NCBI RefSeq assembly: GCF_017876395.1
Contig: NZ_JAGINX010000001.1
Location: 248,001 to 312,000, forward strand
Reading direction: 5' to 3'
DNA from: Nesterenkonia lacusekhoensis
GTDB taxonomy: Bacteria; Actinomycetota; Actinomycetes; Actinomycetales; Micrococcaceae
Length of the DNA: 64,000 nucleotides
The stretch's first letter is position 1. Every line of letters begins with the position of its first letter. Positions 1 to 64,000 of this stretch are shown here, in pieces. The notes under the pieces were generated by a model that searched no databases, was not told the origin of the DNA, and saw only the letters and a list, made by a program, of their open reading frames with translations. The position numbers and the translations under genes were made by a program.

Positions 1-1031
1 TCGGCGTCACTCTGTCCTGGATCCTCGCGGCTGCGGTGACCTTCGCCGTCGCGGCGCTGATCCTGCTCAAGGACCGGAAGAAGGACCTGGCCGGCGAGGA
101 CGGGTTCACCTCGGCTGTGGCCAAGACCGCCGCCGCCAAGGGCAAGTCCTCCAGCCACCTCTCCGACCTGGCCGACGCCGCTGCGGTGCCAGCCCAGACC
201 GAGAAGGTCATCCAGAAGGTCATCTTCGCCTGCGACGCCGGCATGGGCTCCTCCGCCATGGGTGCCTCGGTGCTGCGCAAGAAGTTCAAGGCCGCCGGCA
301 TCGAGGGCGTGGAGGTCACCAATAAGGCCATCGCGGCCCTGCCGGGAGACACCGACCTGGTCATCACCCAGGAGTCGCTGACCGACCGTGCCCGCGGCCA
401 GGAGCCGGAGGCCATCCACGTCTCGGTGGACAGTTTCATGGACGCACCCGAATATGACGAGGTCGTGGAACTGGTGCAGAACTCGCGCCAGCCCGCCGCG
501 GTGGGAGCAGGGGAGGGGTCGGCGTCGTCGGCCGCCCCTGCTGTGTCCGCTGCGTCGGCTGAAGCTGATGCAGCACCGGTCCCCGAGACCGCTGACTCCG
601 GCATTCTGACTCTGAGTCAGGTGCGGATCCACTCCGGCTCGGCCACCCAGGAGGAGGCGCTGGCTGAGGCCGCGCAGATCCTGGTCGACTCCGGCGCGGT
701 CACCGAGGACTACCTGCAGGCCATGAAGGACCGTGAGGCGACCGTCTCCACCTTCATGGGCAACGGCCTGGCCATCCCGCACGGCACCAACGACGCCAAA
801 GACGCGGTCAAGGCCTCGGCGCTGTCGGTGGTCCGCTACGACGGCGGTGTGGACTGGGCCGGTGATCAGGCCGACTTCGTGATCGGCATCGCCGGTGTCG
901 GCGATGAGCACCTGGAGATCCTCTCCAGGATCGCCGTGCTCTTCGCTGAGGAGAACGAGGTCGCTCAGCTGCGCGCAGCCTCCAGCGAGGAGGAGCTGCT
1001 CCAGATGCTCTCCGCCGTCAACGACGGCTGA
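1..1031 (+). CDS. mtlA: Mannitol PTS permease EIICBA, C-terminal part (5' end outside window)
   Basis: The reading frame is already open at the first bases and begins in a hydrophobic helix, so the gene starts upstream and only the end of IIC plus the IIB and IIA domains are here. It would take up mannitol and phosphorylate it to mannitol-1-phosphate. The IIB domain carries the phospho-Cys loop VIFACDAGMGSS (about 225-260); an Ala-rich linker follows; the IIA domain carries the phospho-His motif NGLAIPHGTND (about 763-795). The order IIC-IIB-IIA matches full-length MtlA. The next gene is mtlD, which uses the product, supporting a mannitol rather than a fructose assignment. The first in-frame GTG, at 36, is internal and not the true start. 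Confidence 0.9.
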   Translation, partial: GVTLSWILAAAVTFAVAALILLKDRKKDLAGEDGFTSAVAKTAAAKGKSSSHLSDLADAAAVPAQTEKVIQKVIFACDAGMGSSAMGASVLRKKFKAAGIEGVEVTNKAIAALPGDTDLVITQESLTDRARGQEPEAIHVSVDSFMDAPEYDEVVELVQNSRQPAAVGAGEGSASSAAPAVSAASAEADAAPVPETADSGILTLSQVRIHSGSATQEEALAEAAQILVDSGAVTEDYLQAMKDREATVSTFMGNGLAIPHGTNDAKDAVKASALSVVRYDGGVDWAGDQADFVIGIAGVGDEHLEILSRIAVLFAEENEVAQLRAASSEEELLQMLSAVNDG

Positions 1032-1048
1032 AGCCCGCCACCCATCGA

Positions 1049-1114
1049 ATCGTGTACCGGATTCTCGGCAATGGGGACCGCAATCGCCCCATTCGCCACA
1101 ATCCGGTACACGAT
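1049..1114. repeat. Long inverted repeat between mtlA and mtlD
   Basis: The arms at 1049-1063 and 1100-1114 are perfect 15-bp complements (ATCGTGTACCGGATT and its reverse complement). An inner pair, AATGGGG at 1070-1076 and CCCCATT at 1087-1093, extends the hairpin. There is no T-run, and it lies between two genes of one pathway, so it may act as mRNA processing or attenuation structure or be a dispersed palindrome rather than a simple terminator. Confidence 0.75.
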
Positions 1115-1164
1115 CCGCACCGAGGGACATACTCAGGGACACACCGAGGGATAGGAAGAGATCC

Positions 1165-2337
1165 ATGAAAGCAGTTCACTTCGGGGCCGGGAACATCGGC
1201 CGCGGCTTCGTCGGCATGCTGCTGCACGAGGGCGGCTACGAGGTGGTGTTCTCCGACGTGGCGGCACCCCTGGTGGATGCTCTGACCGCAGCGGAGTCCT
1301 ACACCGTCCACGAAGTCGGCGACGGCGGCCCCGGCCGTGAGAACCGGGACACGGTCATCACCGGCTTCCGCGCGCTGAACTCCGCTTCAGACCCAGAGGC
1401 TGTGGCCGCCGAGGTGGCCTCCGCCGAGGTGGTCACCACGGCAGTGGGACCCACGATCCTGAAGTTCATCGCGCCACATATCCTGGCCGGACTGCGCGAG
1501 CGCTCCGAGGAGGCCGCCCCGCTGCAGGTCATGGCCTGTGAGAACGCCATCGGTGCCACGGACACTCTGCGTGAGCACATCGTGGAACTCGCCGGCGACG
1601 ATTGGGCCTCTCTGGAGGCCAAGGCGGTCTTCGCGAACACCGCGGTGGACCGGATCGTGCCTGGCCAGCCGGCTGAGGCACCGGGCGGGGGCGTCGCCGT
1701 CGACGTGACCGTGGAGCCCTTCTACGAGTGGGCCATCGAGCAGGGAGCCTTCGGCGGGAACCTGCCGAACATCCCCGGTGCCCATTTCGTCGATGAGCTG
1801 GGTCCCTACATCGAACGCAAGCTCTTCACCGTGAACACCGGCCATGCAGCGGCCGCCTACCTGGGCACCCGCGCTGGTCGGGAGAAGATCGCCGAGGCCC
1901 TGGCCGATGAGCAGGTGGCCGCCGGTGTGACCGCAGCCCTGGAGGAGACCTCCGCGCTGCTCTGCGCCAAGCACGGCTTCAGCGCGGAGGAGATGGAGGC
2001 CTACCGGACCACCATCCTGGGCCGCTTCCGCAACCCCGCGCTGCCGGACACCGCCGACCGCGTGGGACGCCAGCCGCTGCGCAAGCTCTCCCGCAACGAA
2101 CGGCTGATCGGCCCGGCCGCCGAGGCCGCCGAGCGGGGCCTCTCCGCCCAGGGCCTGCTGGCCGTGGTCGGTGCGGCTCTGGAGTTCTCCCTGCCGGAGG
2201 ATGAGCAGGCCGTGGAGCTGCAGAAGCTGTTGGGCGAGCTCAGCGCTGAGGCCTTCACCGAGCAGGTCACCGGCCTGAGCGCCGAGCACCCGCTCTTCAC
2301 CTCCGTGGTGGCGCTGGTGAGAGCTCGCCAGGGCTGA
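1165..2337 (+). CDS. mtlD: Mannitol-1-phosphate 5-dehydrogenase
   Basis: It oxidises mannitol-1-phosphate to fructose-6-phosphate with NAD+ in the cytoplasm, the step after PTS uptake. The protein begins MKAVHFGAGNIGRGFVG, the N-terminal NAD-binding Rossmann motif of this family, and the mid-region has the family-typical AVDRIVP and NTGHAAAAYLG stretches. About 390 residues, the normal length. The ATG at 1165 is chosen because the glycine-rich motif follows at once and GGAAGAG lies just upstream; the frame is open further upstream but that part reads into the intergenic palindrome. A strong hairpin follows the stop codon. Confidence 0.95.
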   Translation: MKAVHFGAGNIGRGFVGMLLHEGGYEVVFSDVAAPLVDALTAAESYTVHEVGDGGPGRENRDTVITGFRALNSASDPEAVAAEVASAEVVTTAVGPTILKFIAPHILAGLRERSEEAAPLQVMACENAIGATDTLREHIVELAGDDWASLEAKAVFANTAVDRIVPGQPAEAPGGGVAVDVTVEPFYEWAIEQGAFGGNLPNIPGAHFVDELGPYIERKLFTVNTGHAAAAYLGTRAGREKIAEALADEQVAAGVTAALEETSALLCAKHGFSAEEMEAYRTTILGRFRNPALPDTADRVGRQPLRKLSRNERLIGPAAEAAERGLSAQGLLAVVGAALEFSLPEDEQAVELQKLLGELSAEAFTEQVTGLSAEHPLFTSVVALVRARQG

Positions 2338-2406
2338 GCCGAACCAGAACGGCTGAGCTCCGGCTGCTCGCCAGCTGAAGGCACGACGCTGGAGCTGAAG
2401 ACAGAA

Positions 2407-2454
2407 CGACGGCGCCCCGTCAGCTCTCCTCGGAGGGCCGACGGGGCGCCGTCG
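2407..2454. terminator. Hairpin terminator between convergent mtlD and fruA
   Basis: Fifteen-base arms CGACGGCGCCCCGTC (2407-2421) and its complement (2440-2454), followed by gtcgtct. It sits between convergent genes and could serve both. It belongs to a local style of terminator ending in ccgtcgtcgt that recurs near 35.1, 36.2 and 37.7 kb. Confidence 0.75.
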
Positions 2455-2480
2455 TCGTCTGGTCTGCTGTTATGCCCGCC

Positions 2481-2543
2481 GGTGTGTTGAGATCTCGGGA
2501 ACTGCCCTCCTGAGAGGGGGAGTTCCCGAGATCTCAACACACC
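2481..2543. repeat. Perfect 23-bp-arm palindrome downstream of fruA
   Basis: Arms at 2481-2503 and 2521-2543 are perfect complements (starting GGTGTGTTGAGATCTCGGGA) around a 17-base loop. It lies 7 bp from the fruA stop codon. It is longer than needed for a terminator and not related in sequence to the 71-bp family; probably a second type of dispersed palindrome that may double as fruA terminator. Confidence 0.8.
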
Positions 2544-2550
2544 TGACGCT

Positions 2551-4629
2551 TCAGGAGGCGACCGGCTGGGTCGTCGCCGCCGTCTCCGTCCCGGGCTGGG
2601 CCGCAGCCGGGCGGGTCCACTGCTTCAGCGCGATCACGCTCAGCGCCGTGACCACTGCGCCGGCCAGCACCGCCACCAGGAACATCGCCCAGGGGTCGAT
2701 GGCGAAGAGCACGAACACGCCGCCGTGCGGCGCCATAGAGGTGGTCCCGAAGGCCATGGACAGTGCTCCGGTGGTGGCGCCGCCGGCCATGGCGGCGGGG
2801 AGCACGCGCAGCGGGTCTGCTGCGGCGAAGGGGATGGCGCCCTCGGAGATGAAGGCGGCACCGAGCAGCACAGCGGTCTTGCCGTTCTCACGCTCGGCCG
2901 CGGTGAAGAGGCGACCGCGCAGGAACGTGGCCAGCGCCAGGCCCAGCGGCGGGACCATACCGGCGGCCATGACCGTGGCCATGATCATCAGCGGGGCCTC
3001 CGAGGAGGTGGAGGCAGCGCCCACACCGGCCACCGCGAAGGAGTAGGCCACCTTGTTGACCGGGCCTCCCAGGTCCACGCACATCATCAGGCCGAGGACG
3101 ATCCCCAGCAGGATCGCGGCCGAACCGGTCATCGACGCCAGCCAGGTCTCCAGAGAGGCGGTCAGAGAGGCGATCGGTGCTCCCAGGACCAGCAGCATCA
3201 GTCCGCCGGCGGCGATGGAGGCGCACAGCGGGATGATCACCACGGGCATCAGTCCGGCCAGCCAGCGCGGCACGCTGAGCCGGCGGAAGCCTGCGGCCAC
3301 CAGCCCGGCCAGCACACCGCCGGCGATGCCGCCGATGAAGCCGGCATCCATGGTCACCGCGATCGCACCGGCGGTGAAGCCCGGAGCGATGCCCGGGCGG
3401 TCAGCCATGCCGTAGGCGATGTAGCCGGCCAGTGCGGGCACCAGGAAGCTCATCGCGGTGCTTCCGATCAGGAAGAACACAGAGCCCAGGTATCCGCCCA
3501 GGGCACCCCATCCGAGGAAGGGGTCCGGCAGCTGGTCGGCCGTGGGCAGGTTCCACAGTGAGCTGTTCAGCGCGACCTCTTCGGCCACCCCGTCGATGGT
3601 GTAGCCGCCCAGCAGGAAGCCCAGGGCCATGAGCAGGCCTCCGGCCGCCACGAAAGGGATCATGTAGCTGACTCCGGTCATCAGCACCCGCTGCACCGCT
3701 CGGCCGAAGCTCTCCGAGGAGGAGCCTTCCTCGGCCTCGGCGGAGGCGCTCTCGGTGCTGACGGTCTGGGCCTGCGGATCCTCGGCGGCGGCGAGTGCCT
3801 CCTGGAGCATCTGCTCGGGCTCGTCGATCCCGCGCTTGACCCGCGAGGTCACCACGGGTTTGCCGGCGAAGCGGTCCTTCTGCCGGACGTCCACATCGGC
3901 GGCAAAGATCACGGCCTCGGCGCGGCTGATCACCTGCGGGTCCAACGCAGAGGAGCCGGCCGATCCCTGAGTCTCCACGTGCAGGTCCACGCCCAGGCGC
4001 TGGGCGGCCTGCTTGAGCGCGTCAGCGGCCATATAGGTGTGGGCGATGCCGGTGGGGCATGCGGTCACCGCCACCACGGTCCGCGCCGGGGCAGGCGCAT
4101 CCGACGCCGCATCCGCTGAAGCTGCGGCGCCCGACGCCGACGCATCGGCCTGCTCAGCCTCATTCGGCTCCTCGGCCGGCGACGGGTCGGCGGCCTCCTG
4201 GATCATGGCCGCGACCTCCCCGGCGTCCTGGGTCGAACGCAGCCGCTGGACGAATTCGTCGCGCATCAGCGAGGTCGCCAAGGTGGAGAGGATGCTCAGG
4301 TGATCGGTGTCGGCGCCGTCGGGCACTGCGATGAAGAAGACCAGGTCGGCGTCGCCGTCCCCGGAGTCGAAGTCCACCGGTGTGGCCAGCCGGGCGAAGG
4401 CCACTGTGGGCTGCTCCACCGCGGAGGTGCGGCAGTGGGGGATGGCGAAGCCGCCGGGCATGCCGGTGGCTGAGCTCTCCTCACGGGCCCAGGCGCCGTC
4501 GAAGAGGGCTTGGGCGTCGTCGGTGCGTCCTGCGGCGGCGATCTGCTCGGCGATGGCTCGGATGACCTCCCGCGGGGTCTCGGCCTTCAGCGTGTCCAGG
4601 CTGACCAGATCCTCGGTGATGATGGTCAT
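2551..4629 (-). CDS. fruA: Fructose PTS permease EIIABC
   Basis: It imports fructose and phosphorylates it to fructose-1-phosphate. Domain order is IIA (about residues 1-150, phospho-His in GGFAIPHCRT), an Ala/Glu-rich linker, IIB of the fructose type (VVAVTACPTGIAHTYMAADA with the phospho-Cys), then a multi-helix IIC domain to the C-terminus; about 692 residues. The frame is open upstream, but the ATG at 4627-4629 is the start because it overlaps the fruK stop codon (ATGA) and begins the IIA fold (MTIITEDLVS). Last gene of the reverse-strand operon fruR-fruK-fruA, so translational coupling to fruK is likely. Confidence 0.95.
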   Translation of the reverse strand: MTIITEDLVSLDTLKAETPREVIRAIAEQIAAAGRTDDAQALFDGAWAREESSATGMPGGFAIPHCRTSAVEQPTVAFARLATPVDFDSGDGDADLVFFIAVPDGADTDHLSILSTLATSLMRDEFVQRLRSTQDAGEVAAMIQEAADPSPAEEPNEAEQADASASGAAASADAASDAPAPARTVVAVTACPTGIAHTYMAADALKQAAQRLGVDLHVETQGSAGSSALDPQVISRAEAVIFAADVDVRQKDRFAGKPVVTSRVKRGIDEPEQMLQEALAAAEDPQAQTVSTESASAEAEEGSSSESFGRAVQRVLMTGVSYMIPFVAAGGLLMALGFLLGGYTIDGVAEEVALNSSLWNLPTADQLPDPFLGWGALGGYLGSVFFLIGSTAMSFLVPALAGYIAYGMADRPGIAPGFTAGAIAVTMDAGFIGGIAGGVLAGLVAAGFRRLSVPRWLAGLMPVVIIPLCASIAAGGLMLLVLGAPIASLTASLETWLASMTGSAAILLGIVLGLMMCVDLGGPVNKVAYSFAVAGVGAASTSSEAPLMIMATVMAAGMVPPLGLALATFLRGRLFTAAERENGKTAVLLGAAFISEGAIPFAAADPLRVLPAAMAGGATTGALSMAFGTTSMAPHGGVFVLFAIDPWAMFLVAVLAGAVVTALSVIALKQWTRPAAAQPGTETAATTQPVAS

Positions 4630-5747
4630 GATGCGGTGTCCTTTGTCTCTGGGGTGAGCTCTGCGACGGTCACGTCGCTGAGTCGGAGGTCGTGGGGGCC
4701 GGGCATCGTGGATCCCGGTAGGGAAGAGGCGGCACGGCCTTGGGCCATGGCGTGGCGGAGCTGTTCCTCCGGTCCGGCGCCGCGGGCGGCAGCGCTGAGG
4801 CAGCCCGCCAGCGAAGCGTCGCCGGCACCGACGGTGCTGCGCACCACCAGGGGCGGGCCTGAGGCGGTGAGCACCGGCTCGACGGCACCGGGCCCCGGAA
4901 CGGGTCCCGGAGCAGGCACCAGCAGGGCCCCGTGGGCGCCCAGGGTGACCAGGGCGGCGCGGACGCCATGGGCCTGACAGTCGCGGACCAGCTGCAGCAC
5001 CAGGGCGTGATCGGCCTCCAGCTCCTCCGGAGTCACCGAAGGAGTCACGACGCCGGCGGCGCGCGCGGCAGGGGCGGCCTCGGCTCCGCACAGAGCGGTA
5101 TGCAGCTCCAGCAGCTCTTCGGCATTGGGCTTGATCAGGTCCGGGCCCGCGGCGGCTGCGGCGGCCAGGGCCTCGCCCGAGGCGTCCACAGCCACCAGTG
5201 GCACCGAGCGCTGCGCGCCCGCATCCGTATCCGCGCCGTCGGCTGTGCTCGGGCCTGGGCGGCCGGCGTCGTCGGCGGTGTTCTCCCGCAGCGCGGTGAT
5301 CAGCTGCGCGTAGAAGTCGGCGGGGGCTCCGGGCGGCAGCGATCCGGCCAGGGCCAGCCAGGACGCACGACGGGCGGCCCGCAGGATCATCTCTTGGAAG
5401 TCGGCCATCGCGGCGGCGTCCAGCTGCGGCCCGCGCTCATTGATCTTGGTGGTGGTCCCGGCCGGGTCGGTGACGGCGATGTTGGTGCGCAGCGCTTCTC
5501 CCACAGGCAGGCCGCGGTGCGGAACGCCGAGCTCGGACAGCGCGGTGAGCACCGGGTCCGTCGGGTCACCGGGCAGCAGGGCGAGGGTCTGTTCGCCGGC
5601 CGCAGTCAGCGCCCGGGAGATGTTCACGCCTTTGCCGCCGGGCTCGGCTCGCTGGGCGGCGGCCCGCTGCACCTGGCCCACGGCCAGCGGGGCGGGCAGC
5701 TCCACGGTCTTGTCCAGGCTGGGGTTGGGGGTGACGGTGAGGATCAT
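4626..5747 (-). CDS. fruK: 1-Phosphofructokinase
   Basis: A PfkB-family kinase that converts fructose-1-phosphate from FruA to fructose-1,6-bisphosphate with ATP. It begins MILTVTPNPSLDKT, typical of FruK, carries the GGKGVNISRAL motif near residue 38 and the anion-hole/catalytic motif TVGAGDASLAGC near residue 310. At 373 residues it is longer than common bacterial FruK, owing to Ala/Gly/Asp-rich stretches around residues 190-215 and near 270. Start and stop both overlap neighbours by four bases (ATGA with fruR upstream and fruA downstream). Confidence 0.94.
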   Translation of the reverse strand: MILTVTPNPSLDKTVELPAPLAVGQVQRAAAQRAEPGGKGVNISRALTAAGEQTLALLPGDPTDPVLTALSELGVPHRGLPVGEALRTNIAVTDPAGTTTKINERGPQLDAAAMADFQEMILRAARRASWLALAGSLPPGAPADFYAQLITALRENTADDAGRPGPSTADGADTDAGAQRSVPLVAVDASGEALAAAAAAGPDLIKPNAEELLELHTALCGAEAAPAARAAGVVTPSVTPEELEADHALVLQLVRDCQAHGVRAALVTLGAHGALLVPAPGPVPGPGAVEPVLTASGPPLVVRSTVGAGDASLAGCLSAAARGAGPEEQLRHAMAQGRAASSLPGSTMPGPHDLRLSDVTVAELTPETKDTAS

Positions 5748-6607
5748 GCGGCTTCTCCTGCCTGCTGATCGGCGGGGGCGATGACGACGTCGACCTCTGC
5801 GGCCTCCAGCGCCTCGGCCAGGTCAGGCTGGGGTGCGGCGTCGGTGATCAGCACGTCGAGGTCCTCCAGTCCGCCGAAGCGCACCAGGGAGGTCTCGCCG
5901 AGCTTGGAGGAGTCGACCAGCAGCACCCGTTTGCGGGCCGCGCAGATCAGGGCGGTCTTCACCGCGGCCTCGGCGGTGTCGGGAGTGGAGAGGCCGAAGT
6001 CGTCGCAGATGCCGTTGGTGCCCAGGAAGACCACATCGGCGCGGCGTCGGCTCAGCGTCTCCACCGTCTGCTGGCCGACAGCGGCACCGGTGATCCCGCG
6101 GATGGTCCCGCCGAGGACCTCCACATCGAGCACGCCGGTGCTGCTGAGTTTATGGGCGATGGGCACGGCCGTGGTGATCAGCGCGAGGTCCTCGGCGCGG
6201 GGGAGGGCGCCGGCGTCGCGCTGTCCGGGGGTCGCGGCGGAGGGGGAGGCGGCAGCGGCGATCCGGTCCGCCAGGGCCTCGGTGGTGGTGCCGGCGTCGA
6301 TGATCACCGACCCGCCGTCCTCGGGCGGCAGGTGCTGCACGGCCGCGGCGGCGATGGCCTGCTTCTGTGCGGAACGGCGGCTGAGCCGCTCCTGCAGAGA
6401 GGTCTCAGTGCGGGACGTGGCCCCGGAGGCTACGGCGCCTCCGTGGATGCGGCGCAGCGATCCGGCGGACTCGAGCTGGTCGAGGTCGCGGCGGACGGTT
6501 TCCCGGGTGACCTCGAGGGAGTCGGCCAGCTGTTGGACGCTCACCGAGCCCTCGCGGGTCAGCAGGGAGAGGATGCGCCCATGACGTTCGGGCGGCAGAA
6601 GCGGCAT
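5744..6607 (-). CDS. fruR: DeoR-family transcriptional repressor of the fructose operon
   Basis: First gene of fruR-fruK-fruA. The N-terminal winged HTH reads RHGRILSLLTREGSVSVQQL followed by VTRETVRRDLDQLESAG, the DeoR signature, and the C-terminal part is the sugar-phosphate-sensing DeoRC domain. About 287 residues. The ATG at 6605-6607 is chosen over upstream in-frame codons because AGGAAGG lies just before it and homologues start close to the HTH. Position and the ATGA overlap with fruK suggest it controls its own operon, probably released by a phosphofructose. Confidence 0.9.
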   Translation of the reverse strand: MPLLPPERHGRILSLLTREGSVSVQQLADSLEVTRETVRRDLDQLESAGSLRRIHGGAVASGATSRTETSLQERLSRRSAQKQAIAAAAVQHLPPEDGGSVIIDAGTTTEALADRIAAAASPSAATPGQRDAGALPRAEDLALITTAVPIAHKLSSTGVLDVEVLGGTIRGITGAAVGQQTVETLSRRRADVVFLGTNGICDDFGLSTPDTAEAAVKTALICAARKRVLLVDSSKLGETSLVRFGGLEDLDVLITDAAPQPDLAEALEAAEVDVVIAPADQQAGEAA

Positions 6608-6661
6608 GAGGCCTTCCTGAGATGTGTTCTGACCCACGTTGCTGTGGGATTGTCCGAACTT

Positions 6662-6680
6662 TATCTGTGTATATCTGTGT
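6662..6680 (-). promoter_or_regulatory. Candidate FruR operator (direct repeats) at the fruR promoter
   Basis: Two copies of TATCTGTGT (6662-6670 and 6672-6680), 10 bp apart, one helical turn, as seen for tandem DeoR-family sites. On the reverse strand a TTGCAA box follows immediately (around 6682-6687), which would serve as a -35 for fruR, putting the repeats between -35 and the start codon where a repressor would block transcription. Inferred from arrangement; no experiment. Confidence 0.55.
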
Positions 6681-6775
6681 TTTGCAACAGGCTCGGGTCG
6701 GGCGGTCCCGGGGTCTCCTTTTGGGCTCCTTCTGCCCGCGAGGCTCCAGGGGTGCGTGGGGTTGCTCGCCGCCGA

Positions 6776-6804
6776 TTGCTCCGTTAGGGGTCGGAGGGTA
6801 TAGT
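6776..6804 (+). promoter_or_regulatory. Promoter of rplM-rpsI
   Basis: TTGCTC (6776-6781) and TATAGT (6799-6804) with 17 bp between them, a good vegetative sigma promoter. The predicted start of transcription is near 6811, giving an unusually long untranslated leader of roughly 240 bases before the rplM start at 7053. Confidence 0.6.
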
Positions 6805-6914
6805 TATCAGCTGTTGTGCGTGTCCACCCCTGCGTGGAACCGTGTCGAGGCGGCTCAGTTGCATGGCCCATACAGCCTCCACGGACTCCAGGGGAAACCA
6901 CGGGCCCGGTAACT

Positions 6915-7019
6915 CTCCAGCCCTCACCTGGAGATCCGGACAGCGCACTCTCGAAGAATGACAGTGCATCAGGCACTGGCCTCCGGTGGATCTCACCTGC
7001 CGGTCAGGACAGTGCGCTG
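6915..7019 (+). promoter_or_regulatory. Structured 5' leader of rplM (candidate r-protein autoregulatory element)
   Basis: Within the long leader: a CTCCAG/CTGGAG hairpin (6915-6933), a distant pair CAGCGCACT (6941-6949) with AGTGCGCTG (7011-7019), and an inner CAGTGC/GCACTG hairpin (6962-6978). A 20-codon ORF (ATG 6958, TGA 7018-7020) also lies inside the closed domain. Ribosomal-protein operons often carry such leaders; I do not recognise this as a named family. Confidence 0.4.
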
Positions 7020-7052
7020 AACCGTAGAACACCGACCGAAGGCATTAACAAC

Positions 7053-7496
7053 GTGCGTACGTACACCCCCAAGCCCGGCGACGCCGACGCGCAGTGGCAC
7101 ATCATCGACGCCACCGACGTCGTGCTCGGCCGCCTGGCCACCCAGTCCGCCGCGCTGCTGCGCGGCAAGCACAAGCCGACCTTTGCTCCCCACCAGGACA
7201 TGGGCGACTTCGTGATCATCATCAACGCTGACAAGGTTGCCGTCACCGGTGACAAGGCTGAGAAGAAGCGCTACTGGCGCCACTCCGGCTTCCCCGGCGG
7301 CATCAAGTCCCTGAACTTCAACGACCTGATGCAGCGCCACCCCACCCGCGCGGTGGAGCTGGCCGTCAAGGGCATGCTGCCGCACAACAAGCTCGGCCGG
7401 GCCCAGCTGAAGAAGCTGCGCGTCTACGCAGGTGCCGAGCACCCGCATGCTGCTCAGCAGCCCCAGCCGTTCGAAATTTCCCAGGTCGCCCAGTAA
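7053..7496 (+). CDS. rplM: 50S ribosomal protein L13
   Basis: A large-subunit protein of 147 residues, normal length. It starts [20 protein letters not shown] and has the L13 core [28 protein letters not shown] and [12 protein letters not shown]. The GTG at 7053 is the start (GAAGG about 10 bases upstream); the frame is open well upstream, but that is leader. Cotranscribed with rpsI 36 bp downstream, the conserved L13-S9 operon. Confidence 0.97.
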
Positions 7497-7532
7497 TCCG
7501 GGCCCGACTCTAGAGACTTATTGAGGAGAACC

Positions 7533-8030
7533 GTGGCTCAGAACACTGAAGAGCTCAACGAGACCGAGGAGCTGTCCAGCTACACCTCGGAATCCGCCCC
7601 CGCCGCTGAGGAGACTGTCTCCTCTGAGCGTGCTCCGCTGACCGTCGGTGGCGCAGCCATCGGCCGTCGCAAGCAGGCCCGTGCCCGCGTCCGTCTGATC
7701 CCCGGCTCCGGCCAGTGGACCATCAACGGCCGTGCGCTCGAGGACTACTTCCCGAACAAGCTGCACCAGCAGGAGGTCAACGACCCGTTCACCCTGCTCG
7801 GTCTGGAAGGCGCCTACGACGTCGTCGCCCGCATCGACGGCGGCGGCCCCTCTGGCCAGTCCGGCGCCCTGCGCCTGGGCATCTCCCGTGCGCTGAACGA
7901 GATCGACCGCGATCACAACCGCGCTGCGCTGAAGAAGGCAGGCTTCCTGACCCGCGACGCACGCGCCGTGGAGCGCAAGAAGGCCGGTCTCAAGAAGGCA
8001 CGCAAGGCCCCGCAGTACTCCAAGCGCTGA
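7533..8030 (+). CDS. rpsI: 30S ribosomal protein S9
   Basis: Small-subunit protein with a long acidic N-terminal extension (about 35 residues, [15 protein letters not shown]...) typical of actinobacterial S9, followed by the conserved body [17 protein letters not shown] and the C-terminus [14 protein letters not shown] whose end reaches the P site in the ribosome. GTG at 7533 is chosen because GAGGAGAA (7523-7530) is ideally placed. 165 residues. Second gene of the L13-S9 operon. Confidence 0.96.
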
Positions 8031-8074
8031 TCGCCGCATACTCGGTACATCTGTACCGGGTCGGCGGTTTCGCA

Positions 8075-8122
8075 GAAGAGGCCCGCACCTCGCAGATTCG
8101 TCTGCAGGGTGCGGGCCTCTTC
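8075..8122 (+). terminator. Rho-independent-type terminator of rplM-rpsI
   Basis: Perfect 15-bp outer stem GAAGAGGCCCGCACC (8075-8089) with its complement (8108-8122), topped by an inner GCAGA-TTCG-TCTGC hairpin. It lies 45 bp after the rpsI stop codon. Confidence 0.85.
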
Positions 8123-8206
8123 GTGTCTGCGGCCTGCGGGGCGCGATCACCTGCGCTCACCTCGGATCGCCCCGGAATCTTCCTGGAGAACGGCGATTTC
8201 GGCCCT

Positions 8207-9632
8207 CGGGTTCTAGTGAACGTCGCAACGACCTGACCGTTCAGGAGTTGCGATGCCCGCACGCGAACCCTCCCGAGGAGAGCCTTATACCGAAGCGGTG
8301 AAGGCTGACTGCCTTCACCGCTTCGGCCAGACCCCAAACCTAGCTGCAGTCGCAGCTGAGACCGGAGTCTCTGCCAGGACCTTGTCTGACTGGGTCAGAG
8401 CCGCCGGGATGTATCACCTGGTACGTCCCGGCCGGGCGCATCCACGCAGAGATGAGTACCATCGACTGCGGTTAGAGGGATTCAGCCGTGCAGAGGCTGC
8501 CCAACGAGTCGGTGCATCTGCGCGATCGGCGCGGAATTGGGACCGTCAGAGTGCGCCCAATGGGTATAACAAGAAGATGCACAGCACCTTCCCTGATCCC
8601 GCCGCGCCCGCGACTCACCGGCGGTACCTCAACGCGGCAGACAGACTCGCGATCTCTGACCTGCTGCGACGAGGCTGTTCCTACGCTCAGATCGCTGCTG
8701 AGCTGGGACGGAGCCGTTCAACGATCAGCCGAGAGGTCACCCGCAACAGCCACAGAGGCCTCTACCACCCGTACCTCGCTCATCAGCAGAGCGTCGACCG
8801 GCGGGCACGGCCCAAGCCCAGGAAACTGGTGCCTGGCAGCCGGATCTTCGCCTACGTCTGGGACAAGCTGCAGCTGGAATGGTCCCCGGAGCAGATCAGT
8901 GGAAAGCTCGCTGAAGAGTTCCCCGAAGATCAGGAGATGCGTGTGTGCCACGAAACGATCTACCAGGCCCTGTACCTACAGGCTCGTGGTGGATTGAAGC
9001 GTGAAGTCCAAGCCGCGCTGCGCACTGGTCGGGCGATGCGCAAGCCTGCCGGTGACCAGCGCAGATCCCGGAGTCTGGGTGGGCAGATGGTCATGATCAG
9101 CCAGCGTCCTGCTGAGGTCGAGGACCGGGCAGTGCCGGGGCACTGGGAAGGAGACCTGATCATCGGTGCTGGCAGTAAGTCCGCGATCGCGACTTTGGTG
9201 GAGCGTCATACCCGGTTTGTGATGCTCTGCCATCTTCCTGGTGATCACACCGCCCAGACGGTCGCGGCCGCGCTGACCCAGCGGATGAAGACGCTTCCTG
9301 AGCATCTTCGCGGTTCGCTGACGTGGGATCAGGGAGCCGAGATGGCCGCTCATCACACGATCAGCGTGGCTGCTGATCTTCCGATCTACTTCTGTGACCC
9401 GGCTTCACCCTGGCAGCGGGGATCGAATGAGAACACCAACGGGTTGCTTCGCCAGTACTTCCCTAAGGGAACTGATCTTTCAGTCCATGGCCCAGAGGAT
9501 CTGGAGCTGGTCGCGAACAAGCTCAACGGCAGGCCTAGGAAGACATTGGGATGGGACAGTCCCGCAGACCGCATGAAAGAGTTGCTCACGACCAGCTGAG
9601 TTCACTGTTGTTGCGACAACCACTCGAATCCG
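8207..9632 (+). mobile_element. IS30-family insertion sequence
   Basis: One DDE transposase gene flanked by imperfect inverted repeats: left about 8207-8232 and right about 9607-9632, sharing GTCGCAAC and AGTG cores (13 of 17 matches in the inner 17 bp). The exact outer limits and a target duplication could not be fixed because the sequence beyond both ends is also inverted-repetitive (see findings). Size about 1.43 kb, larger than classic IS30 because the transposase has an extra N-terminal HTH region. Confidence 0.7.
8253..9599 (+). CDS. IS30-family transposase
   Basis: Catalyses excision and insertion of the element. Residues 1-100 hold two helix-turn-helix-like segments (NLAAVAAETGVSARTLSDWV and FSRAEAAQRVGASARSARNW), residues 125-165 the HTH_38 typical of IS30 (YAQIAAELGRSRSTISREVT), and the RNase-H-like catalytic core follows with D301 (GHWEGDLIIG), D359 (LTWDQGAEM) and E393 (SPWQRGSNENTNG); the D-E spacing of 33 is the IS30 pattern. 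The frame is intact, so the element may be active. Codon use is less GC-biased than the ribosomal genes next to it. Confidence 0.93.
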   Translation: MPAREPSRGEPYTEAVKADCLHRFGQTPNLAAVAAETGVSARTLSDWVRAAGMYHLVRPGRAHPRRDEYHRLRLEGFSRAEAAQRVGASARSARNWDRQSAPNGYNKKMHSTFPDPAAPATHRRYLNAADRLAISDLLRRGCSYAQIAAELGRSRSTISREVTRNSHRGLYHPYLAHQQSVDRRARPKPRKLVPGSRIFAYVWDKLQLEWSPEQISGKLAEEFPEDQEMRVCHETIYQALYLQARGGLKREVQAALRTGRAMRKPAGDQRRSRSLGGQMVMISQRPAEVEDRAVPGHWEGDLIIGAGSKSAIATLVERHTRFVMLCHLPGDHTAQTVAAALTQRMKTLPEHLRGSLTWDQGAEMAAHHTISVAADLPIYFCDPASPWQRGSNENTNGLLRQYFPKGTDLSVHGPEDLELVANKLNGRPRKTLGWDSPADRMKELLTTS

Positions 9633-9672
9633 CCGCCGAATCTCAGGAAAAGCGCGGGGCGATCCGCGTGCC

Positions 9673-9966
9673 GTGCCTGCCCTGTATTTACCTCGTGCCC
9701 GGATCAGACGGCGTCGGCGATCTGCCCTGTGTGCTCTGCGCCCGGATGTGCGCAGATCGCGCCCCAACGACAACGGCGTCAACAGCGACAACCTGGGCGG
9801 CGACGCCTACGAGTTGGGCACCGGCGAGCAGTACTCGGTGGGCGAGGTCATCCTCCACCAGCCCGGTGAGGACTTCACCGTCTCGGCAGACTTCACTCCC
9901 CGTGACGACCAGGGCGAGCGCGACGGCGACCCCGTCGAAGGTGAGCTCACCGGCACGATGGAGTGA
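9673..9966 (+). pseudogene. Possible remnant of a gene 3' end downstream of the IS element
   Basis: I do not recognise a family. Only the part from about 9765 reads like real protein (DNLGGDAYELGTGEQYSVGE to GELTGTME, acidic); the upstream part is Arg-rich and looks like noise. It may be the tail of a gene disrupted when this interval was rearranged, or a non-coding coincidence. Between 9633 and 9765 I see nothing else coding. Confidence 0.25.
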
Positions 9967-9988
9967 TCCTGAGCAGCTGAGGTCCGAC

Positions 9989-10033
9989 GTCCCCACCTGA
10001 CAGGTGTCCCCATCTGACAGGTATCCCCACCTG
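9989..10033. repeat. 17-bp tandem repeat with palindromic core
   Basis: GTCCCCACCTGACAGGT (9989-10005), GTCCCCATCTGACAGGT (10006-10022) and a partial ATCCCCACCTG copy from 10023. The first unit contains the near-palindrome ACCTGACAGGT. It lies in a gene-free stretch before glmM; role unknown. Confidence 0.8.
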
Positions 10034-10104
10034 CTGGAGGTCGCCGTCCACTCGGCGTCGACGCCCTGGGCACGGTGCTGGAGGCGTTGATCACAGCTTC
10101 AACA

Positions 10105-10142
10105 CGAAAATCCCCGTCAGGTCCGACCGGCGGGGATTTTCG
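10105..10142. terminator. Bidirectional-looking terminator upstream of glmM
   Basis: Stem CGAAAATCCCCG (10105-10116) and CGGGGATTTTCG (10131-10142), with A-run before and T-run after, so it can end transcription in either direction. It insulates glmM from the IS30 region. Confidence 0.8.
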
Positions 10143-10168
10143 TCTGTGCCCCAGTAGACTGAGCCATC

Positions 10169-11536
10169 ATGGCGAGACTATTCGGTACCGATGGCGTGCG
10201 CGGCGTGGCCAATGAGCTGCTGACCGCGGAGGTGGCGTTGAAGCTGTCTCAGGCAGCTGCAGTGGTGCTGGGGCACCGGCGGATCAGCCCCGAGCGAGCG
10301 GCCGAGGGCCGGCGCCCTGTGGCTGTGGTGGCCCGGGATCCGCGCGTCTCCGGGGAGTTCATCTCCTCGGCGGTGGAGGCAGGCCTGGCCGCCTCCGGCG
10401 TGGACGTCTACGACGCCGGCGTGCTGCCCACCCCGGCTGCGGCCTTCCTGGTCGGAGACATCGACGCTGACTTCGGCGTGATGATCTCCGCCTCTCACAA
10501 CGCAGCCCCGGACAACGGCATCAAGTTCCTGGCCCGCGGCGGACATAAGCTCGACGACGCCGTCGAGGACGAGATCGAGGCTCAGATGGGGCAGGAGCCC
10601 CCGCGCCCGACCGGCGGTGACGTGGGCAGGGTCCAGCGCTTCTCCGACGCTGAGGACCGCTATGTGGTCCACCTGCTGAAGTCTCTGGGCGAGGTGTCGC
10701 TGAAGGGGCTGCGCGTCGTGCTGGACTGCGCCCACGGTGCCGCCTCGGGCTGCTCGCCGGAGGCCTTCGCGGCCGCCGGCGCCGAGGTCGTGGTGATCGG
10801 TGCCGAGCCCGATGGGCTCAACATCAACGACGGCTACGGCTCCACCCATCTGGAGAAGCTGCAGGCGGCAGTGGTCGAGCACAGTGCTGATCTCGGCATC
10901 GCCCACGACGGCGACGCCGACCGCTGCCTGGCGGTGGATCACACCGGCGAGGTCGTCGACGGCGACCAGATCATGGGTGTGCTGGCCCGGGCGCTGAAGG
11001 AGACCGGCGGGCTGACCGATGACACGCTGGTGGTCACGGTGATGTCCAACCTGGGTCTGAAGCTGGGTATGGCTGCGGCCGGCATCGAGCTGGTGGAGAC
11101 TGCGGTGGGTGACCGCTACGTGCTCGAGGCGATGCGAGGCGGCGGCTACTCCCTGGGCGGTGAGCAGTCCGGTCATCTGATCTTCTCCGACTACGCCACC
11201 ACCGGTGACGGCCTGCTGACCGGGCTGCAGCTGGCCGCGCGGGTCGCGGCCACCGGCAAGTCGCTGCGTGAGCTGGCGGAGGAGGCCATGGAGCGCCTGC
11301 CGCAGGTGCTGGTCAACGTCAAGGGTGTGGACAAGGCCAAGGCCAAGAGCCACGACGCCGTGCTGGAGGCTGTGGCCGCTGCCGAGTCCCGCCTGGGGGA
11401 GAAGGGCCGTGTCCTGCTGCGCCCCTCCGGCACGGAACCGGTGGTGCGCGTGATGGTGGAGGCGGAGACCGCCGCCATCGCTGACTCCGAGGCTTCCGTC
11501 CTGGCCGAAGTCGTCCAGGCCCAGCTCGCTCTCTGA
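10169..11536 (+). CDS. glmM: Phosphoglucosamine mutase
   Basis: It interconverts glucosamine-6-phosphate and glucosamine-1-phosphate for UDP-GlcNAc and peptidoglycan. The start [15 protein letters not shown] is family-typical, the phosphoserine active site is [12 protein letters not shown], the metal loop is [12 protein letters not shown], the sugar-binding loop [10 protein letters not shown] and the phosphate-binding loop [12 protein letters not shown]. 455 residues, full length. A TAGACT box (10155-10160) ends 8 bases before the ATG with no Shine-Dalgarno, so a leaderless transcript is likely. GlmS, the preceding enzyme of the pathway, is encoded about 4.4 kb downstream. Confidence 0.96.
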
Positions 11537-11563
11537 GCCGAGCCGAAGCGGCCGGCGTCCGGT

Positions 11564-12373
11564 TCAGAACCGCAGCGGCAGCGTCTGGTTCAGCACCGCT
11601 TCTTCGGCGCTGAGCGCGGCCAGCCAGGAGGTCTTCGGGTTCTGCGGCAGCGGGTTGTTCCACAGCGTGATGCTGAACCCGCCGGCTCGGCCCTGCACGT
11701 ACAGGGTGTGCGAGTTCTGCTCGGCGTCCGGGTCCGCGATCAGTCGGACCTCTGTCTCATCGAGCCCCAGTCCGGCCAGCGCGACGGCGGCGGTGACGTT
11801 CGCGTTCTTGGGGTACTGCTCGGACGCCTGCCGGGCCGTGCCGGAGAAGAACACGGCAGCCGCTGTGAGCTCATCCAGAGTGCAGGCCTGCTCGGCCGGG
11901 GAGCCCTTCCACGCCTCGGGCGGCTTCCGGCCCTCGTAGACCACGGAGTCCACACCGGCCAGCACCGCTGAGCGAAGTGCGTCCAAGCCTCCCACCGCCC
12001 CGGAGACCAGCCGGACCGAGGCGCCGGACCGCTCGGCAGCGCTCATCAGCCGCGTCCGCAGCGCGTCATCGCTGAGCGATCCCAGAGAGACCAGCACGAC
12101 GTCGACTCCGGCCTCCAGCACCTCAGGGACCAGCTCGGCCACCGCCCGGTGGCCAGCGCACTCCACGACCAGATCCGGGCGGCGCTGGGTTCCGAGGAGC
12201 TCGCCGACGTCGTCGTAGCAGGGGAGCCCCAGCTCCTGGCTCAGCGGTCCGACCCGTCCGGGGCGCTCGTAGAAGCTGAACCCGGCCTCAGGCAGCCGGG
12301 TCCGCAGCGCGCTGAGGACCGTGCGGCCCATCGCGCCCATGCCGAGGACGGCGATCTCTGCCGGGGTGCTCAT
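11564..12373 (-). CDS. nadX: L-aspartate dehydrogenase (NadX/DUF108 family)
   Basis: Predicted to oxidise or transaminate aspartate to iminoaspartate, a feed for NAD synthesis. The N-terminal Rossmann motif is IAVLGMGAMGRTVLS, the central fold has SGAVGGLDALRSA, and the family-specific active-site motif is YPKNANVTAAVALAGLG. About 269 residues from the ATG at 12371-12373. The start is uncertain: in-frame ATGs at 12386-12388 and 12392-12394 also exist and overlap the end of the upstream M15 gene. Same strand and nearly contiguous with that gene; convergent with glmM. Confidence 0.85.
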   Translation of the reverse strand: MSTPAEIAVLGMGAMGRTVLSALRTRLPEAGFSFYERPGRVGPLSQELGLPCYDDVGELLGTQRRPDLVVECAGHRAVAELVPEVLEAGVDVVLVSLGSLSDDALRTRLMSAAERSGASVRLVSGAVGGLDALRSAVLAGVDSVVYEGRKPPEAWKGSPAEQACTLDELTAAAVFFSGTARQASEQYPKNANVTAAVALAGLGLDETEVRLIADPDAEQNSHTLYVQGRAGGFSITLWNNPLPQNPKTSWLAALSAEEAVLNQTLPLRF

Positions 12374-12380
12374 CCTGCGA

Positions 12381-13166
12381 TCAGGCATCCTCATAGTCAG
12401 GGGCCGCGGGCTGATCCCAATACTCTTCCAGCGTCACGCCCTGGTCGGCCACATCGGCGGCCGTCGCCTCGCTCACGTAGCGCAGATGCCAAGGCTCGTA
12501 GGAGAAGCCGGTGATCTCCTGGGAACCTTCGGGGTATCGGATGATGAAACCGTGCTCGTGGGCGTTCTCTGCCAGCCAGATTCCGGTGGGCGTCTCCCCG
12601 AAGCAGGTCCGCAGGTGACAGTCCTCATTGCCCGGATAGGAGAGATCCACCGCCAAACCGGTCTGATGCTCCGAGTGGCCGGGCCGGGCAGAGACCTCGT
12701 CGGCGGCCTCTTGACCCAGGTTGTCGACGTGCCCCTGGTAGACGGTGCTCTGGTAGTCGTAGCTGCGATAGGCGCTGGCGACCACCAGCGGGATCTCATC
12801 GGCTGAGGCCGCAGAGAACAACTCCTCCAAAGCCTCCGCCGGCTCCTGACGCATCTGCACGTCCTCATGGTCGGCGGGGGCCGTCACCGGCGTCAGATCC
12901 GAGGGCACGTGATCGGCCGGATCCAGCGGGTCGGCCTTATTGACCAGCACATGGAGGGAGGCTGGGTCCCAGGAGGCCTCGCTGGCAGGGGCGGAGCCGG
13001 CGTCGTCGTCCGAGTCTGGATCTGAGTCCGGAGCCTGGTCCGCATCCTGCTCGGGGGCCGACTGCTGCTGCGCTGGGTCTCCCTGGGTCGGCTCCTCATC
13101 CGCACCGCAGGCCGCAGTCAGAAGCAGGGTCCCGGCGGCGGCTGTGCTGAGCAGTGAACGGCGCAT
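12381..13166 (-). CDS. M15-family D-alanyl-D-alanine carboxypeptidase lipoprotein (copy A)
   Basis: A secreted, lipid-anchored zinc peptidase of the VanY/DdpX type that trims peptidoglycan stem peptides. Signal peptide MRRSLLSTAAAGTLLLTAAC with a lipobox ending at Cys-20; then a 50-residue acidic Ser/Asp/Gln-rich linker; then the M15 domain with zinc ligands in HSEHQTGLAVD and EPWHLRYV and the conserved SAYRSYDYQ. 261 residues. The ATG at 13166 is preceded at 6 bases by a TACCCT box (leaderless pattern); the frame is open further upstream but lacks a signal sequence. It and a paralogue (13811-14683) flank mscL. Confidence 0.9.
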   Translation of the reverse strand: MRRSLLSTAAAGTLLLTAACGADEEPTQGDPAQQQSAPEQDADQAPDSDPDSDDDAGSAPASEASWDPASLHVLVNKADPLDPADHVPSDLTPVTAPADHEDVQMRQEPAEALEELFSAASADEIPLVVASAYRSYDYQSTVYQGHVDNLGQEAADEVSARPGHSEHQTGLAVDLSYPGNEDCHLRTCFGETPTGIWLAENAHEHGFIIRYPEGSQEITGFSYEPWHLRYVSEATAADVADQGVTLEEYWDQPAAPDYEDA

Positions 13167-13277
13167 GCGGACAGGGTATCGCGTCTCGGATCGCCCGGGG
13201 ACCGGTGGGAACATCCGCTCTGCGAGTCTGAGCTCGGGATGCCTCACCTGGCGGAGAGATCGCCTTAGACTGATCCC

Positions 13278-13805
13278 ATGCTCAAGGGTTTCAAAGATTT
13301 CCTCATGCAGGGCAACGTCATCGATCTTGCCACTGCGGTCGTCATCGGCACGGCGTTCGGCGCGGTGGTCAACGCACTCGTGGAGAGCGTGCTCATGCCG
13401 CTGGTCGCCTCGTTGGTCGGGGGCGAGCCTGACTTCGACGAGTTCGCAGTGGTGCGTGTCCTGGACGGCCCGCCCATCCAGTTCGGCGTGCTGCTGACCA
13501 CTGTGGTGAACTTCGTGCTCATCGCCGCAGCGATCTACTTCGTGGTCATCATGCCGATGAACAAGATGATCGCGGCCCGCAGCAAGGCCCTCGGCGAGCC
13601 TGAGGTGGAAGAGGAGGAGAACATCACCCTCCTGAAGGAGATCCGCGACCAGCTCAAGGCCCAGACCGAGGTCACCAACCCGGCCTACATCGCGTCTCTG
13701 GTGGAGGCTGAGCGCAGGGCCGAGGAGGAAGCCGCCAAGGCTGAGGAGGAGAAGGGCGGCAAGGGCCTGCTCGGCAAGGCCAAGGGCATCGTCTGGGGCG
13801 AATGA
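13278..13805 (+). CDS. mscL: Large-conductance mechanosensitive channel
   Basis: A homopentameric membrane channel that releases solutes on hypo-osmotic shock. TM1 contains the MscL signature MQGNVIDLATAVVIGTAFGA, an extracellular loop follows, then TM2 (FGVLLTTVVNFVLIAAAIYF) and a cytoplasmic helical bundle with the LLKEIRDQLK segment. 175 residues with a charged Glu/Lys-rich C-terminal tail a little longer than in E. coli. TAGACT (13266-13271) ends 6 bases before the ATG, again leaderless. It is convergent with the second M15 peptidase, with 5 bp between stops. Confidence 0.96.
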   Translation: MLKGFKDFLMQGNVIDLATAVVIGTAFGAVVNALVESVLMPLVASLVGGEPDFDEFAVVRVLDGPPIQFGVLLTTVVNFVLIAAAIYFVVIMPMNKMIAARSKALGEPEVEEEENITLLKEIRDQLKAQTEVTNPAYIASLVEAERRAEEEAAKAEEEKGGKGLLGKAKGIVWGE

Positions 13806-13810
13806 CCCGC

Positions 13811-14683
13811 TCAGATCTGCGCTGAGCCCTCCGCGTCCTCAGAGTCCTCCGCTGGGCCCTCCTGCGGATCCTCCTGGCTCGGGCTGTATTCAGCCGCGGC
13901 CGGCTGCTCCCAGTACTCCTCGAGGGTCACGTCCTCTTCGAAGACCTCCTGGGCGGTGTCCACGCCCACATAGCGCAGATGCCACGGCTCGTACTGGTAG
14001 CCGGTGATGTCTTCAGCACCCTCCGGGTAGCGGATGACGAATCCGGACTCATGGGCGTTCTCGGCCACCCACCGGCCCTCTGGAGTCTCGGCGAAGCAGT
14101 CGCCGTGGATGCAGTCGGGATTGTCGATGGAGATGACATCGGCGGCCAGGCCGGTCTGGTGCTCGGAATGGCCGGGACGGGCCATGGCCTCATCGGTCGA
14201 TTCGGTGCCGTACTCCGCGGCGCGGTCCTCGTAGATCGCCCACTGCTGGTCATAGGAGCGGTAGGCGCTGGTCATCGCAAGCTCCATGCCCTCGGCTCGG
14301 ATCGCGGCGAAGAGCTCCTCCAGCGCCTCGGCCGACTCTTCGCGCAGCAGCTGCGGAGTCTCCGTGGTGATCCGTACGTCCGGCTCCACCAGGTCATGGG
14401 GCTCGTAGTCCAGCGGATCCAGCGGATTCTGCGGGTTGACCAGCACATGGATGGAGTGCGGGTCCCACGAGGGGTCGCTGGCCCGCTCCGGGGTCGGTTC
14501 GGGCTGCGGGCTGGGCTCAGGGTCCGGCTCGGAGGCTGTGGCGGCCGGCGTCGTCGGTGCGGTGGGGCCCTGAGAGGGCCCGGCCGAATCTGGGTTCGAG
14601 CAGGCGACCAGCAGGGCCAGCGCGGCGCCTGAGGCGCCCAGCAGGAGAGAGGTTCGGCGTCGGCGCAGTCCTGCAGATTCCAT
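13811..14683 (-). CDS. M15-family D-alanyl-D-alanine carboxypeptidase lipoprotein (copy B)
   Basis: Paralogue of the gene at 12381-13166, with the same plan: lipoprotein signal (ALALLVAC, Cys about 28), a Pro/Glu/Thr-rich linker with repeated EPxPEP-like composition, then the M15 domain with HSEHQTGLAADV, EPWHLRYV and SAYRSYDQQ. 290 residues. It starts 2 bp after the coaA stop codon, with GAGGAAGG inside the end of coaA, so it is coaA-coupled. The shared sequence QPAAPDYEDA-like tail (here QPAAAEYSPS) shows duplication followed by divergence. Confidence 0.9.
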   Translation of the reverse strand: MESAGLRRRRTSLLLGASGAALALLVACSNPDSAGPSQGPTAPTTPAATASEPDPEPSPQPEPTPERASDPSWDPHSIHVLVNPQNPLDPLDYEPHDLVEPDVRITTETPQLLREESAEALEELFAAIRAEGMELAMTSAYRSYDQQWAIYEDRAAEYGTESTDEAMARPGHSEHQTGLAADVISIDNPDCIHGDCFAETPEGRWVAENAHESGFVIRYPEGAEDITGYQYEPWHLRYVGVDTAQEVFEEDVTLEEYWEQPAAAEYSPSQEDPQEGPAEDSEDAEGSAQI

Positions 14684-14685
14684 GG

Positions 14686-15777
14686 TCAGACCTTCCTCAG
14701 CAGCACTCTGGACACCGAATGGTCCTCACCCTTGGACATCACCAGGCGGGCCCGGGACCGAGTGGGCTGGATGTTCTCCCGCAGGTTGGGCCCGTTGATG
14801 CGCTGCCAGATGTCGGTGGCGCGCGCGCGTGCCTCGTCATCGCTGAGATACGAGTACTGGTGGAAGTAGCTCTCCGGGTCGGCGAAGGCGCCGTAGCGCC
14901 AGCGCATGAACCGGTCCACGTACCACTGCTCGATGTGACGCTGCTTGGCATCCACGTAGATGGAGAAGTCGAAGAAGTCGCTCAGCGCCAGCCCGGTGGT
15001 GCCGTCCTCACGGACCCGGGCGGGCTGGAGCACGTTGAGTCCTTCCACGATCAGCACATCGGGACGGCGCACCACGACCTTCTCATCCGGGATGATGTCG
15101 TACTTCAGGTGGGAGTACTTCGGTGCGGTGACCTCCGGCTTGCCCGACTTCACCTCCGAGACCATGCGCAGCAGGGCCCGGCGGTCATAGGCCTCCGGGA
15201 AGCCTTTGCGGTCCATGATCCCGCGGCGCTGCAGCTCCGCATTGGGGTAGAGGAAGCCGTCGGTGGTCACCAGCTCCACCCGCGGAGTGGAGGGCCAGCG
15301 GCGCAGCATCTCCTGCAGCACACGCGCCGTGGTGGACTTCCCGACGGCGACGGATCCGGCCACGCCGATCACGAAGGGGGTGCGCCGGGTCTGCTCCCCG
15401 AGGAAGTCGTTGGCCGAGGCGCGCAGCTGGGCGGCGTTCTCCACGTAGATGGAGAGCAGCCGGGACAGCGGCAGGTAGATCTGTTCGACCTCATTGAGGG
15501 AGAGGTGCTCACCGATGCCGCGCAGGCGGTCGACGTCGTTCTGGTTCAGCGGCTGTTCGATGGTGTCGGCCAGCCGGGACCAGGCTTGTCGGTCCAGCTC
15601 CACGAAGGGGGAGTAGGACGTGTGGGGGTCCTCTTCGAAGGGAGGGGAGCTCGCCCACGGGGCGGTGTTCGCATAGACCGCCGGGATCGGGCCGGTCGCC
15701 GTCGTGGGGGCACGGCGTTCGGCAGGCGGCAGCCCGTCGCCCTCGCGGGGCCCCTCGTCAGGTGAGTGGAGTGACAC
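14686..15777 (-). CDS. coaA: Pantothenate kinase, type I
   Basis: ATP-dependent phosphorylation of pantothenate, first step of coenzyme A synthesis. The P-loop is [12 protein letters not shown], followed by [22 protein letters not shown] and [12 protein letters not shown] of the CoaA family. 363 residues, slightly long because of a Pro/Ala-rich N-terminal 45 residues. GTG at 15775-15777 is used; a TATCGT box (15784-15789 on the reverse strand) ends 6 bases before it, indicating leaderless initiation. Divergent from glmS across a 153-bp promoter region. Confidence 0.95.
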
Positions 15778-15917
15778 GCTGACACGATACCGGACCTGCT
15801 GCGGTGCGGGCGCGGGCCCGGAGCCCGAGGCGGAGAGCCGGCGGCGGGCAGGACGGGCCGCAGCCGGGCACAGGGACCGTCCCGGCGTCGGAGTGAGTCC
15901 GCACCCGATTCCCGCGG

Positions 15918-15923
15918 TACCCT
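15918..15923 (+). promoter_or_regulatory. -10 box of glmS
   Basis: TACCCT followed by 7 bases and the glmS ATG. An AGAAGG lies in those 7 bases but is too close to act as a normal Shine-Dalgarno, so initiation is probably leaderless. The rest of the coaA-glmS gap (15778-15917) shows no further clear motif. Confidence 0.4.
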
Positions 15924-15930
15924 AGAAGGC

Positions 15931-17802
15931 ATGTGTGGAATTGTTGGCTACATCGGTCTGCCGGAGAAGTCTGCTGAGCATCAGGCTCTGGACGTGTTGT
16001 TGGAAGGGCTGCGGCGCTTGGAGTACCGCGGCTATGACTCTGCCGGTGTGGCAACGGTCACCGGAGGTCGGGTCGAAGCTCGGAAGAAGTCCGGGAAGCT
16101 GGTGAACCTCATCAACGAGATCGAGGAGTCCCCGGTGGCTCCCGCCTCGCTGGGCATCGGTCACACCCGCTGGGCCACCCACGGCGGCCCCACCGACCAG
16201 AACGCGCACCCGCACCTGGCCGACGAGGCCAAGCTCGCCGTGATCCACAACGGAATCATCGAGAACTTCGCCGAGCTCAAGGAGAAGCTGCGGGCCGAGG
16301 GTCACACCTTCGAGTCCCAGACGGACACCGAGGTCGCAGCCAAGCTGATCGGCCGGTTCTTCGCCGGTGAGGCCCAGGGCGACCTCACCGAGGCCATGCG
16401 CCTGGCCTCCAACGAGCTCGAGGGTGCCTTCACCCTGCTGGCCGTCCACGCCGATCAGCCCGACCGGGTGGTCGCCTCCCGCCGCAACTCCCCGCTGGTC
16501 ATCGGCCTGGGCGAGGGCGAGAACTTCCTGGGATCCGACGTCTCCGGCTTCATCGACTTCACTCGTGAGGCCGTCGAGCTGGAGCAGGACCAGATCGTCA
16601 CCATCACCACCGATGACGTGACCATCATCAACTTCGACGGCTCCTCCGCTGAGGGCAAGCGCTTCCACATCGACTGGGACGCCTCCGCCGCGGAGAAGGG
16701 CGGCTATGACTCCTTCATGGAGAAGGAGATCAACGAGCAGCCCAAGGCCGTGGAGGAGACCCTGCTGGGGCGCACCGACGCCGAGGGCCGCCTGGCCCTG
16801 GATGAGCTGCGCATCGATCCGGAGGAGCTGAAGAACACCTCCAAGATCATCGTGCTGGCCTGCGGCACCGCCGCCTACGCCGGTCAGGTCGCCAAGTACG
16901 CGATCGAGCACTGGACCCGCATTCCCGTGGAGGTGGAGCTCGCCCACGAGTTCCGCTACCGCGACCCGATCATCGACGAGACCACTCTGGTGGTCTCCAT
17001 CTCCCAGTCCGGCGAGACCATGGACACCCTCATGGCCGTCCGCTACGCCAAGGAGCAGGGCGCCCGGACCCTGGCCATCTGCAACACCAACGGATCCACC
17101 ATCCCGCGCGAGTCCGACGCCGTGCTCTACCTGCACGCCGGCCCGGAGATCGCAGTGGCCTCCACCAAGGCCTTCCTGGCCATGGTCACCGCCTCCTACC
17201 TGCTGGGCCTCTACCTGGGCCAGCTGCGCGGCCAGCTGTTCACCGGCCAGATCAAGGACATCCTTGCCGACCTGCACAGCATCCCGTCCAAGATCCAGAC
17301 CATCCTGGACAACGCCGACCAGATCAAGGACCTGGCCCGCCGGATGGCCGACACCCCCTCGGTGCTGTTCCTGGGCCGCCACGTCGGCTTCCCGGTGGCC
17401 ATGGAGGGCGCTCTCAAGCTCAAGGAGCTGGCCTACATCCACGCCGAGGGATTCGCCGCCGGCGAGCTCAAGCACGGCCCGATCGCGCTGATCGAGGAGG
17501 GCCAGCCGGTGTTCGTCGTCGTGCCCTCGCCGCACGGCCGCCACTCGCTGCACTCCAAGGTGGTCTCCAACATCCAGGAGGTCCGCGCCCGCGGCGCCAA
17601 GACCATCACCGTGGCCGAGGAGGGGGACGAGGCTGTGCGCGAGTTCTCTGAGACGGTCTTCCACGTGCCGGAGACTCAGCCGCTGCTGATGCCGCTGCTG
17701 ACCACGGTGCCTCTGCAGATCTTCGCCTGCGCGCTGGCTGCGGAGAAGGGCTACGACGTGGACCAGCCGCGCAATCTGGCCAAGTCCGTCACGGTGGAGT
17801 GA
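15931..17802 (+). CDS. glmS: Glutamine-fructose-6-phosphate aminotransferase (isomerising)
   Basis: It makes glucosamine-6-phosphate from fructose-6-phosphate and glutamine, the entry to amino sugars. The glutaminase domain starts with the catalytic Cys directly after Met (MCGIVGYIG) and has GHTRWATHGGPTDQN; the synthase half carries two SIS domains (VLACGTAAYAGQVAKY, SQSGETMDTLMAV, FLGRHVGFPVAMEGALKLKE) and ends PRNLAKSVTVE. 623 residues, full length. First gene of a forward cluster that continues with acpS, nnrDE, alr and the tsa genes. Confidence 0.97.
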   Translation: MCGIVGYIGLPEKSAEHQALDVLLEGLRRLEYRGYDSAGVATVTGGRVEARKKSGKLVNLINEIEESPVAPASLGIGHTRWATHGGPTDQNAHPHLADEAKLAVIHNGIIENFAELKEKLRAEGHTFESQTDTEVAAKLIGRFFAGEAQGDLTEAMRLASNELEGAFTLLAVHADQPDRVVASRRNSPLVIGLGEGENFLGSDVSGFIDFTREAVELEQDQIVTITTDDVTIINFDGSSAEGKRFHIDWDASAAEKGGYDSFMEKEINEQPKAVEETLLGRTDAEGRLALDELRIDPEELKNTSKIIVLACGTAAYAGQVAKYAIEHWTRIPVEVELAHEFRYRDPIIDETTLVVSISQSGETMDTLMAVRYAKEQGARTLAICNTNGSTIPRESDAVLYLHAGPEIAVASTKAFLAMVTASYLLGLYLGQLRGQLFTGQIKDILADLHSIPSKIQTILDNADQIKDLARRMADTPSVLFLGRHVGFPVAMEGALKLKELAYIHAEGFAAGELKHGPIALIEEGQPVFVVVPSPHGRHSLHSKVVSNIQEVRARGAKTITVAEEGDEAVREFSETVFHVPETQPLLMPLLTTVPLQIFACALAAEKGYDVDQPRNLAKSVTVE

Positions 17803-17814
17803 GCGGAGGGGCAC

Positions 17815-18165
17815 ATGATCGTCGGGATCGGCGTCGACGTCGTTCTGGTCACTCGCTTCGAGCAGCAGCTGCGCAGGGCCCCGGCCCTGCGCGAGCGGCT
17901 CTTCGTCCCCGCCGAGCGTGAGCTCAACACCCGTTCCCTGGCCGCGCGCTTCGCCGCCAAGGAAGCTGTGGCCAAGGCCCTCGGCGCCCCGGCCGGCATG
18001 AACTGGCAGGACTGTCAGGTGGTGCTCAACGCCGCCGGCGCCCCGCAGGTCCACGTGGAGGGCACCGTGGCCGCCGTCGCCGAGCAGCGCGGTGTGAAGA
18101 GCTGGCATCTCTCCCTCTCCCACGACGGCGACGTCGCCACCGCCATGGTGGTCGCCGAAGGCTGA
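17815..18165 (+). CDS. acpS: Holo-[acyl-carrier-protein] synthase
   Basis: Transfers 4'-phosphopantetheine from CoA to ACP. The two Mg-binding motifs are visible: [10 protein letters not shown] at the start (Asp-8) and [13 protein letters not shown] in the middle (the KE pair). 116 residues, normal. It lies 12 bp after glmS and 3 bp before nnrDE, the usual actinobacterial order. Confidence 0.93.
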
Positions 18166-18168
18166 CCC

Positions 18169-19626
18169 ATGACCTCAGCTCTGCCTCTGCTCCCTGTCTA
18201 CACCGGGGACCAGGTGCGTGCGGCGGAGAGGCCCCTGCTGGAGTCCGGGCAGGGGCCCGAGCTCATGCGCGGAGCCTCCTGGGGGCTGGCCGCGGCTGTG
18301 CTGAACCTGCTGCGTGAGCGCGGGGCCGTCTACGGAGCCCGGGTCGCGGGGCTGATCGGCTCCGGGAACAACGGGGGCGACGGCCTCTGGGCCCTGACCT
18401 TCCTGCGGCGGCGCGGGGTCGAGGCCACCGCGGTGCTCGCCCGCGGGCGCGCCCACCAGGAGGCGCTGCAGGCGTTCCTGCAGGCCGGCGGACGGGTGGT
18501 CGACGAGATCCCGGGCCAGGCCGATGTCGTGATCGACGCCGTCCTCGGCACCGGCTTCAGCGGCGAGTTCGGCGCCCCGCAGCTGCCTGAAGCGGCCGTG
18601 GTGATCGCCTGCGACCTGCCCTCCGGAGTCGACGCCGACACCGGTGAGGTCCGCGGTTCGGCACCGGCGGCCGACCATACGGTCACCTTCGGCGGGCTGA
18701 AGCTCGGTCTGCTGGCCGGCGACGGCGGACACCTCAGCGGCCGTCTCCACACAGTCGACATCGGGTTGGGAGATCACCTCCCGACGCCGCGTGCGCAGCT
18801 GCTCTCGCCGGACTGGGACCCTGCCTCCTCCTGGAGGCCGCCGCAGAGCACCGATCACAAATACTCCCGAGGAACGGTCCATGTCTTGGCCGGGTCCCCG
18901 CAGTACCCGGGAGCCGCACAGCTGACTGTGGGTGCGGCGCTGAACACCGGCGTCGGGATGGTCACCCTCGAGGCCGCTGAAGAGGTCCGCCATCAGGTGC
19001 TCGCCGCCTCCCCAGAGGTGGTGGGGGTTGCCGACGGGGCGGGGTCCGAGGATCGGCTGGAGAAGGCCCGCGCGGTCGTCGTCGGACCTGGACTGGGAGA
19101 CCAGGCCGCCCAGCTGGAGGCGGCCTCGGCAACGATCGATGAAGCGGTGCGCCGGGCGCTGCCCTGCGTGGTGGATGCTTCGGCCCTGACGCTGGTGCCG
19201 GAGCTCACGCTGCGGACCGAGGTGCTGCTGACTCCGCATGTGGGAGAGGCCCGGCGCCTGGCGCAGGGCCTCGGACTCGCTGAAGCGGACGAGCTGCTCA
19301 GCTCTGACCCTGTCGCGGCCGCCGAGGCTCTGGCCGAGGGCACCGGGGCCACTGTGCTGCTCAAAGGGGCCACCACTGTGATCGCCTCTCCGGGCGCGGA
19401 GACGCTGCTGCACCGTGCCCAGGCCCCCGGTCTGGCGACGGCCGGCAGCGGCGATGTCCTCAGCGGTGTGCTCGGCGCCGTGCTGGCCACGCAGCAGGAC
19501 CGGCTGACCGTCGCCGAGGGCGCGGTGCTCGCTGTGGGCCTGCATGCTCAGGCGGCCCAGCGTGTGGACCCGAACGGTCAGGGCCGGTTCGGCGCCTCCG
19601 CGCTCATGGCGGGGCTGAGAGCCTGA
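18169..19626 (+). CDS. nnr: Bifunctional NAD(P)H-hydrate epimerase / ADP-dependent dehydratase
   Basis: Repairs damaged NADHX and NADPHX. The N-terminal YjeF_N epimerase half (residues 1-215) has GLIGSGNNGGDGLWAL and CDLPSGVDADTGEV; the C-terminal ribokinase-like dehydratase half has KYSRGTVHVLAGSPQYPGAA, GPGLG and the catalytic ATAGSGDVLSGVLGAVLA. 485 residues, length of the fused form. Starts just after acpS. Confidence 0.94.
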   Translation: MTSALPLLPVYTGDQVRAAERPLLESGQGPELMRGASWGLAAAVLNLLRERGAVYGARVAGLIGSGNNGGDGLWALTFLRRRGVEATAVLARGRAHQEALQAFLQAGGRVVDEIPGQADVVIDAVLGTGFSGEFGAPQLPEAAVVIACDLPSGVDADTGEVRGSAPAADHTVTFGGLKLGLLAGDGGHLSGRLHTVDIGLGDHLPTPRAQLLSPDWDPASSWRPPQSTDHKYSRGTVHVLAGSPQYPGAAQLTVGAALNTGVGMVTLEAAEEVRHQVLAASPEVVGVADGAGSEDRLEKARAVVVGPGLGDQAAQLEAASATIDEAVRRALPCVVDASALTLVPELTLRTEVLLTPHVGEARRLAQGLGLAEADELLSSDPVAAAEALAEGTGATVLLKGATTVIASPGAETLLHRAQAPGLATAGSGDVLSGVLGAVLATQQDRLTVAEGAVLAVGLHAQAAQRVDPNGQGRFGASALMAGLRA

Positions 19627-19721
19627 CCGCCGACGAGCGTCTCTGAGCCGAACACGTCGATCCGAGGGCCGGAGGGGGCGGCACCCCGATCCGGCAGGCC
19701 GGGTCTCGTAGAGTGGAGTCC

Positions 19722-21020
19722 ATGAGTTCTACCGGCGGCCCGCTCGAGGGTCTGGAGCGCGCAGCGATCATCGACCCCGCTGCGATCAGGCATAACGTCC
19801 GCACCATCGCTGCGGCGGTCTCTCCTGCCAAGGTCATGGTGGCGGTCAAGGCCGACGGCTACGGTCACGGCGCGCTCACCGCTGCTCACGCGGCCCTCGA
19901 CGGCGGCGCCGACTGGCTGGGCACCGCGCACGTGTCCGAGGCCCTCGAGCTGCGCGAGGCCGGGATCGAAGCTCCTCTCCTCGCCTGGCTGCACACCCCG
20001 GACACCGACTTCACCACGGCAGTGGAGCGGCACATCGCCCTGGGCATCTCCGGTTGGGAGATCGAGGCTGTGGCGGAGGCCGCCGCCGCACTGCAGACCC
20101 CCGCCCATGTGCACCTGAAGATCGACACCGGCCTGGGCCGCAACGGCTGCACCCGCGAGAAATGGCCCGAGCTGCTGCGGGCCGCCGCCGCCCATCAGGA
20201 GAGCGGCCTGATCAGCGTGGAAGGCATCTTCACCCACCTGGCGGTGGCTGATGAGCCGGACCGCCGCGAGACCGACGAGCAGCTGAGCCTCTTCCGGGAG
20301 GCGGTGGCCGCGGCGGAGGAGGTCGGCATCACCCCGGACCTGCGTCATGCGGCCAACACTCCCGCCGCCATGTCCCGCCCGGACGCTCACTTCGACATGG
20401 TGCGCGTCGGTGTCGGCGTCTATGGGCAGAGCCCCTTCGCTGACCGGACCGGGGAGGACTTGGGGCTGAAGCCGGCGATGGAGCTGCGGACCACAGTGGC
20501 CAACGTCAAGCGTGTGCCCGCCGGGCAGGGGATCAGCTACGGGCTGACCCACCGGGTGGACCGCCCGACGGCGCTGGGTCTCATTCCGCTGGGCTACGGC
20601 GACGGCGTGCCGCGCATCGCTGTGGACGCGCCGGTCCGCATCGGGGACAGGGTCTACCGCTCCGTGGGACGCGTGGCGATGGACCAGTTCGTGGTGGATC
20701 TGGAGGAGCCGGACACCGAGGTCCAGGTCGGCGACGACGTCGTCCTCTTCGGCGGCGAGTCGGGTCTCTCCGCCGCGGACTGGGGTGCGGCCGCTCAGAC
20801 CATCAACTACGAGATCATCACCCGGGTCGGCGGTCGCGTCCCTCGGATCGTCCGCGACAGCGCCCTGGACCAGCAGGCACCGGCAGACCGTGCCCAGCAG
20901 GAGGACCAGCCGGAGCCGGAGACCCTGGCTCATCGGGAGAGCCAGCCGGACAGCGCGGTGCAGCCGGACGGGGAAGTCCAGCCGGATGGTGAAGTCCAGC
21001 AGCGGGAGGCGGCGCGATGA
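19722..21020 (+). CDS. alr: Alanine racemase
   Basis: PLP enzyme making D-alanine for peptidoglycan. The PLP lysine lies in VMVAVKADGYGHGA, the substrate-binding segment in FDMVRVGVGVYGQSP and the second-base tyrosine region in GQGISYGLTH. 432 residues from the ATG at 19722; TAGAGT (19709-19714) ends 7 bases upstream, which favours this leaderless ATG over the GTG at 19713. The C-terminus has a disordered tail of about 45 residues built partly from three 18-bp units (20943-20996, QPDxxxV repeats), not part of the normal fold. The last 4 bases overlap tsaE. Confidence 0.95.
   Translation: MSSTGGPLEGLERAAIIDPAAIRHNVRTIAAAVSPAKVMVAVKADGYGHGALTAAHAALDGGADWLGTAHVSEALELREAGIEAPLLAWLHTPDTDFTTAVERHIALGISGWEIEAVAEAAAALQTPAHVHLKIDTGLGRNGCTREKWPELLRAAAAHQESGLISVEGIFTHLAVADEPDRRETDEQLSLFREAVAAAEEVGITPDLRHAANTPAAMSRPDAHFDMVRVGVGVYGQSPFADRTGEDLGLKPAMELRTTVANVKRVPAGQGISYGLTHRVDRPTALGLIPLGYGDGVPRIAVDAPVRIGDRVYRSVGRVAMDQFVVDLEEPDTEVQVGDDVVLFGGESGLSAADWGAAAQTINYEIITRVGGRVPRIVRDSALDQQAPADRAQQEDQPEPETLAHRESQPDSAVQPDGEVQPDGEVQQREAAR
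20943..20996 (+). repeat. In-frame 18-bp minisatellite in alr
   Basis: Three consecutive 18-bp units starting CAGCCGGA(C/T) encode SQPDSAV-QPDGEV-QPDGEV in the C-terminal tail. The last two units differ at only two or three positions. Confidence 0.85.
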
Positions 21021-21643
21021 CTCCCCAGGCGACCGCACCGGAAGACGGGCCGGAAGCACCGCTGCCCGGAGAGAACTGGGTCCTTCGGATTCCGCTGGCG
21101 GATCTGGAGTCCACGCAGCGCCTGGCCCACAGCCTGGCCGCTGTGCTTCCCGCAGGAACGCTGCTGGTGCTCACCGGCGGACTCGGAGCAGGGAAGACCA
21201 CTTTCACCCAGAGCCTGGCCGAAGGGCTCGGCGTGACCGGACCGGTCAGCTCGCCGACCTTCGTGCTCAGCCGCATCCACCCCAGCGCGCAGGACGGTCC
21301 GGACCTGGTCCACGTGGACGCCTACCGGACCGATGCCGAAGGCCTGGAGTCGCTGGATCTGCTCTCGACTCTGAGCGGCTCGGTGACAGTGATCGAGTGG
21401 GGCCGCGGGCTGGTGGAGCACGCTCTGGTGGGCGAAGGCGGGTCCTGGCTGGACCTCGAGCTGATCAGGGACGACGCCGGCGACGCACCAGCTGCTGAGT
21501 CCTCGGGCCCCGGCGCGGAACCACAGATCATCACTGACTTCTCCGAGTCCGAGGAGGACATCCTCGGCACTCCGCGCCGGGCGGTGCTGCGCGGCTACGG
21601 GCCGGACTTCCCGGCCCCTCCCGCCTCGGTCCGCCGCGGCTGA
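21017..21643 (+). CDS. tsaE: tRNA threonylcarbamoyladenosine biosynthesis ATPase TsaE
   Basis: P-loop ATPase that works with TsaB and TsaD in forming t6A37 on ANN-decoding tRNAs. Walker A is TGGLGAGKTTFTQSLAEGLG, followed by GPVSSPTFVLSRIH and DAYRTDAEGLESLDL and VIEWGRGLVE. 208 residues, with an acidic C-terminal extension of about 40 residues beyond the usual fold. The ATG overlaps the alr stop codon (ATGA), so it is translationally coupled. Confidence 0.93.
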   Translation: MTPQATAPEDGPEAPLPGENWVLRIPLADLESTQRLAHSLAAVLPAGTLLVLTGGLGAGKTTFTQSLAEGLGVTGPVSSPTFVLSRIHPSAQDGPDLVHVDAYRTDAEGLESLDLLSTLSGSVTVIEWGRGLVEHALVGEGGSWLDLELIRDDAGDAPAAESSGPGAEPQIITDFSESEEDILGTPRRAVLRGYGPDFPAPPASVRRG

Positions 21644-21708
21644 ACGCTCGCGACAACGCCTGTTCCGCCGGCAGGCGGCCGCTCAGCCTGGACCGATATC
21701 ATGGTGGG

Positions 21709-22449
21709 GTGCTTCTCGCCATCGATTCCTCCGCCGGAGCCTCCGCCGCCGTCATCCATGACGGGCAGATCCTCGCCTCCTGGCGGACCGCAGAGACCAA
21801 CACCCACGCCGAAGTCCTGGCCACCGCTGTGCAGGGGACGCTGGCCGAGGCCGGAACCGGGGGAGCGGGGCTGGACGGCGTCGTCGTCGGTGTGGGGCCC
21901 GGCCCCTTCACCGGTCTGCGTGTGGGCCTGGCCCTGGCGCACAGCCTCGCTGAGGTCTGGCAGAAGCCCCTGCACGGGGTCTGCAGTCTGGACTCGCTGG
22001 CGCTGCGAGCCGCCGCACAGGGTCTGACCGGAGAGTTCCTCGCCGCCAGCGACGCGCGGCGTCGGGAGATCTACTGGGCGCAGTACCGTGCGCAGTCACA
22101 CGAGACCGACGGCTCCGGTCCGGTTGTGAGCTCCTCTCCGGCGGTCAGCAGTGGTCCGGCCGTCAGCAGTGGTCCAGCCGTCAGCCTCCAGGTGCTGGAC
22201 GGACCCCATGTCTCCGCCGCCGCGGAGGCCCCCGGGCTGCCGGCTCTCGGGGCCGGCGTCGGGCTCTATGCCGAGCAGATCCATCTGGCCGAGGGCCTGC
22301 CCGAGGGTGCTGACCAGTGGCTCCCCGATGCCGAGGAGCTCGCGCAGCTGGTCGATTCCGGTGCGGCCCAGCTGCGTGACCCGCTGCCGCTCTACCTGCG
22401 GGAATCCGACGCCAAAGTGCCGCAGCAGATGAAGAGGGCCGGCGCATGA
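21709..22449 (+). CDS. tsaB: tRNA threonylcarbamoyladenosine biosynthesis protein TsaB
   Basis: Dimerisation partner and stabiliser of TsaD. ASKHA-fold features: MLLAIDSSAGASAAVIHDG at the start, THAEVL, and GVGPGPFTGLRVGLALAHSL. 246 residues. GTG at 21709 is the start; TATCAT (21697-21702) ends 6 bases before it, so it may be transcribed from its own leaderless promoter. Residues about 142-160 are a low-complexity run, PAVSSGPAVSSGPAVS, coded by an 18-bp tandem repeat (22144-22185). Confidence 0.92.
   Translation: MLLAIDSSAGASAAVIHDGQILASWRTAETNTHAEVLATAVQGTLAEAGTGGAGLDGVVVGVGPGPFTGLRVGLALAHSLAEVWQKPLHGVCSLDSLALRAAAQGLTGEFLAASDARRREIYWAQYRAQSHETDGSGPVVSSSPAVSSGPAVSSGPAVSLQVLDGPHVSAAAEAPGLPALGAGVGLYAEQIHLAEGLPEGADQWLPDAEELAQLVDSGAAQLRDPLPLYLRESDAKVPQQMKRAGA
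22144..22185 (+). repeat. In-frame 18-bp minisatellite in tsaB
   Basis: GTCAGCAGTGGTCCGGCC (22144-22161), the same with one change (22162-22179), then a partial GTCAGC. Encodes repeated VSSGPA. Confidence 0.85.
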
Positions 22450-23042
22450 GCCACGACGCCGACGCCTCCTCATCGGAGGGGCCAGTCATGCCTGAGGGCA
22501 CGGCGCTTCGTCCCATGGGTGCCGCCGACATCGCTGCGGTGCTGGAGCTGGAGAACCACCTCTTCCCGCACGATGCCTGGCCGGAGAGCTTCTTCTGGGA
22601 TGAGCTCTCCCACGCCGTACCCTCCGCCACCCCGGAGCGTGCCACACGCGAATACTGGGTGGTCGAGGACACCGGCTCTGAGACGGAGCCCGGGCGCGTC
22701 ATCGGCTATGCCGGCATGATGTGTCTGCTGCCGATCGCTGACGTCCAGACCATCGCAGTCGCCCCCGAGGCCCAGGGCGGAGGGGTGGGCACGCTGCTGC
22801 TGCGCACCATCATCGAGGCGGCCCGGCGGCGTCGCGCGGACCAGGTGCTCCTGGAGGTCCGGGCCGATAATCCCGGTGCCCAGTCGCTCTACCGCCGGGA
22901 GGGGTTCGAGCACATCCACACGCGTCGGCGCTATTACCTCGACGGTGAGGACGCACTGATCATGCAGAAGGCTCTGAAGGATCTCGACGCCCCGTCCACG
23001 GCGGCGACCTTCGGCAACGGCAGCACAGGAGGCGCGCGATGA
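22446..23042 (+). CDS. rimI: GNAT N-acetyltransferase, ribosomal-protein-alanine type
   Basis: GNAT fold: N-terminal strand/helix [21 protein letters not shown], then the acetyl-CoA pyrophosphate loop [15 protein letters not shown] and the C-terminal [20 protein letters not shown]. RimI family by sequence and by its conserved position between tsaB and tsaD. The substrate is probably the S18 N-terminus, as in E. coli, but the family is broader. 198 residues; overlaps tsaB and tsaD by 4 bases each. Confidence 0.88.
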
Positions 23043-24139
23043 CAGTCCAGCAGAGCTCAGAGGCCAGAGAGCCCCTGGTCCTCGGGATCGAGACCTCCTG
23101 CGATGAGACCGGCGTGGGGATCGTCCGCGGCACCCAGCTGCTGGCCAACACCGTCTCCTCCTCCATGGAGGAGCACGTGCGCTTCGGCGGCGTCATCCCG
23201 GAGATCGCCGCGAGAGCGCATCTGGAAGCCTTCGTGCCCACCCTGCGCCGGGCGCTGGAGACTGCCGGGGTGGAGCTGGAGGATGTCGACGCCATCGCAG
23301 TCACCGCCGGGCCCGGACTGGCCGGTGCGCTGATGGTGGGCCTCTCCTCAGCCAAGGGCCTGGCGCTGGCCTCCGGCAAGCCGCTCTATGGGGTCAACCA
23401 CCTGGTGGCCCATGTGGGCGTCGGACTGTTGGATGACCAGGACGGTGCGGTCCAGGAGCTGCCGCCCAACACCGGCGCGCTGCTGGTATCCGGCGGCCAC
23501 ACAGAGATCCTGAGGGTCGGCTCGCTGACCCATGACGTGGAGCTGCTGGGCTCGACCATCGACGACGCCGCAGGCGAGGCCTACGACAAGACGGCCCGTC
23601 TGCTCGGGCTCGGCTATCCCGGCGGTCCGGCCATCGACCGGGCCGCGGCCGAGGGGGACCCGTCAGCGTTCACCTTCCCGCGCGGGCTGACCATGCCCAA
23701 GTTCGTAGGAACGGCGGAGAATCCCGGCAAGCACCGGCACAACTGGTCCTTCTCCGGGCTGAAGACCGCTGTGGCGCGGGCCATCGAGCAGTTCGAGGAG
23801 GCAGGGCTGCCGGTGCCCACCGCCGATATCGCCGCCAGCTTCCAGGAGGCCGTGGTGGATGTGCTGACCGCCAAGGGGCTCCGTGCGGCCCAGGAGCACG
23901 GCATCACCACACTGCTGCTGGGCGGAGGGGTTGCGGCTAATCGCCGGCTGCGTGAGCTGCTCGCCGAGCGCTGTGCCGCGGCCGGCATCGAGCTGCGGGT
24001 GCCGCCGATCCCGCTGTGCACCGACAACGGAGCGATGGTGGCTGCGCTGGGCGCCCAGCTGGTGGCCGCCGGCGTCGGCCCCTCTGCGCTGGACATCCCT
24101 GCCGACCCCGGCCAGCCGGTGCAGAGGATCAGCGTCTGA
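23039..24139 (+). CDS. tsaD: tRNA N6-adenosine threonylcarbamoyltransferase TsaD
   Basis: Catalytic subunit for t6A37 formation. The start [19 protein letters not shown], the metal-binding HLEAF and [11 protein letters not shown] histidines, [11 protein letters not shown], and [17 protein letters not shown] are the standard motifs. 366 residues. Last gene of the forward cluster beginning at glmS. Confidence 0.96.
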
Positions 24140-24154
24140 CTGTTGCCGCAATCA

Positions 24155-24214
24155 GCTGCTGCTGAGACTCAGGGCTGTTGCTGAGGCTCAGAGCTGCTGC
24201 TGCTGAGGCTCAGA
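24155..24214. repeat. 19-22 bp minisatellite between tsaD and the YbdK-type gene
   Basis: Three units: GCTGCTGCTGAGACTCAGG (24155-24173), GCTGTTGCTGAGGCTCAGA (24174-24192) and a 22-bp version with an extra CTG (24193-24214). The third covers the stop codon of the reverse-strand gene. Confidence 0.7.
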
Positions 24215-25373
24215 GCATGCCCGGCCCGTTGATGGACATACGGGTCCGTGCGGCGGAGTCGAGGACCACCTGGCGCAGGTCGCCGTCGTGGTTCTCAGCG
24301 ACTTTGAGCTGGCGCTGATAGCCGGCGCCGTCGTCCATCATCCGCTCCACCAGGCGGAGCTCCTTCTCGCATCCCAGCTCCTTGGCCACCGGCTCCAGCC
24401 GCTCCAGCTCTTTGGCGAGGTGATCGGTGATCAGCTCCTCATCACCGTTCTCGTTGAGGATGATGATGGCATCGAGCCCGTAGCGGGCTGCCCGCCACTT
24501 GTTCTCCTTGATGTACCAGGGCGGCATGGAGGTCACGGATCCGCCGTCCTCGAGGGTCTGGACGGTGTCGTGGACGATGCACTGGGTCAGCGCTGCCAGT
24601 GCGCTGATCTCCTCCAACGTGGCCACACCGTCACAGATGCGCAGCTCCACAGTTCCCAGCCGGGGAACGGCCCTGACGTCCCAGCGGACTTCGGTGACAT
24701 CCTCGATGACCCCGGTGTGGGCCAGATCCGCCACGGCCCGCTCGTAGCCGGACCATTCCTCGAACTGATAGGACTGCCCAGCGGTGGGCAGCTGCTGGAA
24801 CATCAGTGAGCGGTTGGAGGCGTAGCCGGTGTTCTCCCCGGACCAGAAGGGGGAGGAGGCGGAGAGCGCCTGGAAATGGGCGTTGTAGTTGCATAGTGCA
24901 TTCACCGCAGGCATCGCCTGGCGCACGTCGTCCAAGCCGACATGGACATGGACGCCGTAGATGACCATCTGCCGTCCCCACCACTGGGTGCGGCGGATCA
25001 GCTCGTTGTAGCGCTCCTTATCGGTGACCGGCTGCTTGGCCGGCGGCGCGAAGGGATGCGAGCCCTGGCAGTAGAGGTCCACATCCAGCGGGTCGCAGTG
25101 GCGCATCACGCTGCGCGCCGTCTCGCGCAGCTGCTCCACCCCCTCCTCCACACTGCCGCACACATCGGTGATCAGCTCGATGGTGTTCAGCAGCAGCTCT
25201 TGCTTCACATAGGGGTGCTCCTCATCCGAGCCCAGCTCAGGCAGATCCTGGTGGGCGGCCTCCAGGATGCGCTCGGCCACGCTGCGCAGGTCACCGGTCT
25301 GTCGGTCCACCAGTGCCAGCTCCCACTCGATGCCGAGAGTCGAACGGTCAGACTGTGCGAAGGGCAGTTCCAT
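24210..25373 (-). CDS. Carboxylate-amine ligase of the GCS2/YbdK family
   Basis: Related to glutamate-cysteine ligase: TLGIEWELALVDRQTG near the N-terminus is the GCS2 substrate/ATP motif, HCDPLDVDLYCQGSHPFAPP and YGVHVHVGLDD follow, and the C-terminal half has MPPWYIKENKWRAARYGLDA. E. coli YbdK has weak glutamate-cysteine ligase activity and its true role is unclear, so the substrate here is uncertain. 387 residues from the ATG at 25371-25373, with AGAGGAAC about 8 bases upstream; the frame is open further but without a plausible start. Confidence 0.85.
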   Translation of the reverse strand: MELPFAQSDRSTLGIEWELALVDRQTGDLRSVAERILEAAHQDLPELGSDEEHPYVKQELLLNTIELITDVCGSVEEGVEQLRETARSVMRHCDPLDVDLYCQGSHPFAPPAKQPVTDKERYNELIRRTQWWGRQMVIYGVHVHVGLDDVRQAMPAVNALCNYNAHFQALSASSPFWSGENTGYASNRSLMFQQLPTAGQSYQFEEWSGYERAVADLAHTGVIEDVTEVRWDVRAVPRLGTVELRICDGVATLEEISALAALTQCIVHDTVQTLEDGGSVTSMPPWYIKENKWRAARYGLDAIIILNENGDEELITDHLAKELERLEPVAKELGCEKELRLVERMMDDGAGYQRQLKVAENHDGDLRQVVLDSAARTRMSINGPGML

Positions 25374-25482
25374 CGTGGGTTCCTCTGGTCTGCGGGAGGG
25401 GTGACGGATCCAGACTAGCCGGATTTCCCTGGGCATCGGCTGGGGACTGCCCGTGCGGGGCGTGGCCGTTATCCTGGTCCCC

Positions 25483-27300
25483 ATGCTCACCCGTCACAGA
25501 GGCTCATCACTCTCCGCAGCTGTGCTGCTGTCCGCTCTGCTGCTGACCGCCTGCGGAGGCGGCACGGCATCGGAGGGCGACGGCGACGGAGGTGACCAGT
25601 CTGAGGCGGAGCAGGATCAGCACCAGCAGGAGATCGAGGAGGCCGAGGCCGCTCGGGAGCAGGCGCTGGCAGGCCCCTCTGAGGCCCACCGTGAGGAGGC
25701 CGCCCAGCTGGTCTCCGAGCTGAGCCTCCAGCAGAAGGCCGGTCAGGTGCTGGTGGGCGAATACTCCAGCTCCGATGCCTCCGACATGGCTGGGCTGGTG
25801 CAGGAGCTCCATCTGGCGGGGGCCATCGTCATGGGCGACAACGTCCCCACCAGCGGTCAGGGTGCCGACCAGCCCGGGGCGGACCTCGCGGAGCTGGAGA
25901 CTCAGCTCGCCTCCATCCAGGCGGCGGCCGAGGAGCGCGGCTACCCCGCGATGATCTCTGTGGACCAGGAGGGCGGCCTGGTCACCCGTGTGGGCGAGCC
26001 GCTGACCGAATGGCCGGCTCCCATGGCCTACGGCGCGGCCGCAGAGACCCTCGACGGCACCGGTCTGACCTGGCAGGGGCACCGTTTCATGGGGGAGGAG
26101 CTCGCTGAGCTCGGCTTCACCGCCTCTTTCGCGCCCAACGGGGACGTGACCGTGGGCGCGGCCGATCCCACAGTGGGCTCGCGCTCCTTCGGCTCCGACC
26201 CGGAGGCTGTGGCTGAGCTCTCGCTCAGCGGCATCCGTGGTCTGGCCGAGGGCGGCCTGATGGGATCGGTGAAACACTTCCCCGGACACGGCTCGGTCAC
26301 CGATGACTCCCACCACACTCTGCCGGTGCAGGACGCCTCCCTGGAGGAGCTGCGTGCGCGGGACTGGGTGCCCTTCGCCGAGAGCATCGAGGCCGGAGTG
26401 CCGATGATCATGATGGGTCATATCGATGTCCCCGCCTTGGATGATGGGGTGCCCTCCTCCCTCTCCTCCGCCGCCTACGACGAGCTGCGCGAGATGGGCC
26501 ACGACGGAGTGGTGGTCACCGACGCACTGAACATGGGTGCCATCGCCGACGGCTACGGACCGGACCAGGCGCCGGTCATGGCGCTGGAGGCCGGGGCGGA
26601 CCTGCTGCTGATGCCCGCCGACGTCCGCGGAGCCCACGAGGCGATCGTCAGCGCCGTCGAATCCGGGGAGCTCAGTCAGGACCGCCTGGATGAGGCAGCC
26701 GAGCGTGTGGTGTCCCTGCTGCTCTGGCAGCAGGATCTGGAGGCCGGAGAGCTCGACGCCGGCCCCGGCGTGCAGATGCCCGAGGTTCTGCGCGATCACT
26801 ACCTCAGCCAGGAAGAGGGGCTCACCGAGGAGGAATGGCTCCAGGACGATGCCGCCGAGGCAGAGTCCGGATCCTCCGAGGAGGCGGAGCGTCGTGCGCG
26901 CAGTGTGGCCGAACAGCTGGCCGCAGCCTCGGTGACGGTGGTCTCCGGCGAGTGCGGTGCCGATCAGTCAGAAGCCGGTCTGCAGATCAGCGGCGGCACT
27001 GAGCAGGACCAGGCGCGCTTGGCCGCGGCCGCCGAGCGGGCCGGCGTCGAGGTCTCCGGGGCCGGTGGGACGCAGGTGGTCCTGCTGGGCGGTGATCAGC
27101 CCGCCGCCGGCGGGGACGTGGCCGTGGCCCTGGACCGTCCGGAGGCGTTGGACGGATCGGCCGCTCCTGCCCAGATCGCCCTCTACGGCCGCACCGCGGA
27201 GTCCTTCGATGCGCTGATCGCAGTGCTCCAGGGAGCCGAGGCCCCCGGTGCTCTGCCGGTGGCGGTGGGCGAGCTCGAGCCCGGACACTCGGCCTGCTGA
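25483..27300 (+). CDS. Glycoside hydrolase family 3 lipoprotein (beta-N-acetylhexosaminidase type)
   Basis: Exported, lipid-anchored glycosidase, likely acting on peptidoglycan or other GlcNAc-containing sugars. Signal peptide ends in LLLTACGGG (lipobox Cys about 22), followed by a Glu/Gln-rich linker, then the GH3 barrel from residue 75 with VDQEGGLVTR, SVKHFPGHGSVTDDSHHTLP (NagZ-type His/Asp catalytic pair) and the nucleophile motif VVTDALNMGAIADG. About 150 residues after the barrel are Ala/Glu-rich and include a small Rossmann-like end. 605 residues. ATG at 25483 sits 7 bases after a TATCCT box (leaderless pattern). Confidence 0.88.
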   Translation: MLTRHRGSSLSAAVLLSALLLTACGGGTASEGDGDGGDQSEAEQDQHQQEIEEAEAAREQALAGPSEAHREEAAQLVSELSLQQKAGQVLVGEYSSSDASDMAGLVQELHLAGAIVMGDNVPTSGQGADQPGADLAELETQLASIQAAAEERGYPAMISVDQEGGLVTRVGEPLTEWPAPMAYGAAAETLDGTGLTWQGHRFMGEELAELGFTASFAPNGDVTVGAADPTVGSRSFGSDPEAVAELSLSGIRGLAEGGLMGSVKHFPGHGSVTDDSHHTLPVQDASLEELRARDWVPFAESIEAGVPMIMMGHIDVPALDDGVPSSLSSAAYDELREMGHDGVVVTDALNMGAIADGYGPDQAPVMALEAGADLLLMPADVRGAHEAIVSAVESGELSQDRLDEAAERVVSLLLWQQDLEAGELDAGPGVQMPEVLRDHYLSQEEGLTEEEWLQDDAAEAESGSSEEAERRARSVAEQLAAASVTVVSGECGADQSEAGLQISGGTEQDQARLAAAAERAGVEVSGAGGTQVVLLGGDQPAAGGDVAVALDRPEALDGSAAPAQIALYGRTAESFDALIAVLQGAEAPGALPVAVGELEPGHSAC

Positions 27301-27653
27301 TGTCTGAGGGGATGGAGAGGGTGACGGCCCAGCTGCAGGTGGGAATGGTCGCTTCGCAGAAGATCTCGGACCTGATCTCCGAATTCTCACTGGGCGAGTA
27401 CGAGCTGGCCTCCTGGGAGACCAAGAGCGCAGTGGAGGACGAGTACCAGGTGTTGGCGGGGGCGCTGGAAGAGGTGCGTGACCTGGACCCGGAGTTCGCC
27501 GAGCGGATCCCGGGGCTGGCCGAAGCGGTCGGCGTCGGACGTCATATCTCCGCAGCCGAGCTGGAGGCTGAGGACGAGATCATCTGGCGCAGCGCCGCCG
27601 CAGAGCTGCCTCAGCTGCAGCAGGCCCTGCTCCAGCTGCTCATGCACAGCTGA
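27300..27653 (+). CDS. Small hypothetical protein coupled to the GH3 lipoprotein gene
   Basis: I do not recognise a family. 117 residues, acidic, helix-rich (KISDLISEFSLGEYELASWE; LPQLQQALLQLLMHS), no signal peptide or TM segment, so cytoplasmic. The ATG shares its A with the upstream stop (TGATG), indicating coupled translation. Amphipathic helices at both ends suggest a small dimeric or partner protein; function cannot be inferred. Confidence 0.65.
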   Translation: MSEGMERVTAQLQVGMVASQKISDLISEFSLGEYELASWETKSAVEDEYQVLAGALEEVRDLDPEFAERIPGLAEAVGVGRHISAAELEAEDEIIWRSAAAELPQLQQALLQLLMHS

Positions 27654-27667
27654 GGGTCACAGGGCTG

Positions 27668-27735
27668 CAGGGTCACCGAGCCCACAGGGTCACCGGGTCC
27701 ACAGGGTCACCGAGTCCACAGGGCCGCAGAGTCGC
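27668..27735. repeat. 17-bp tandem repeat between convergent genes
   Basis: CAGGGTCACCGAGCCCA (27668-27684), CAGGGTCACCGGGTCCA (27685-27701), CAGGGTCACCGAGTCCA (27702-27718) and a diverged fourth unit from 27719. It fills the gap between the small hypothetical gene and the methyltransferase stop codon. Confidence 0.85.
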
Positions 27736-27739
27736 CGGC

Positions 27740-29119
27740 TCACAGCGGCTGCACGACGGCGGCGATGCGCTCCTGTCCGATCCGCACCAGAACCAGGGTG
27801 CGGTGGACCTTGGAGCCTCTGCTCTTCTTGCCTGATCTCTTCCCGCCGAGGATCTGCCGGCGCAGCTGTTCGGGCACGATGTCCACTCCGCGCTTCTTGA
27901 TCTCCACGCTGGTCACCGCCTCCTCCTGGGCCCAGCGCTGCAGCGTCCTGACATTGAAGTCCATGACCTGTTCCACGCGGTAGCCGCGAGCCAGCGGGGC
28001 CAGGTCGTCCGCATAGGGCTCCGCTGCGACGAAATAAGCGATGTGCTCATCCAGCAGCTCGCCGCCGAACGCCGCCGCGCAGTCCTGGACCAGGCCCGCG
28101 CGGATGATGGCGCCGTCGGGTTCATAGAGGATTTCGTCGGGCACCGGCAGGCGCGCCGCGGAAGCGACGCCGTCGGCCTCAGGGGCCGCGCCGGCGTCGG
28201 GAGCTTCGGTCGTTCCGGCAGCGGTGTTCCAGCCGGAGGAAGAGGTCAGCTCCACAGCTCGGCGACCTTCCTCGCTGCTGTGCAGGACTGTGGCGGCGCG
28301 GGAGACGGCTGAGCGCTCGCCGTCGGCGTCGTCACTGCTGAGCCGCCGGGCCAGAGCATTGAACCAGAGCACGGCTTCGACCACATCGCCGCCGTCGCTG
28401 ACCCATTCGGCTTCACAGCCCTCGGGGATCAGCTCATGCGGGATGCCTGGTCCCAGCTTCACCCCCATGGGGATGCCGGTCTCGGCCAAGCCGGTCACAA
28501 AGCTCAGCGGCGGGGAGAACGCCTCCGGGTCCCACACCCGCGACGCCGCGCCGCTGCCTGAATGCCCACGGCCGGCGTCGCGCCGCGCCGGATCCAGCCA
28601 GAGGCCCCAGCCCTCGGGCAGCGGGCCGTGCTGGTCCATGAACTCCTCGGCGGTGGTGTGCAACACGTCAGCCTCGGGGAAAGCCATCAGATTCACCGTG
28701 GCTGCGGCCGCAGTGGTCTCGTCGGCCTCCACGGCGATCACGTTCAGTCCCAGGGAGGCCAGGGCCATCGTGTCGCCGCCCAGCCCGCAGCCGAGGTCTG
28801 CGGCGTGGGTCAGGCCGGCCTCGCGGAAGCGCTGGGCATGACGGGCGGCCACCGGAAGTCGGGTGGCCTGCTGCAGTCCGTCCCGGGTGAAGAGCATCTG
28901 CTCGGCGAAGTCGCCGAACTTCGCCGCGGCCTCAGCGCGCAGGGAAGACTGCGTCAGTGCGGCGGCGACCAGCTCAGGAGAGTGGCCCTGCTTTCGCAGC
29001 TTCTGGTTGAGGGCCAGGGAGTCGGCCTCGGCGTAGGGCGGCAGGGAGTTGAGCAGTTCCCAGCCCTCCGGGGAGAGCAGCGGCTCCAGCGGGGAGGGGG
29101 AGCGGTCGGCGTCGTTCAC
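27740..29119 (-). CDS. Class I SAM-dependent methyltransferase, THUMP-like
   Basis: Rossmann SAM-binding motif HAADLGCGLGGDTMALASLG followed by VIAVEADETTAAAATVNLMA, preceded by an N-terminal helical region and followed by WLDPARRDAGRG and VKLGPGIPHELIP. The C-terminal part (PDEILYEPDGAIIRAGLVQD, YRVEQVMDFNVRTLQRWAQE) is the THUMP-like domain common in actinobacterial members. An RNA target is likely from the family but not known. 459 residues, with an Ala/Gly-rich insertion near 300-330. Confidence 0.85.
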   Translation of the reverse strand: MNDADRSPSPLEPLLSPEGWELLNSLPPYAEADSLALNQKLRKQGHSPELVAAALTQSSLRAEAAAKFGDFAEQMLFTRDGLQQATRLPVAARHAQRFREAGLTHAADLGCGLGGDTMALASLGLNVIAVEADETTAAAATVNLMAFPEADVLHTTAEEFMDQHGPLPEGWGLWLDPARRDAGRGHSGSGAASRVWDPEAFSPPLSFVTGLAETGIPMGVKLGPGIPHELIPEGCEAEWVSDGGDVVEAVLWFNALARRLSSDDADGERSAVSRAATVLHSSEEGRRAVELTSSSGWNTAAGTTEAPDAGAAPEADGVASAARLPVPDEILYEPDGAIIRAGLVQDCAAAFGGELLDEHIAYFVAAEPYADDLAPLARGYRVEQVMDFNVRTLQRWAQEEAVTSVEIKKRGVDIVPEQLRRQILGGKRSGKKSRGSKVHRTLVLVRIGQERIAAVVQPL

Positions 29120-29152
29120 CCTCCCACGCTATCGCGCAGCGCTTCTACCCCA

Positions 29153-29223
29153 GTTGTTTGGGCGAAGAGTTGCCGTCTCAGAGCTCGCAGGCCGTTGGGA
29201 CGGCAACTCTTCGCCCACACAAC
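29153..29223. repeat. 71-bp palindromic element, copy 1
   Basis: Left arm 29153-29181 begins GTTGTTTGGGCGAAGAGTTG; right arm to 29223 ends in the complementary ACTCTTCGCCCACACAAC. Same length and sequence as copies at 35130, 40526 and 63079. Intergenic here, between the methyltransferase start and the siderophore operon. Confidence 0.9.
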
Positions 29224-29311
29224 TCCTGGAGGACACGCCCTGCCCACACTCTGAGACTGCGGCCTCGGAGGAGTTGCGGTCCTTGAGTTATGTCTGTAGG
29301 TTCTTTTCTGC

Positions 29312-29330
29312 TTAGGATAGGCTAAGTGCA
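29312..29330 (+). promoter_or_regulatory. DtxR/IdeR-type iron box
   Basis: TTAGGATAGGCTAAGTGCA matches the 19-bp DtxR/IdeR consensus (TTAGGTTAGGCTAACCTAA) in most positions of the first 14. It lies just upstream of CATAAT (29338-29343), a good -10 for the siderophore-binding protein gene, so Fe-loaded DtxR would block the promoter. Confidence 0.75.
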
Positions 29331-29397
29331 AGGTTGGCATAATAGAGAACTCCACTCTTCGCTCAGTCGATCTCACTCTCTCCGAGGAAGGTTCCCC

Positions 29398-30432
29398 ATG
29401 CTCGCAACCACTACGTCCCAGGCGTCTGCGCCGCATCGCCGCCGCGCAGCCGGCATCCTCTCCGCAGCGGCAGCCTCCGTTCTGCTGCTCTCCGCCTGCG
29501 CCGACGCCGAAGCAGAGAGCGGCAGCGCCGCCGGCTCCGGCGAGACCATCACTGTGGAGGATGACCACGGCACCCATGAGATCGACCTGGACAGCATCGA
29601 GTCCGTCGGCGCCTTCGACAACCGAAGCTTCCGGCTGCTGGAGGATCTCGGTGTGGAGCTGTCCGTGGCGCCCCGGGGCCTGATGCAGCCCCACGTCCAC
29701 GAGACCTATGCCGAGGACGAGAGCATCCTGGACACCGGCAACCACCGCGAGCCCGACCTCGAGCAGCTCGCCGCCGCCCAGCCCGACCTGGTGATCACCG
29801 GCCAGCGCTACTCCGAGTACTACGACGAGATGGCCGATCTGATGCCGGAGGACGGCGTCATCCTGGAGTGGGATGAGGGGACCTCGGACCCGACCACCTT
29901 CTTCGAGGGCCTGCGCGAGCAGGTCACCAACATGGGCGAGATCTTCCAGGCCGAGGAGGAGGCCGATGAGCTCATCGCCGAGCTCGATGAGGCCCTGGAG
30001 CGTGTGGAGTCCGCCTACAACGGCGAGGATACGGTGATGGGCCTGGTCACCTCCGGCGGCGACATCAACTATGCCGGTCCCAATCAGGGCCGCGGCGTGG
30101 CTCCGCTCTTCCAGGAGTTCGACCTGGAGCCGGCGCTGGAGGTGGATGACGAATCCACCGACCATGAGGGTGACGACATCTCCGTGGAGGCCATCGCAGA
30201 CTCGGATCCGGAGTGGATTCTCGTGCTGGACCGCGACGGCATGATGCCGGATGACCCGGAGTACACCGCGGCCGATGAGCTGATCGCCGACTCCCCGGCT
30301 CTTCAGCAGACCTCCGCGATCGAGAACGATCAGATCGTCTACATGCCGCAGAACATGTACATCACCGAGGACATCCAGGCCTACACGGAGTTCCTCAACG
30401 ATTTCGCCGATGCCCTGGAGGAGGCTGAGTAA
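29398..30432 (+). CDS. Iron-siderophore ABC transporter substrate-binding lipoprotein
   Basis: Lipoprotein signal (SVLLLSACADAE, Cys about 36) and a FepB/FhuD-type periplasmic-binding fold: GAFDNRSFRLLEDLGVEL, HRRNHREPDLEQLAAAQPDLV-like spacing (GNHREPDLEQLAAAQPDLVI), and DPEWILVLDRDGM. 344 residues; the acidic mature protein resembles binding proteins for catecholate or hydroxamate siderophores, ligand not determinable. ATG at 29398 has GAGGAAGG (29384-29391) at good distance. First gene of a four-gene importer with two permeases and an ATPase. Confidence 0.92.
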   Translation: MLATTTSQASAPHRRRAAGILSAAAASVLLLSACADAEAESGSAAGSGETITVEDDHGTHEIDLDSIESVGAFDNRSFRLLEDLGVELSVAPRGLMQPHVHETYAEDESILDTGNHREPDLEQLAAAQPDLVITGQRYSEYYDEMADLMPEDGVILEWDEGTSDPTTFFEGLREQVTNMGEIFQAEEEADELIAELDEALERVESAYNGEDTVMGLVTSGGDINYAGPNQGRGVAPLFQEFDLEPALEVDDESTDHEGDDISVEAIADSDPEWILVLDRDGMMPDDPEYTAADELIADSPALQQTSAIENDQIVYMPQNMYITEDIQAYTEFLNDFADALEEAE

Positions 30433-30456
30433 GGCTCAGCTGGCTTCGGAGGCTCA

Positions 30457-30497
30457 GGGTGATGGGCGTAAGGACTTTGTCCTCTCGTCCATCACCC
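30457..30497 (+). terminator. Two-step hairpin after the binding-protein gene
   Basis: Outer arms GGGTGATGG (30457-30465) and CCATCACCC (30489-30497), inner AGGAC/GTCCT. Placed between the binding protein and the permeases, it may reduce read-through so that the binding protein is made in excess. Confidence 0.65.
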
Positions 30498-30516
30498 TTA
30501 GGATTGCCTCACCGCT
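30498..30516 (+). promoter_or_regulatory. Possible second DtxR-type box before the permease genes
   Basis: TTAGGATTGCCTCACCGCT keeps the TTAGG, GCCT and CACC elements of the DtxR consensus but is weaker than the box at 29312. It directly follows the hairpin, 44 bp before the first permease start, suggesting an internal iron-controlled promoter. Confidence 0.4.
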
Positions 30517-30559
30517 TTTAGCGCACTCGCCCCTGCTCTCACGCTGACGGAAGCCCTCT

Positions 30560-31603
30560 ATGACCACCACCCTGCGTCAGGACGTCTCGCAGACCAGCCG
30601 AGACATCCTCGTGGATGATCCGCGCACCCGTCGGCACCGGCGGCTGTGGACGCCGGCGTTCCTCCTGGCGGTCCTGGTCACCCTGGGCCTGCTGGTGCTC
30701 TCCCTGGTGGTCGGCCAGTTCGACGTCTTCGGCGGAGAGGACTGGGAGAACTTCTGGATGTTCGGCATCACGCGAGTGCCGCGCACCGTCGCTTTGGTCC
30801 TGGCCGGCGCGGCCATGGCCATGTGTGGGGTCATCATGCAGCTGCTGACCCAGAACCGGTTTGTGGAGCCCTCCACGATGGGCACCACCGAATGGGCCGG
30901 ACTCGGCCTCATCCTGGTCATGTGGCTCTACCCCTCCGCCTCTCTGGGGGAGCGGATGATCGGGGCCGTGATCATGTCCTTCGTGGGCACTATGGTCTTC
31001 TTCCTCTTCCTGCGCCGGGTCTCGCTGAAGTCCAGTCTGATCGTGCCGATCATCGGCATCATGCTCGGCGCCGTCGTCTCCTCCTTCACCACGTACCTGG
31101 CGCTGATGACCGACCGGCTCCAGACGCTGGGCATCTGGTTCCAAGGCTCCTTCACCGGAATCATCCAGGGCCGCTACGAGCTGCTGTGGATCGTGCTGGC
31201 CGTGACAGTGGCGGTGTTCCTGGTGGCCGACCAGTTCACCGTGGCGGGCCTGGGTCGAGACATGGCCACCAATGTGGGCCTGAACTACGCCTTGGTGCTG
31301 TTCATGGGCACTGCCATGGTGGCCGTGGCCACCGGAGTCACCGCCACCGTCGTCGGTACTCTGCCGTTCCTGGGACTGGTGGTCCCCAACATCGTGGCCC
31401 TGTTCCGCGGTGACGATCTGCGCACCAACCTGCCCTGGGTGGTGCTGGTGGGCATCTGCACCGTCACCATCTGTGACCTGATCGGCCGCACGATCATCGC
31501 TCCCTTCGAGATCCCGGTGGGCATGGTGCTGGGCCTGGTGGGCGGCGTCGTCTTCCTGGCTCTGCTGCTGCGCCAGCGCCGTCGGGGAGGCCTGGTCAGC
31601 TGA
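30560..31603 (+). CDS. FecCD-family siderophore permease, subunit 1
   Basis: Membrane permease with about nine hydrophobic helices. FecCD signatures: TRVPRTVALVLAGAAMAMCGVIMQ, NRFVEPSTMGTTEWAGLG and LPFLGLVVPNIVALFRGDD (the ATPase-contact EAA-like region) and GRTIIAPFEIPVGMVLGLVG. 347 residues. The stop overlaps the next gene's ATG (TGATG). Confidence 0.92.
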   Translation: MTTTLRQDVSQTSRDILVDDPRTRRHRRLWTPAFLLAVLVTLGLLVLSLVVGQFDVFGGEDWENFWMFGITRVPRTVALVLAGAAMAMCGVIMQLLTQNRFVEPSTMGTTEWAGLGLILVMWLYPSASLGERMIGAVIMSFVGTMVFFLFLRRVSLKSSLIVPIIGIMLGAVVSSFTTYLALMTDRLQTLGIWFQGSFTGIIQGRYELLWIVLAVTVAVFLVADQFTVAGLGRDMATNVGLNYALVLFMGTAMVAVATGVTATVVGTLPFLGLVVPNIVALFRGDDLRTNLPWVVLVGICTVTICDLIGRTIIAPFEIPVGMVLGLVGGVVFLALLLRQRRRGGLVS

Positions 31604-32658
31604 TGTTCAAGCCGAGAGCCGCGGCACCTGCGCGCCGCCGAGACGCCGCTGAGCGCCCCCGGCGCTCCGGCCCGATCACCGGTCCGCAGCACAGGCGCCG
31701 CTATGTGATCACCATGTCGGTGCTGGTGCTTGCGGCGTTGGGCCTGACCTTCGGCATCATGACCTGGGACAACCCGGCCGAGACCGGTTCTCGTCCGTGG
31801 TGGCTGATCGTGGACATGCGGCGGGACTCGCTGATCACCATCGCCGTGGTGGCGCTGTGTCACGCGGTGGCCACCGTGGCATTCCAGACGGCCGTGAACA
31901 ACCGCATCCTGACCCCCGGGATCATGGGCTTCGGCTCGCTCTACACGGCCATCCAGACCGGGGCGGTGTTTCTGCTGGGTGCCGGCGGGTCAGCCGCACT
32001 GGTCGGCGTCGGGCCCTTCCTGCTGCAGATGGTGGCCATGGTGCTGCTGGCGACGCTGCTCTACACCTGGCTGCTGAGCGGAAAGTTCTCCAACATCCAC
32101 ATCATGCTGCTGGTGGGCGTGGTGATCGGCGGTGTGCTGGGCTCGCTGTCGAACTTTATGCAGCGGATGCTGACCCCTTCGGAGTTCGACGTGCTCACCG
32201 CGCGTCTCTTCGGCAACATCTCCAACGCCCGGGCGGACTACCTGCCCTATGCCATCCCGCTGGTGCTTGTGGCCGTCGTGCTGATCTGGCTGCGGGCGAA
32301 CTCGCTCAACGTCCTGGCCCTGGGCAGAAACACTGCCCAGAATCTGGGTCTGAACCATCAGCGTGAGCTGATCATCGTCATGGCGCTGGTCTCGCTGCTG
32401 GTGGCTGTGGCCACGGCGCTGGTCGGTCCCATGATGTTCCTGGGCTTCCTCTCGGCCACGTTGGCCTACCAGTTCGGCGACACCTATTCCCACCGCATGC
32501 TCTTCCCAATGGCGGCGCTCTTCGGCTACACCATCCTGGCCGCCAGCTACTTCGTCCTGCGCCACATCTGGGACGCCGGGGGAGCGGTCACCGTGATCGT
32601 GGAGCTGATCGGCGGACTGGTCTTCCTGATCGTTCTGATGAGAAAGGGGCGCTTGTGA
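31603..32658 (+). CDS. FecCD-family siderophore permease, subunit 2
   Basis: Second half of the heterodimeric permease: RTPGIMG-type segment (NNRILTPGIMGFGSLYTAIQ), a NFMQRMLTPSEFD loop, ALGRNTAQNLGLNHQRELI and GPMMFLGFLSATLAYQFGDT. The Arg-rich first 40 residues are cytoplasmic. 351 residues. Ends inside the ATPase gene start (GTGA overlap). Confidence 0.92.
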   Translation: MFKPRAAAPARRRDAAERPRRSGPITGPQHRRRYVITMSVLVLAALGLTFGIMTWDNPAETGSRPWWLIVDMRRDSLITIAVVALCHAVATVAFQTAVNNRILTPGIMGFGSLYTAIQTGAVFLLGAGGSAALVGVGPFLLQMVAMVLLATLLYTWLLSGKFSNIHIMLLVGVVIGGVLGSLSNFMQRMLTPSEFDVLTARLFGNISNARADYLPYAIPLVLVAVVLIWLRANSLNVLALGRNTAQNLGLNHQRELIIVMALVSLLVAVATALVGPMMFLGFLSATLAYQFGDTYSHRMLFPMAALFGYTILAASYFVLRHIWDAGGAVTVIVELIGGLVFLIVLMRKGRL

Positions 32659-33413
32659 GCATCACACTGACCGACGTCGCCAAGGACTATTCCTCGAGCG
32701 TGAAGATCGGGCCGGTCACCACCGAGATCCAGTCCGGCGGTGTGACTGCGCTGGTGGGCCCCAACGGTGCGGGCAAGTCCACCATCCTCACGATGATCGG
32801 GCGGCTGCTGGACATCGACACCGGTGAGATCACGGTGGCCGGCCATGACGTGGTCAACACGCCCTCGAAGACCATCGCCAAGATCCTCTCGGTGCTGCGC
32901 CAGGAGAACCACTTCGTCACCCGGCTGACGGTGCGTCAGCTGGTGGGATTCGGGCGGTTCCCGCATTCGAAGGGCCGGCTGACCATCGGCGACGAGAGGT
33001 ACATCTCCGAGGCCATCGACTTCCTGAATCTGACCGATCTGGAGGACCGGTACCTGGATCAGCTCTCCGGCGGGCAGCGCCAGCGGGCCTATGTGGCCAT
33101 GGTGCTGGCGCAGAACACCGACTACGTGCTGCTGGACGAGCCGCTTAACAACTTGGACATGCAGCATGCGGTCCAGATGATGAAGCAGCTGCGCCGGGCC
33201 GCCGATGAGCTGGGACGCACTGTGGTGATCGTGCTGCACGACATCAACTTCGCCGCCCACTACTCGGACAGGATCCTGGCGATGAAGGATGGCCAGGTGG
33301 TCGAGCACGGGACCCCGCGGGAGATCATGCGCGATGAGGTGCTCACCGGCATCTTCAACACCGACATCCAGGTGATCGAGGGTCCCAGCGGCCCGCTGGC
33401 GGTGTACTACTGA
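32655..33413 (+). CDS. Iron-siderophore ABC transporter ATPase
   Basis: Walker A VGPNGAGKSTILTMIG, Q-loop VLRQENHF, ABC signature LSGGQRQRAYVAMVLAQ, Walker B YVLLDEPLNNLD, H-loop VIVLHDINFAAHYSD. 252 residues, FepC-type. GTG start at 32655 overlaps the permease stop. A strong terminator hairpin begins at its stop codon. Confidence 0.95.
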   Translation: MSITLTDVAKDYSSSVKIGPVTTEIQSGGVTALVGPNGAGKSTILTMIGRLLDIDTGEITVAGHDVVNTPSKTIAKILSVLRQENHFVTRLTVRQLVGFGRFPHSKGRLTIGDERYISEAIDFLNLTDLEDRYLDQLSGGQRQRAYVAMVLAQNTDYVLLDEPLNNLDMQHAVQMMKQLRRAADELGRTVVIVLHDINFAAHYSDRILAMKDGQVVEHGTPREIMRDEVLTGIFNTDIQVIEGPSGPLAVYY

Positions 33414-33448
33414 TTGCGCCTGTCTCACTGTCTGAGACAGGCGCAATC
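33412..33448 (+). terminator. Terminator of the siderophore operon
   Basis: Perfect 16-bp stem GATTGCGCCTGTCTCA (33412-33427) with its complement (33433-33448), 5-base loop, followed by TTCCT. It starts within the stop codon of the ATPase gene. Confidence 0.85.
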
Positions 33449-33552
33449 TTCCTGCGGGATTCCTGGCAAGCGGTCTTACGATCTTTGAGTCTGCACGCCT
33501 CTGCGCGTGCGATTCACCCAGAATCGTTCCTCCTTGGAGAACTGAGAGTCCC

Positions 33553-35025
33553 ATGTCAACGACAACCGACCCGGCCGCGCAGCCGGACCCGAACAGTGCC
33601 GATCCCAATGCCGGGGATCGGATCGCCGATGAGAACCTGAAGACTCCGCGGCGCCGCATCATCGTAGCGTCGCTGATCGGCACCACGATCGAGTTCTACG
33701 ACTTCTACATCTACGCCACGGCGGCCGTCTCGGTCTTCCCGATCCTCTTCTTCACCGCAGAGGACGACGGGGCCGCCCTGCTGGCCTCCATGGCCACCTT
33801 CGGTGCAGCCTTCGTGGCACGACCGCTGGGCGCTGTGCTCTTCGGGCATCTGGGCGACACCATCGGGCGCAAGGCGACGCTGGTCGGTGCACTTCTGACG
33901 ATGGGACTGGCCACCTTCCTGATCGGCGCACTGCCGACGATCTACCAGATCGGGCTCTGGGCTCCGGCCATGCTGACGATCTTCCGCTTCTGCCAGGGCC
34001 TCGGCCTGGGCGGTGAGTGGTCCGGCGCAGCCCTGCTGGCCAGCGAGACCGCCAAGCCCGGGAAACGGGCCCAGGCCGCCATGTGGCCCCAGCTGGGCGC
34101 GCCCTTCGGCTTCATCCTGGCCAACGGCCTCTTCCTCATCCTGGCCTGGTTCTACAGCTACGACTCCAACGCGATCCGCGCTCTGGCCGATGAGGACATC
34201 GACGCCGCACTAGCCGATCCCTTCCTGGTGTGGGGCTGGCGCATCCCGTTCCTGCTCTCTGTGGTGATGGTCGGCATCGGGCTCTATGTCCGCCTGCGGA
34301 TCGAGGAGACCCCCGTCTTCGCCAAGGCGCTGGAGAACAAGGAGAAGACCAAGGTCCCGGTGGGCGAGGTCTTCCGCAAGAACTGGCGCGAGATCATCCT
34401 GGGCACCTTCATCATGCTGGCCACCTACGGCCTGTTCTACCTGATGACCACCTGGATCCTCTCCTACTCGATCGCCGCTCCCGGCGAGGACGGCACCCAG
34501 GGACTGGGCTATGACTACATGGACTTCCTGATCCTGCAGGTCGTGGCCATCGTGTTCTTCGCGATCTTCGTGCCGGTCGCCGGCCGTCTGGCCGACACCT
34601 TCGGCCGCCGTCGGATGCTGATGGTCACCACTGCGGGCATCATGATCTTCGGCTGCACCTTCGGCTTCTGGCTCAGCGCTGAGAACATCGGCTCCGGCGA
34701 GGACCTGAACGTCTGGCAGATGCTCATCTTCCTGTGCGTGGGCATGTCCCTGATGGGTCTGACCTTCGGCCCCATGTCGGCCTACCTGCCGGAGCTCTTC
34801 CCCACCAACACCCGCTACACCGGCTCCGGGGTGGCCTACAATCTGTCCTCGATCCTCGGTGCGGCGCTGACCCCATTCGTCGCCGTGTGGCTGGTCCAGA
34901 CCTACGCCGTGTGGGCGGTGGGGCTCTACTTGGCCCTCCTGGGCGCCCTGACCATGATCAGCCTCATCCTCTCTCCGGAGACCTCGAAGCGGTCCCTCTA
35001 CACCGCGGAGAAGCAGGAGGGGTGA
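33553..35025 (+). CDS. MFS transporter, metabolite:H+ symporter (MHS) family
   Basis: Twelve-helix proton symporter. The family motif is GTTIEFYDFYIYATAA in TM1, then RPLGAVLFGHLGDTIGRKATL (MFS loop 2-3) and RFCQGLGLGGEWSGAALLA. MHS proteins carry citrate, shikimate, proline, betaine or other organic acids; the substrate cannot be told from sequence. 490 residues with a 35-residue hydrophilic N-terminal tail. ATG at 33553 has AGAAC-GAGAG upstream (weak). It has its own terminator and is a single-gene unit. Confidence 0.9.
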   Translation: MSTTTDPAAQPDPNSADPNAGDRIADENLKTPRRRIIVASLIGTTIEFYDFYIYATAAVSVFPILFFTAEDDGAALLASMATFGAAFVARPLGAVLFGHLGDTIGRKATLVGALLTMGLATFLIGALPTIYQIGLWAPAMLTIFRFCQGLGLGGEWSGAALLASETAKPGKRAQAAMWPQLGAPFGFILANGLFLILAWFYSYDSNAIRALADEDIDAALADPFLVWGWRIPFLLSVVMVGIGLYVRLRIEETPVFAKALENKEKTKVPVGEVFRKNWREIILGTFIMLATYGLFYLMTTWILSYSIAAPGEDGTQGLGYDYMDFLILQVVAIVFFAIFVPVAGRLADTFGRRRMLMVTTAGIMIFGCTFGFWLSAENIGSGEDLNVWQMLIFLCVGMSLMGLTFGPMSAYLPELFPTNTRYTGSGVAYNLSSILGAALTPFVAVWLVQTYAVWAVGLYLALLGALTMISLILSPETSKRSLYTAEKQEG

Positions 35026-35037
35026 AGCTTACACCCC

Positions 35038-35107
35038 CGACGACGGCGGCCCCTCACCGCGTGACTGTGACCTGATCACAGCGCCGGGTGAGGGGCCGCC
35101 GTCGTCG
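35038..35107. terminator. Terminator after the MHS transporter (shared 21-nt arm)
   Basis: Arms CGACGACGGCGGCCCCTCAC(C) at 35038-35058 and the complement at 35087-35107 around a 28-base loop with its own TGACTGTGACCTGATCACA partial dyad. The same 21-nt arm occurs in the terminator at 37639-37692. Confidence 0.8.
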
Positions 35108-35129
35108 TTGTGGGGGTTCTCCCGCGTGA

Positions 35130-35200
35130 GTTGTTTGGGCGCAGAGTTGCCGTCTCAGCGACTTCCGGGGCCTGAGACGGCAACTCTGCGCCCAAACAAC
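35130..35200. repeat. 71-bp palindromic element, copy 2 (best-preserved)
   Basis: Perfect 29-bp arms: 35130-35158 (GTTGTTTGGGCGCAGAGTTG...) and 35172-35200, 13-base loop. This copy defines the consensus. Intergenic, just after the previous terminator. Confidence 0.95.
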
Positions 35201-35265
35201 TGGGGAGGGAAGCGGGGAGGGATGCGGGAGCGCGTTCGGCGGCCCCGGACCTCAGTGCATCAGTG

Positions 35266-36111
35266 TCAGTGCATCAGGGAGATGAGCTCCGCGCGGTTCC
35301 GGGCGCCGGCCTTCTTCAGCAGCTTGGAGATGTGGAACTTCACCGTGTGCTCGGTGACGCCCAAGGTCCGGGCGATCTCCGCATTGCGCGCCCCGCGGGC
35401 CAACTCGTTGAGCACCTCGCGCTCACGCTCGCTGAGCTCAGGAAGCCCGCCCAGCGGAGCTGGCGCGCTCACCGGGTCCAACGGGATGCTGATGCTCATC
35501 TCCGTCCCCCATCCCGGGGTGGAGGCCACCGTCATCTGACCGTCCAGGGCGGTGACATGCTCGCTGACCGGGCGCAGGACATCGTCGTGGGGCTGAGTCT
35601 CCCCGCGGCCGTCGTCGCGGATGTTGATCAGCAGATTCAGCCCGTCGCAGTCCCAGTGCACCCGTGAGCGACGTGCCTCGCCGGCATTGACCAGCACCAG
35701 CAGCACGTTGCGGACGATCGCCCGTGCGGCATGGGCGACGTCGCCGGGCAGGGCGCGGCCATTGGCCGGCGGCTCCACGAACTCGACATCCAGCTCGCCG
35801 AAGCGGACCAGCGGCTGGACATCCTCTTTGAGACGCGAGAACGCTCCGACCACCGGCTCCAACGGGTCCTGATGCTCATCGGTGGAGGTGCGCAGCCGCA
35901 CCAGCGCCGTGGCGGCGATCTGTGTGGCCGTCTCACGGGCTCCACGGTCGTTCATCCTGGAGGAGCGCAGCACAGAGAGCAGCGACTCCAGGGTCACGGC
36001 ATAGCGGTCGGCCTGTTCGGAGAGCGCCCGTGCCTGGTTGGCCAGCTGCGCCCGGGTGCGGCGCTCGGCAGAGGGACCTGCTTCCTCTGCAGTGGTCTGC
36101 GGTTCAGTCAC
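35266..36111 (-). CDS. Histidine-kinase-type ATPase fused to a LuxR DNA-binding domain
   Basis: A 281-residue hybrid regulator. Residues about 25-100 are helical and resemble a dimerisation helix pair; residues 125-210 form a HATPase_c domain (N-box-like RAIVRNVLLVLVNAG, G1 DDGRG at 166-170, G2 TPGWGTEM near 200); residues 224-279 are a LuxR/GerE HTH (LSEREREVLNELARGARNAE, TVKFHISKLLKKAGARNRAE). No receiver domain, no TM segment and no clear H-box histidine are seen. GTG at 36109-36111 follows a TAGGCT box by 6 bases (leaderless). It lies downstream of hxlA on the same strand and may regulate the hxl genes. Confidence 0.85.
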   Translation of the reverse strand: MTEPQTTAEEAGPSAERRTRAQLANQARALSEQADRYAVTLESLLSVLRSSRMNDRGARETATQIAATALVRLRTSTDEHQDPLEPVVGAFSRLKEDVQPLVRFGELDVEFVEPPANGRALPGDVAHAARAIVRNVLLVLVNAGEARRSRVHWDCDGLNLLINIRDDGRGETQPHDDVLRPVSEHVTALDGQMTVASTPGWGTEMSISIPLDPVSAPAPLGGLPELSEREREVLNELARGARNAEIARTLGVTEHTVKFHISKLLKKAGARNRAELISLMH

Positions 36112-36152
36112 GGGCCCAGCCTAGCTGAGCCCACCTGCCCCCATCAGCCCAG

Positions 36153-36206
36153 GACAGGCGACGGCACCGCCCTGCCCGGGTCGGGGCAGGACGGCGCCGT
36201 CGTGTC
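36153..36206 (-). terminator. Hairpin between hxlA and the hybrid regulator gene
   Basis: Imperfect stem around CGACGGCACCGCCCTGCCC and GGGCAGGACGGCGCCGTCG. It separates the hxl genes from the regulator, which therefore has its own promoter. Confidence 0.65.
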
Positions 36207-36226
36207 CGGGTCGGTGGGCTGTCCGA

Positions 36227-36865
36227 TCAGCCGACCGGAGTGAGGCTGAGGGCATCGCGCAGCGTCTGGGCCGCGGCTCCGACGTCATCGGCGGAGTAGA
36301 TGGCCCCTCCGGCCACAGCGATCTGCGCGCCGGCGTCTCGGACCGAGCCGATGGAGGCGGGCTTCACGCCGCCGGCCACAGAGAACGGGACGCCTGCGGC
36401 CCGGCCGGCCTCGAGCAGCCCCTCCAGGGAGTACCCCTCCTGGGCCTGTTCGTCCAGCCCGGCGTGCATCTCCACGAACTCGGCGCCGAGGCCGACCACC
36501 TGCTGCGCGCGGGCAACCTTGTCCGCCACGCCGATCAGGTCGACCACGATGCCCTTGCCGTGTTTGGTGGCGGCCGCGACGGCGCCGGCGATCGTCGAGT
36601 CGTCGGCGGATCCCAGCACGGTCACCAGATCGGCGCCTGCGCTGAAGGCGATGTCGGCCTCGAGCTCTCCGGCGTCCATCGTCTTCATGTCGGCGAAGAC
36701 CGTCTTGTCTGGGTGGGCCTCTCGGATCGCGGTGACTGCGGAGAGCCCGGCGGACTTGATCAGCGGTGTGCCCAGCTCAAGGATATCCACGTGGGGCGCA
36801 GCGGCATCAGCCCACTCCAGCGCCTGCTCGGTGGTCAGCGTGTCCATGGCGAATTGGATCTTCAT
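36227..36865 (-). CDS. hxlA: 3-Hexulose-6-phosphate synthase
   Basis: Condenses formaldehyde with ribulose-5-phosphate to hexulose-6-phosphate (RuMP pathway; formaldehyde fixation or detoxification). The OMP-decarboxylase-like barrel shows MKIQFAMDTLTTEQAL, HVDILELGTPLIKSAG, KTVFADMKTMDAGELEADIA and the phosphate site FSVAGGVKP. 212 residues. Upstream neighbour hxlB encodes the next enzyme, 63 bp apart; together they channel formaldehyde to fructose-6-phosphate. Confidence 0.95.
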   Translation of the reverse strand: MKIQFAMDTLTTEQALEWADAAAPHVDILELGTPLIKSAGLSAVTAIREAHPDKTVFADMKTMDAGELEADIAFSAGADLVTVLGSADDSTIAGAVAAATKHGKGIVVDLIGVADKVARAQQVVGLGAEFVEMHAGLDEQAQEGYSLEGLLEAGRAAGVPFSVAGGVKPASIGSVRDAGAQIAVAGGAIYSADDVGAAAQTLRDALSLTPVG

Positions 36866-36928
36866 AGCGGGTTCCTTTGTGTCGAGGGTCGTCGGGGAGA
36901 GGTCGGCGGCCGGTCTGGCCGCCGGGGT

Positions 36929-37501
36929 CTATTCGAGGTTGGTGTGGCGGGGCCAGAGGTCCTCGCCGCTCTGGTCGCTGCGGTGCCAGAGAGTATGGAA
37001 GAGGGCATCGCCCAGGAGGACGACGGTCTGTTCGAAGAGCGACCCGGCGTACTGCGCTGAGGAGGCGCTGCTTCGGTCCAGCTTCTCCGCGGCAGGGACG
37101 ACGGCGACGGCGTCGGAGAGCTCGCCCAGCGCAGACTGCGGGGCGATCGTCACCGAGGCCACTCGCGCCCCGACCTCCTTGGCCTTCTGAGCTGCTCTGA
37201 GGATGCTGCCGGTGGTCCCGGAGCCGCTGGCCGCCAGCAGGACGTCGCCTGGGCCGATGGCCGGGGTGGTGGTCTCACCGACCACGTAGGTCGTCTTTCC
37301 CAGGTGCATCAGCCGCATGGCCGTCATCTTCAGAGCGAGGCCGGAGCGCCCGGCCCCGACGACGAAGATGCGCTCGGCGCCCTCGATGAGCCCAGCGAGC
37401 TCCTCGAGCCGCCCACCTCCGGCGACGGTCGCGGCCGTACGGGAGAGCTCGTCGCTGATGAGCTCCAGGGAGGCTGTCACTGTCTGTTTCGAAGTGGTCA
37501 C
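36929..37501 (-). CDS. hxlB: 6-Phospho-3-hexuloisomerase
   Basis: SIS-domain isomerase that makes fructose-6-phosphate from hexulose-6-phosphate. Motifs: RIFVVGAGRSGLALKMTAMR, GDVLLAASGSGTTGSILRAA, SSASSAQYAGSLFEQTVVLL. 190 residues from the GTG at 37499-37501, where the homologous region begins; an upstream ATG at 37556-37558 would add 19 atypical residues. A CATGAT hexamer ends 6 bases before the GTG. First gene of the hxlB-hxlA unit. Confidence 0.92.
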   Translation of the reverse strand: MTTSKQTVTASLELISDELSRTAATVAGGGRLEELAGLIEGAERIFVVGAGRSGLALKMTAMRLMHLGKTTYVVGETTTPAIGPGDVLLAASGSGTTGSILRAAQKAKEVGARVASVTIAPQSALGELSDAVAVVPAAEKLDRSSASSAQYAGSLFEQTVVLLGDALFHTLWHRSDQSGEDLWPRHTNLE

Positions 37502-37576
37502 ATCTCGATCATGCGCCGCCGCGGAGCCCGCGCACAGCTCGCCGAAAGACCAGAACAACTGCCCCTTCGATCAGGC

Positions 37577-37592
37577 CTAGCCGTAGGGCTAG
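37577..37592 (-). promoter_or_regulatory. Candidate operator upstream of hxlB
   Basis: CTAGCCGTAGGGCTAG is an inverted repeat (CTAGCC/GGCTAG, 4-base centre), about 76 bp before the hxlB start. Its size and symmetry fit a site for a dimeric LuxR/NarL-type HTH, and a protein with such a domain is encoded just downstream of hxlA. The link is inference. Confidence 0.4.
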
Positions 37593-37638
37593 TGGATGCT
37601 GGCCGTGCCGCCTGACCGTGCCAGCACAGCAGGGTGAG

Positions 37639-37692
37639 ACGACGACGGCGGCCCCTCACCTGGAATCCCAGGTGAGGGGCCGCCGTCGTCGT
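37639..37692. terminator. Terminator between hxlB promoter region and accA3
   Basis: Perfect 25-bp stem with a 4-base loop AATC; arm begins ACGACGACGGCGGCCCCTCA. It follows the accA3 stop codon on the reverse strand. Confidence 0.85.
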
Positions 37693-37726
37693 ATGGAGCG
37701 GGCGGATCAGCCGCGGTGCGGGACCG

Positions 37727-39538
37727 TCACTCGATGGTGGCGATGACCTCGCCGGCGCTGAGCGTCTTGCCGGCCTCGACCTTCAGGCCCTTGAGCTTGC
37801 CGGTCTTATGGGCGGTGATCGGCTGTTCCATCTTCATGGCCTCCAGGACCAGCACCAGGTCACCTTCCTCGACCTTCGCGCCCTCCTTGGCGGCCAGCTT
37901 CACCACAGTGCCCTGCATAGGAGAGGTCAGCTGGTCGCCGGAGGCGCCGACGGCGCCTCCGGAGCGGCGCGCCTTGCGCTGCTTCTTGGCCCCGGCCGGG
38001 CGTCCGCCGAGCTTGCCTGCGGAGAGGGACTCGGGAAGATTCACGGTGACCCGCTTGCCGTTGACCTCCATGACCACGGACTCGCGGCCCTCGGTCGACT
38101 CAGCGCCGGGGTGGGCGGTCAGCGTGTTGAACGGCTGGATGGTGTTGTCGAACTCCGTCTCGATCCACCGGGTGTGCACGGAGAAGGACTCCGGGATGCG
38201 CTTGCGGGCGGCAGGGGTGGCGGCCTTCTGGCCCACCTCGGGAGCGAAGGCCGGGTCCTCCACCACAGCGCGATGGAAGGGCAGCACAGTGGGCATGCCC
38301 TCCACCGTCATCTCGGTCAGGGCGCGCTTGGCGCGGCGCAGCGCCTGCTCACGGTCGGCGCCGGTGACGATCAGCTTGGCGACCATGGAGTCGAAGGATC
38401 CGGAGATGGTCTCACCGGCACGGACGCCGGAGTCCACACGGACCCCGGGGCCGGTGGGCAGCTCGAAGCGGTCCAGAGTGCCCGGTGCGGGCATGAAGTT
38501 GCGGCCCGGGTCCTCGCCGTTGATGCGGAACTCGAAGCTGTGGCCGCGGACCTCCGGGTCGTCGTAGCCGAGCTTCTCGCCGCGCGCGATCCGGAACTGC
38601 TCGCGGACCAGGTCGAGGCTGGCGACCTCCTCGGAGACCGGGTGCTCGACCTGCAGGCGCGTGTTGACCTCCAGGAAGCTGATGGTGCCGTCCTGGCCGA
38701 TCAGGAACTCACAGGTGCCGGCGCCCACATAGCCGGCCTCCTTCAGCAGCGCCTTGGAGGCCCGGTAGAGCTGCCGGTTCTGCTGGCGGCTCAGGAAGGG
38801 GGCCGGAGCCTCCTCCACGAGCTTCTGGTTGCGGCGCTGCAGGGAGCAGTCTCGGGTGGAGACCACCACGACGTTGCCGTGCTCGTCGGCCAGGCACTGA
38901 GTCTCCACGTGGCGGGGCCGGTCCAGGAACTTCTCGATGAAGCACTCGCCGCGGCCGAAGGCGGAGACGGCCTCACGGACCGCCGACTCATAGAGCTCGA
39001 CGATCTCCTCCTTCTCGCGGACCACCTTGATGCCGCGTCCGCCGCCGCCGTAGGCGGCCTTGATCGCGATGGGCAGGCCCTGCTTCTCGGCGAACTTCAC
39101 GACCTCATCGGCGTCTTTGACCGGTTTCTTGGTGCCCGGGGCCAGGGGAGCGCCCACCTTCTCGGCCAGCTGGCGAGCCGAGACCTTGTCGCCCAGGGTC
39201 TCGATGGCTTCCGGGGAGGGGCCGATCCACACCAGGCCGGCGTCGATCACGGCGCGGGCGAACTCGGCGTTCTCGGAGAGGAAGCCGTAGCCGGGGTGGA
39301 CGGCATCGGCGCCGGTGGCCCGGGCTGCCTCCAGGATCTTGTCGATGACCAGGTAGCTCTCGGCCGCGGAGGATCCGCCCAGGCTGAAGGCCTGGTCGGC
39401 CATCTTCACATGCACGGCCTCGCGGTCCGGCTCGGCGTAGACGGCCACCGCGGTCAGGCCTTCGTCGTGGGCTGCGCGGATCACGCGCACAGCGATCTCG
39501 CCGCGGTTGGCGATCAGCACCTTGGAGAAGTCGGTCAT
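37727..39538 (-). CDS. accA3: Acyl-CoA (acetyl/propionyl-CoA) carboxylase alpha chain, biotin carboxylase + BCCP
   Basis: Carboxylates its own biotin with ATP and bicarbonate for malonyl- and methylmalonyl-CoA synthesis. Biotin carboxylase domain residues 1-450 ([57 protein letters not shown]); linker; C-terminal biotinyl domain with EAMKMEQPI. 603 residues. Last gene of the accD-accE-maf-accA3 operon, and its ligase birA is encoded 4 kb away. Confidence 0.95.
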
Positions 39539-39557
39539 CGTCGTGGTCGCTCCTGCT

Positions 39558-40289
39558 CTAGCTCGTCTGAAACTCTGTGATGTCGTGGTCCAGGCGCTCC
39601 AGCAGCCGCCCCAGGGCAGCGGTGGAGACGCCGATGACCGATTCCCGGTCGCCGTCGACCCTCTCGATGTGCTCGGCGGCCTGTCCCTCCAGGGTGAAGG
39701 CCCCGGCGCAGTTCAGCCCCTCGCCGGACTCGGCGTAGGCGCGGATCTGCTCGTCGGTGGGCTGGCCGAAGGCGATGTCCGAGGACACGGTCTCCGCCGC
39801 GGCCGTCAGCTCGCCGTCCACTGCCAGGGTGCCGCCGGTGAAGACGCCGAAGGCCCGGTCCAGCCAGCTGGTGGCCGTCCGCAGAGAGGCCCCGGTGGTG
39901 TCCACCAGCCAGTGACCGGTGTGCAGGGTTCCGGTGTTCCCGCGCATCTGCTGCCAGCGCTGCACGGCCACCTCCACCTCATAGGGCTTGCCGTAGGCAG
40001 CGCCGTCGAGTTCGAACACCGAGTCGCAGCCCAGCACCAGTGCGTTGCGGGCCTCGTTGCGGGAGGCGACATCCTCGGCCTTGGTGCGGGCCAGCATGAG
40101 GGCCTCATCAGCGGGGCTCAGCGGCCCGGCGTTCTCCACGTAGGTCTCCACAGCGGCGCGTTCGTCCACATCGGAGACGACGACGTCGAACTCGATCCCC
40201 GCCGCGGAGAGGATCTCCTTCCGGGCGGGCGAGGCCGAGGCCAGGATCAGCCGGGGCATGCGTCCGGTGCTGCCGGGCCCGCGGCTCAT
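39558..40289 (-). CDS. maf: Maf-family nucleoside triphosphate pyrophosphatase
   Basis: Hydrolyses non-canonical or excess NTPs (dTTP/UTP or m7GTP depending on subfamily). The start motif [18 protein letters not shown], the acidic active site [13 protein letters not shown] and [14 protein letters not shown] region are visible. 243 residues from the ATG at 40287-40289, which has AGGAGG well placed and overlaps the accE stop (ATGA). Maf within the acyl-CoA carboxylase operon is a common actinobacterial arrangement. Confidence 0.92.
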
Positions 40290-40618
40290 CGCAGTCCTCC
40301 TGCGTTCTTCCAGGAGTCTGGGCCCGGGCGTCCCCACAGGCCCAGCCGGTTGAAGGAGAGGCTGCGACGTCGCTGCAGTCGGCGGTCCCGGGGACCGGTG
40401 CTGCCGGCGTCGTTGTCCTGGAGAGGGTCCGCGGCGGCCAGCTTCCCGACGACGGCGGAGACGGCGGCCAGCTCCTCCTCGGTCAGCTCAGCTCCGGACA
40501 CCGTCAGCAGCGGCTGCTCATCCTCGTTGTTTGGGCGCAGATGTGCCGTCTCAGCGGCCTCGTCGGCCTGGGACGGCAATTCTCCGCCCAATCGATGGGT
40601 GTGGGCAGGCTCAGTCAC
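40286..40618 (-). CDS. accE: Acyl-CoA carboxylase epsilon subunit with in-frame palindrome in its N-terminus
   Basis: Small actinobacterial subunit that stabilises the AccA3-AccD complex. The family core is in the C-terminal 75 residues: [20 protein letters not shown], then an Arg-rich [28 protein letters not shown]. 110 residues, longer than typical because residues about 8-32 are coded by copy 3 of the 71-bp palindrome. The GTG at 40616-40618 overlaps the accD stop codon (GTGA), as expected for coupled translation, so the palindrome is almost certainly translated. Confidence 0.85.
40526..40596. repeat. 71-bp palindromic element, copy 3, inside accE
   Basis: Left arm from 40526 (GTTGTTTGGGCGCAGATGTG) is close to consensus; the right arm (to 40596) has decayed (GGGACGGCAATTCTCCGCCC). 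It is read in the accE frame without stop codons, giving [20 protein letters not shown]. Confidence 0.88.
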
Positions 40619-42198
40619 AGCGGGATGTTTCCGTGCTTCTTGGCGGGCAGGGACTCACGCTTGTGGTAGGTGGCACGCAGGGCCTGGGTGATCTGCCAGC
40701 GGGTCTCGGCGGGCTCGATGACCGCATCGATGTAGCCCAGTTCGGCGGCCTGGTACGGGTTGAGCAGCTCGGCCTCGTAGTCGGCGATCAGCTCGGAGCG
40801 CTTGGCCTCCAGATCCTCGCCGTTCTTCTCGGCCTCAGCCAGGTTCCGGCGGTAGAGGATGTTGACCGCGCCCTGAGCACCCATCACGCCGATCTGCGCG
40901 GTGGGCCAGGCGAGGTTCACATCGGCGCCGAGCTTCTTGGAGCCCATCACGATGTAGGCGCCGCCGAAGGCCTTGCGGGTGATCACCGTGATCTTCGGGA
41001 CGGTGGCCTCGGCATAGGCGTAGAGCAGCTTGGCGCCGCGGCGGATGATCCCGCCGAACTCCTGGTCGGTGCCGGGCAGGAAGCCGGGCACGTCCACCAG
41101 GGTGACCACCGGGATGTTGAAGGAGTCGCAGAAGCGGACGAAGCGGGCGGCCTTCTCGCTGGCGGCGATGTCCAAAGTTCCGGCGAACTGGCTGGGCTGG
41201 TTGGCGACCACGCCCACGCTGCGGCCCTCCACGCGCCCCAGGCCGATGACCACATTGGGAGCGTAGAGGGACTGCAGCTCCAGGAAGTGACCGTCGTCGA
41301 GGACCTGTTCGATCACCGCACGCATGTCATACGGGGCGCTGGCGGAATCGGGGATCAGGCCGTTGAGCGCCTCATCCTCGGCCTCGATCTTGGGACGCTC
41401 CTCGAAATCCTCCACCGGGCCTTCGGCGAGGTTGTTCAGCGGCAGGAACTCCAGCAGCTCCTGGGCGAAGGAGATCGCGTCCTCCTCATCCGAGGCCATA
41501 TAGGCCGCCGTACCGGTGGTCCGGCTGTGGGATTCGGCGCCGCCGAGGGTCTCCATGTCCACGTCCTCGCCGGTGACGGACTTGATGACGTCCGGGCCGG
41601 TGATGAACATGTGGGAGGTCTTGTCCACCATGATCACGAAGTCGTTCAGCGCGGGGGAGTAGGCGGCGCCGCCGGCGGCCGGGCCCATGATCAGGGTGAT
41701 CTGCGGGATCACGCCGGAGGAGTGGACGTTGTTGCGGAAGATGTCGGCGAACATGGCCAGCGAGGCCACGCCCTCCTGGATGCGCGCGCCGCCGCCGTCG
41801 TTGATCCCGATCACGGGGCAGCCATTGCGGGCGGCGAACTCCTGGACCTTGACGATCTTCTCTCCGTTGACCTTGGAGAGGGAGCCGCCGAAGACGGTGA
41901 AGTCCTGGGAGTAGACGGCCACCAGGCGGCCGTCGATGGTGCCGTAGCCGGAGACCAGGCCGTCGCCCAGCGGCTTCTTGGCATCCATGCCGAAGGAGGT
42001 GGTGCGGTGGACGGCCAGGGCGTCGAATTCGACGAAGGATCCCTCGTCGAGCAGCATGTCGATCCGTTCGCGGGCAGTGTGCTTGCCGCGGTTGTGCTGC
42101 TTCGCGACGGCGGCCTCTCCGGCAGGCGCCTGGGTCTGGTCCCGGCGGTCGCGGAAGTCGGCGAGCTTGCCGGCAGTGGTGGTGAGGTCGCGCGTCAT
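40615..42198 (-). CDS. accD: Acyl-CoA (propionyl-CoA type) carboxylase beta chain
   Basis: Carboxyltransferase subunit. Motifs: [71 protein letters not shown] and in the second half [28 protein letters not shown] and [16 protein letters not shown]. 527 residues from the ATG at 42196-42198; a GTG 36 bases upstream (42232-42234) is an alternative start. First gene of the operon accD-accE-maf-accA3. Confidence 0.95.
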
Positions 42199-42351
42199 CG
42201 TGCTTCGGTGGTGCCTTTCATAGAGAGTCTCCACAATCCAGCCGCCAGTCTAATGGGAGAGACCCGCGATTCTGCTGTGGAAACCCTACAAATCCTGGGG
42301 GAGCACCCCCGTGCGCTGTGATCTGGGATACACAAAGTGATTACTGGCCAG

Positions 42352-42357
42352 TAGGAT
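42352..42357 (+). promoter_or_regulatory. -10 box of the SDR gene
   Basis: TAGGAT ends 6 bases before the ATG at 42364 and there is no Shine-Dalgarno, so leaderless. The 165-bp gap to the divergent accD start holds no other clear element. Confidence 0.45.
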
Positions 42358-42363
42358 CGGAGC

Positions 42364-43305
42364 ATGGGACACCAGAATGATGAGCACCAGAGTGCGAGCG
42401 ACCTGACCGGCCTGCAGGGAAAGACCGTGGTGATGTCCGGGGGCAGCCGCGGCATCGGGCATTCCATCGCCGTGCAGCTCGGCGCGGCCGGGGCCCAGGT
42501 GGTCCTGCTGGCCAAGACCGGCGAGCCGCACCCCACATTGGAAGGGACCGTCCACACTGCCGTGGAGGACGTCGAGGCCGCCGGCGGCCGCGGCCTGGCC
42601 GTGGTCGGGGACCTGCGCCGGGATGAGGATGTCGCCCGTGCCGTGGAGGCAGCCGTGGAGACCTTCGGCGGGATCGACATCGTCATCAACAACGCCTCCG
42701 CCATCGACCTCTCGCCCACTGAGGCGCTGGACATGAAGCGCTATGACCTCATGCATGACATCAACGTCCGCGGCACCTTTCTGCTCTCCAAGCTGGCGGC
42801 CCCGCATCTGCGGGCCAGCGCCGCGAGGGGTCGCAGCCCTCAGATCCTCACGCTCTCTCCGCCGCTGACCGGCTCCGACGGGCGCTTGGACCACCGCTGG
42901 TTCGGCAGGCACCTGGCCTACACAATGGCCAAATACGGGATGTCGATGACCACGATCGGCCTCTCTCAGGAGCTGGCGGGGACAGAGGGGCAGCCCGGCG
43001 TCGCGGTGAACTCGCTGTGGCCGGTCACGCTGATCGAGACTGCGGCCATCCGCTCCCTGGCCGAGAAGTCAGCCGGCGCCGGACAGCAGGAGCAGGGTGA
43101 GGCGATGCTGCGCGGGTCGCGGCGTCCGCAGATCGTCGCCGATGCGGCCGCGGCTCTGCTCGCCGGTGCGGTGACGAAAGGTGGGGAGCTGGTCACGGGC
43201 CGGTTCCTCACTGATGAGGAGGTTCTGCGGGCCGCTGGAGTGCAGGACTTCAGCAGCTATGCCGTGGACCCGGAGGCCGCCCCGGCCCCGGACATCTTCC
43301 TCTGA
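42364..43305 (+). CDS. Short-chain dehydrogenase/reductase (HSDL2-like)
   Basis: NAD(P)-binding glycine motif VVMSGGSRGIGHSIAVQLG, then GGIDIVINNASAIDL and the catalytic YTMAKYG (Tyr-x3-Lys). The extended C-terminal part (VNSLWPVTLIETAAI, RRPQIVADAAAALLA, TGRFLTDEEVLRAAGVQDFS) matches the hydroxysteroid-dehydrogenase-like 2 subgroup rather than FabG. Substrate unknown. 313 residues. Confidence 0.85.
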   Translation: MGHQNDEHQSASDLTGLQGKTVVMSGGSRGIGHSIAVQLGAAGAQVVLLAKTGEPHPTLEGTVHTAVEDVEAAGGRGLAVVGDLRRDEDVARAVEAAVETFGGIDIVINNASAIDLSPTEALDMKRYDLMHDINVRGTFLLSKLAAPHLRASAARGRSPQILTLSPPLTGSDGRLDHRWFGRHLAYTMAKYGMSMTTIGLSQELAGTEGQPGVAVNSLWPVTLIETAAIRSLAEKSAGAGQQEQGEAMLRGSRRPQIVADAAAALLAGAVTKGGELVTGRFLTDEEVLRAAGVQDFSSYAVDPEAAPAPDIFL

Positions 43306-43340
43306 GCCCGGCGGAGAAAGTGGGCAGGGAGAATAGGGCT

Positions 43341-44330
43341 ATGACTGACCGCCCCGCGCCCCACCTCCAGCCTCTGGATGAGGACCACCTGCGACGCCGA
43401 CTGGTCCAGTGCGGGCCCTTCGCTCGGCTGGAGCGGGTGGAATCCATCGGCTCCACCAATGCGTGGCTGGTCGAGGAGCTCTCCCGCTCGGCGAGCGCCG
43501 GTACGGTCGGCGCCGAGTCCGACTGGCCGCATCTGTCCGTGCTGACCGCTGAGGAGCAGACCGGCGGATCGGGGCGGCTGGGGCGTTCCTGGGTCTCGCC
43601 CCGCTGCTCCTCGCTCTCGACCTCCATCGTGCTGCGCCCGGCCCTTGCGGGGCAGGACCTGGCTTGGATCTCCCTGCTGGCAGCAGCCGCGCTGACGGAG
43701 GTGCTGCGCGAGGACTGCGGCCTCGAGGCCCAGCTGAAGTGGCCCAACGACGTCCACATCCATGGCCGCAAGATCAGTGGCATCCTCGCCGCGCTCGCCG
43801 CAGGAGGTCCCGACGTCGGCGGTGCCCTCATCCTGGGCTGCGGGATCAACGTGCTGCTCACCGAGGACCAGCTCCCGACGCCGACCTCCACCTCCGCGCT
43901 GCTGGAGCTGGAGCGGGCCCAGCGGTCTCAACCGGATCAGCGGTCTCAGCCGGATCTGGCCTCTCAGTCGGATCTGACGCTTCCCTCGGCCCTGACTGCC
44001 GAAGCCTCCTCTCCGGATCTCCGCACCGGGCTGCTGGCATCCTTCCTCGAACGCTTCGCCGCCATCCTGGCCGAGGCGGAGCGGCAGGGATCGGCCGCAG
44101 CGCTGCGCCCACGCATCGCCGCAGTGATGGACACCATCGGCCAGGAGGTCCGCATCGAGCTCCCTGACGGCTCAGCTGAGCGCGGGACCGCCACGGCGCT
44201 GGATGCCGACGGTGCGCTGCGGGTGGAGGTGAGGCATCGGCGTCGTGCCGCGGATGCTCTCTGGCAGGAGCAGCCTGTGACTCAGCGGTCCTTCTCAGCG
44301 GGCGATGTGGTGCACCTGCGTCGCCGGTAA
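43341..44330 (+). CDS. birA: Biotin-[acetyl-CoA-carboxylase] ligase
   Basis: Attaches biotin to the AccA3 BCCP domain. Motifs: SIGSTNAWLVEEL, AEEQTGGSGRLGRSWVSP (biotinyl-AMP loop, GRLGR), LKWPNDVHIHGRKISGILA and GCGINV. No N-terminal HTH, so a catalytic-only enzyme. ATG at 43341 is preferred to GTG 43320. 329 residues; residues about 195-212 are a low-complexity SQPDQRSQPDLASQSD run coded by three 18-bp units. Confidence 0.93.
   Translation: MTDRPAPHLQPLDEDHLRRRLVQCGPFARLERVESIGSTNAWLVEELSRSASAGTVGAESDWPHLSVLTAEEQTGGSGRLGRSWVSPRCSSLSTSIVLRPALAGQDLAWISLLAAAALTEVLREDCGLEAQLKWPNDVHIHGRKISGILAALAAGGPDVGGALILGCGINVLLTEDQLPTPTSTSALLELERAQRSQPDQRSQPDLASQSDLTLPSALTAEASSPDLRTGLLASFLERFAAILAEAERQGSAAALRPRIAAVMDTIGQEVRIELPDGSAERGTATALDADGALRVEVRHRRRAADALWQEQPVTQRSFSAGDVVHLRRR
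43923..43976 (+). repeat. In-frame 18-bp minisatellite in birA
   Basis: Three units: CGGTCTCAACCGGATCAG, CGGTCTCAGCCGGATCTG, GCCTCTCAGTCGGATCTG. Encodes three RSQPDx-type hexapeptides in a surface loop between the catalytic and C-terminal parts. Confidence 0.85.
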
Positions 44331-44438
44331 ACTGACGCAGACAGGGGAAGGCGCCCGGTCGGCTCGAGGATGACAGGATCACCGGGAGTCGGAACAGGGC
44401 TGGACAGGACCAGAGACGTGAGGAGAGTGCTCGGGGCG

Positions 44439-45026
44439 ATGAAGCTGAAGCTGGCCGCCGGCGAACAGGTCATCGTTCGCACGCGCTCCCATCACCGTGT
44501 GCTGATCCCCGCGCTGGTGAACTTTCTGGTCACTCTGGCGGTCATGAGCTTCCTGCTGGGCTACATCGCCCGGGGCTCCCAGCCCGAATGGGTGCAGCAC
44601 TACAGCTACATCGGCACCTTCCTGGTGTGGGCCGGCGGGCTGCTGTCCCTGGTCTTCGGCTCGCTGCGTCCGGTGCTGGCCTGGGGCAACCGGATCACCT
44701 ACCTGACCAATCTGCGGATCGTTCAGAAGAACTTCCTGGGTGCTCCGCAGCCGCTGGTCATTCCGCTGGGCCTGGTGACCGAGGCGCAGATGCGTCAGTC
44801 CAAGGTTCAGGAGATGACCGGAGCCGGCGACCTGCTGATCTCCCACGGCGCCTACGGCCAGCAGCAGCGCACCAAGCTGAAGGATATGCCCGACGTCGAA
44901 CGCTTCCATCCCGTCGTGGTGGAGGAGCTGGCGTCCTACCGTCGGTCGGCGGCCGCTCAGCACGCCGCACAGCAGAGTGCTGGGGCCCGCCCCTACGAGT
45001 TCGACCACGGGACGCACTATGCGTGA
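44439..45026 (+). CDS. PH-like domain membrane protein
   Basis: Unknown exact role. Two TM helices near the N-terminus (IPALVNFLVTLAVMSFLLGY and YIGTFLVWAGGLLSLVF) followed by a bacterial PH-like (bPH2/YdbT-type) domain with NRITYLTNLRIVQKNF, GLVTEAQMRQSKVQEMTGAGDLLI and ISHGAYGQQQRTKL. The C-terminus is Ala/Gln/His-rich. 195 residues from ATG 44439 with AGGAGAG upstream; GTG 44427 and ATG 44370 are alternatives. It overlaps the adenylate cyclase gene by 8 bases. Confidence 0.8.
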   Translation: MKLKLAAGEQVIVRTRSHHRVLIPALVNFLVTLAVMSFLLGYIARGSQPEWVQHYSYIGTFLVWAGGLLSLVFGSLRPVLAWGNRITYLTNLRIVQKNFLGAPQPLVIPLGLVTEAQMRQSKVQEMTGAGDLLISHGAYGQQQRTKLKDMPDVERFHPVVVEELASYRRSAAAQHAAQQSAGARPYEFDHGTHYA

Positions 45027-46566
45027 GGAACATCAGGACGAGGGCCGCAGAGGCCCTGAGGGCCACACCGACGAAGGCCAGAGGGCCTGGGAGCTGGCGC
45101 GACGCCGCGGGTTCGGTGGAATGACCGATGACACGGCCGGCTACGCGGAGGAGGGCCTGGACGGCCCGCCCCGGTACAGCGAGAAGGAGCTGGAGGAGGC
45201 GCGTTCGGACTGGTCCGACTTCCGCTCCGCGCGGCTCAACGGCCGGATGCCCTCTCTGGGAGCTGACGAGATCGTGGCCCCGCCGTCCCAGGAGCCTTCG
45301 GAGGAGAGCCGCGCGGCGGCCCGCAGCTTCGCCGGCACGGGGCTTGAAGACGAGACCGGGCTTGATGACGAGGCCGGGCCCAGCCCGGACACGCAGATCG
45401 GATCAGGTTCAGGGCTCGTATCCGGCGCGGAGCTTGGTTTCGAGGCCGCAGGGGCGGCCGGGGGCCTCGGCGGACGACGTGCGCCCGAGACGGCGTCGAT
45501 CCCCGCCCCCACCTCGCAGCAGCGGGAGTGGCACCGCAACATCCGCGACCTCGAACACCGGCTCCTCGGAGCCGAACGCACTCTGACCTACCGCGAGATG
45601 GCCAAGGAGATGGGAGTCTCCACCCACTCGGCGCGCAAACTGTGGCGCGCGCTGGGGTTCCCCAATCTCGACGACGACGTCAAAGCTTTCACCCAGGCCG
45701 ATGTGGAGGCCCTGGCCACGATGGTCGGACTGGTCCGCGAGGGTTACCTGAACGAGGAGACGGCGATCTCTCTGACCCGCTCGGTGGGGCAGATGACCGA
45801 CCGTATGGTGGTCTGGCAGATCGAGGCGCTGGTGGAGGACAAGATCACCAACGAGCAGCTCTCCGACGCTGTGGCCCGCTCGCAGGTGGTGGAGACGCTT
45901 CCTGAGCTGATCGACCCCATCCAGCGCCTGATGGGCTACGCGTGGCGCCGCCAGCTCTCGGCCGCCCTGCAGCGGCTGACCGTCCGGGTGGAGTCAGGCC
46001 TGGCCGCCAGCTCCCGAGGACGCACCGGCGAGGAGCACGACACCCCGCTGCCGCTGGCGCGCGCGGTGGGCTTCGCCGACCTGGTCTCCTACACCTCGCT
46101 CTCCCGGCAGATGAACGAGCGGACCCTGGCCCAGATGGTGCAGCGGTTCGAGTCCAAATGCGCCGAGATCATCAGCATCGGCGGCGGACGGTTGGTCAAG
46201 ACCGTGGGCGACGAGGTCCTCTACAACGCCGAGACGCCGGAGGCAGGCGCCGAGATCGCCCTCGCCCTGGCTGAGACCATCGCCGCCGATGAGGTGCTGC
46301 CCCAGGCGCGGGTCTCTGTGGTCTGGGGCCGCGTGCTCTCCCGGATGGGCGACATCTACGGCCCCACGGTGAACCTGGCGGCGCGGCTGACCGCGCTGGC
46401 AGACCCGGGCACCATCCTGGTGGACTCGGTCACGGCCGCAGCCCTGGAACGTGATGACGACTATCTGCTGGTCCCGCAGCCGCCGCGCATCGTCCGCGGA
46501 TTCGGCGAGGTCCAGCCCAATATGCTGCTGCGCGCCAACGGCACGGGAATCGTCCTGGATTCCTGA
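45019..46566 (+). CDS. Class III adenylate cyclase with N-terminal autoregulatory domain
   Basis: Makes cAMP. Residues 1-165 are acidic and disordered; 170-330 is an all-helical regulatory domain like the pH-sensing module of mycobacterial Rv1264 (LTYREMAKEMGVSTHSARKL, FTQADVEALATMVGLVREGY); the cyclase core follows with metal Asp-353 (GFADLVSY) and Asp-398 (KTVGDEVLY), adenine-selecting Lys-394 and Asp-445 (MGDIYG), and transition-state Asn-452/Arg-456 (VNLAARLT). All catalytic residues are present, so an active homodimer is likely. 515 residues, longer than Rv1264 because of the N-terminal extension. Confidence 0.9.
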   Translation: MREEHQDEGRRGPEGHTDEGQRAWELARRRGFGGMTDDTAGYAEEGLDGPPRYSEKELEEARSDWSDFRSARLNGRMPSLGADEIVAPPSQEPSEESRAAARSFAGTGLEDETGLDDEAGPSPDTQIGSGSGLVSGAELGFEAAGAAGGLGGRRAPETASIPAPTSQQREWHRNIRDLEHRLLGAERTLTYREMAKEMGVSTHSARKLWRALGFPNLDDDVKAFTQADVEALATMVGLVREGYLNEETAISLTRSVGQMTDRMVVWQIEALVEDKITNEQLSDAVARSQVVETLPELIDPIQRLMGYAWRRQLSAALQRLTVRVESGLAASSRGRTGEEHDTPLPLARAVGFADLVSYTSLSRQMNERTLAQMVQRFESKCAEIISIGGGRLVKTVGDEVLYNAETPEAGAEIALALAETIAADEVLPQARVSVVWGRVLSRMGDIYGPTVNLAARLTALADPGTILVDSVTAAALERDDDYLLVPQPPRIVRGFGEVQPNMLLRANGTGIVLDS

Positions 46567-46698
46567 GGGGACCGGCGCAGAGCACCGGGGTCCGAGAGGC
46601 GGGTGCTCGGGGCCGTGATCGGGCTGGAATTGCTGACCTGGTGCGATCCTCTGCGACATCCGGTGCACCGTGTGATCGTTTCGTGACAAGATGGCTGA

Positions 46699-47430
46699 GT
46701 GACCTCTCTCTATCTGGACTACGGGTACGGCTCACACGTCGGCCTGCGCCGTGAGCTGAACGAGGATTCCTCCGTGGTCACCGACACCCTCTTCGCTGTG
46801 GCCGACGGCATGGGCGGCCATGAAGCCGGCGAAGTCGCCTCCTCCCTGGCGGTCCAGACGCTGGCCGAGGGCTGGGACGCCGCCCAGGGCCTGATCAGCC
46901 GCTACGAGCTCCAGCAGTTCATCGATCGTGCCGACGCCCGCATCCGTGAGGCCACAGACTCCAAAGCTGGCACCACGCTGACCGGAGCCGCGCTCATCGA
47001 GGCCGAGGGTGAGCTGCAGTGGCTGGTCTTCAACATCGGCGATTCCCGGACCTACATGTTCGAGGAGGGCCGCCTGGTCCGCCTGACCCGCGACCACTCG
47101 CAGGTCCAGGAGATGTATGAGTCCGGCATCATCACTGCTGATGAGATCCACAATCACCCCAACCGCAACGTGATCACCCGCGCGCTCGGTGCCGGGGACG
47201 CCTTCGACGCCGACTTCTTCGCCGCCACGGTCAACGCCGGACAGCGCATGCTGATCTGCTCCGACGGGCTGACCGGCGAGCTCGAGGATGCCAAGATCGC
47301 CGAGATCCTGGATCGCGGCGAATCGGCGCAGGAGACCGTGGACGCTCTGATCCAGCGGTCTCTGCGCCGGGGCGGGCGGGACAACGTGACCGTCGTCGTG
47401 GTGGATGTGAAGGAAGAGCAGCAGGACTGA
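46699..47430 (+). CDS. PP2C-family serine/threonine protein phosphatase
   Basis: Metal-dependent phosphatase with RRELNEDSSVV, LFAVADGMGGHEAGEVAS, NIGDSRTYMFEEG, MLICSDGLTGEL and GRDNVTVVVV motifs. 243 residues, soluble, no kinase or sensor domain. GTG at 46699 with a CAAGAT hexamer 6 bases upstream. Its neighbours (cyclase, PH-like protein) hint at a signalling cluster; the partner kinase is not in the window. Confidence 0.92.
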   Translation: MTSLYLDYGYGSHVGLRRELNEDSSVVTDTLFAVADGMGGHEAGEVASSLAVQTLAEGWDAAQGLISRYELQQFIDRADARIREATDSKAGTTLTGAALIEAEGELQWLVFNIGDSRTYMFEEGRLVRLTRDHSQVQEMYESGIITADEIHNHPNRNVITRALGAGDAFDADFFAATVNAGQRMLICSDGLTGELEDAKIAEILDRGESAQETVDALIQRSLRRGGRDNVTVVVVDVKEEQQD

Positions 47431-47499
47431 GCGGGATGTCGGGGCCGCAGTCCCCGATAGTATGTGGGGGATACCCGAACCCCGATCCGAGGGAGATGC

Positions 47500-47796
47500 A
47501 TGTCTGACATCTCGCGCGCCGACGTCGAGCATCTGGCGAAGCTTGCGCACATCAGCATGACGGAGCAGGAGCTGGAGAAGATGGCCGGAGAGCTGGCCGT
47601 CATCGTCGATTCCGTCAAGACGGTCTCTGAGGCGGTCTCCGGCGACGTTCCGGCCACGTCGCATCCGCTGCCCCTGACCAATGTGTTCCGCGAGGATGTG
47701 GTCGGTGAGGTCTTCACCGCCGAACAGTCGCTGAGCAACGCCCCCGACGCCGAGGACGGCCGCTTCAAGGTCCCGGCCATTCTGGATGAGGAGTGA
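47500..47796 (+). CDS. gatC: Aspartyl/glutamyl-tRNA amidotransferase subunit C
   Basis: Small chaperone-like subunit of GatCAB. Begins MSDISRADVEHLAKLAHISM and has the conserved DNVPATSHPLP-like GDVPATSHPLPLTNVFRED. 98 residues. ATG at 47500 preceded by GGGAGAT. Followed 3 bp later by gatA. Confidence 0.95.
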   Translation: MSDISRADVEHLAKLAHISMTEQELEKMAGELAVIVDSVKTVSEAVSGDVPATSHPLPLTNVFREDVVGEVFTAEQSLSNAPDAEDGRFKVPAILDEE

Positions 47797-47799
47797 CAC

Positions 47800-49362
47800 G
47801 TGGCTGACAACGCTGAACTGATCAGGCTGACCGCCGCCGAGATGGCGGAGAGGCTGCGCGCCGGGGAGATCACCTCGGTGGAGCTCACCCAGGCCCACCT
47901 GGACCGGATCGCCGCCGTGGACGGGGGCGAGCAGGATGGAGCCCAGCAGGGCATCAACGCCTTCATCCATGTCTCCGGTGAGGAGGCGCTGGCCACTGCC
48001 GCCGAGGTGGACGCCATCCGTGCCGCCGGCGGCGCCGAGGCTGAGGCCCTGCATCCGCTGGCCGGTGTGCCGATCGCGGTCAAGGACCTCATCGTCACCG
48101 TGGGCCAGCCGACCACGGCCGGCTCGAAGATGCTCGAGGGCTGGATGAGCCCCTACGACGCCACTGTGGTGGAGAAGATCCGGGCGGCCAAGCTGCCGAT
48201 CCTGGGCAAGACCAACCTGGACGAGTTCGCCATGGGCTCCTCCACCGAGCACTCGGCCTACGGCGTGACCCGCAACCCCTGGGACACCAGCCGCATCCCC
48301 GGCGGCTCCGGCGGAGGCTCTGCGGCCGCCGTCGCCGCCTTCGAGGCGCCGCTGGCCCTGGGCACCGACACCGGCGGGTCCATCCGCCAGCCCGGCGCCG
48401 TGACCGGCACAGTGGGCACCAAGCCAACCTACGGCTCGGTCTCCCGCTACGGTGCGATCGCGATGGCCTCCTCACTGGACCAGATCGGCCCGGTGGCCCG
48501 CACCACCGAGGACGCCGCGCTGCTGCACGAGCTGATCGCCGGACATGACCCCAAGGACTCCACCTCGCTGCCCGATGAGGTCCCCGCCTTCGGCGAGGCC
48601 TCCCGGCGGCAGAGCGTGGAGGGTCTGCGGATCGGTGTGATCAAGCAGCTGCAGGGCGAGGGCTACCAGTCCGGTGTGCTGGCCCGCTTCCAGGAGTCCC
48701 TGGACGCGCTGAAGGCCGCCGGGGCGGAGATCGTGGAGGTGGACTGCCCCAGCTTCGAGTACGCGCTGGGCGCCTACTACCTGATCATGCCCTCGGAGGC
48801 CTCCTCGAACCTCGCACGGTTCGACGGCGTCCGCTACGGCACCCGTGTGACCCCCGACGAGGGGCCGCTGACCATCGAACGCGTCATGGGGGCCACCCGC
48901 GCCGCAGGCTTCGGCGAAGAGGTCAAGCGCCGCATCATCCTGGGGACCTACGCGCTCTCGGCCGGCTACTACGACGCCTACTACGGCTCCGCGCAGAAGG
49001 TCCGCACCCTGATCCAGCGCGACTTCGACGCCGCCTTCGAGAAGGCCGATGTGCTGATCTCGCCGACCTCGCCGGTGGTGGCCTTCCCGCTGGGGGAGAA
49101 GCTGGATGATCCGCTGGCGATGTACCTCAACGACGTCGCCACCATCCCGGCCAACCTGGCCGGCATCCCCGGCATCTCGGTGCCCGGCGGTCTGGCCGCC
49201 GACGAGACCGGCGCCGAACTGCCCGTGGGCATCCAGTTCCTGGCCCCTGCCCGCGAGGACGCCCGGATCTACCACGCAGCCGGTGCGCTGGAGAAGCTGC
49301 TGAACGACGGATCCGAGCCCCTGTGGGCCCAGATCCCCGAGCTCGAGTCCCAGGAGGCCTGA
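47800..49362 (+). CDS. gatA: Aspartyl/glutamyl-tRNA amidotransferase subunit A
   Basis: Glutaminase/amidase subunit that supplies ammonia to mischarged tRNA. Amidase-signature catalytic triad: Lys in [11 protein letters not shown], Ser in [14 protein letters not shown] and cis-Ser in [20 protein letters not shown]. 520 residues, full length. GTG start just after gatC with GAGGAG upstream. Confidence 0.97.
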
Positions 49363-49364
49363 GG

Positions 49365-50882
49365 ATGACTGACACCATCGCAGAAGCAGCGCCGCTGTCC
49401 TACGAGGAGGCGCTGGAACGCTTCGACCCGGTCCTCGGCTTCGAGGTCCACGTGGAGCTCAACACCGCGACCAAGATGTTCTCCTCGGCGCCGAACGCCT
49501 TCGGCGACGAGCCGAACACCAACGTCAACCCGGTCTGCCTGGGCCTGCCCGGCACCCTGCCGGTGGTCAACGGCACCGCCGTGGAGTCGGCCATCCGGCT
49601 GGGCCTGGCGCTGAACTGCCAGATCGCGGAGTCCTGCCGCTTCGCGCGCAAGCAGTACTTCTACCCGGACACCCCGAAGAACTGGCAGACCTCCCAGTAC
49701 GACGAGCCCATCGCCTATGACGGCTATCTGGACGTGGAGCTCGACGACGGCGAGGTCTTCCGGGTGGAGATCGAGCGCGCCCACATGGAGGAGGACGCCG
49801 GCAAGCTGACCCACGCCGGAACCTCAGGGCGGATCCAGGGCGCGGACTACTCGCTGGTGGACTACAACCGCTCAGGTGTGCCGCTGATCGAGATCGTCAC
49901 CAAGCCGATCGTCGGCGCCGGGGAGCGTGCCCCGGAGATCGCTCGGGCCTACGTCTCGGCCATCCGCGACGTGGTCAAGAGCCTGGACATCTCTGAGGCC
50001 AAGATGGAGCGCGGCAACGTCCGCTGCGACGCCAACGTCTCCCTGATGCCCAAGGGCAGCAGCGAGTTCGGCACCCGCTCGGAGACCAAGAACGTCAACT
50101 CCATGCGCGCTGTGGAGCACGCGGTCATCTACGAGATCCGCCGCCACGCCGGTGTGCTCTCGGCCGGGGGGTCCATCGTCCAGGAGACCCGCCACTGGCA
50201 GGAGACCTCCCGGACCACCACCTCGGGCCGTCCGAAGTCCGACGCCGACGACTACCGCTACTTCCCGGAGCCGGACCTGGTGCCGGTGGTGACCACCCAG
50301 GACTGGATCGAGCGGCTGCGTGCCGAGCTGCCGGAGCCGCCGGCGCAGCGCCGGCGTCGTCTGCGTGAGGCCTGGGGCTATGCGGACAAGGAGTTCCGCG
50401 ATGTGGTGGCCGCGGATCTGCTCGATGAGATCGAGGAGACCGTGGAGAAGGGCGCCTCGCCCGCCGTCGCCCGCAAGTGGTGGATGGGTGAGATCTCGCG
50501 TCTGGCCAACGCCCGGGACCTGGAGCCGGCCGCACTGGGCGTGGCCTCGGCGACGATCATCGAGCTCAACGGCCTGATCGAGGCTGAGCGGATCAATGAC
50601 AAGATCGCCCGCCAGGTCCTGGAGTTCCACGTGGACGGGGAAGGCTCCCCGGAGGCCATCGTGGAGGCCCGCGGTCTGGAGGTCGTCTCCGACGACGGCG
50701 CGCTCTCCGCCGCTGTGGAGAAGGCCATGGAGGAGAACCCCGATGTGGTGGAGAAGGTCAAGGGCGGCAAGCTCAAGGCCATCGGCGCCCTCATCGGTCC
50801 GGTCATGAAGGAGACCAAGGGCCAGGCCGACGCCGGCAAGGTCCGCGAGATCGTCCTGGAGAAGCTGGGCATCGAGGGCTGA
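49365..50882 (+). CDS. gatB: Aspartyl/glutamyl-tRNA amidotransferase subunit B
   Basis: Kinase/amidation subunit of GatCAB. Motifs: GFEVHVELNTATKMFSSAPN, CLGLPGTLPVVN, YFYPDTPKNWQTSQYDEPIA, RCDANVSLMP and ETKNVNSMRAVE; the C-terminal YqeY-like tail ends KGQADAGKVREIVLEKLG. 505 residues from ATG 49365, two bases after the gatA stop, with AGGAGG. Final gene of gatCAB. Confidence 0.97.
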   Translation: MTDTIAEAAPLSYEEALERFDPVLGFEVHVELNTATKMFSSAPNAFGDEPNTNVNPVCLGLPGTLPVVNGTAVESAIRLGLALNCQIAESCRFARKQYFYPDTPKNWQTSQYDEPIAYDGYLDVELDDGEVFRVEIERAHMEEDAGKLTHAGTSGRIQGADYSLVDYNRSGVPLIEIVTKPIVGAGERAPEIARAYVSAIRDVVKSLDISEAKMERGNVRCDANVSLMPKGSSEFGTRSETKNVNSMRAVEHAVIYEIRRHAGVLSAGGSIVQETRHWQETSRTTTSGRPKSDADDYRYFPEPDLVPVVTTQDWIERLRAELPEPPAQRRRRLREAWGYADKEFRDVVAADLLDEIEETVEKGASPAVARKWWMGEISRLANARDLEPAALGVASATIIELNGLIEAERINDKIARQVLEFHVDGEGSPEAIVEARGLEVVSDDGALSAAVEKAMEENPDVVEKVKGGKLKAIGALIGPVMKETKGQADAGKVREIVLEKLGIEG

Positions 50883-50893
50883 CCTTTTCCCCT

Positions 50894-50967
50894 GCGATTC
50901 GAGCGGGGTTTTCGCCCTTTTCAGCTGAGATTCGGCGTCAGAAGGGCAGAAACCCCGCTCGAATCGC
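50894..50967. repeat. Long palindrome after gatB
   Basis: Arms GCGATTCGAGCGGGGTTTTC (50894 on) and near-perfect complement ending at 50967, 74 bp overall. Acts plausibly as gatB terminator, but the size and sharp symmetry resemble a dispersed palindrome; its GATTCGAG end resembles the sequence at the right IS30 junction (CGAATC at 9625-9630). Confidence 0.75.
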
Positions 50968-50991
50968 CTCCAGGGTTCTAGAGTGGCGGGC

Positions 50992-51783
50992 ATGGCTTAT
51001 ACGAAGAACGTCGTGTCCGGGATCCGTGGTGCCGCCCAGGCCGAGGCCGCCGGGCTGCGCTGGCTGGCCGAGGCCACGGAGCAGGGCGGGGCCCGCATCG
51101 CTCAGGTCCTCTCTGTGGAGGAGCGGCGCCTGGAGCTCGAGCAGCTCGACGCCGCTCCGGCCACGGAGGAGGCCGCGCAGGCCTTCGGCGCGGCCCTGGC
51201 CCGCACCCACCGCTCGCTGCCGGAGGACGCTCTGTTCGGTCAGCTTCCGGCAGAGCATCCCGACGACGTCGCCCCGCTGTTCGGCCCGGCTGAGCAGCTG
51301 CTGGAGATGGGCGACGGAACGCACCTCTCCTGGGGAGCCTTCCACGCCCAGGAGCGCCTGGACCCGCTGCTGGACCGGCTGACCGCCGACGGCGCGCGTG
51401 CCTCCTCCGCCGATCTGAAGCTGCTGCAGCAGGCCCGGGACCGGATCGCCTCCGGAGAGCTCGACGACGGCGAGACTCCCTCCCGCATCCATGGCGACCT
51501 GTGGACCGGTAACGTGCTGTGGACCGCTGAGGGCGCAGTGCTGATCGACCCGGCCGCCCACGCCGGTCACCGTGAAGCGGATCTGGCCATGCTGGACCTC
51601 TTCGGCCTGGACCATCTCGAGGAGGTCATGGACGCCTATGACGAGGTGGCTCCGTTGCGCGAGGGCTGGGCCGACCGCACTCCCATGCATCAGCTCTTCC
51701 CGCTGCTGGCCCACTGGGTGCTCTTCGGCGGAGCCTATGAGAGTCCGACTCTCGCAGCGGCGGAGACGGTCCTGGACCTCTAG
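50992..51783 (+). CDS. Fructosamine kinase-family protein
   Basis: Aminoglycoside-phosphotransferase fold kinase predicted to phosphorylate glycated amines (fructosamine-3-kinase family). The catalytic loop RIHGDLWTGNVLW and the metal-binding VLIDPAAHAGHREADLAML are typical. The N-terminal lobe is short. 263 residues from ATG 50992, 7 bases after TAGAGT (50979-50984; leaderless). Confidence 0.85.
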   Translation: MAYTKNVVSGIRGAAQAEAAGLRWLAEATEQGGARIAQVLSVEERRLELEQLDAAPATEEAAQAFGAALARTHRSLPEDALFGQLPAEHPDDVAPLFGPAEQLLEMGDGTHLSWGAFHAQERLDPLLDRLTADGARASSADLKLLQQARDRIASGELDDGETPSRIHGDLWTGNVLWTAEGAVLIDPAAHAGHREADLAMLDLFGLDHLEEVMDAYDEVAPLREGWADRTPMHQLFPLLAHWVLFGGAYESPTLAAAETVLDL

Positions 51784-51786
51784 CAT

Positions 51787-54189
51787 CTAGGTTGCTGGGA
51801 GCGTGAAGTCCACCCCTGCCCACTCAAAGAACTGTTCGGCAGACAGGATTGGTTTGTCGTAGGCCAGGGCCAGCTTCGCTTTTCCTGATTGCGTGCCGAG
51901 CTCGGCTACGACGAGGACTTCGCAGCGCGATTTCGTCACTGAGGACACGGGGGCGAGACCCATTTGGGAAGCCAGCGCTTCCATGTCCTTGCGGTCCCAG
52001 GTGGTTCCGCCGGGTCCGACTGCGGTGCCGGTGAAACAGATCCTCGCTCCCGGGATAAGTATGTCGTCAGGCGAGGGAGGGTCGGAGGAGTCGTCGCCGA
52101 CAGTAATGGGGTGATTCAACGCCTCTCCAGCTTTCCTCAGCCGACGAGCGGCTTCGGGAGAGAGGACCTGACGGTCGGCGATCAGTTGGAGCTGTTCACC
52201 TAGTCCTTGGATGGCTGCAGATTGCCAAGACTCCATCCCGCGGATGGGCGTGGACAGCCTTGCGTCTCCCTCTCCCAGAAGTGCTGGGCTCACGTCGCGG
52301 CATACTTCGATCAGTGCTGCCACTCCGGGAAGGTGCTCGAAGGATGGAGTGAGGGCTGTGTGATGACGAGTCAAGACGTAGCCGACATCAACGGTGGTGA
52401 GGTCAGCGTCGGTGAAGGGGCCGGCACTGAGGTCTTCGATCCTCTGTGTGCTGCACGTCTGAAGATCGCGCTGAGCGGCCTCGAGCGCATCAGCTGGAGT
52501 GCGCGACGACGTGGGGGAGCCGATCTCGATCCCCAGCGGAAGCGGCACGATCTCGCCGACGCGTTTGAGCTCAGAGTCGATGAGCCCCAGCGTCTGATCT
52601 ATACCGACTCCAACGGGGGTGAATCCCTCCACCGCAGGGCCGATGAGGGACCATGCTTCAGACAACGTGGGGGCCAGGAGAACATCGGCTGCTGAGATGT
52701 TGTAGGCCTGGCGCGCGGCTACGATATCACGTTGAGGGTTGATCAGCGTGCTGATCGAGGTTCCGTCTTCGAAGGCCACGGCCAGCTCCACGGGCCGCGG
52801 ACGCGACATGCGCGCTTCATCGCCGACAGTCAGCACCCGAACGGCGCAGTACTTGTGGTCATGTGTCGCTCCTGTGCTGCGCGCGAGGAAGCGCAGGACG
52901 GTCCGGTCAGTCTTCAGGTCTTTCGGGAAGACCTTGCGGCGCAGCACAAGGCCAGCAAGGGACGTCGCACGGCTCAGCGCAACGTAGAGCTGACCGGGTG
53001 CAAAGGTGCCGCCGCTGAGGTCGACGATCAGGCGATCCACGGTCTGTCCCTGAGATTTGTGGATGGTGATGGCCCACGCCAAGCGGAACGGCAACTGTGT
53101 GAATGTGCCGATCACCCGGTGGGTCAGAGATCCCCCGTCGAGGACAGGCTCGGTCACCTCCCATGTGTGAGGGTGGACGAAGACTCGGCGCCCCGGTCCT
53201 TTCTCATCCTGTGAAGGCACATCGACTTCGACGTAGGGCTCACCGTCGTCTTCGATTCCGGTGTCTACGATCTTGCCGAGGGTTCCGTTGACCCACCGCT
53301 CCATCGGGTCGTTGTTGAGGAGCATGATCTGTGCCCCGACCTTATAGTCCAGCTTCTCCGCAGTCGGGAGATCGAAACGGGCGATGTCACCTGTCACGCG
53401 AGCCTGATGATGCAGCAGCTCGCTGGGCAACGTGGCCAGCCGGTTGCGGTTTCGGGAATCCGCGATCGGGTTGGTCGTGGTGAGGGTCAGCCAGAACTCT
53501 TCTTCGGCGGGCTCGAAGTCCGGATCCAGACGCATGTGGAGGTTGTGAGCCGCGGATCCGAGGAGCACGCCCTCGCGGATGGAGTTGAGGATCGACGTCA
53601 TGCGGTCGTCACCGAGCTGACGGAAGACCTTGTTCAGGGCGACTGTTGGGAACGCCTGCTCATCGTAGTGCTCTGCGGAGAAGAAGTAGGGCGTTGAGTA
53701 GGTGGTCTCGAAATAGTCCCGCTCGGTCTCCTGAACAACGGGGGGAAGCTGCAACAGGTCACCGACGAGAACAATCTGGACTCCGCCGAACGGTTCGCCC
53801 GGGCGGGGGCCATACCGTTGGAGTGCCAGAGCCACTTTGTCGAAGAGGTCAGCACGGACCATGGACGCTTCGTCGATGATCAGCGTTTCCAGGTTCTTGA
53901 TCACCGAGGCGAAGCGACCGGGATAGTAGCGGCCGCTGCGGATATCTTCGAAACCAGTGTGGTGAGGATGGATGCTGAACAGGCGATGGAGAGTGTAGCC
54001 ATCGACGTTGAGTGCGGCGATCCCGGTGGGCGCGGTGACGACGACGTTGCGCTGGGTCCGTCTCATGTACTCGCGGATGAGGGTCGATTTGCCCGTTCCT
54101 GCTTTACCTGTGAGGAAGAGGTGCTCTCCGGCCTCCAAGAGGTCCAGCGCATGACGGAACTCATCGGTGAGCTCAAAGGACGATGTCAC
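51787..54189 (-). CDS. PIF1-like helicase with degenerate DnaQ-like domain and C-terminal BRCT
   Basis: Residues 20-410: superfamily-1 DNA helicase of the PIF1/RecD type (Walker A LFLTGKAGTGKST, Walker B TLIIDEAS, GDLLQLPPV, then WAITIHKSQGQT and LYVALSRATS). Residues 447-575: exonuclease-like fold of the DnaQ type (PVELAVAFEDGTSISTLINP, AYNISAADVLLAPTLSEAW, LGLIDSELKR) in which the expected DxE, HN-x-FD and HxAxxD catalytic residues are replaced, so probably inactive. Residues 710-793: BRCT (ARICFTGTAVGPGG, SRCEVLVVAE). 800 residues from GTG 54187. Less GC-biased codon use than neighbours suggests horizontal origin. Divergent from ligA. Role in DNA repair or genome maintenance is inferred. 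Confidence 0.8.
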   Translation of the reverse strand: MTSSFELTDEFRHALDLLEAGEHLFLTGKAGTGKSTLIREYMRRTQRNVVVTAPTGIAALNVDGYTLHRLFSIHPHHTGFEDIRSGRYYPGRFASVIKNLETLIIDEASMVRADLFDKVALALQRYGPRPGEPFGGVQIVLVGDLLQLPPVVQETERDYFETTYSTPYFFSAEHYDEQAFPTVALNKVFRQLGDDRMTSILNSIREGVLLGSAAHNLHMRLDPDFEPAEEEFWLTLTTTNPIADSRNRNRLATLPSELLHHQARVTGDIARFDLPTAEKLDYKVGAQIMLLNNDPMERWVNGTLGKIVDTGIEDDGEPYVEVDVPSQDEKGPGRRVFVHPHTWEVTEPVLDGGSLTHRVIGTFTQLPFRLAWAITIHKSQGQTVDRLIVDLSGGTFAPGQLYVALSRATSLAGLVLRRKVFPKDLKTDRTVLRFLARSTGATHDHKYCAVRVLTVGDEARMSRPRPVELAVAFEDGTSISTLINPQRDIVAARQAYNISAADVLLAPTLSEAWSLIGPAVEGFTPVGVGIDQTLGLIDSELKRVGEIVPLPLGIEIGSPTSSRTPADALEAAQRDLQTCSTQRIEDLSAGPFTDADLTTVDVGYVLTRHHTALTPSFEHLPGVAALIEVCRDVSPALLGEGDARLSTPIRGMESWQSAAIQGLGEQLQLIADRQVLSPEAARRLRKAGEALNHPITVGDDSSDPPSPDDILIPGARICFTGTAVGPGGTTWDRKDMEALASQMGLAPVSSVTKSRCEVLVVAELGTQSGKAKLALAYDKPILSAEQFFEWAGVDFTLPAT

Positions 54190-54191
54190 TA

Positions 54192-54245
54192 GAACGAACC
54201 CCTCACCTCGGTGTGCAGTTGACCACAGCATATAGGGGTTCGTTC
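54192..54245. promoter_or_regulatory. 12-bp inverted repeat in the helicase-ligA divergent promoter region
   Basis: GAACGAACCCCT (54192-54203) and AGGGGTTCGTTC (54234-54245), perfect over 12 bases with a 30-base spacer containing TATATGCT on the reverse strand. It brackets the likely helicase promoter. It is not an actinobacterial LexA box (GAAC-N4-GTTC spacing is absent). Confidence 0.5.
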
Positions 54246-54264
54246 AGCTTACTCCCAGGATTAA

Positions 54265-56700
<2,436 letters not shown>

Positions 56701-56769
56701 GGAGGCCGTGTCCGCCGTACCCGCAACCACCGACGATCCCCCGCACACGACGCCGAGAGAACGGACACT

Positions 56770-57618
56770 ATGACCACCACTGAGGAACTCCTCGACATCG
56801 CCCGTGAAGCCGCGGCAGCGGGCGCGGCCGTCCTGGCTGAGCGTCCTGAGGTGGCACCTGCGGGTGTGGCCCTGGGCCAGGAGCAGGCCGGTCTGCAGAC
56901 CAAGAGCTCCGAATCTGACCTGGTCACCGACTTCGACCGGCGGGCCGAGCGGGCCGTGCGCGAGGTGATCGCCCGGCGTCGTCCCGACGACGGCGTCTCC
57001 GGTGAGGAGTATGGCACCACTGCCGCCGAGGACCCCTCCGGCTACCGGTGGTCCATCGATCCGTTGGACGGGACCACCAACTTCGTCCGCGGCATCGTCT
57101 ACTACGGGACCTCAGTGGCAGTTCAGGGCCCCTCCGCGCACTGGCTGGCCGGGGTGGTGGACGCCCCCGCCGTCGGCCGACGCTGGTGGGCCACCCGCGA
57201 GGGCGGGGCCTGGACCACAGGCACCACCGCAGAGGGGGAGAGTGAGCCGGTGAAGCTCCAAGGTCCCCAGGGATCTCGAGCAGCCGGCATCCTGGCCACC
57301 GGTTTCGGCTATGACCCGGAACGCCGCGAGGAGCAGACCAAGGCGGTCACTGCCATGCTCCCGCTCTTCGGCAACCTGCGCCGGTTGGGAGCTGCGGCCC
57401 TGGACATCTGCATGGTGGCCGACGGGACCATGGACGCCTTCGCCGAGTACGGCCTCTGGGAGCACGACTGGGCCGCCGGAGCGCTCATCGCTGAGGAGGC
57501 CGGCGTGGAGATTCGTCGACCGGCTGACCCGAACAGCGCTGAGGCCCCAGACTGGTGTGTGGCCGGCGACATCGGCATCCCGCACAGCCAGCTGCGGCCC
57601 CTGCCCACCGGGCTGTGA
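56770..57618 (+). CDS. Inositol-monophosphatase-family phosphatase
   Basis: Mg-dependent sugar-phosphate phosphatase (SuhB/HisN-like). Metal-site motifs: DLVTDFDRRAE, GVSGEEYG, WSIDPLDGTTNFVRG and the C-terminal WEHDWAAGALIAEEAG. 282 residues. Could be inositol phosphatase or histidinol-phosphatase HisN; context does not decide. ATG at 56770, 69 bp after ligA. Confidence 0.88.
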   Translation: MTTTEELLDIAREAAAAGAAVLAERPEVAPAGVALGQEQAGLQTKSSESDLVTDFDRRAERAVREVIARRRPDDGVSGEEYGTTAAEDPSGYRWSIDPLDGTTNFVRGIVYYGTSVAVQGPSAHWLAGVVDAPAVGRRWWATREGGAWTTGTTAEGESEPVKLQGPQGSRAAGILATGFGYDPERREEQTKAVTAMLPLFGNLRRLGAAALDICMVADGTMDAFAEYGLWEHDWAAGALIAEEAGVEIRRPADPNSAEAPDWCVAGDIGIPHSQLRPLPTGL

Positions 57619-57629
57619 GCTCCTCAGAT

Positions 57630-58184
57630 ATGAGCATGGGCAACGCAGCCGCTGGTCAGCAGAAGCCCCAGGCCGAACCGGTCATCCGTGAGGCGCGTCG
57701 CGAGGACTGGGAGCGCATCGCGGAGCTGACCGTCACGGCCTATGTCAGCGGGGGCTTCCTCTCCTCGGGCGATGACTACATCGCCCAGCTGGCCGACGTC
57801 GGCCCCCGAGCCACCCATGCCACGGTCCTGGTGGCTGAGGTGGAGGATGAGTCCGGCAGCCCGGTGGTGGCGGCGTCGGTCTCCATCACCGAGGCTGGGA
57901 AGTTCCTGGCAGAGGTCTCCCGGCCCGGGGAGATGGAGTTCCGCATGCTGGCGGTGCACCCGGACTTCCAGGGCCGGGGGATCGCCCGCCGCCTAGTCCG
58001 GCACATCCTGGCGATGGCGGAGGCTCGCCCGGACATCGAGGCGGTCACCCTCTGCAGCCTGAAGACGATGACCGACGCCCACACGCTCTACCGATCAGAA
58101 GGTTTTGTGGAGGTCCCTGAGCGCGACTTCCGCCTCGAGGAGAGCGGGGCCAGCTTCCCGTTCTTCATCAGGTCGATCCGGTAG
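57630..58184 (+). CDS. GNAT-family N-acetyltransferase
   Basis: GNAT fold with IREARREDWERIAELTVTAY at the start, acetyl-CoA loop LAVHPDFQGRGIARRLVRHI and C-terminal LYRSEGFVEVPERDF. 184 residues. Substrate unknown. ATG at 57630 chosen where similarity and coding bias begin. Same strand as the phosphatase genes on both sides. Confidence 0.85.
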   Translation: MSMGNAAAGQQKPQAEPVIREARREDWERIAELTVTAYVSGGFLSSGDDYIAQLADVGPRATHATVLVAEVEDESGSPVVAASVSITEAGKFLAEVSRPGEMEFRMLAVHPDFQGRGIARRLVRHILAMAEARPDIEAVTLCSLKTMTDAHTLYRSEGFVEVPERDFRLEESGASFPFFIRSIR

Positions 58185-58239
58185 GCCGGAGCGGCCCGCG
58201 CTCCTGCAGGATCCACGGCTGCTGTGGTGGGATAGGGGT

Positions 58240-58827
58240 ATGACTGAGCCCTACACTGTGCTGACCGTCTGCACCGGCAACATCTGCCGCTCACCGGCGA
58301 TGGAGCGCCTGCTGACCCACCATCTGGGGGAGGAGGGCATCCGCGTGCACTCCGGAGGCACCCACGCCCACGACGGCGAGGACATGCAGCCTGCTATGAA
58401 GGAGCGGGTCTCCGACTACGGCGCCGATGCGCAGAACTTCGTGGCTGATCAGCTGACCCCGCAGATGGTGCGCGACTCGGACCTCATCCTGACCGCGACC
58501 CGCGTCCACGTGGAGGACATCCTGGCTGATGTTCCTGAGGCGGAGGACCGGACCTTCACCATCCGCGAGTTCGGACGGCTGCTGAGCGCCGTGGACACCA
58601 GCCAGATCGCCGAGACCGTAGGCCAAGACGCCGCCGTGGCGGATCGTCTGGCCGCACTGGTGCCGCTGGTGGCCCAGCGGCGCACCGGTGCGGCCTCCAG
58701 CGGGAGGAATGGCCGCGGACGTCAGGACGACGTCGTCGATCCCTATATGCTCCCGGACGACGTCTACGACGAGTCCTTCCGCCAGCTGCGCGAACCCATC
58801 GAGGCTCTGGCAGATGCCCTGCGGTGA
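58240..58827 (+). CDS. Low-molecular-weight protein-tyrosine phosphatase
   Basis: Active-site loop VCTGNICRSPAMERL (CxxxxCRS) just after the first strand and the general-acid Asp in DVVDPYMLPDD near residue 168. 195 residues, longer than classical LMW-PTP because of a Gly/Arg-rich insertion (about 150-162). Target unknown; could also be arsenate-reductase-like, but the DP motif favours a phosphatase. Convergent with the alanine symporter, sharing no spacer. Confidence 0.87.
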   Translation: MTEPYTVLTVCTGNICRSPAMERLLTHHLGEEGIRVHSGGTHAHDGEDMQPAMKERVSDYGADAQNFVADQLTPQMVRDSDLILTATRVHVEDILADVPEAEDRTFTIREFGRLLSAVDTSQIAETVGQDAAVADRLAALVPLVAQRRTGAASSGRNGRGRQDDVVDPYMLPDDVYDESFRQLREPIEALADALR

Positions 58828-60345
58828 TCAGTCCTCGGTCCGCTCCCCGCCGGCCAGGCGGTCGGCCCGCTCCTCCCAGAACCCGGCATTGCGGATCTGG
58901 ACCAGGCGCGGGTCGAACTGCGGGTCCTTGCCGGCTCTGACCTGGGCGCGGTAGTCGCTGAGCGCCTTGAACGCCGGCTGCTGGATGATCAGGATGCCCA
59001 CGATGTTCAGCCACGCCATGATGCCCACGCCGATGTCACCGATGGACCAGGCTCTGCCGTCAGCACCCATCGCGCCGTAGAAGACGATGAGCAGGATCGA
59101 GACCTGCAGCATGGCCAGCAGCGCGCGCTGGACGCTGGGGTTCTGGACCCGGCGGATTGCGTAGGTCAGGTTGGTCTCGGCCATGTAGTAGTAATAGACC
59201 AGCGTGGAGAAGGCGAAGAATGTCAGGGCCAGCGCCACGAAGGCCGCTCCTGCTCCACCGAAGGTGGTCCCCAAGGCGAACTGCGTGTACTCGGCGCCGG
59301 CCTCAGCACCCTCGGCCGGCAGTCCGCCGCCGTCGCCGATGATGTTCTCATCAGCGTCGAAGACCTGGAACATGCCGGTCGAGAGGATCAGGAAGGCTGT
59401 GGCGGAGCAGACGATCAGAGTGTCGATGTAGACGGCGAAGGCCTGGACCACGCCCTGCTTGGCCGGATGGGAGACCTCGGTGGCAGCGGCTGCGTGCGGG
59501 CCGGTTCCCTGTCCGGCCTCGTTGGAGTAGATGCCGCGGCGCACGCCCTGATCGATGGCCGCACCCAGGATGCCGCCGAAGACGGCGTGGGCGCCGAAGG
59601 CCGATTCGAAGATCAGCTGCAGCATGGCCGGGACCTCGGAGACGTTGGCCAGCAGCACGATCAGCGCGATGACGATGTAGCCCGCCGCCATGAACGGCAC
59701 GACCACTGAGGTGAAGTGGGCGATGCGCTTCACCCCGCCGATGATGATCACGCCCAGCACCAGGGCCAGCACGACGCCGATCATCCACCGGTCTAGCACG
59801 GGGAAGGCGGAGGTCAGCGCCCCAGACATGGTGTCGGTCTGGATGCCGGGCAGGAAGATGCCCAGGGCGATCACCGAGACCACGGCGAAGATCCAAGCGT
59901 AGATCTTCATCGGAACGGCCGCTCTGGTGTGCTGGTAGGCCTTCTCGAAGTAGAAGGCCGGACCACCGCGGTACTCACCGGTGCGCGGGTCCCGCTCCTT
60001 GAAGATCTGGCCCAGTGTGGACTCGACGAAGGAGGTGGCCGCACCCAACAGTGCCACCACCCACATCCAGAACACGGCACCGGGGCCGCCGGATGCGATC
60101 GCCACGGCCACGCCGGCGATGTTGCCGGCTCCCACTCGTCCAGAGAGCGACATGGTCAGCGCTTGGAAGGAGGAGATCCCGTCTTTGGAGCTGGTGCCCT
60201 CGCGCAGGTTCCTGATCATGTTGGGGATCTGGCTGAACTGCACCAGCTTGGCGCGAAGGGTGAAGAAGAGCCCGGCCAACAGGCACAGCCAGACCAGCCA
60301 GGGGCTCCAGACGACGCCGTCGGCCCACTCCAGAATTGCGTCCAT
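58828..60345 (-). CDS. Sodium:alanine/glycine symporter (AGCS family)
   Basis: Membrane importer of alanine or glycine with Na+. About ten to eleven hydrophobic helices. Family signatures: SFQALTMSLSGRVGAGNIAGVAVAIASGGPGAVFWMWV, GGPAFYFEKAY and NEAGQGTGPHAAAATEVSHP. 505 residues from ATG 60343-60345, which has GAGGAG well placed; the longer upstream frame is rejected. Divergent from the CPBP protease gene. Confidence 0.93.
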   Translation of the reverse strand: MDAILEWADGVVWSPWLVWLCLLAGLFFTLRAKLVQFSQIPNMIRNLREGTSSKDGISSFQALTMSLSGRVGAGNIAGVAVAIASGGPGAVFWMWVVALLGAATSFVESTLGQIFKERDPRTGEYRGGPAFYFEKAYQHTRAAVPMKIYAWIFAVVSVIALGIFLPGIQTDTMSGALTSAFPVLDRWMIGVVLALVLGVIIIGGVKRIAHFTSVVVPFMAAGYIVIALIVLLANVSEVPAMLQLIFESAFGAHAVFGGILGAAIDQGVRRGIYSNEAGQGTGPHAAAATEVSHPAKQGVVQAFAVYIDTLIVCSATAFLILSTGMFQVFDADENIIGDGGGLPAEGAEAGAEYTQFALGTTFGGAGAAFVALALTFFAFSTLVYYYYMAETNLTYAIRRVQNPSVQRALLAMLQVSILLIVFYGAMGADGRAWSIGDIGVGIMAWLNIVGILIIQQPAFKALSDYRAQVRAGKDPQFDPRLVQIRNAGFWEERADRLAGGERTED

Positions 60346-60471
60346 TCGATGATTCTCCTCGTCGGTTCCGCAGGTGCGGCGGATCACAGCAGCGCAGAGG
60401 TCTGAAGATTAGCACCGCCTCTGTGATGTCGACACTCAGAGGGCCGGGCACTCAGGGAGACCCCGGGCGAG

Positions 60472-61326
60472 ATGACTAGGCTGAAGGCTGTGGAAGCCTC
60501 CTCACGTCCTGCCCCGACACAGCCCAGCCGCTCTCCTGAGGGGCGTTCGCCGCGCTTCTATGCCTGGGAGGTAGGTATCGTGCTGGCGCTCTCCCTGGGA
60601 CGCAGTGCGATCTACGCGGTGCTGAACCTGACGGAGCGCCTGACGCGCGAGCCGCTGGGTGAGCAGACCGCCACGGTGCAGTCCAGTCAGTCCCGCCACG
60701 AGGCCTTCGACTTCACCTACCAGCTGCTGGACAACCTCTTCGCCCTGGCGCCGGTGGCGCTGGTGCTCTATCTCTTCTTCGTCCACGGAGGAAACCCCTT
60801 CCGCCGCTGGGGTCTGGACTTCGGGCGACCGGGCCGGGACTGGGTGCTCGGCGTCGGGCTGTTTGTGCTGATCGGGGCGGGCACGCTGGTGATCTACGGG
60901 ATCGGCCGGGCTTCCGGGGCCACAGTGGAGCTGATCCCGGCGGATGTGGGCGAGCATTGGTGGACCACGCCGATGCTGCTGCTGACCGCGCTGCGGCATT
61001 CGCTGCTGGAGGAGATCATCGTGGTCGCCTACCTCTTCGACCGGGCCCGCCGGATCTGGCCGGCGCTGCAGGTCTCCACCGTGCGGCCGCCGCTGAGCCA
61101 CCGCGGACTCTGGGTGCTGGTGCTGGTCAGCGCGGTGCTGCGTGGGGCCTATCACCTGTACCAGGGCTTCGGCCCCGGCGTCGGGAACTTCCTGATGGGC
61201 GTGATCTTCGGCTGGCTGTATCTGCGCTATGGCCGGGTGATGCCGCTGCTGATCGCCCACTTCCTGTTGGATGTGGTGGGCTTCCTGGCCTTCCCGCTGC
61301 TGGTGGCGGCGGTGGGGATCAGCTGA
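60472..61326 (+). CDS. CPBP-family intramembrane metalloprotease
   Basis: About seven TM helices with the Abi/CPBP motifs: 1 SLLEEIIVVAYLFDRARR (tandem Glu), 2 LRGAYHLYQGFG (His) and 3 LLIAHFLLDVVGF (His/Asp). The usual EExxxR motif is EEIIVV here, so the conserved Arg is shifted or missing. Related proteins include CAAX-prenyl-protease-like enzymes and bacteriocin-immunity proteins; substrate unknown. 284 residues. Confidence 0.85.
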   Translation: MTRLKAVEASSRPAPTQPSRSPEGRSPRFYAWEVGIVLALSLGRSAIYAVLNLTERLTREPLGEQTATVQSSQSRHEAFDFTYQLLDNLFALAPVALVLYLFFVHGGNPFRRWGLDFGRPGRDWVLGVGLFVLIGAGTLVIYGIGRASGATVELIPADVGEHWWTTPMLLLTALRHSLLEEIIVVAYLFDRARRIWPALQVSTVRPPLSHRGLWVLVLVSAVLRGAYHLYQGFGPGVGNFLMGVIFGWLYLRYGRVMPLLIAHFLLDVVGFLAFPLLVAAVGIS

Positions 61327-61490
61327 TCCTTCGCGTGGGGTGGCTCACTGCGTCAGAGTGGCCCCGTAGCGTGCGGTGCAGCCCGGTTCTCCCGCTGCAT
61401 GCATCTGCAGAATGCCCATGCGCAGCCGGGAAAGGGTGATTGATGCCGCTGTGCCCGTTGTCTCTCCCGTCCCGCGTTCTCATTCCGTCA

Positions 61491-61505
61491 GATTGTTGAA
61501 CAATC
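61491..61505 (+). promoter_or_regulatory. Candidate GntR-family operator upstream of pxpA
   Basis: GATTGTTGAACAATC, a near-perfect palindrome that fits the FCD-type GntR site consensus TNGTNNNACNA. It lies 55 bp before the pxpA start in an otherwise featureless gap (61327-61559). No GntR gene is in the window. Confidence 0.5.
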
Positions 61506-61559
61506 GTGTGATCTGGGGCATGCTGGTCGAAAAGCAGCGGCCACGGAAGGCAGGATGAC

Positions 61560-62333
61560 ATGACTGACCAGCGCAGCATCGATCTCAACAGCGACGTCGG
61601 AGAGTCCTTCGGCAACTGGCGGCTTCCGGACGAAGACATGCTCGGCGTGGTCTCCAGCGCCAACATCGCCTGCGGCTTCCACGCCGGCGATCCCAAGACC
61701 ATCCTCTCCAGCGTGCGCACCGCCGCGGCCAACGGGGTGGCGGTCGGAGCCCATATCGGCTACCGGGACCTGGTCGGCTTCGGGCGCCGGTTCATCGACT
61801 ACGACCCGGCCGAGCTCGCCGCCGACGTCCTCTACCAGCTGGGCGCCCTGGACGGGCTGGCCCGCACCGCCGGCACCCGCCTCAGCTACGTGAAGCCTCA
61901 TGGCGGCCTGTACAACACCATCGTCACCCACGAGGTCCAGGCTCGCGCGGTCATCGACGCGATCGCCGAGTTCGACGAGACGCTGCCGGTGCTGCTGCTG
62001 CCCGGCGGCTACGCTCTGGACTATGCCCGCGAACAGGGCCTGCGCGGGGTGGCCGAGGCCTTCGCAGATCGCAACTACAACCCCGACGGCACATTGGTCT
62101 CCCGCCGCGAGCCCGACGCCGTCCTGCACGAGACCTCCCAGGTGGTGGAGAACATGCTCCGCCTGGCCGAAGAGGGCGTGCTGATCGCTCGCGACGGCAC
62201 TCGGATCGAGACCGAGGCCGAGTCCATCTGCACCCACGGGGACACCGCCGGGGCGGTGCAGATGGCCCGCTCCGTGCGGGAGGCCCTGGAGAGGGCCGGC
62301 GTCGGGATCCGCAGCTTCGCCGCCGCCGCATGA
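61560..62333 (+). CDS. pxpA: 5-Oxoprolinase subunit A (LamB/YcsF family)
   Basis: Part of the ATP-dependent PxpABC system hydrolysing 5-oxoproline (pyroglutamate) to glutamate. LamB/YcsF signatures: [43 protein letters not shown] and [13 protein letters not shown]. 257 residues. ATG at 61560; GGAAGGCAGG upstream. The stop overlaps pxpBC (ATGA). Confidence 0.94.
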
Positions 62334-64000
62334 GCTCCCGGAGGATGGCCCCCGGCGCAGCTGCGGCGCCGGAGCAGACCGGCACGCTGATCCGTGGGCT
62401 GCGAGAGGCGGGCCCGCGGGCCCTGCTGCTCGAGTTCGCCACCCTCGACGACGTCCTCGCCTGCCATCAGCAGCTCACCACCAGTCCCTTGGAGGGACAG
62501 ATCGATGCCGTGGCTGCTGCCCGGACGATCCTCCTGCGCTTCTCCTGCCGGGCATCGGTCCGTGCGGCGCGCGAGGCGCTGGCCGTTCTGCAGATCGGAG
62601 CGTTCTCCGCTGGGGATGCCCGGCAGGTGGAGTTGGAGGTGGTCTACGACGGTGAGGACCTGCCCGCGCTCGCTGAGACCCTGGGCATGAGCGTGGAGGC
62701 GTTGATCTCCTGGCACACCGGCCAGAGCTGGACCGGCGCCTTCGGCGGTTTCGCGCCTGGCTTCACCTACTGCGTGCCGCAGGGGGAGCGGGCCCAGGCC
62801 CTCGCCGTGCCTCGGCGCAGCACTCCGCGCACTGCGGTTCCCGAAAGCTCCGTGGCCCTGGCCGGTGAGTTCTCGGCGGTCTACCCGCGCGTCTCCCCGG
62901 GCGGCTGGCAGCTGATCGGCCGCACCCCGCAGGTCATGTGGGACCTCTCCCGCGCCGAGCAGGACGCGACGTCGGCAGGATCTGAGTCCGCAGGTACAGG
63001 CGAGCAGCCGTCGTCGCCCGCTCTGGTCAGCCCCGGAGACGCCGTCCGCTACCGGGCCGTGGCGCCCGAGGCCATCGAGTTGAGTGGGCGAAGACGTGCC
63101 GTCTCAGCGACTTCTTCGCCCTCAGACGGCAAGTCTTCGCCCAAACAAGGGGAGAAGGTAGGGCAGGAGGCTCCGGCGCTGACCGTCCTCAGCCCCGGCC
63201 TGCAGAGCCTCTTCCAGGACTTCGGCCGCGGCGGACTCAGCGATCTGGGCGTCTCCCGGGCCGGCGTCGCCGATGAGGCCGCCGCCCTGCAGGCCAACCG
63301 GCTGGTGGGCAACACCGCCGAGACCCCTGTGCTCGAGGTGCTCCATTCCGGTCTGCAGCTGCGGGCCGAGCGCGACCTGGTCCTCGCCGCCTCGGGTGCT
63401 GAGTCGGAGCTCACCATCACTCCCGACGCTGGCAGCTCAGATTCCGACGGTGCAGCACCAGGTGCCCCCGTACCCGCACGCACTGCGCCCTCCCGCACTG
63501 CACCGCTGCGCGCTCCCTTCCTCCTCGTGGCAGGGGAGACCCTCTCGGTGGGCGCTCCCCGCCGCGGGATGCGCACTGTCCTGGCCGTGCGCGGCGGCTT
63601 CCAGGCCGAGCCCGTGCTGGGCAGCGTCTCCGCGGACACCATGTCCGGACTGGGCCCCGCCCCGCTGCAGGCCGGGCAGTCCCTGCGCGTGGGCCCGGAG
63701 CCTGCCCGTTCCGTGGGTGAGCCGGAGTCGGGCGACTGGGAGCCTGCCGCGGAGATCCCCGACGCCGGCCCGGTCACCCTGCGCTTCACCTATGGTCCGC
63801 GCGAGGACTGGTTCAGCAGCGCCGAGGCCCGTCGGCTCACCGAACAGGACTGGCTGGTCACCCAGGAGTCCAACCGGATCGGCATCCGCCTGGACGTCGA
63901 TCCCGAGGACGCACAGGCCCGCGCTCTGGAGCGCTCCGCCGAGGGTGAGCTTCCCAGCGAAGGCGTGGTCCGCGGCTCGCTGCAGATGCCCCCGGCGGGC
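62330..64000 (+). CDS. pxpBC: Fused 5-oxoprolinase subunits B and C (3' end outside window)
   Basis: One uninterrupted frame from ATG 62330 to the window end (557 codons). Residues 15-230 are PxpB/KipI ([47 protein letters not shown]); from about residue 283 is PxpC/KipA ([55 protein letters not shown]). The junction between the two is exactly a copy of the 71-bp palindrome (63079-63149), read in frame. An Ala/Pro-rich insert (63425-63500) interrupts PxpC. Fused B-C proteins are known in some bacteria; the palindromic linker is the odd feature. Confidence 0.92.
63079..63149. repeat. 71-bp palindromic element, copy 4, at the pxpB-pxpC junction
   Basis: Begins GTTGAGTGGGCGAAGACGTG and ends AGTCTTCGCCCAAACAAG, same length as the other copies. 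Read in frame it encodes [20 protein letters not shown], a basic Ser-rich linker. Confidence 0.88.

What the first reader, a model, noticed from the sequence alone, without database searches (positions are those of the whole stretch)
29153..63149. A family of exactly 71-bp palindromes, four copies in 64 kb
Copies at 29153-29223, 35130-35200, 40526-40596 and 63079-63149 share length, ends (GTTGTTTGGGCG...CGCCCAAACAAC) and inner CCGTCTCAG/CTGAGACGG core. The copy at 35130 has perfect 29-bp arms. Uniform length, dispersed placement and entry into two coding regions argue for a mobile, non-autonomous repeat (REP/RPE/MITE-like) rather than independent terminators. I know of no named family with this sequence.
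Basis: seen in the sequence. Interest (0 to 1): 0.8.

Follow-up and report, generated by a model that had tools for sequence, protein, structure and literature searches.

The report
Palindromes bracketing Vsr-like nuclease genes
Short, fixed-length DNA palindromes scattered through this actinobacterium's genome also bracket a little-studied nuclease-like gene, and relatives repeat the pattern with different palindromes, which suggests an undescribed gene-and-repeat system that may copy itself around bacterial genomes.

Summary
In detail: four copies, each exactly 71 bp (29-13-29), at the stated coordinates; the genome, a Nesterenkonia, has 16 places. They do not look like ordinary terminators or a generic MITE. 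Two copies bracket a ~308-aa gene of a family with an AbiEi-like part and a Vsr-fold (DUF559/MTES_1575) nuclease-like domain. Other members, in Nesterenkonia, other Micrococcales and Tsukamurella, are bracketed by their own palindromes. Strict matched pairs: 29 of 73 Nesterenkonia homologues and 9 of 28 from other genera, against 1 of 199 Nesterenkonia control ORFs. At least three paralogues in this genome have their own palindrome family, and the window holds copies of all three. The organisation resembles RAYT/REP with an unrelated enzyme; no Y1 transposase was found in the genome. I infer that the nuclease-like protein recognises and spreads its palindromes. Lineage-specific copies support mobility, but no precise empty site or target duplication was resolved, and over half of the homologues fail the strict test. 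Copies prefer gene 3' ends, so some may also act as terminators.

The parts
29153..29223 (-). family-1 palindrome copy (C1:277153), intergenic; G005 has a palindrome at the same place with a different loop (strand set by the loop)
35130..35200 (+). family-1 palindrome copy (C1:283130), perfect 29-bp arms, between convergent genes; absent at the syntenic place in G005
40526..40596 (+). family-1 palindrome copy (C1:288526) inside the reading frame of the acyl-CoA carboxylase epsilon subunit (gene on the minus strand); shared with G005, not seen in the 15 other genus frames read
63079..63149 (+). family-1 palindrome copy (C1:311079) in the linker between CT_C_D and CT_A_B domains of one ORF (62330 to beyond the window end)
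50894..50967 (+). family-2 palindrome copy (GATTCGAGCGGGG..., C1:298894); 20 places in this genome, two of which bracket the paralogous nuclease-like gene C1:2397661-2399517; G005 has a whole gene unit with different palindromes at this place
1046..1117 (+). family-3 palindrome copy (C1:249046); same family as the palindrome upstream of paralogue C1:453529

Best explanation
The 71-bp palindromes are the dispersed, non-coding half of a two-part system. The other half is a gene for a protein of about 300-340 aa, with an AbiEi-like N-terminal part and a Vsr-fold (DUF559/MTES_1575) nuclease-like C-terminal domain, that often sits between two copies of its own palindrome. Each lineage of the protein has its own palindrome sequence (mostly 55-80 bp, long arms, variable loop), and where looked for, single palindromes of that sequence are scattered through the same genome. 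Shown: the bracketing, its specificity against Nesterenkonia control ORFs, the correspondence of paralogue and palindrome family, dispersed copies, a patchy and partly lineage-specific distribution. Inferred: the protein binds the dyad or its extruded hairpin, nicks at or near its ends with the Vsr-like domain, and so lets the palindrome be copied to new places, mostly downstream of genes, by replication or repair; the same hairpin steps would keep the two arms matched. Resident copies may then serve as terminators or, rarely, become coding sequence.
For: Two family-1 copies bracket the gene at C1:626648/627700, and likewise in G005. Matched palindromes on both sides (arm identity at least 0.8) at 29 of 73 genus homologues and 9 of 28 in other genera against 1 of 199 control ORFs, all controls from Nesterenkonia stretches, many fetched for their palindromes; best-pair arm identity within loci median 0.94 (n 45) against 0.47 across loci. 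After clustering at 70% protein identity 36 of 79 clusters hold a bracketed member. Plasmid-collection records: 4 of 7 loci bracketed by a looser rule and by eye, two of them in Tsukamurella, another order; one of these 64-bp palindromes has 19 listed places in 8 records, all T. tyrosinosolvens (both strands of a palindrome can count, so about ten sites). Three paralogues in G000 each have their own palindrome family: 16, 20 and 3 places. Domain: DUF559 in 32 of 46 members, MTES_1575 in 22 of 46 at E<=0.01; weak profile matches to PDB 3hrl (E 0.002) and 3r3p (E 0.056); D153, S205, E208, R212, D240 and G254 invariant in 46. Copies absent in G005: 283130, 2600292, 2610365.
Against: No movement was seen, and no precise empty site or target duplication: flanks between G000 and G005 are too diverged. 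Of 11 family-1 copies compared, 8 are shared by both species, and 1 of 3 family-2 copies in one stretch, so movement is slow. By the strict rule 44 of 73 genus and 19 of 28 other homologues are not bracketed; 3 of 7 plasmid loci are not. Protein and palindrome similarity correlate only weakly (Mantel Spearman 0.149, p 0.010, 37 loci). The G000/G005 member itself has no DUF559 or MTES_1575 match at E<=0.01, and position 251, where such nucleases may carry an acidic residue (recalled), has Q as the majority residue. The structure model failed (mean pLDDT 31.5). One control gene is also bracketed.
Confidence: 0.62

Rival explanations
1. Operator model: the protein is an orphan AbiEi-type regulator, the flanking palindromes are its operators, and dispersed copies are regulon sites.
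For: AbiEi models match up to 38 of 46 members; AbiEi binds inverted repeats at its own promoter (recalled). An upstream palindrome is present in many loci, bracketed or not.
Against: Palindromes also lie directly downstream of the gene's stop codon. Dispersed copies favour 3' ends: 20 of 36 between convergent genes and 3 between divergent ones, the wrong place for operators. 70-71 bp is long for an operator. A nuclease-type domain is conserved.
Confidence: 0.15
2. Bidirectional transcription terminators or 3'-end stabilisers that spread by recombination, with no link to the nuclease-like gene beyond being nearby.
For: Strong 3'-end placement (20 of 36 copies between convergent genes against 26 of 158 sampled gaps, Fisher p 3.7e-6); long hairpins.
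Against: No T run within 15 nt of the 23 copies listed; fixed length; lineage-specific sequence; matched pairs bracket this gene family and 1 of 199 control ORFs.
Confidence: 0.13
3. MITE-type derivatives of a conventional DDE insertion sequence, the nuclease-like gene being a passenger between two of them.
For: Long inverted arms and dispersed placement; an unrelated gene in G016, MerR-like by eye, also sits between two 70-bp palindromes with identical arms.
Against: Members of the same gene family are bracketed by unrelated palindromes in several genera, which a passenger model does not explain; no target duplication is visible in the flanks printed.
Confidence: 0.06
4. The gene with its two palindromes is an addiction or defence cassette that moves by homologous recombination between palindromes.
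For: A whole unit is present in G005 and missing at the syntenic place in G000, where another palindrome lies; AbiEi-like part.
Against: No neighbour recognised as an AbiEii partner in the five loci looked at: a TatD DNase follows the G000 gene, and none of the annotated plasmid neighbours is named AbiEii, though one is a hypothetical protein; explains solitary copies poorly.
Confidence: 0.04

Closest known systems
RAYT / REP (REPtron) systems
   Same: A gene flanked by two copies of its own palindrome, cognate palindromes dispersed in the same genome, lineage-specific repeats (organisation as in the abstract of PMC2817692, seen)
   Different: Enzyme family is Vsr-fold/DUF559 with an AbiEi-like part, not an IS200/IS605-type Y1 transposase (none in the genome); element is one palindrome of about 55-80 bp, not a 20-40 bp repeat with a GTAG end (PMC3733652, listing and passages); about 20 copies at most in the genomes looked at
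Rickettsia palindromic elements (RPE)
   Same: Palindromic, can lie in frame inside genes (recalled)
   Different: Only 2 of 36 copies seen in a reading frame; linked here to a dedicated gene family; unrelated host
MITEs
   Same: Short, non-coding, inverted arms, dispersed, patchy
   Different: No target duplication seen, no parental DDE element looked for; arms nearly fill the element
Vsr-type homing endonucleases (PDB 3r3p, 'mobile intron protein'; family name recalled)
   Same: Weak profile match over the C-terminal domain (E 0.056)
   Different: Here the gene is free-standing and palindrome-bracketed
AbiE type IV toxin-antitoxin (AbiEi)
   Same: N-terminal part matches AbiEi models
   Different: No AbiEii partner recognised next to it; extra nuclease-like C-terminal domain

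Membership tests
RAYT/REP | Y1 (IS200/IS605-type) transposase in the genome | tested here: not met
   0 matches to PF01797 in G000; the same search is positive in 5 of 14 control genomes
RAYT/REP | gene flanked by two cognate repeats | tested here: met
   29 of 73 and 9 of 28 by the strict rule against 1 of 199 controls; met for the window's own family, not for every member
RAYT/REP | cognate repeats dispersed in the same genome | tested here: met
RAYT/REP | 20-40 bp repeats with a GTAG end | tested here: not met
   71 and 70 bp, ends GTTG and GATT in the consensus
MITE of a DDE element | target-site duplication | tested here: inconclusive
   none visible, flanks too diverged for an exact empty site
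MITE of a DDE element | parental transposase with matching ends | not tested
   no search for an IS with these ends was made
Intrinsic terminator | T run after the hairpin | tested here: not met
   no T run within the 15 nt printed on either side of 23 copies
Intrinsic terminator | position at transcript ends | tested here: met
   20 of 36 between convergent genes; transcripts themselves not testable
AbiE toxin-antitoxin | adjacent AbiEii toxin gene | tested here: inconclusive
   none recognised in five loci; names only in four of them, one neighbour hypothetical
Vsr-fold (DUF559/MTES_1575) nuclease | profile match of the C-terminal domain | tested here: met
   DUF559 32 of 46, MTES_1575 22 of 46 at E<=0.01; the G000/G005 member itself not, it belongs by homology
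Vsr-fold (DUF559/MTES_1575) nuclease | nuclease activity | not testable with these tools
   acidic residues E208 and D240 invariant in 46

The most novel reading that the evidence does not exclude
A class of bacterial mobile palindromes driven by a Vsr-fold nuclease joined to an AbiEi-like part, widespread in Actinomycetota, analogous to RAYT/REP but with a non-homologous enzyme and therefore a different cutting chemistry; many genes now named DUF559 or orphan AbiEi-like would be its drivers.
Probability: 0.55. Interest if true: 0.93.

Novelty: categorically new. Interest (0 to 1): 0.85.

Why it matters
It gives a testable role to an uncharacterised family (records call members 'hypothetical protein' or 'DUF559 domain-containing protein') and links it to a class of repeats. 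If the inference holds, a hydrolytic Vsr-type nuclease rather than a tyrosine transposase can establish dispersed palindromic repeats, so REP-like systems arose more than once. It also offers ready enzyme-target pairs: a protein lineage comes with its presumed target beside the gene, useful for studying how sequence specificity evolves.

Tried and rejected
Considered and dropped. (1) RAYT-driven REPs: no Y1 transposase in the genome. (2) Integron attC sites: ends run GTTG...CAAC, the opposite of attC core order (recalled); no integrase was looked for. (3) RNA element: departures from pairing are as often A:C as G:T in both families (16 GT and 13 AC; 13 GT and 9 AC; binomial p 0.71 and 0.52). 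(4) Covariation as proof of structure: family 1 exceeds its shuffles, family 2 only modestly; one search was the same test with a bracket string that I mistyped by two columns and is disregarded. (5) Structure: one single-sequence AlphaFold job failed, so no fold search was made. (6) Precise insertion sites: G000 against G005 gave presence or absence but no clean junction; for the epsilon-subunit copy the N-terminal part is variable throughout the genus, and my script recognised a frame in 17 of 29 genomes. (7) Origin or terminus bias: the gap of families 1 and 2 in C1:0.84-1.85 Mb is significant (0 of 100,000 simulations for both together; p 0.0007 and 0.0026 apart), but GC skew sampled in 40 stretches is weak and dnaA was not located, so it is only noted. 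(8) Literature: ten searches (two searches found no paper) listed, by title and start of abstract and in capped lists, none that describes these genes with palindromes; the library holds open-licence papers only. Seen: abstract and section list of PMC2817692, passages of PMC3710099, PMC12306157 and PMC3733652; the rest as listings.

Rows dropped before counts: L040, L041 and L042 (pieces of split genes) are not among the 73; the 28 other-genus loci are those that the tool returned out of a longer list, and one of them (L163) has a stop inside; alignment A2 leaves out the 373519 copy; A4 holds 17 of the 20 G000 family-2 copies and 3 of 5 from G005 (three G000 copies were not recovered by the script; a 67-bp and a degenerate G005 copy were left out). 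The 199 controls are ORFs of at least 250 aa with coding-like composition after 2 family members were removed, all from Nesterenkonia; their starts are first start codons, those of homologues were chosen near the expected start. L036 was left out of the 37 loci.
Full report
OBSERVATION. A blastn search of the own genome (G000, 2.74 Mb; window = C1:248001-312000) finds 15 places with the 35130 copy and 16 with the 2469674 copy, all on C1; the covariance model built from 22 copies covers positions 1-71 at these and adds three weaker places, 2143817, 2361277 and 2031433. The genus is Nesterenkonia: relative G005 matches N. cremea CGMCC 1.15388 in contig lengths. By blastn 2 of 30 genus genomes have the sequence, G000 and G005. 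The looser covariance model at E<=0.1 gives matches in 9 of 30; those outside G000 and G005 are other palindrome families of the same build and some plain hairpins. A one-arm pattern over the collection of 84,980 species found N. cremea (6 of 7 stretches) and one match in a Dependentiae record that I take to be chance (the own genome may be left out there).

OTHER LINEAGES HAVE OTHER PALINDROMES OF THE SAME BUILD. A loose pattern for the ends (RTYGNNKGGGCG, 45-49 bases, the complement) matched 7 of 245 family genomes, all in this genus (16 genus genomes were in the draw; 1 of 32 genera). The backward control pattern matched 15 listed genomes, mostly of other genera, so chance matches to so loose a pattern exist, but the forward pattern matched none of the other genera. 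The listed matches are 70-72 bp palindromes with different inner sequence in each genome: G012 (7 places), G018 (4), G004, G011, G019 and G029 (3 each), G000 (13).

THE GENE BETWEEN. In G000 (626648/627700), G005 (C4:102892/103944) and G012 (C37:68850/70029) two copies lie 1.05-1.18 kb apart with one gene of this family between them. The G000 gene encodes about 308 aa; the G005 protein is 100% identical over residues 2-298 of the query with differences only seen near the start. The own genome has seven matches, which I read as five genes, two of them in two pieces. Matches: 28 of 30 genus genomes at E<=1e-10 and 59 of 119 genomes drawn from the order at E<=1e-15.

IS THE BRACKETING SPECIFIC? 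I scored palindromes of 50-89 bp (at least 17 of 22 outer pairs, the outer four all paired) from 450 bp before to 30 bp after the start, and from 60 bp before the end of the stop codon to 350 bp after it, and called a gene bracketed if an upstream and a downstream palindrome share at least 80% of arm positions. Bracketed: 29 of 73 genus homologues, 9 of 28 homologues from other genera, 1 of 199 control ORFs. The controls come from the window and from Nesterenkonia stretches, many fetched because they hold palindromes; there are no controls from the other genera. The single control case is an unrelated gene in G016, MerR-like by eye. Having any palindrome at all is less specific: 64 of 73, 21 of 28 and 61 of 199. 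Clustering at 70% identity leaves 36 of 79 clusters with a bracketed member, 27 of 52 in the genus and 9 of 27 elsewhere. So the association is real but not universal under this rule: 44 of 73 and 19 of 28 fail it, some with one palindrome, some with none found. In the plasmid collection 4 of 7 loci are bracketed, by a looser palindrome rule and by eye: Arthrobacter L296 and L297 and Tsukamurella L298 and L341; L299, L300 and L342 are not. In L298 the downstream palindrome starts at the base after the stop codon. Its 64-bp sequence has 19 listed places in 8 records, all T. tyrosinosolvens; since a palindrome can be listed once per strand I count about ten sites.

ONE GENE, ONE PALINDROME FAMILY. 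The window's hairpin at 50894-50967 belongs to a second family with 20 places in G000 and 5 in G005. A script recovered 17 of the 20 and all 5; all are 70 bp except one of 67 bp in G005. Two of the G000 places (2397256, 2399590) bracket the paralogue at 2397661-2399517, which is interrupted by an IS481-type transposase gene; the G005 counterpart at C1:190017 is not interrupted and is bracketed by the same family. The window's hairpin at 1046-1117 belongs to a third family with 3 places in G000 and 10 in G005 (one of these only 29 bp), one of them upstream of paralogue 453529; that paralogue is not bracketed by the strict rule.

WHAT THE PROTEIN IS. At E<=0.01 Pfam DUF559 matches 32 and REase_MTES_1575 22 of 46 aligned members (best 3.6e-8), while the G000/G005 member itself shows only a sub-threshold AbiEi_1 match. 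The profile finds PDB 3hrl (E 0.002) and 3r3p, a mobile intron protein (E 0.056), over the C-terminal domain. PADLOC AbiEi models match up to 38 of 46 members. A 2013 paper that uses the name MTES_1575 calls that domain a novel Vsr-REase (PMC3710099, passages). D153, S205, E208, R212, D240 and G254 are invariant in 46; the majority residue at position 251 is Q. A single-sequence structure model was useless.

PLACEMENT AND HISTORY. Of 36 copies of families 1 and 2 in G000, 20 are between convergent genes (18 intergenic and two that overlap an ORF end), against 26 of 158 gaps of 25 bp or more in 40 sampled stretches (Fisher p 3.7e-6), and 3 between divergent genes. Genes were called by a simple codon-usage script; it put one copy (63079) inside an ORF, and by homology the 40526 copy is a second. 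Against G005, of 11 family-1 copies compared 8 are shared (277153, 288526, 54790, 145056, 2549753, 2570409 and the bracketing pair), several with a different loop; 283130 is absent there, 150715 has no alignable copy, and 2469674 lies in a replaced stretch with a partial remnant; the other five copies were not compared. In one stretch with three family-2 copies, one is shared and 2600292 and 2610365 are absent in G005. A whole gene unit at G005 C6:199764 is missing at the syntenic place in G000. Together this is slow gain and loss, without a resolved junction.

MECHANISM. Shown: bracketing and its specificity, correspondence of paralogue and palindrome family, dispersal, patchiness, 3'-end preference. 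Inferred: that the protein recognises its palindrome and that its nuclease-like domain makes the cut from which the palindrome is copied. Weak point: over 37 bracketed loci protein and palindrome similarity are only weakly correlated (Mantel Spearman 0.149, p 0.010; arm identity of at least 0.8 between loci occurs only for proteins over 60% identical). That suits fast co-divergence but does not prove recognition.

COMPARISON AND NOVELTY. The organisation is that of RAYT and REP as the 2010 abstract describes it (PMC2817692), but the enzyme family is unrelated and no Y1 transposase was found, so it is not a member of that family. Ten literature searches listed nothing, by title and start of abstract, that links this gene family with palindromes; the library is open-licence only, so a paper elsewhere cannot be excluded. 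I rate it categorically new because the driver would be of a different enzyme class, with the caveat that the driver role is inferred.

Noticed in passing
window 35038-35107 and 37639-37692; Arthrobacter plasmid locus L296 5074-5120: Hairpins with the arm ACGACGACGGCGGCCCCTCACC recur; the first has a counterpart at the same place in G005, and a similar one lies in an Arthrobacter plasmid: perhaps a conserved terminator family.
   Followed up: no
G000 C1:841185-1847607: None of the 36 copies of families 1 and 2 lies in this 1.0-Mb stretch (0 of 100,000 simulations); possibly the terminus half, but the origin was not located.
   Followed up: partly
L069 4713-5854 (G016 C5): An unrelated gene, MerR-like by eye, lies between two 70-bp palindromes with identical arms, the only control gene bracketed.
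   Followed up: partly
G000 C1:2397661-2399517: A paralogue of the nuclease-like gene is interrupted by an IS481-type transposase gene, while 20 copies of its palindrome remain in the genome.
   Followed up: partly
L220 about 8270-8362 (C1:2600292): The left edge of this family-2 copy is preceded by a tandem repeat of about 17 bp that includes its first bases.
   Followed up: no
window 2481-2543: A 63-bp hairpin (GGTGTGTTGAGATCTCGGGAAC...) resembles, by eye, the palindromes around the G006 homologue L118; perhaps a fourth family.
   Followed up: no
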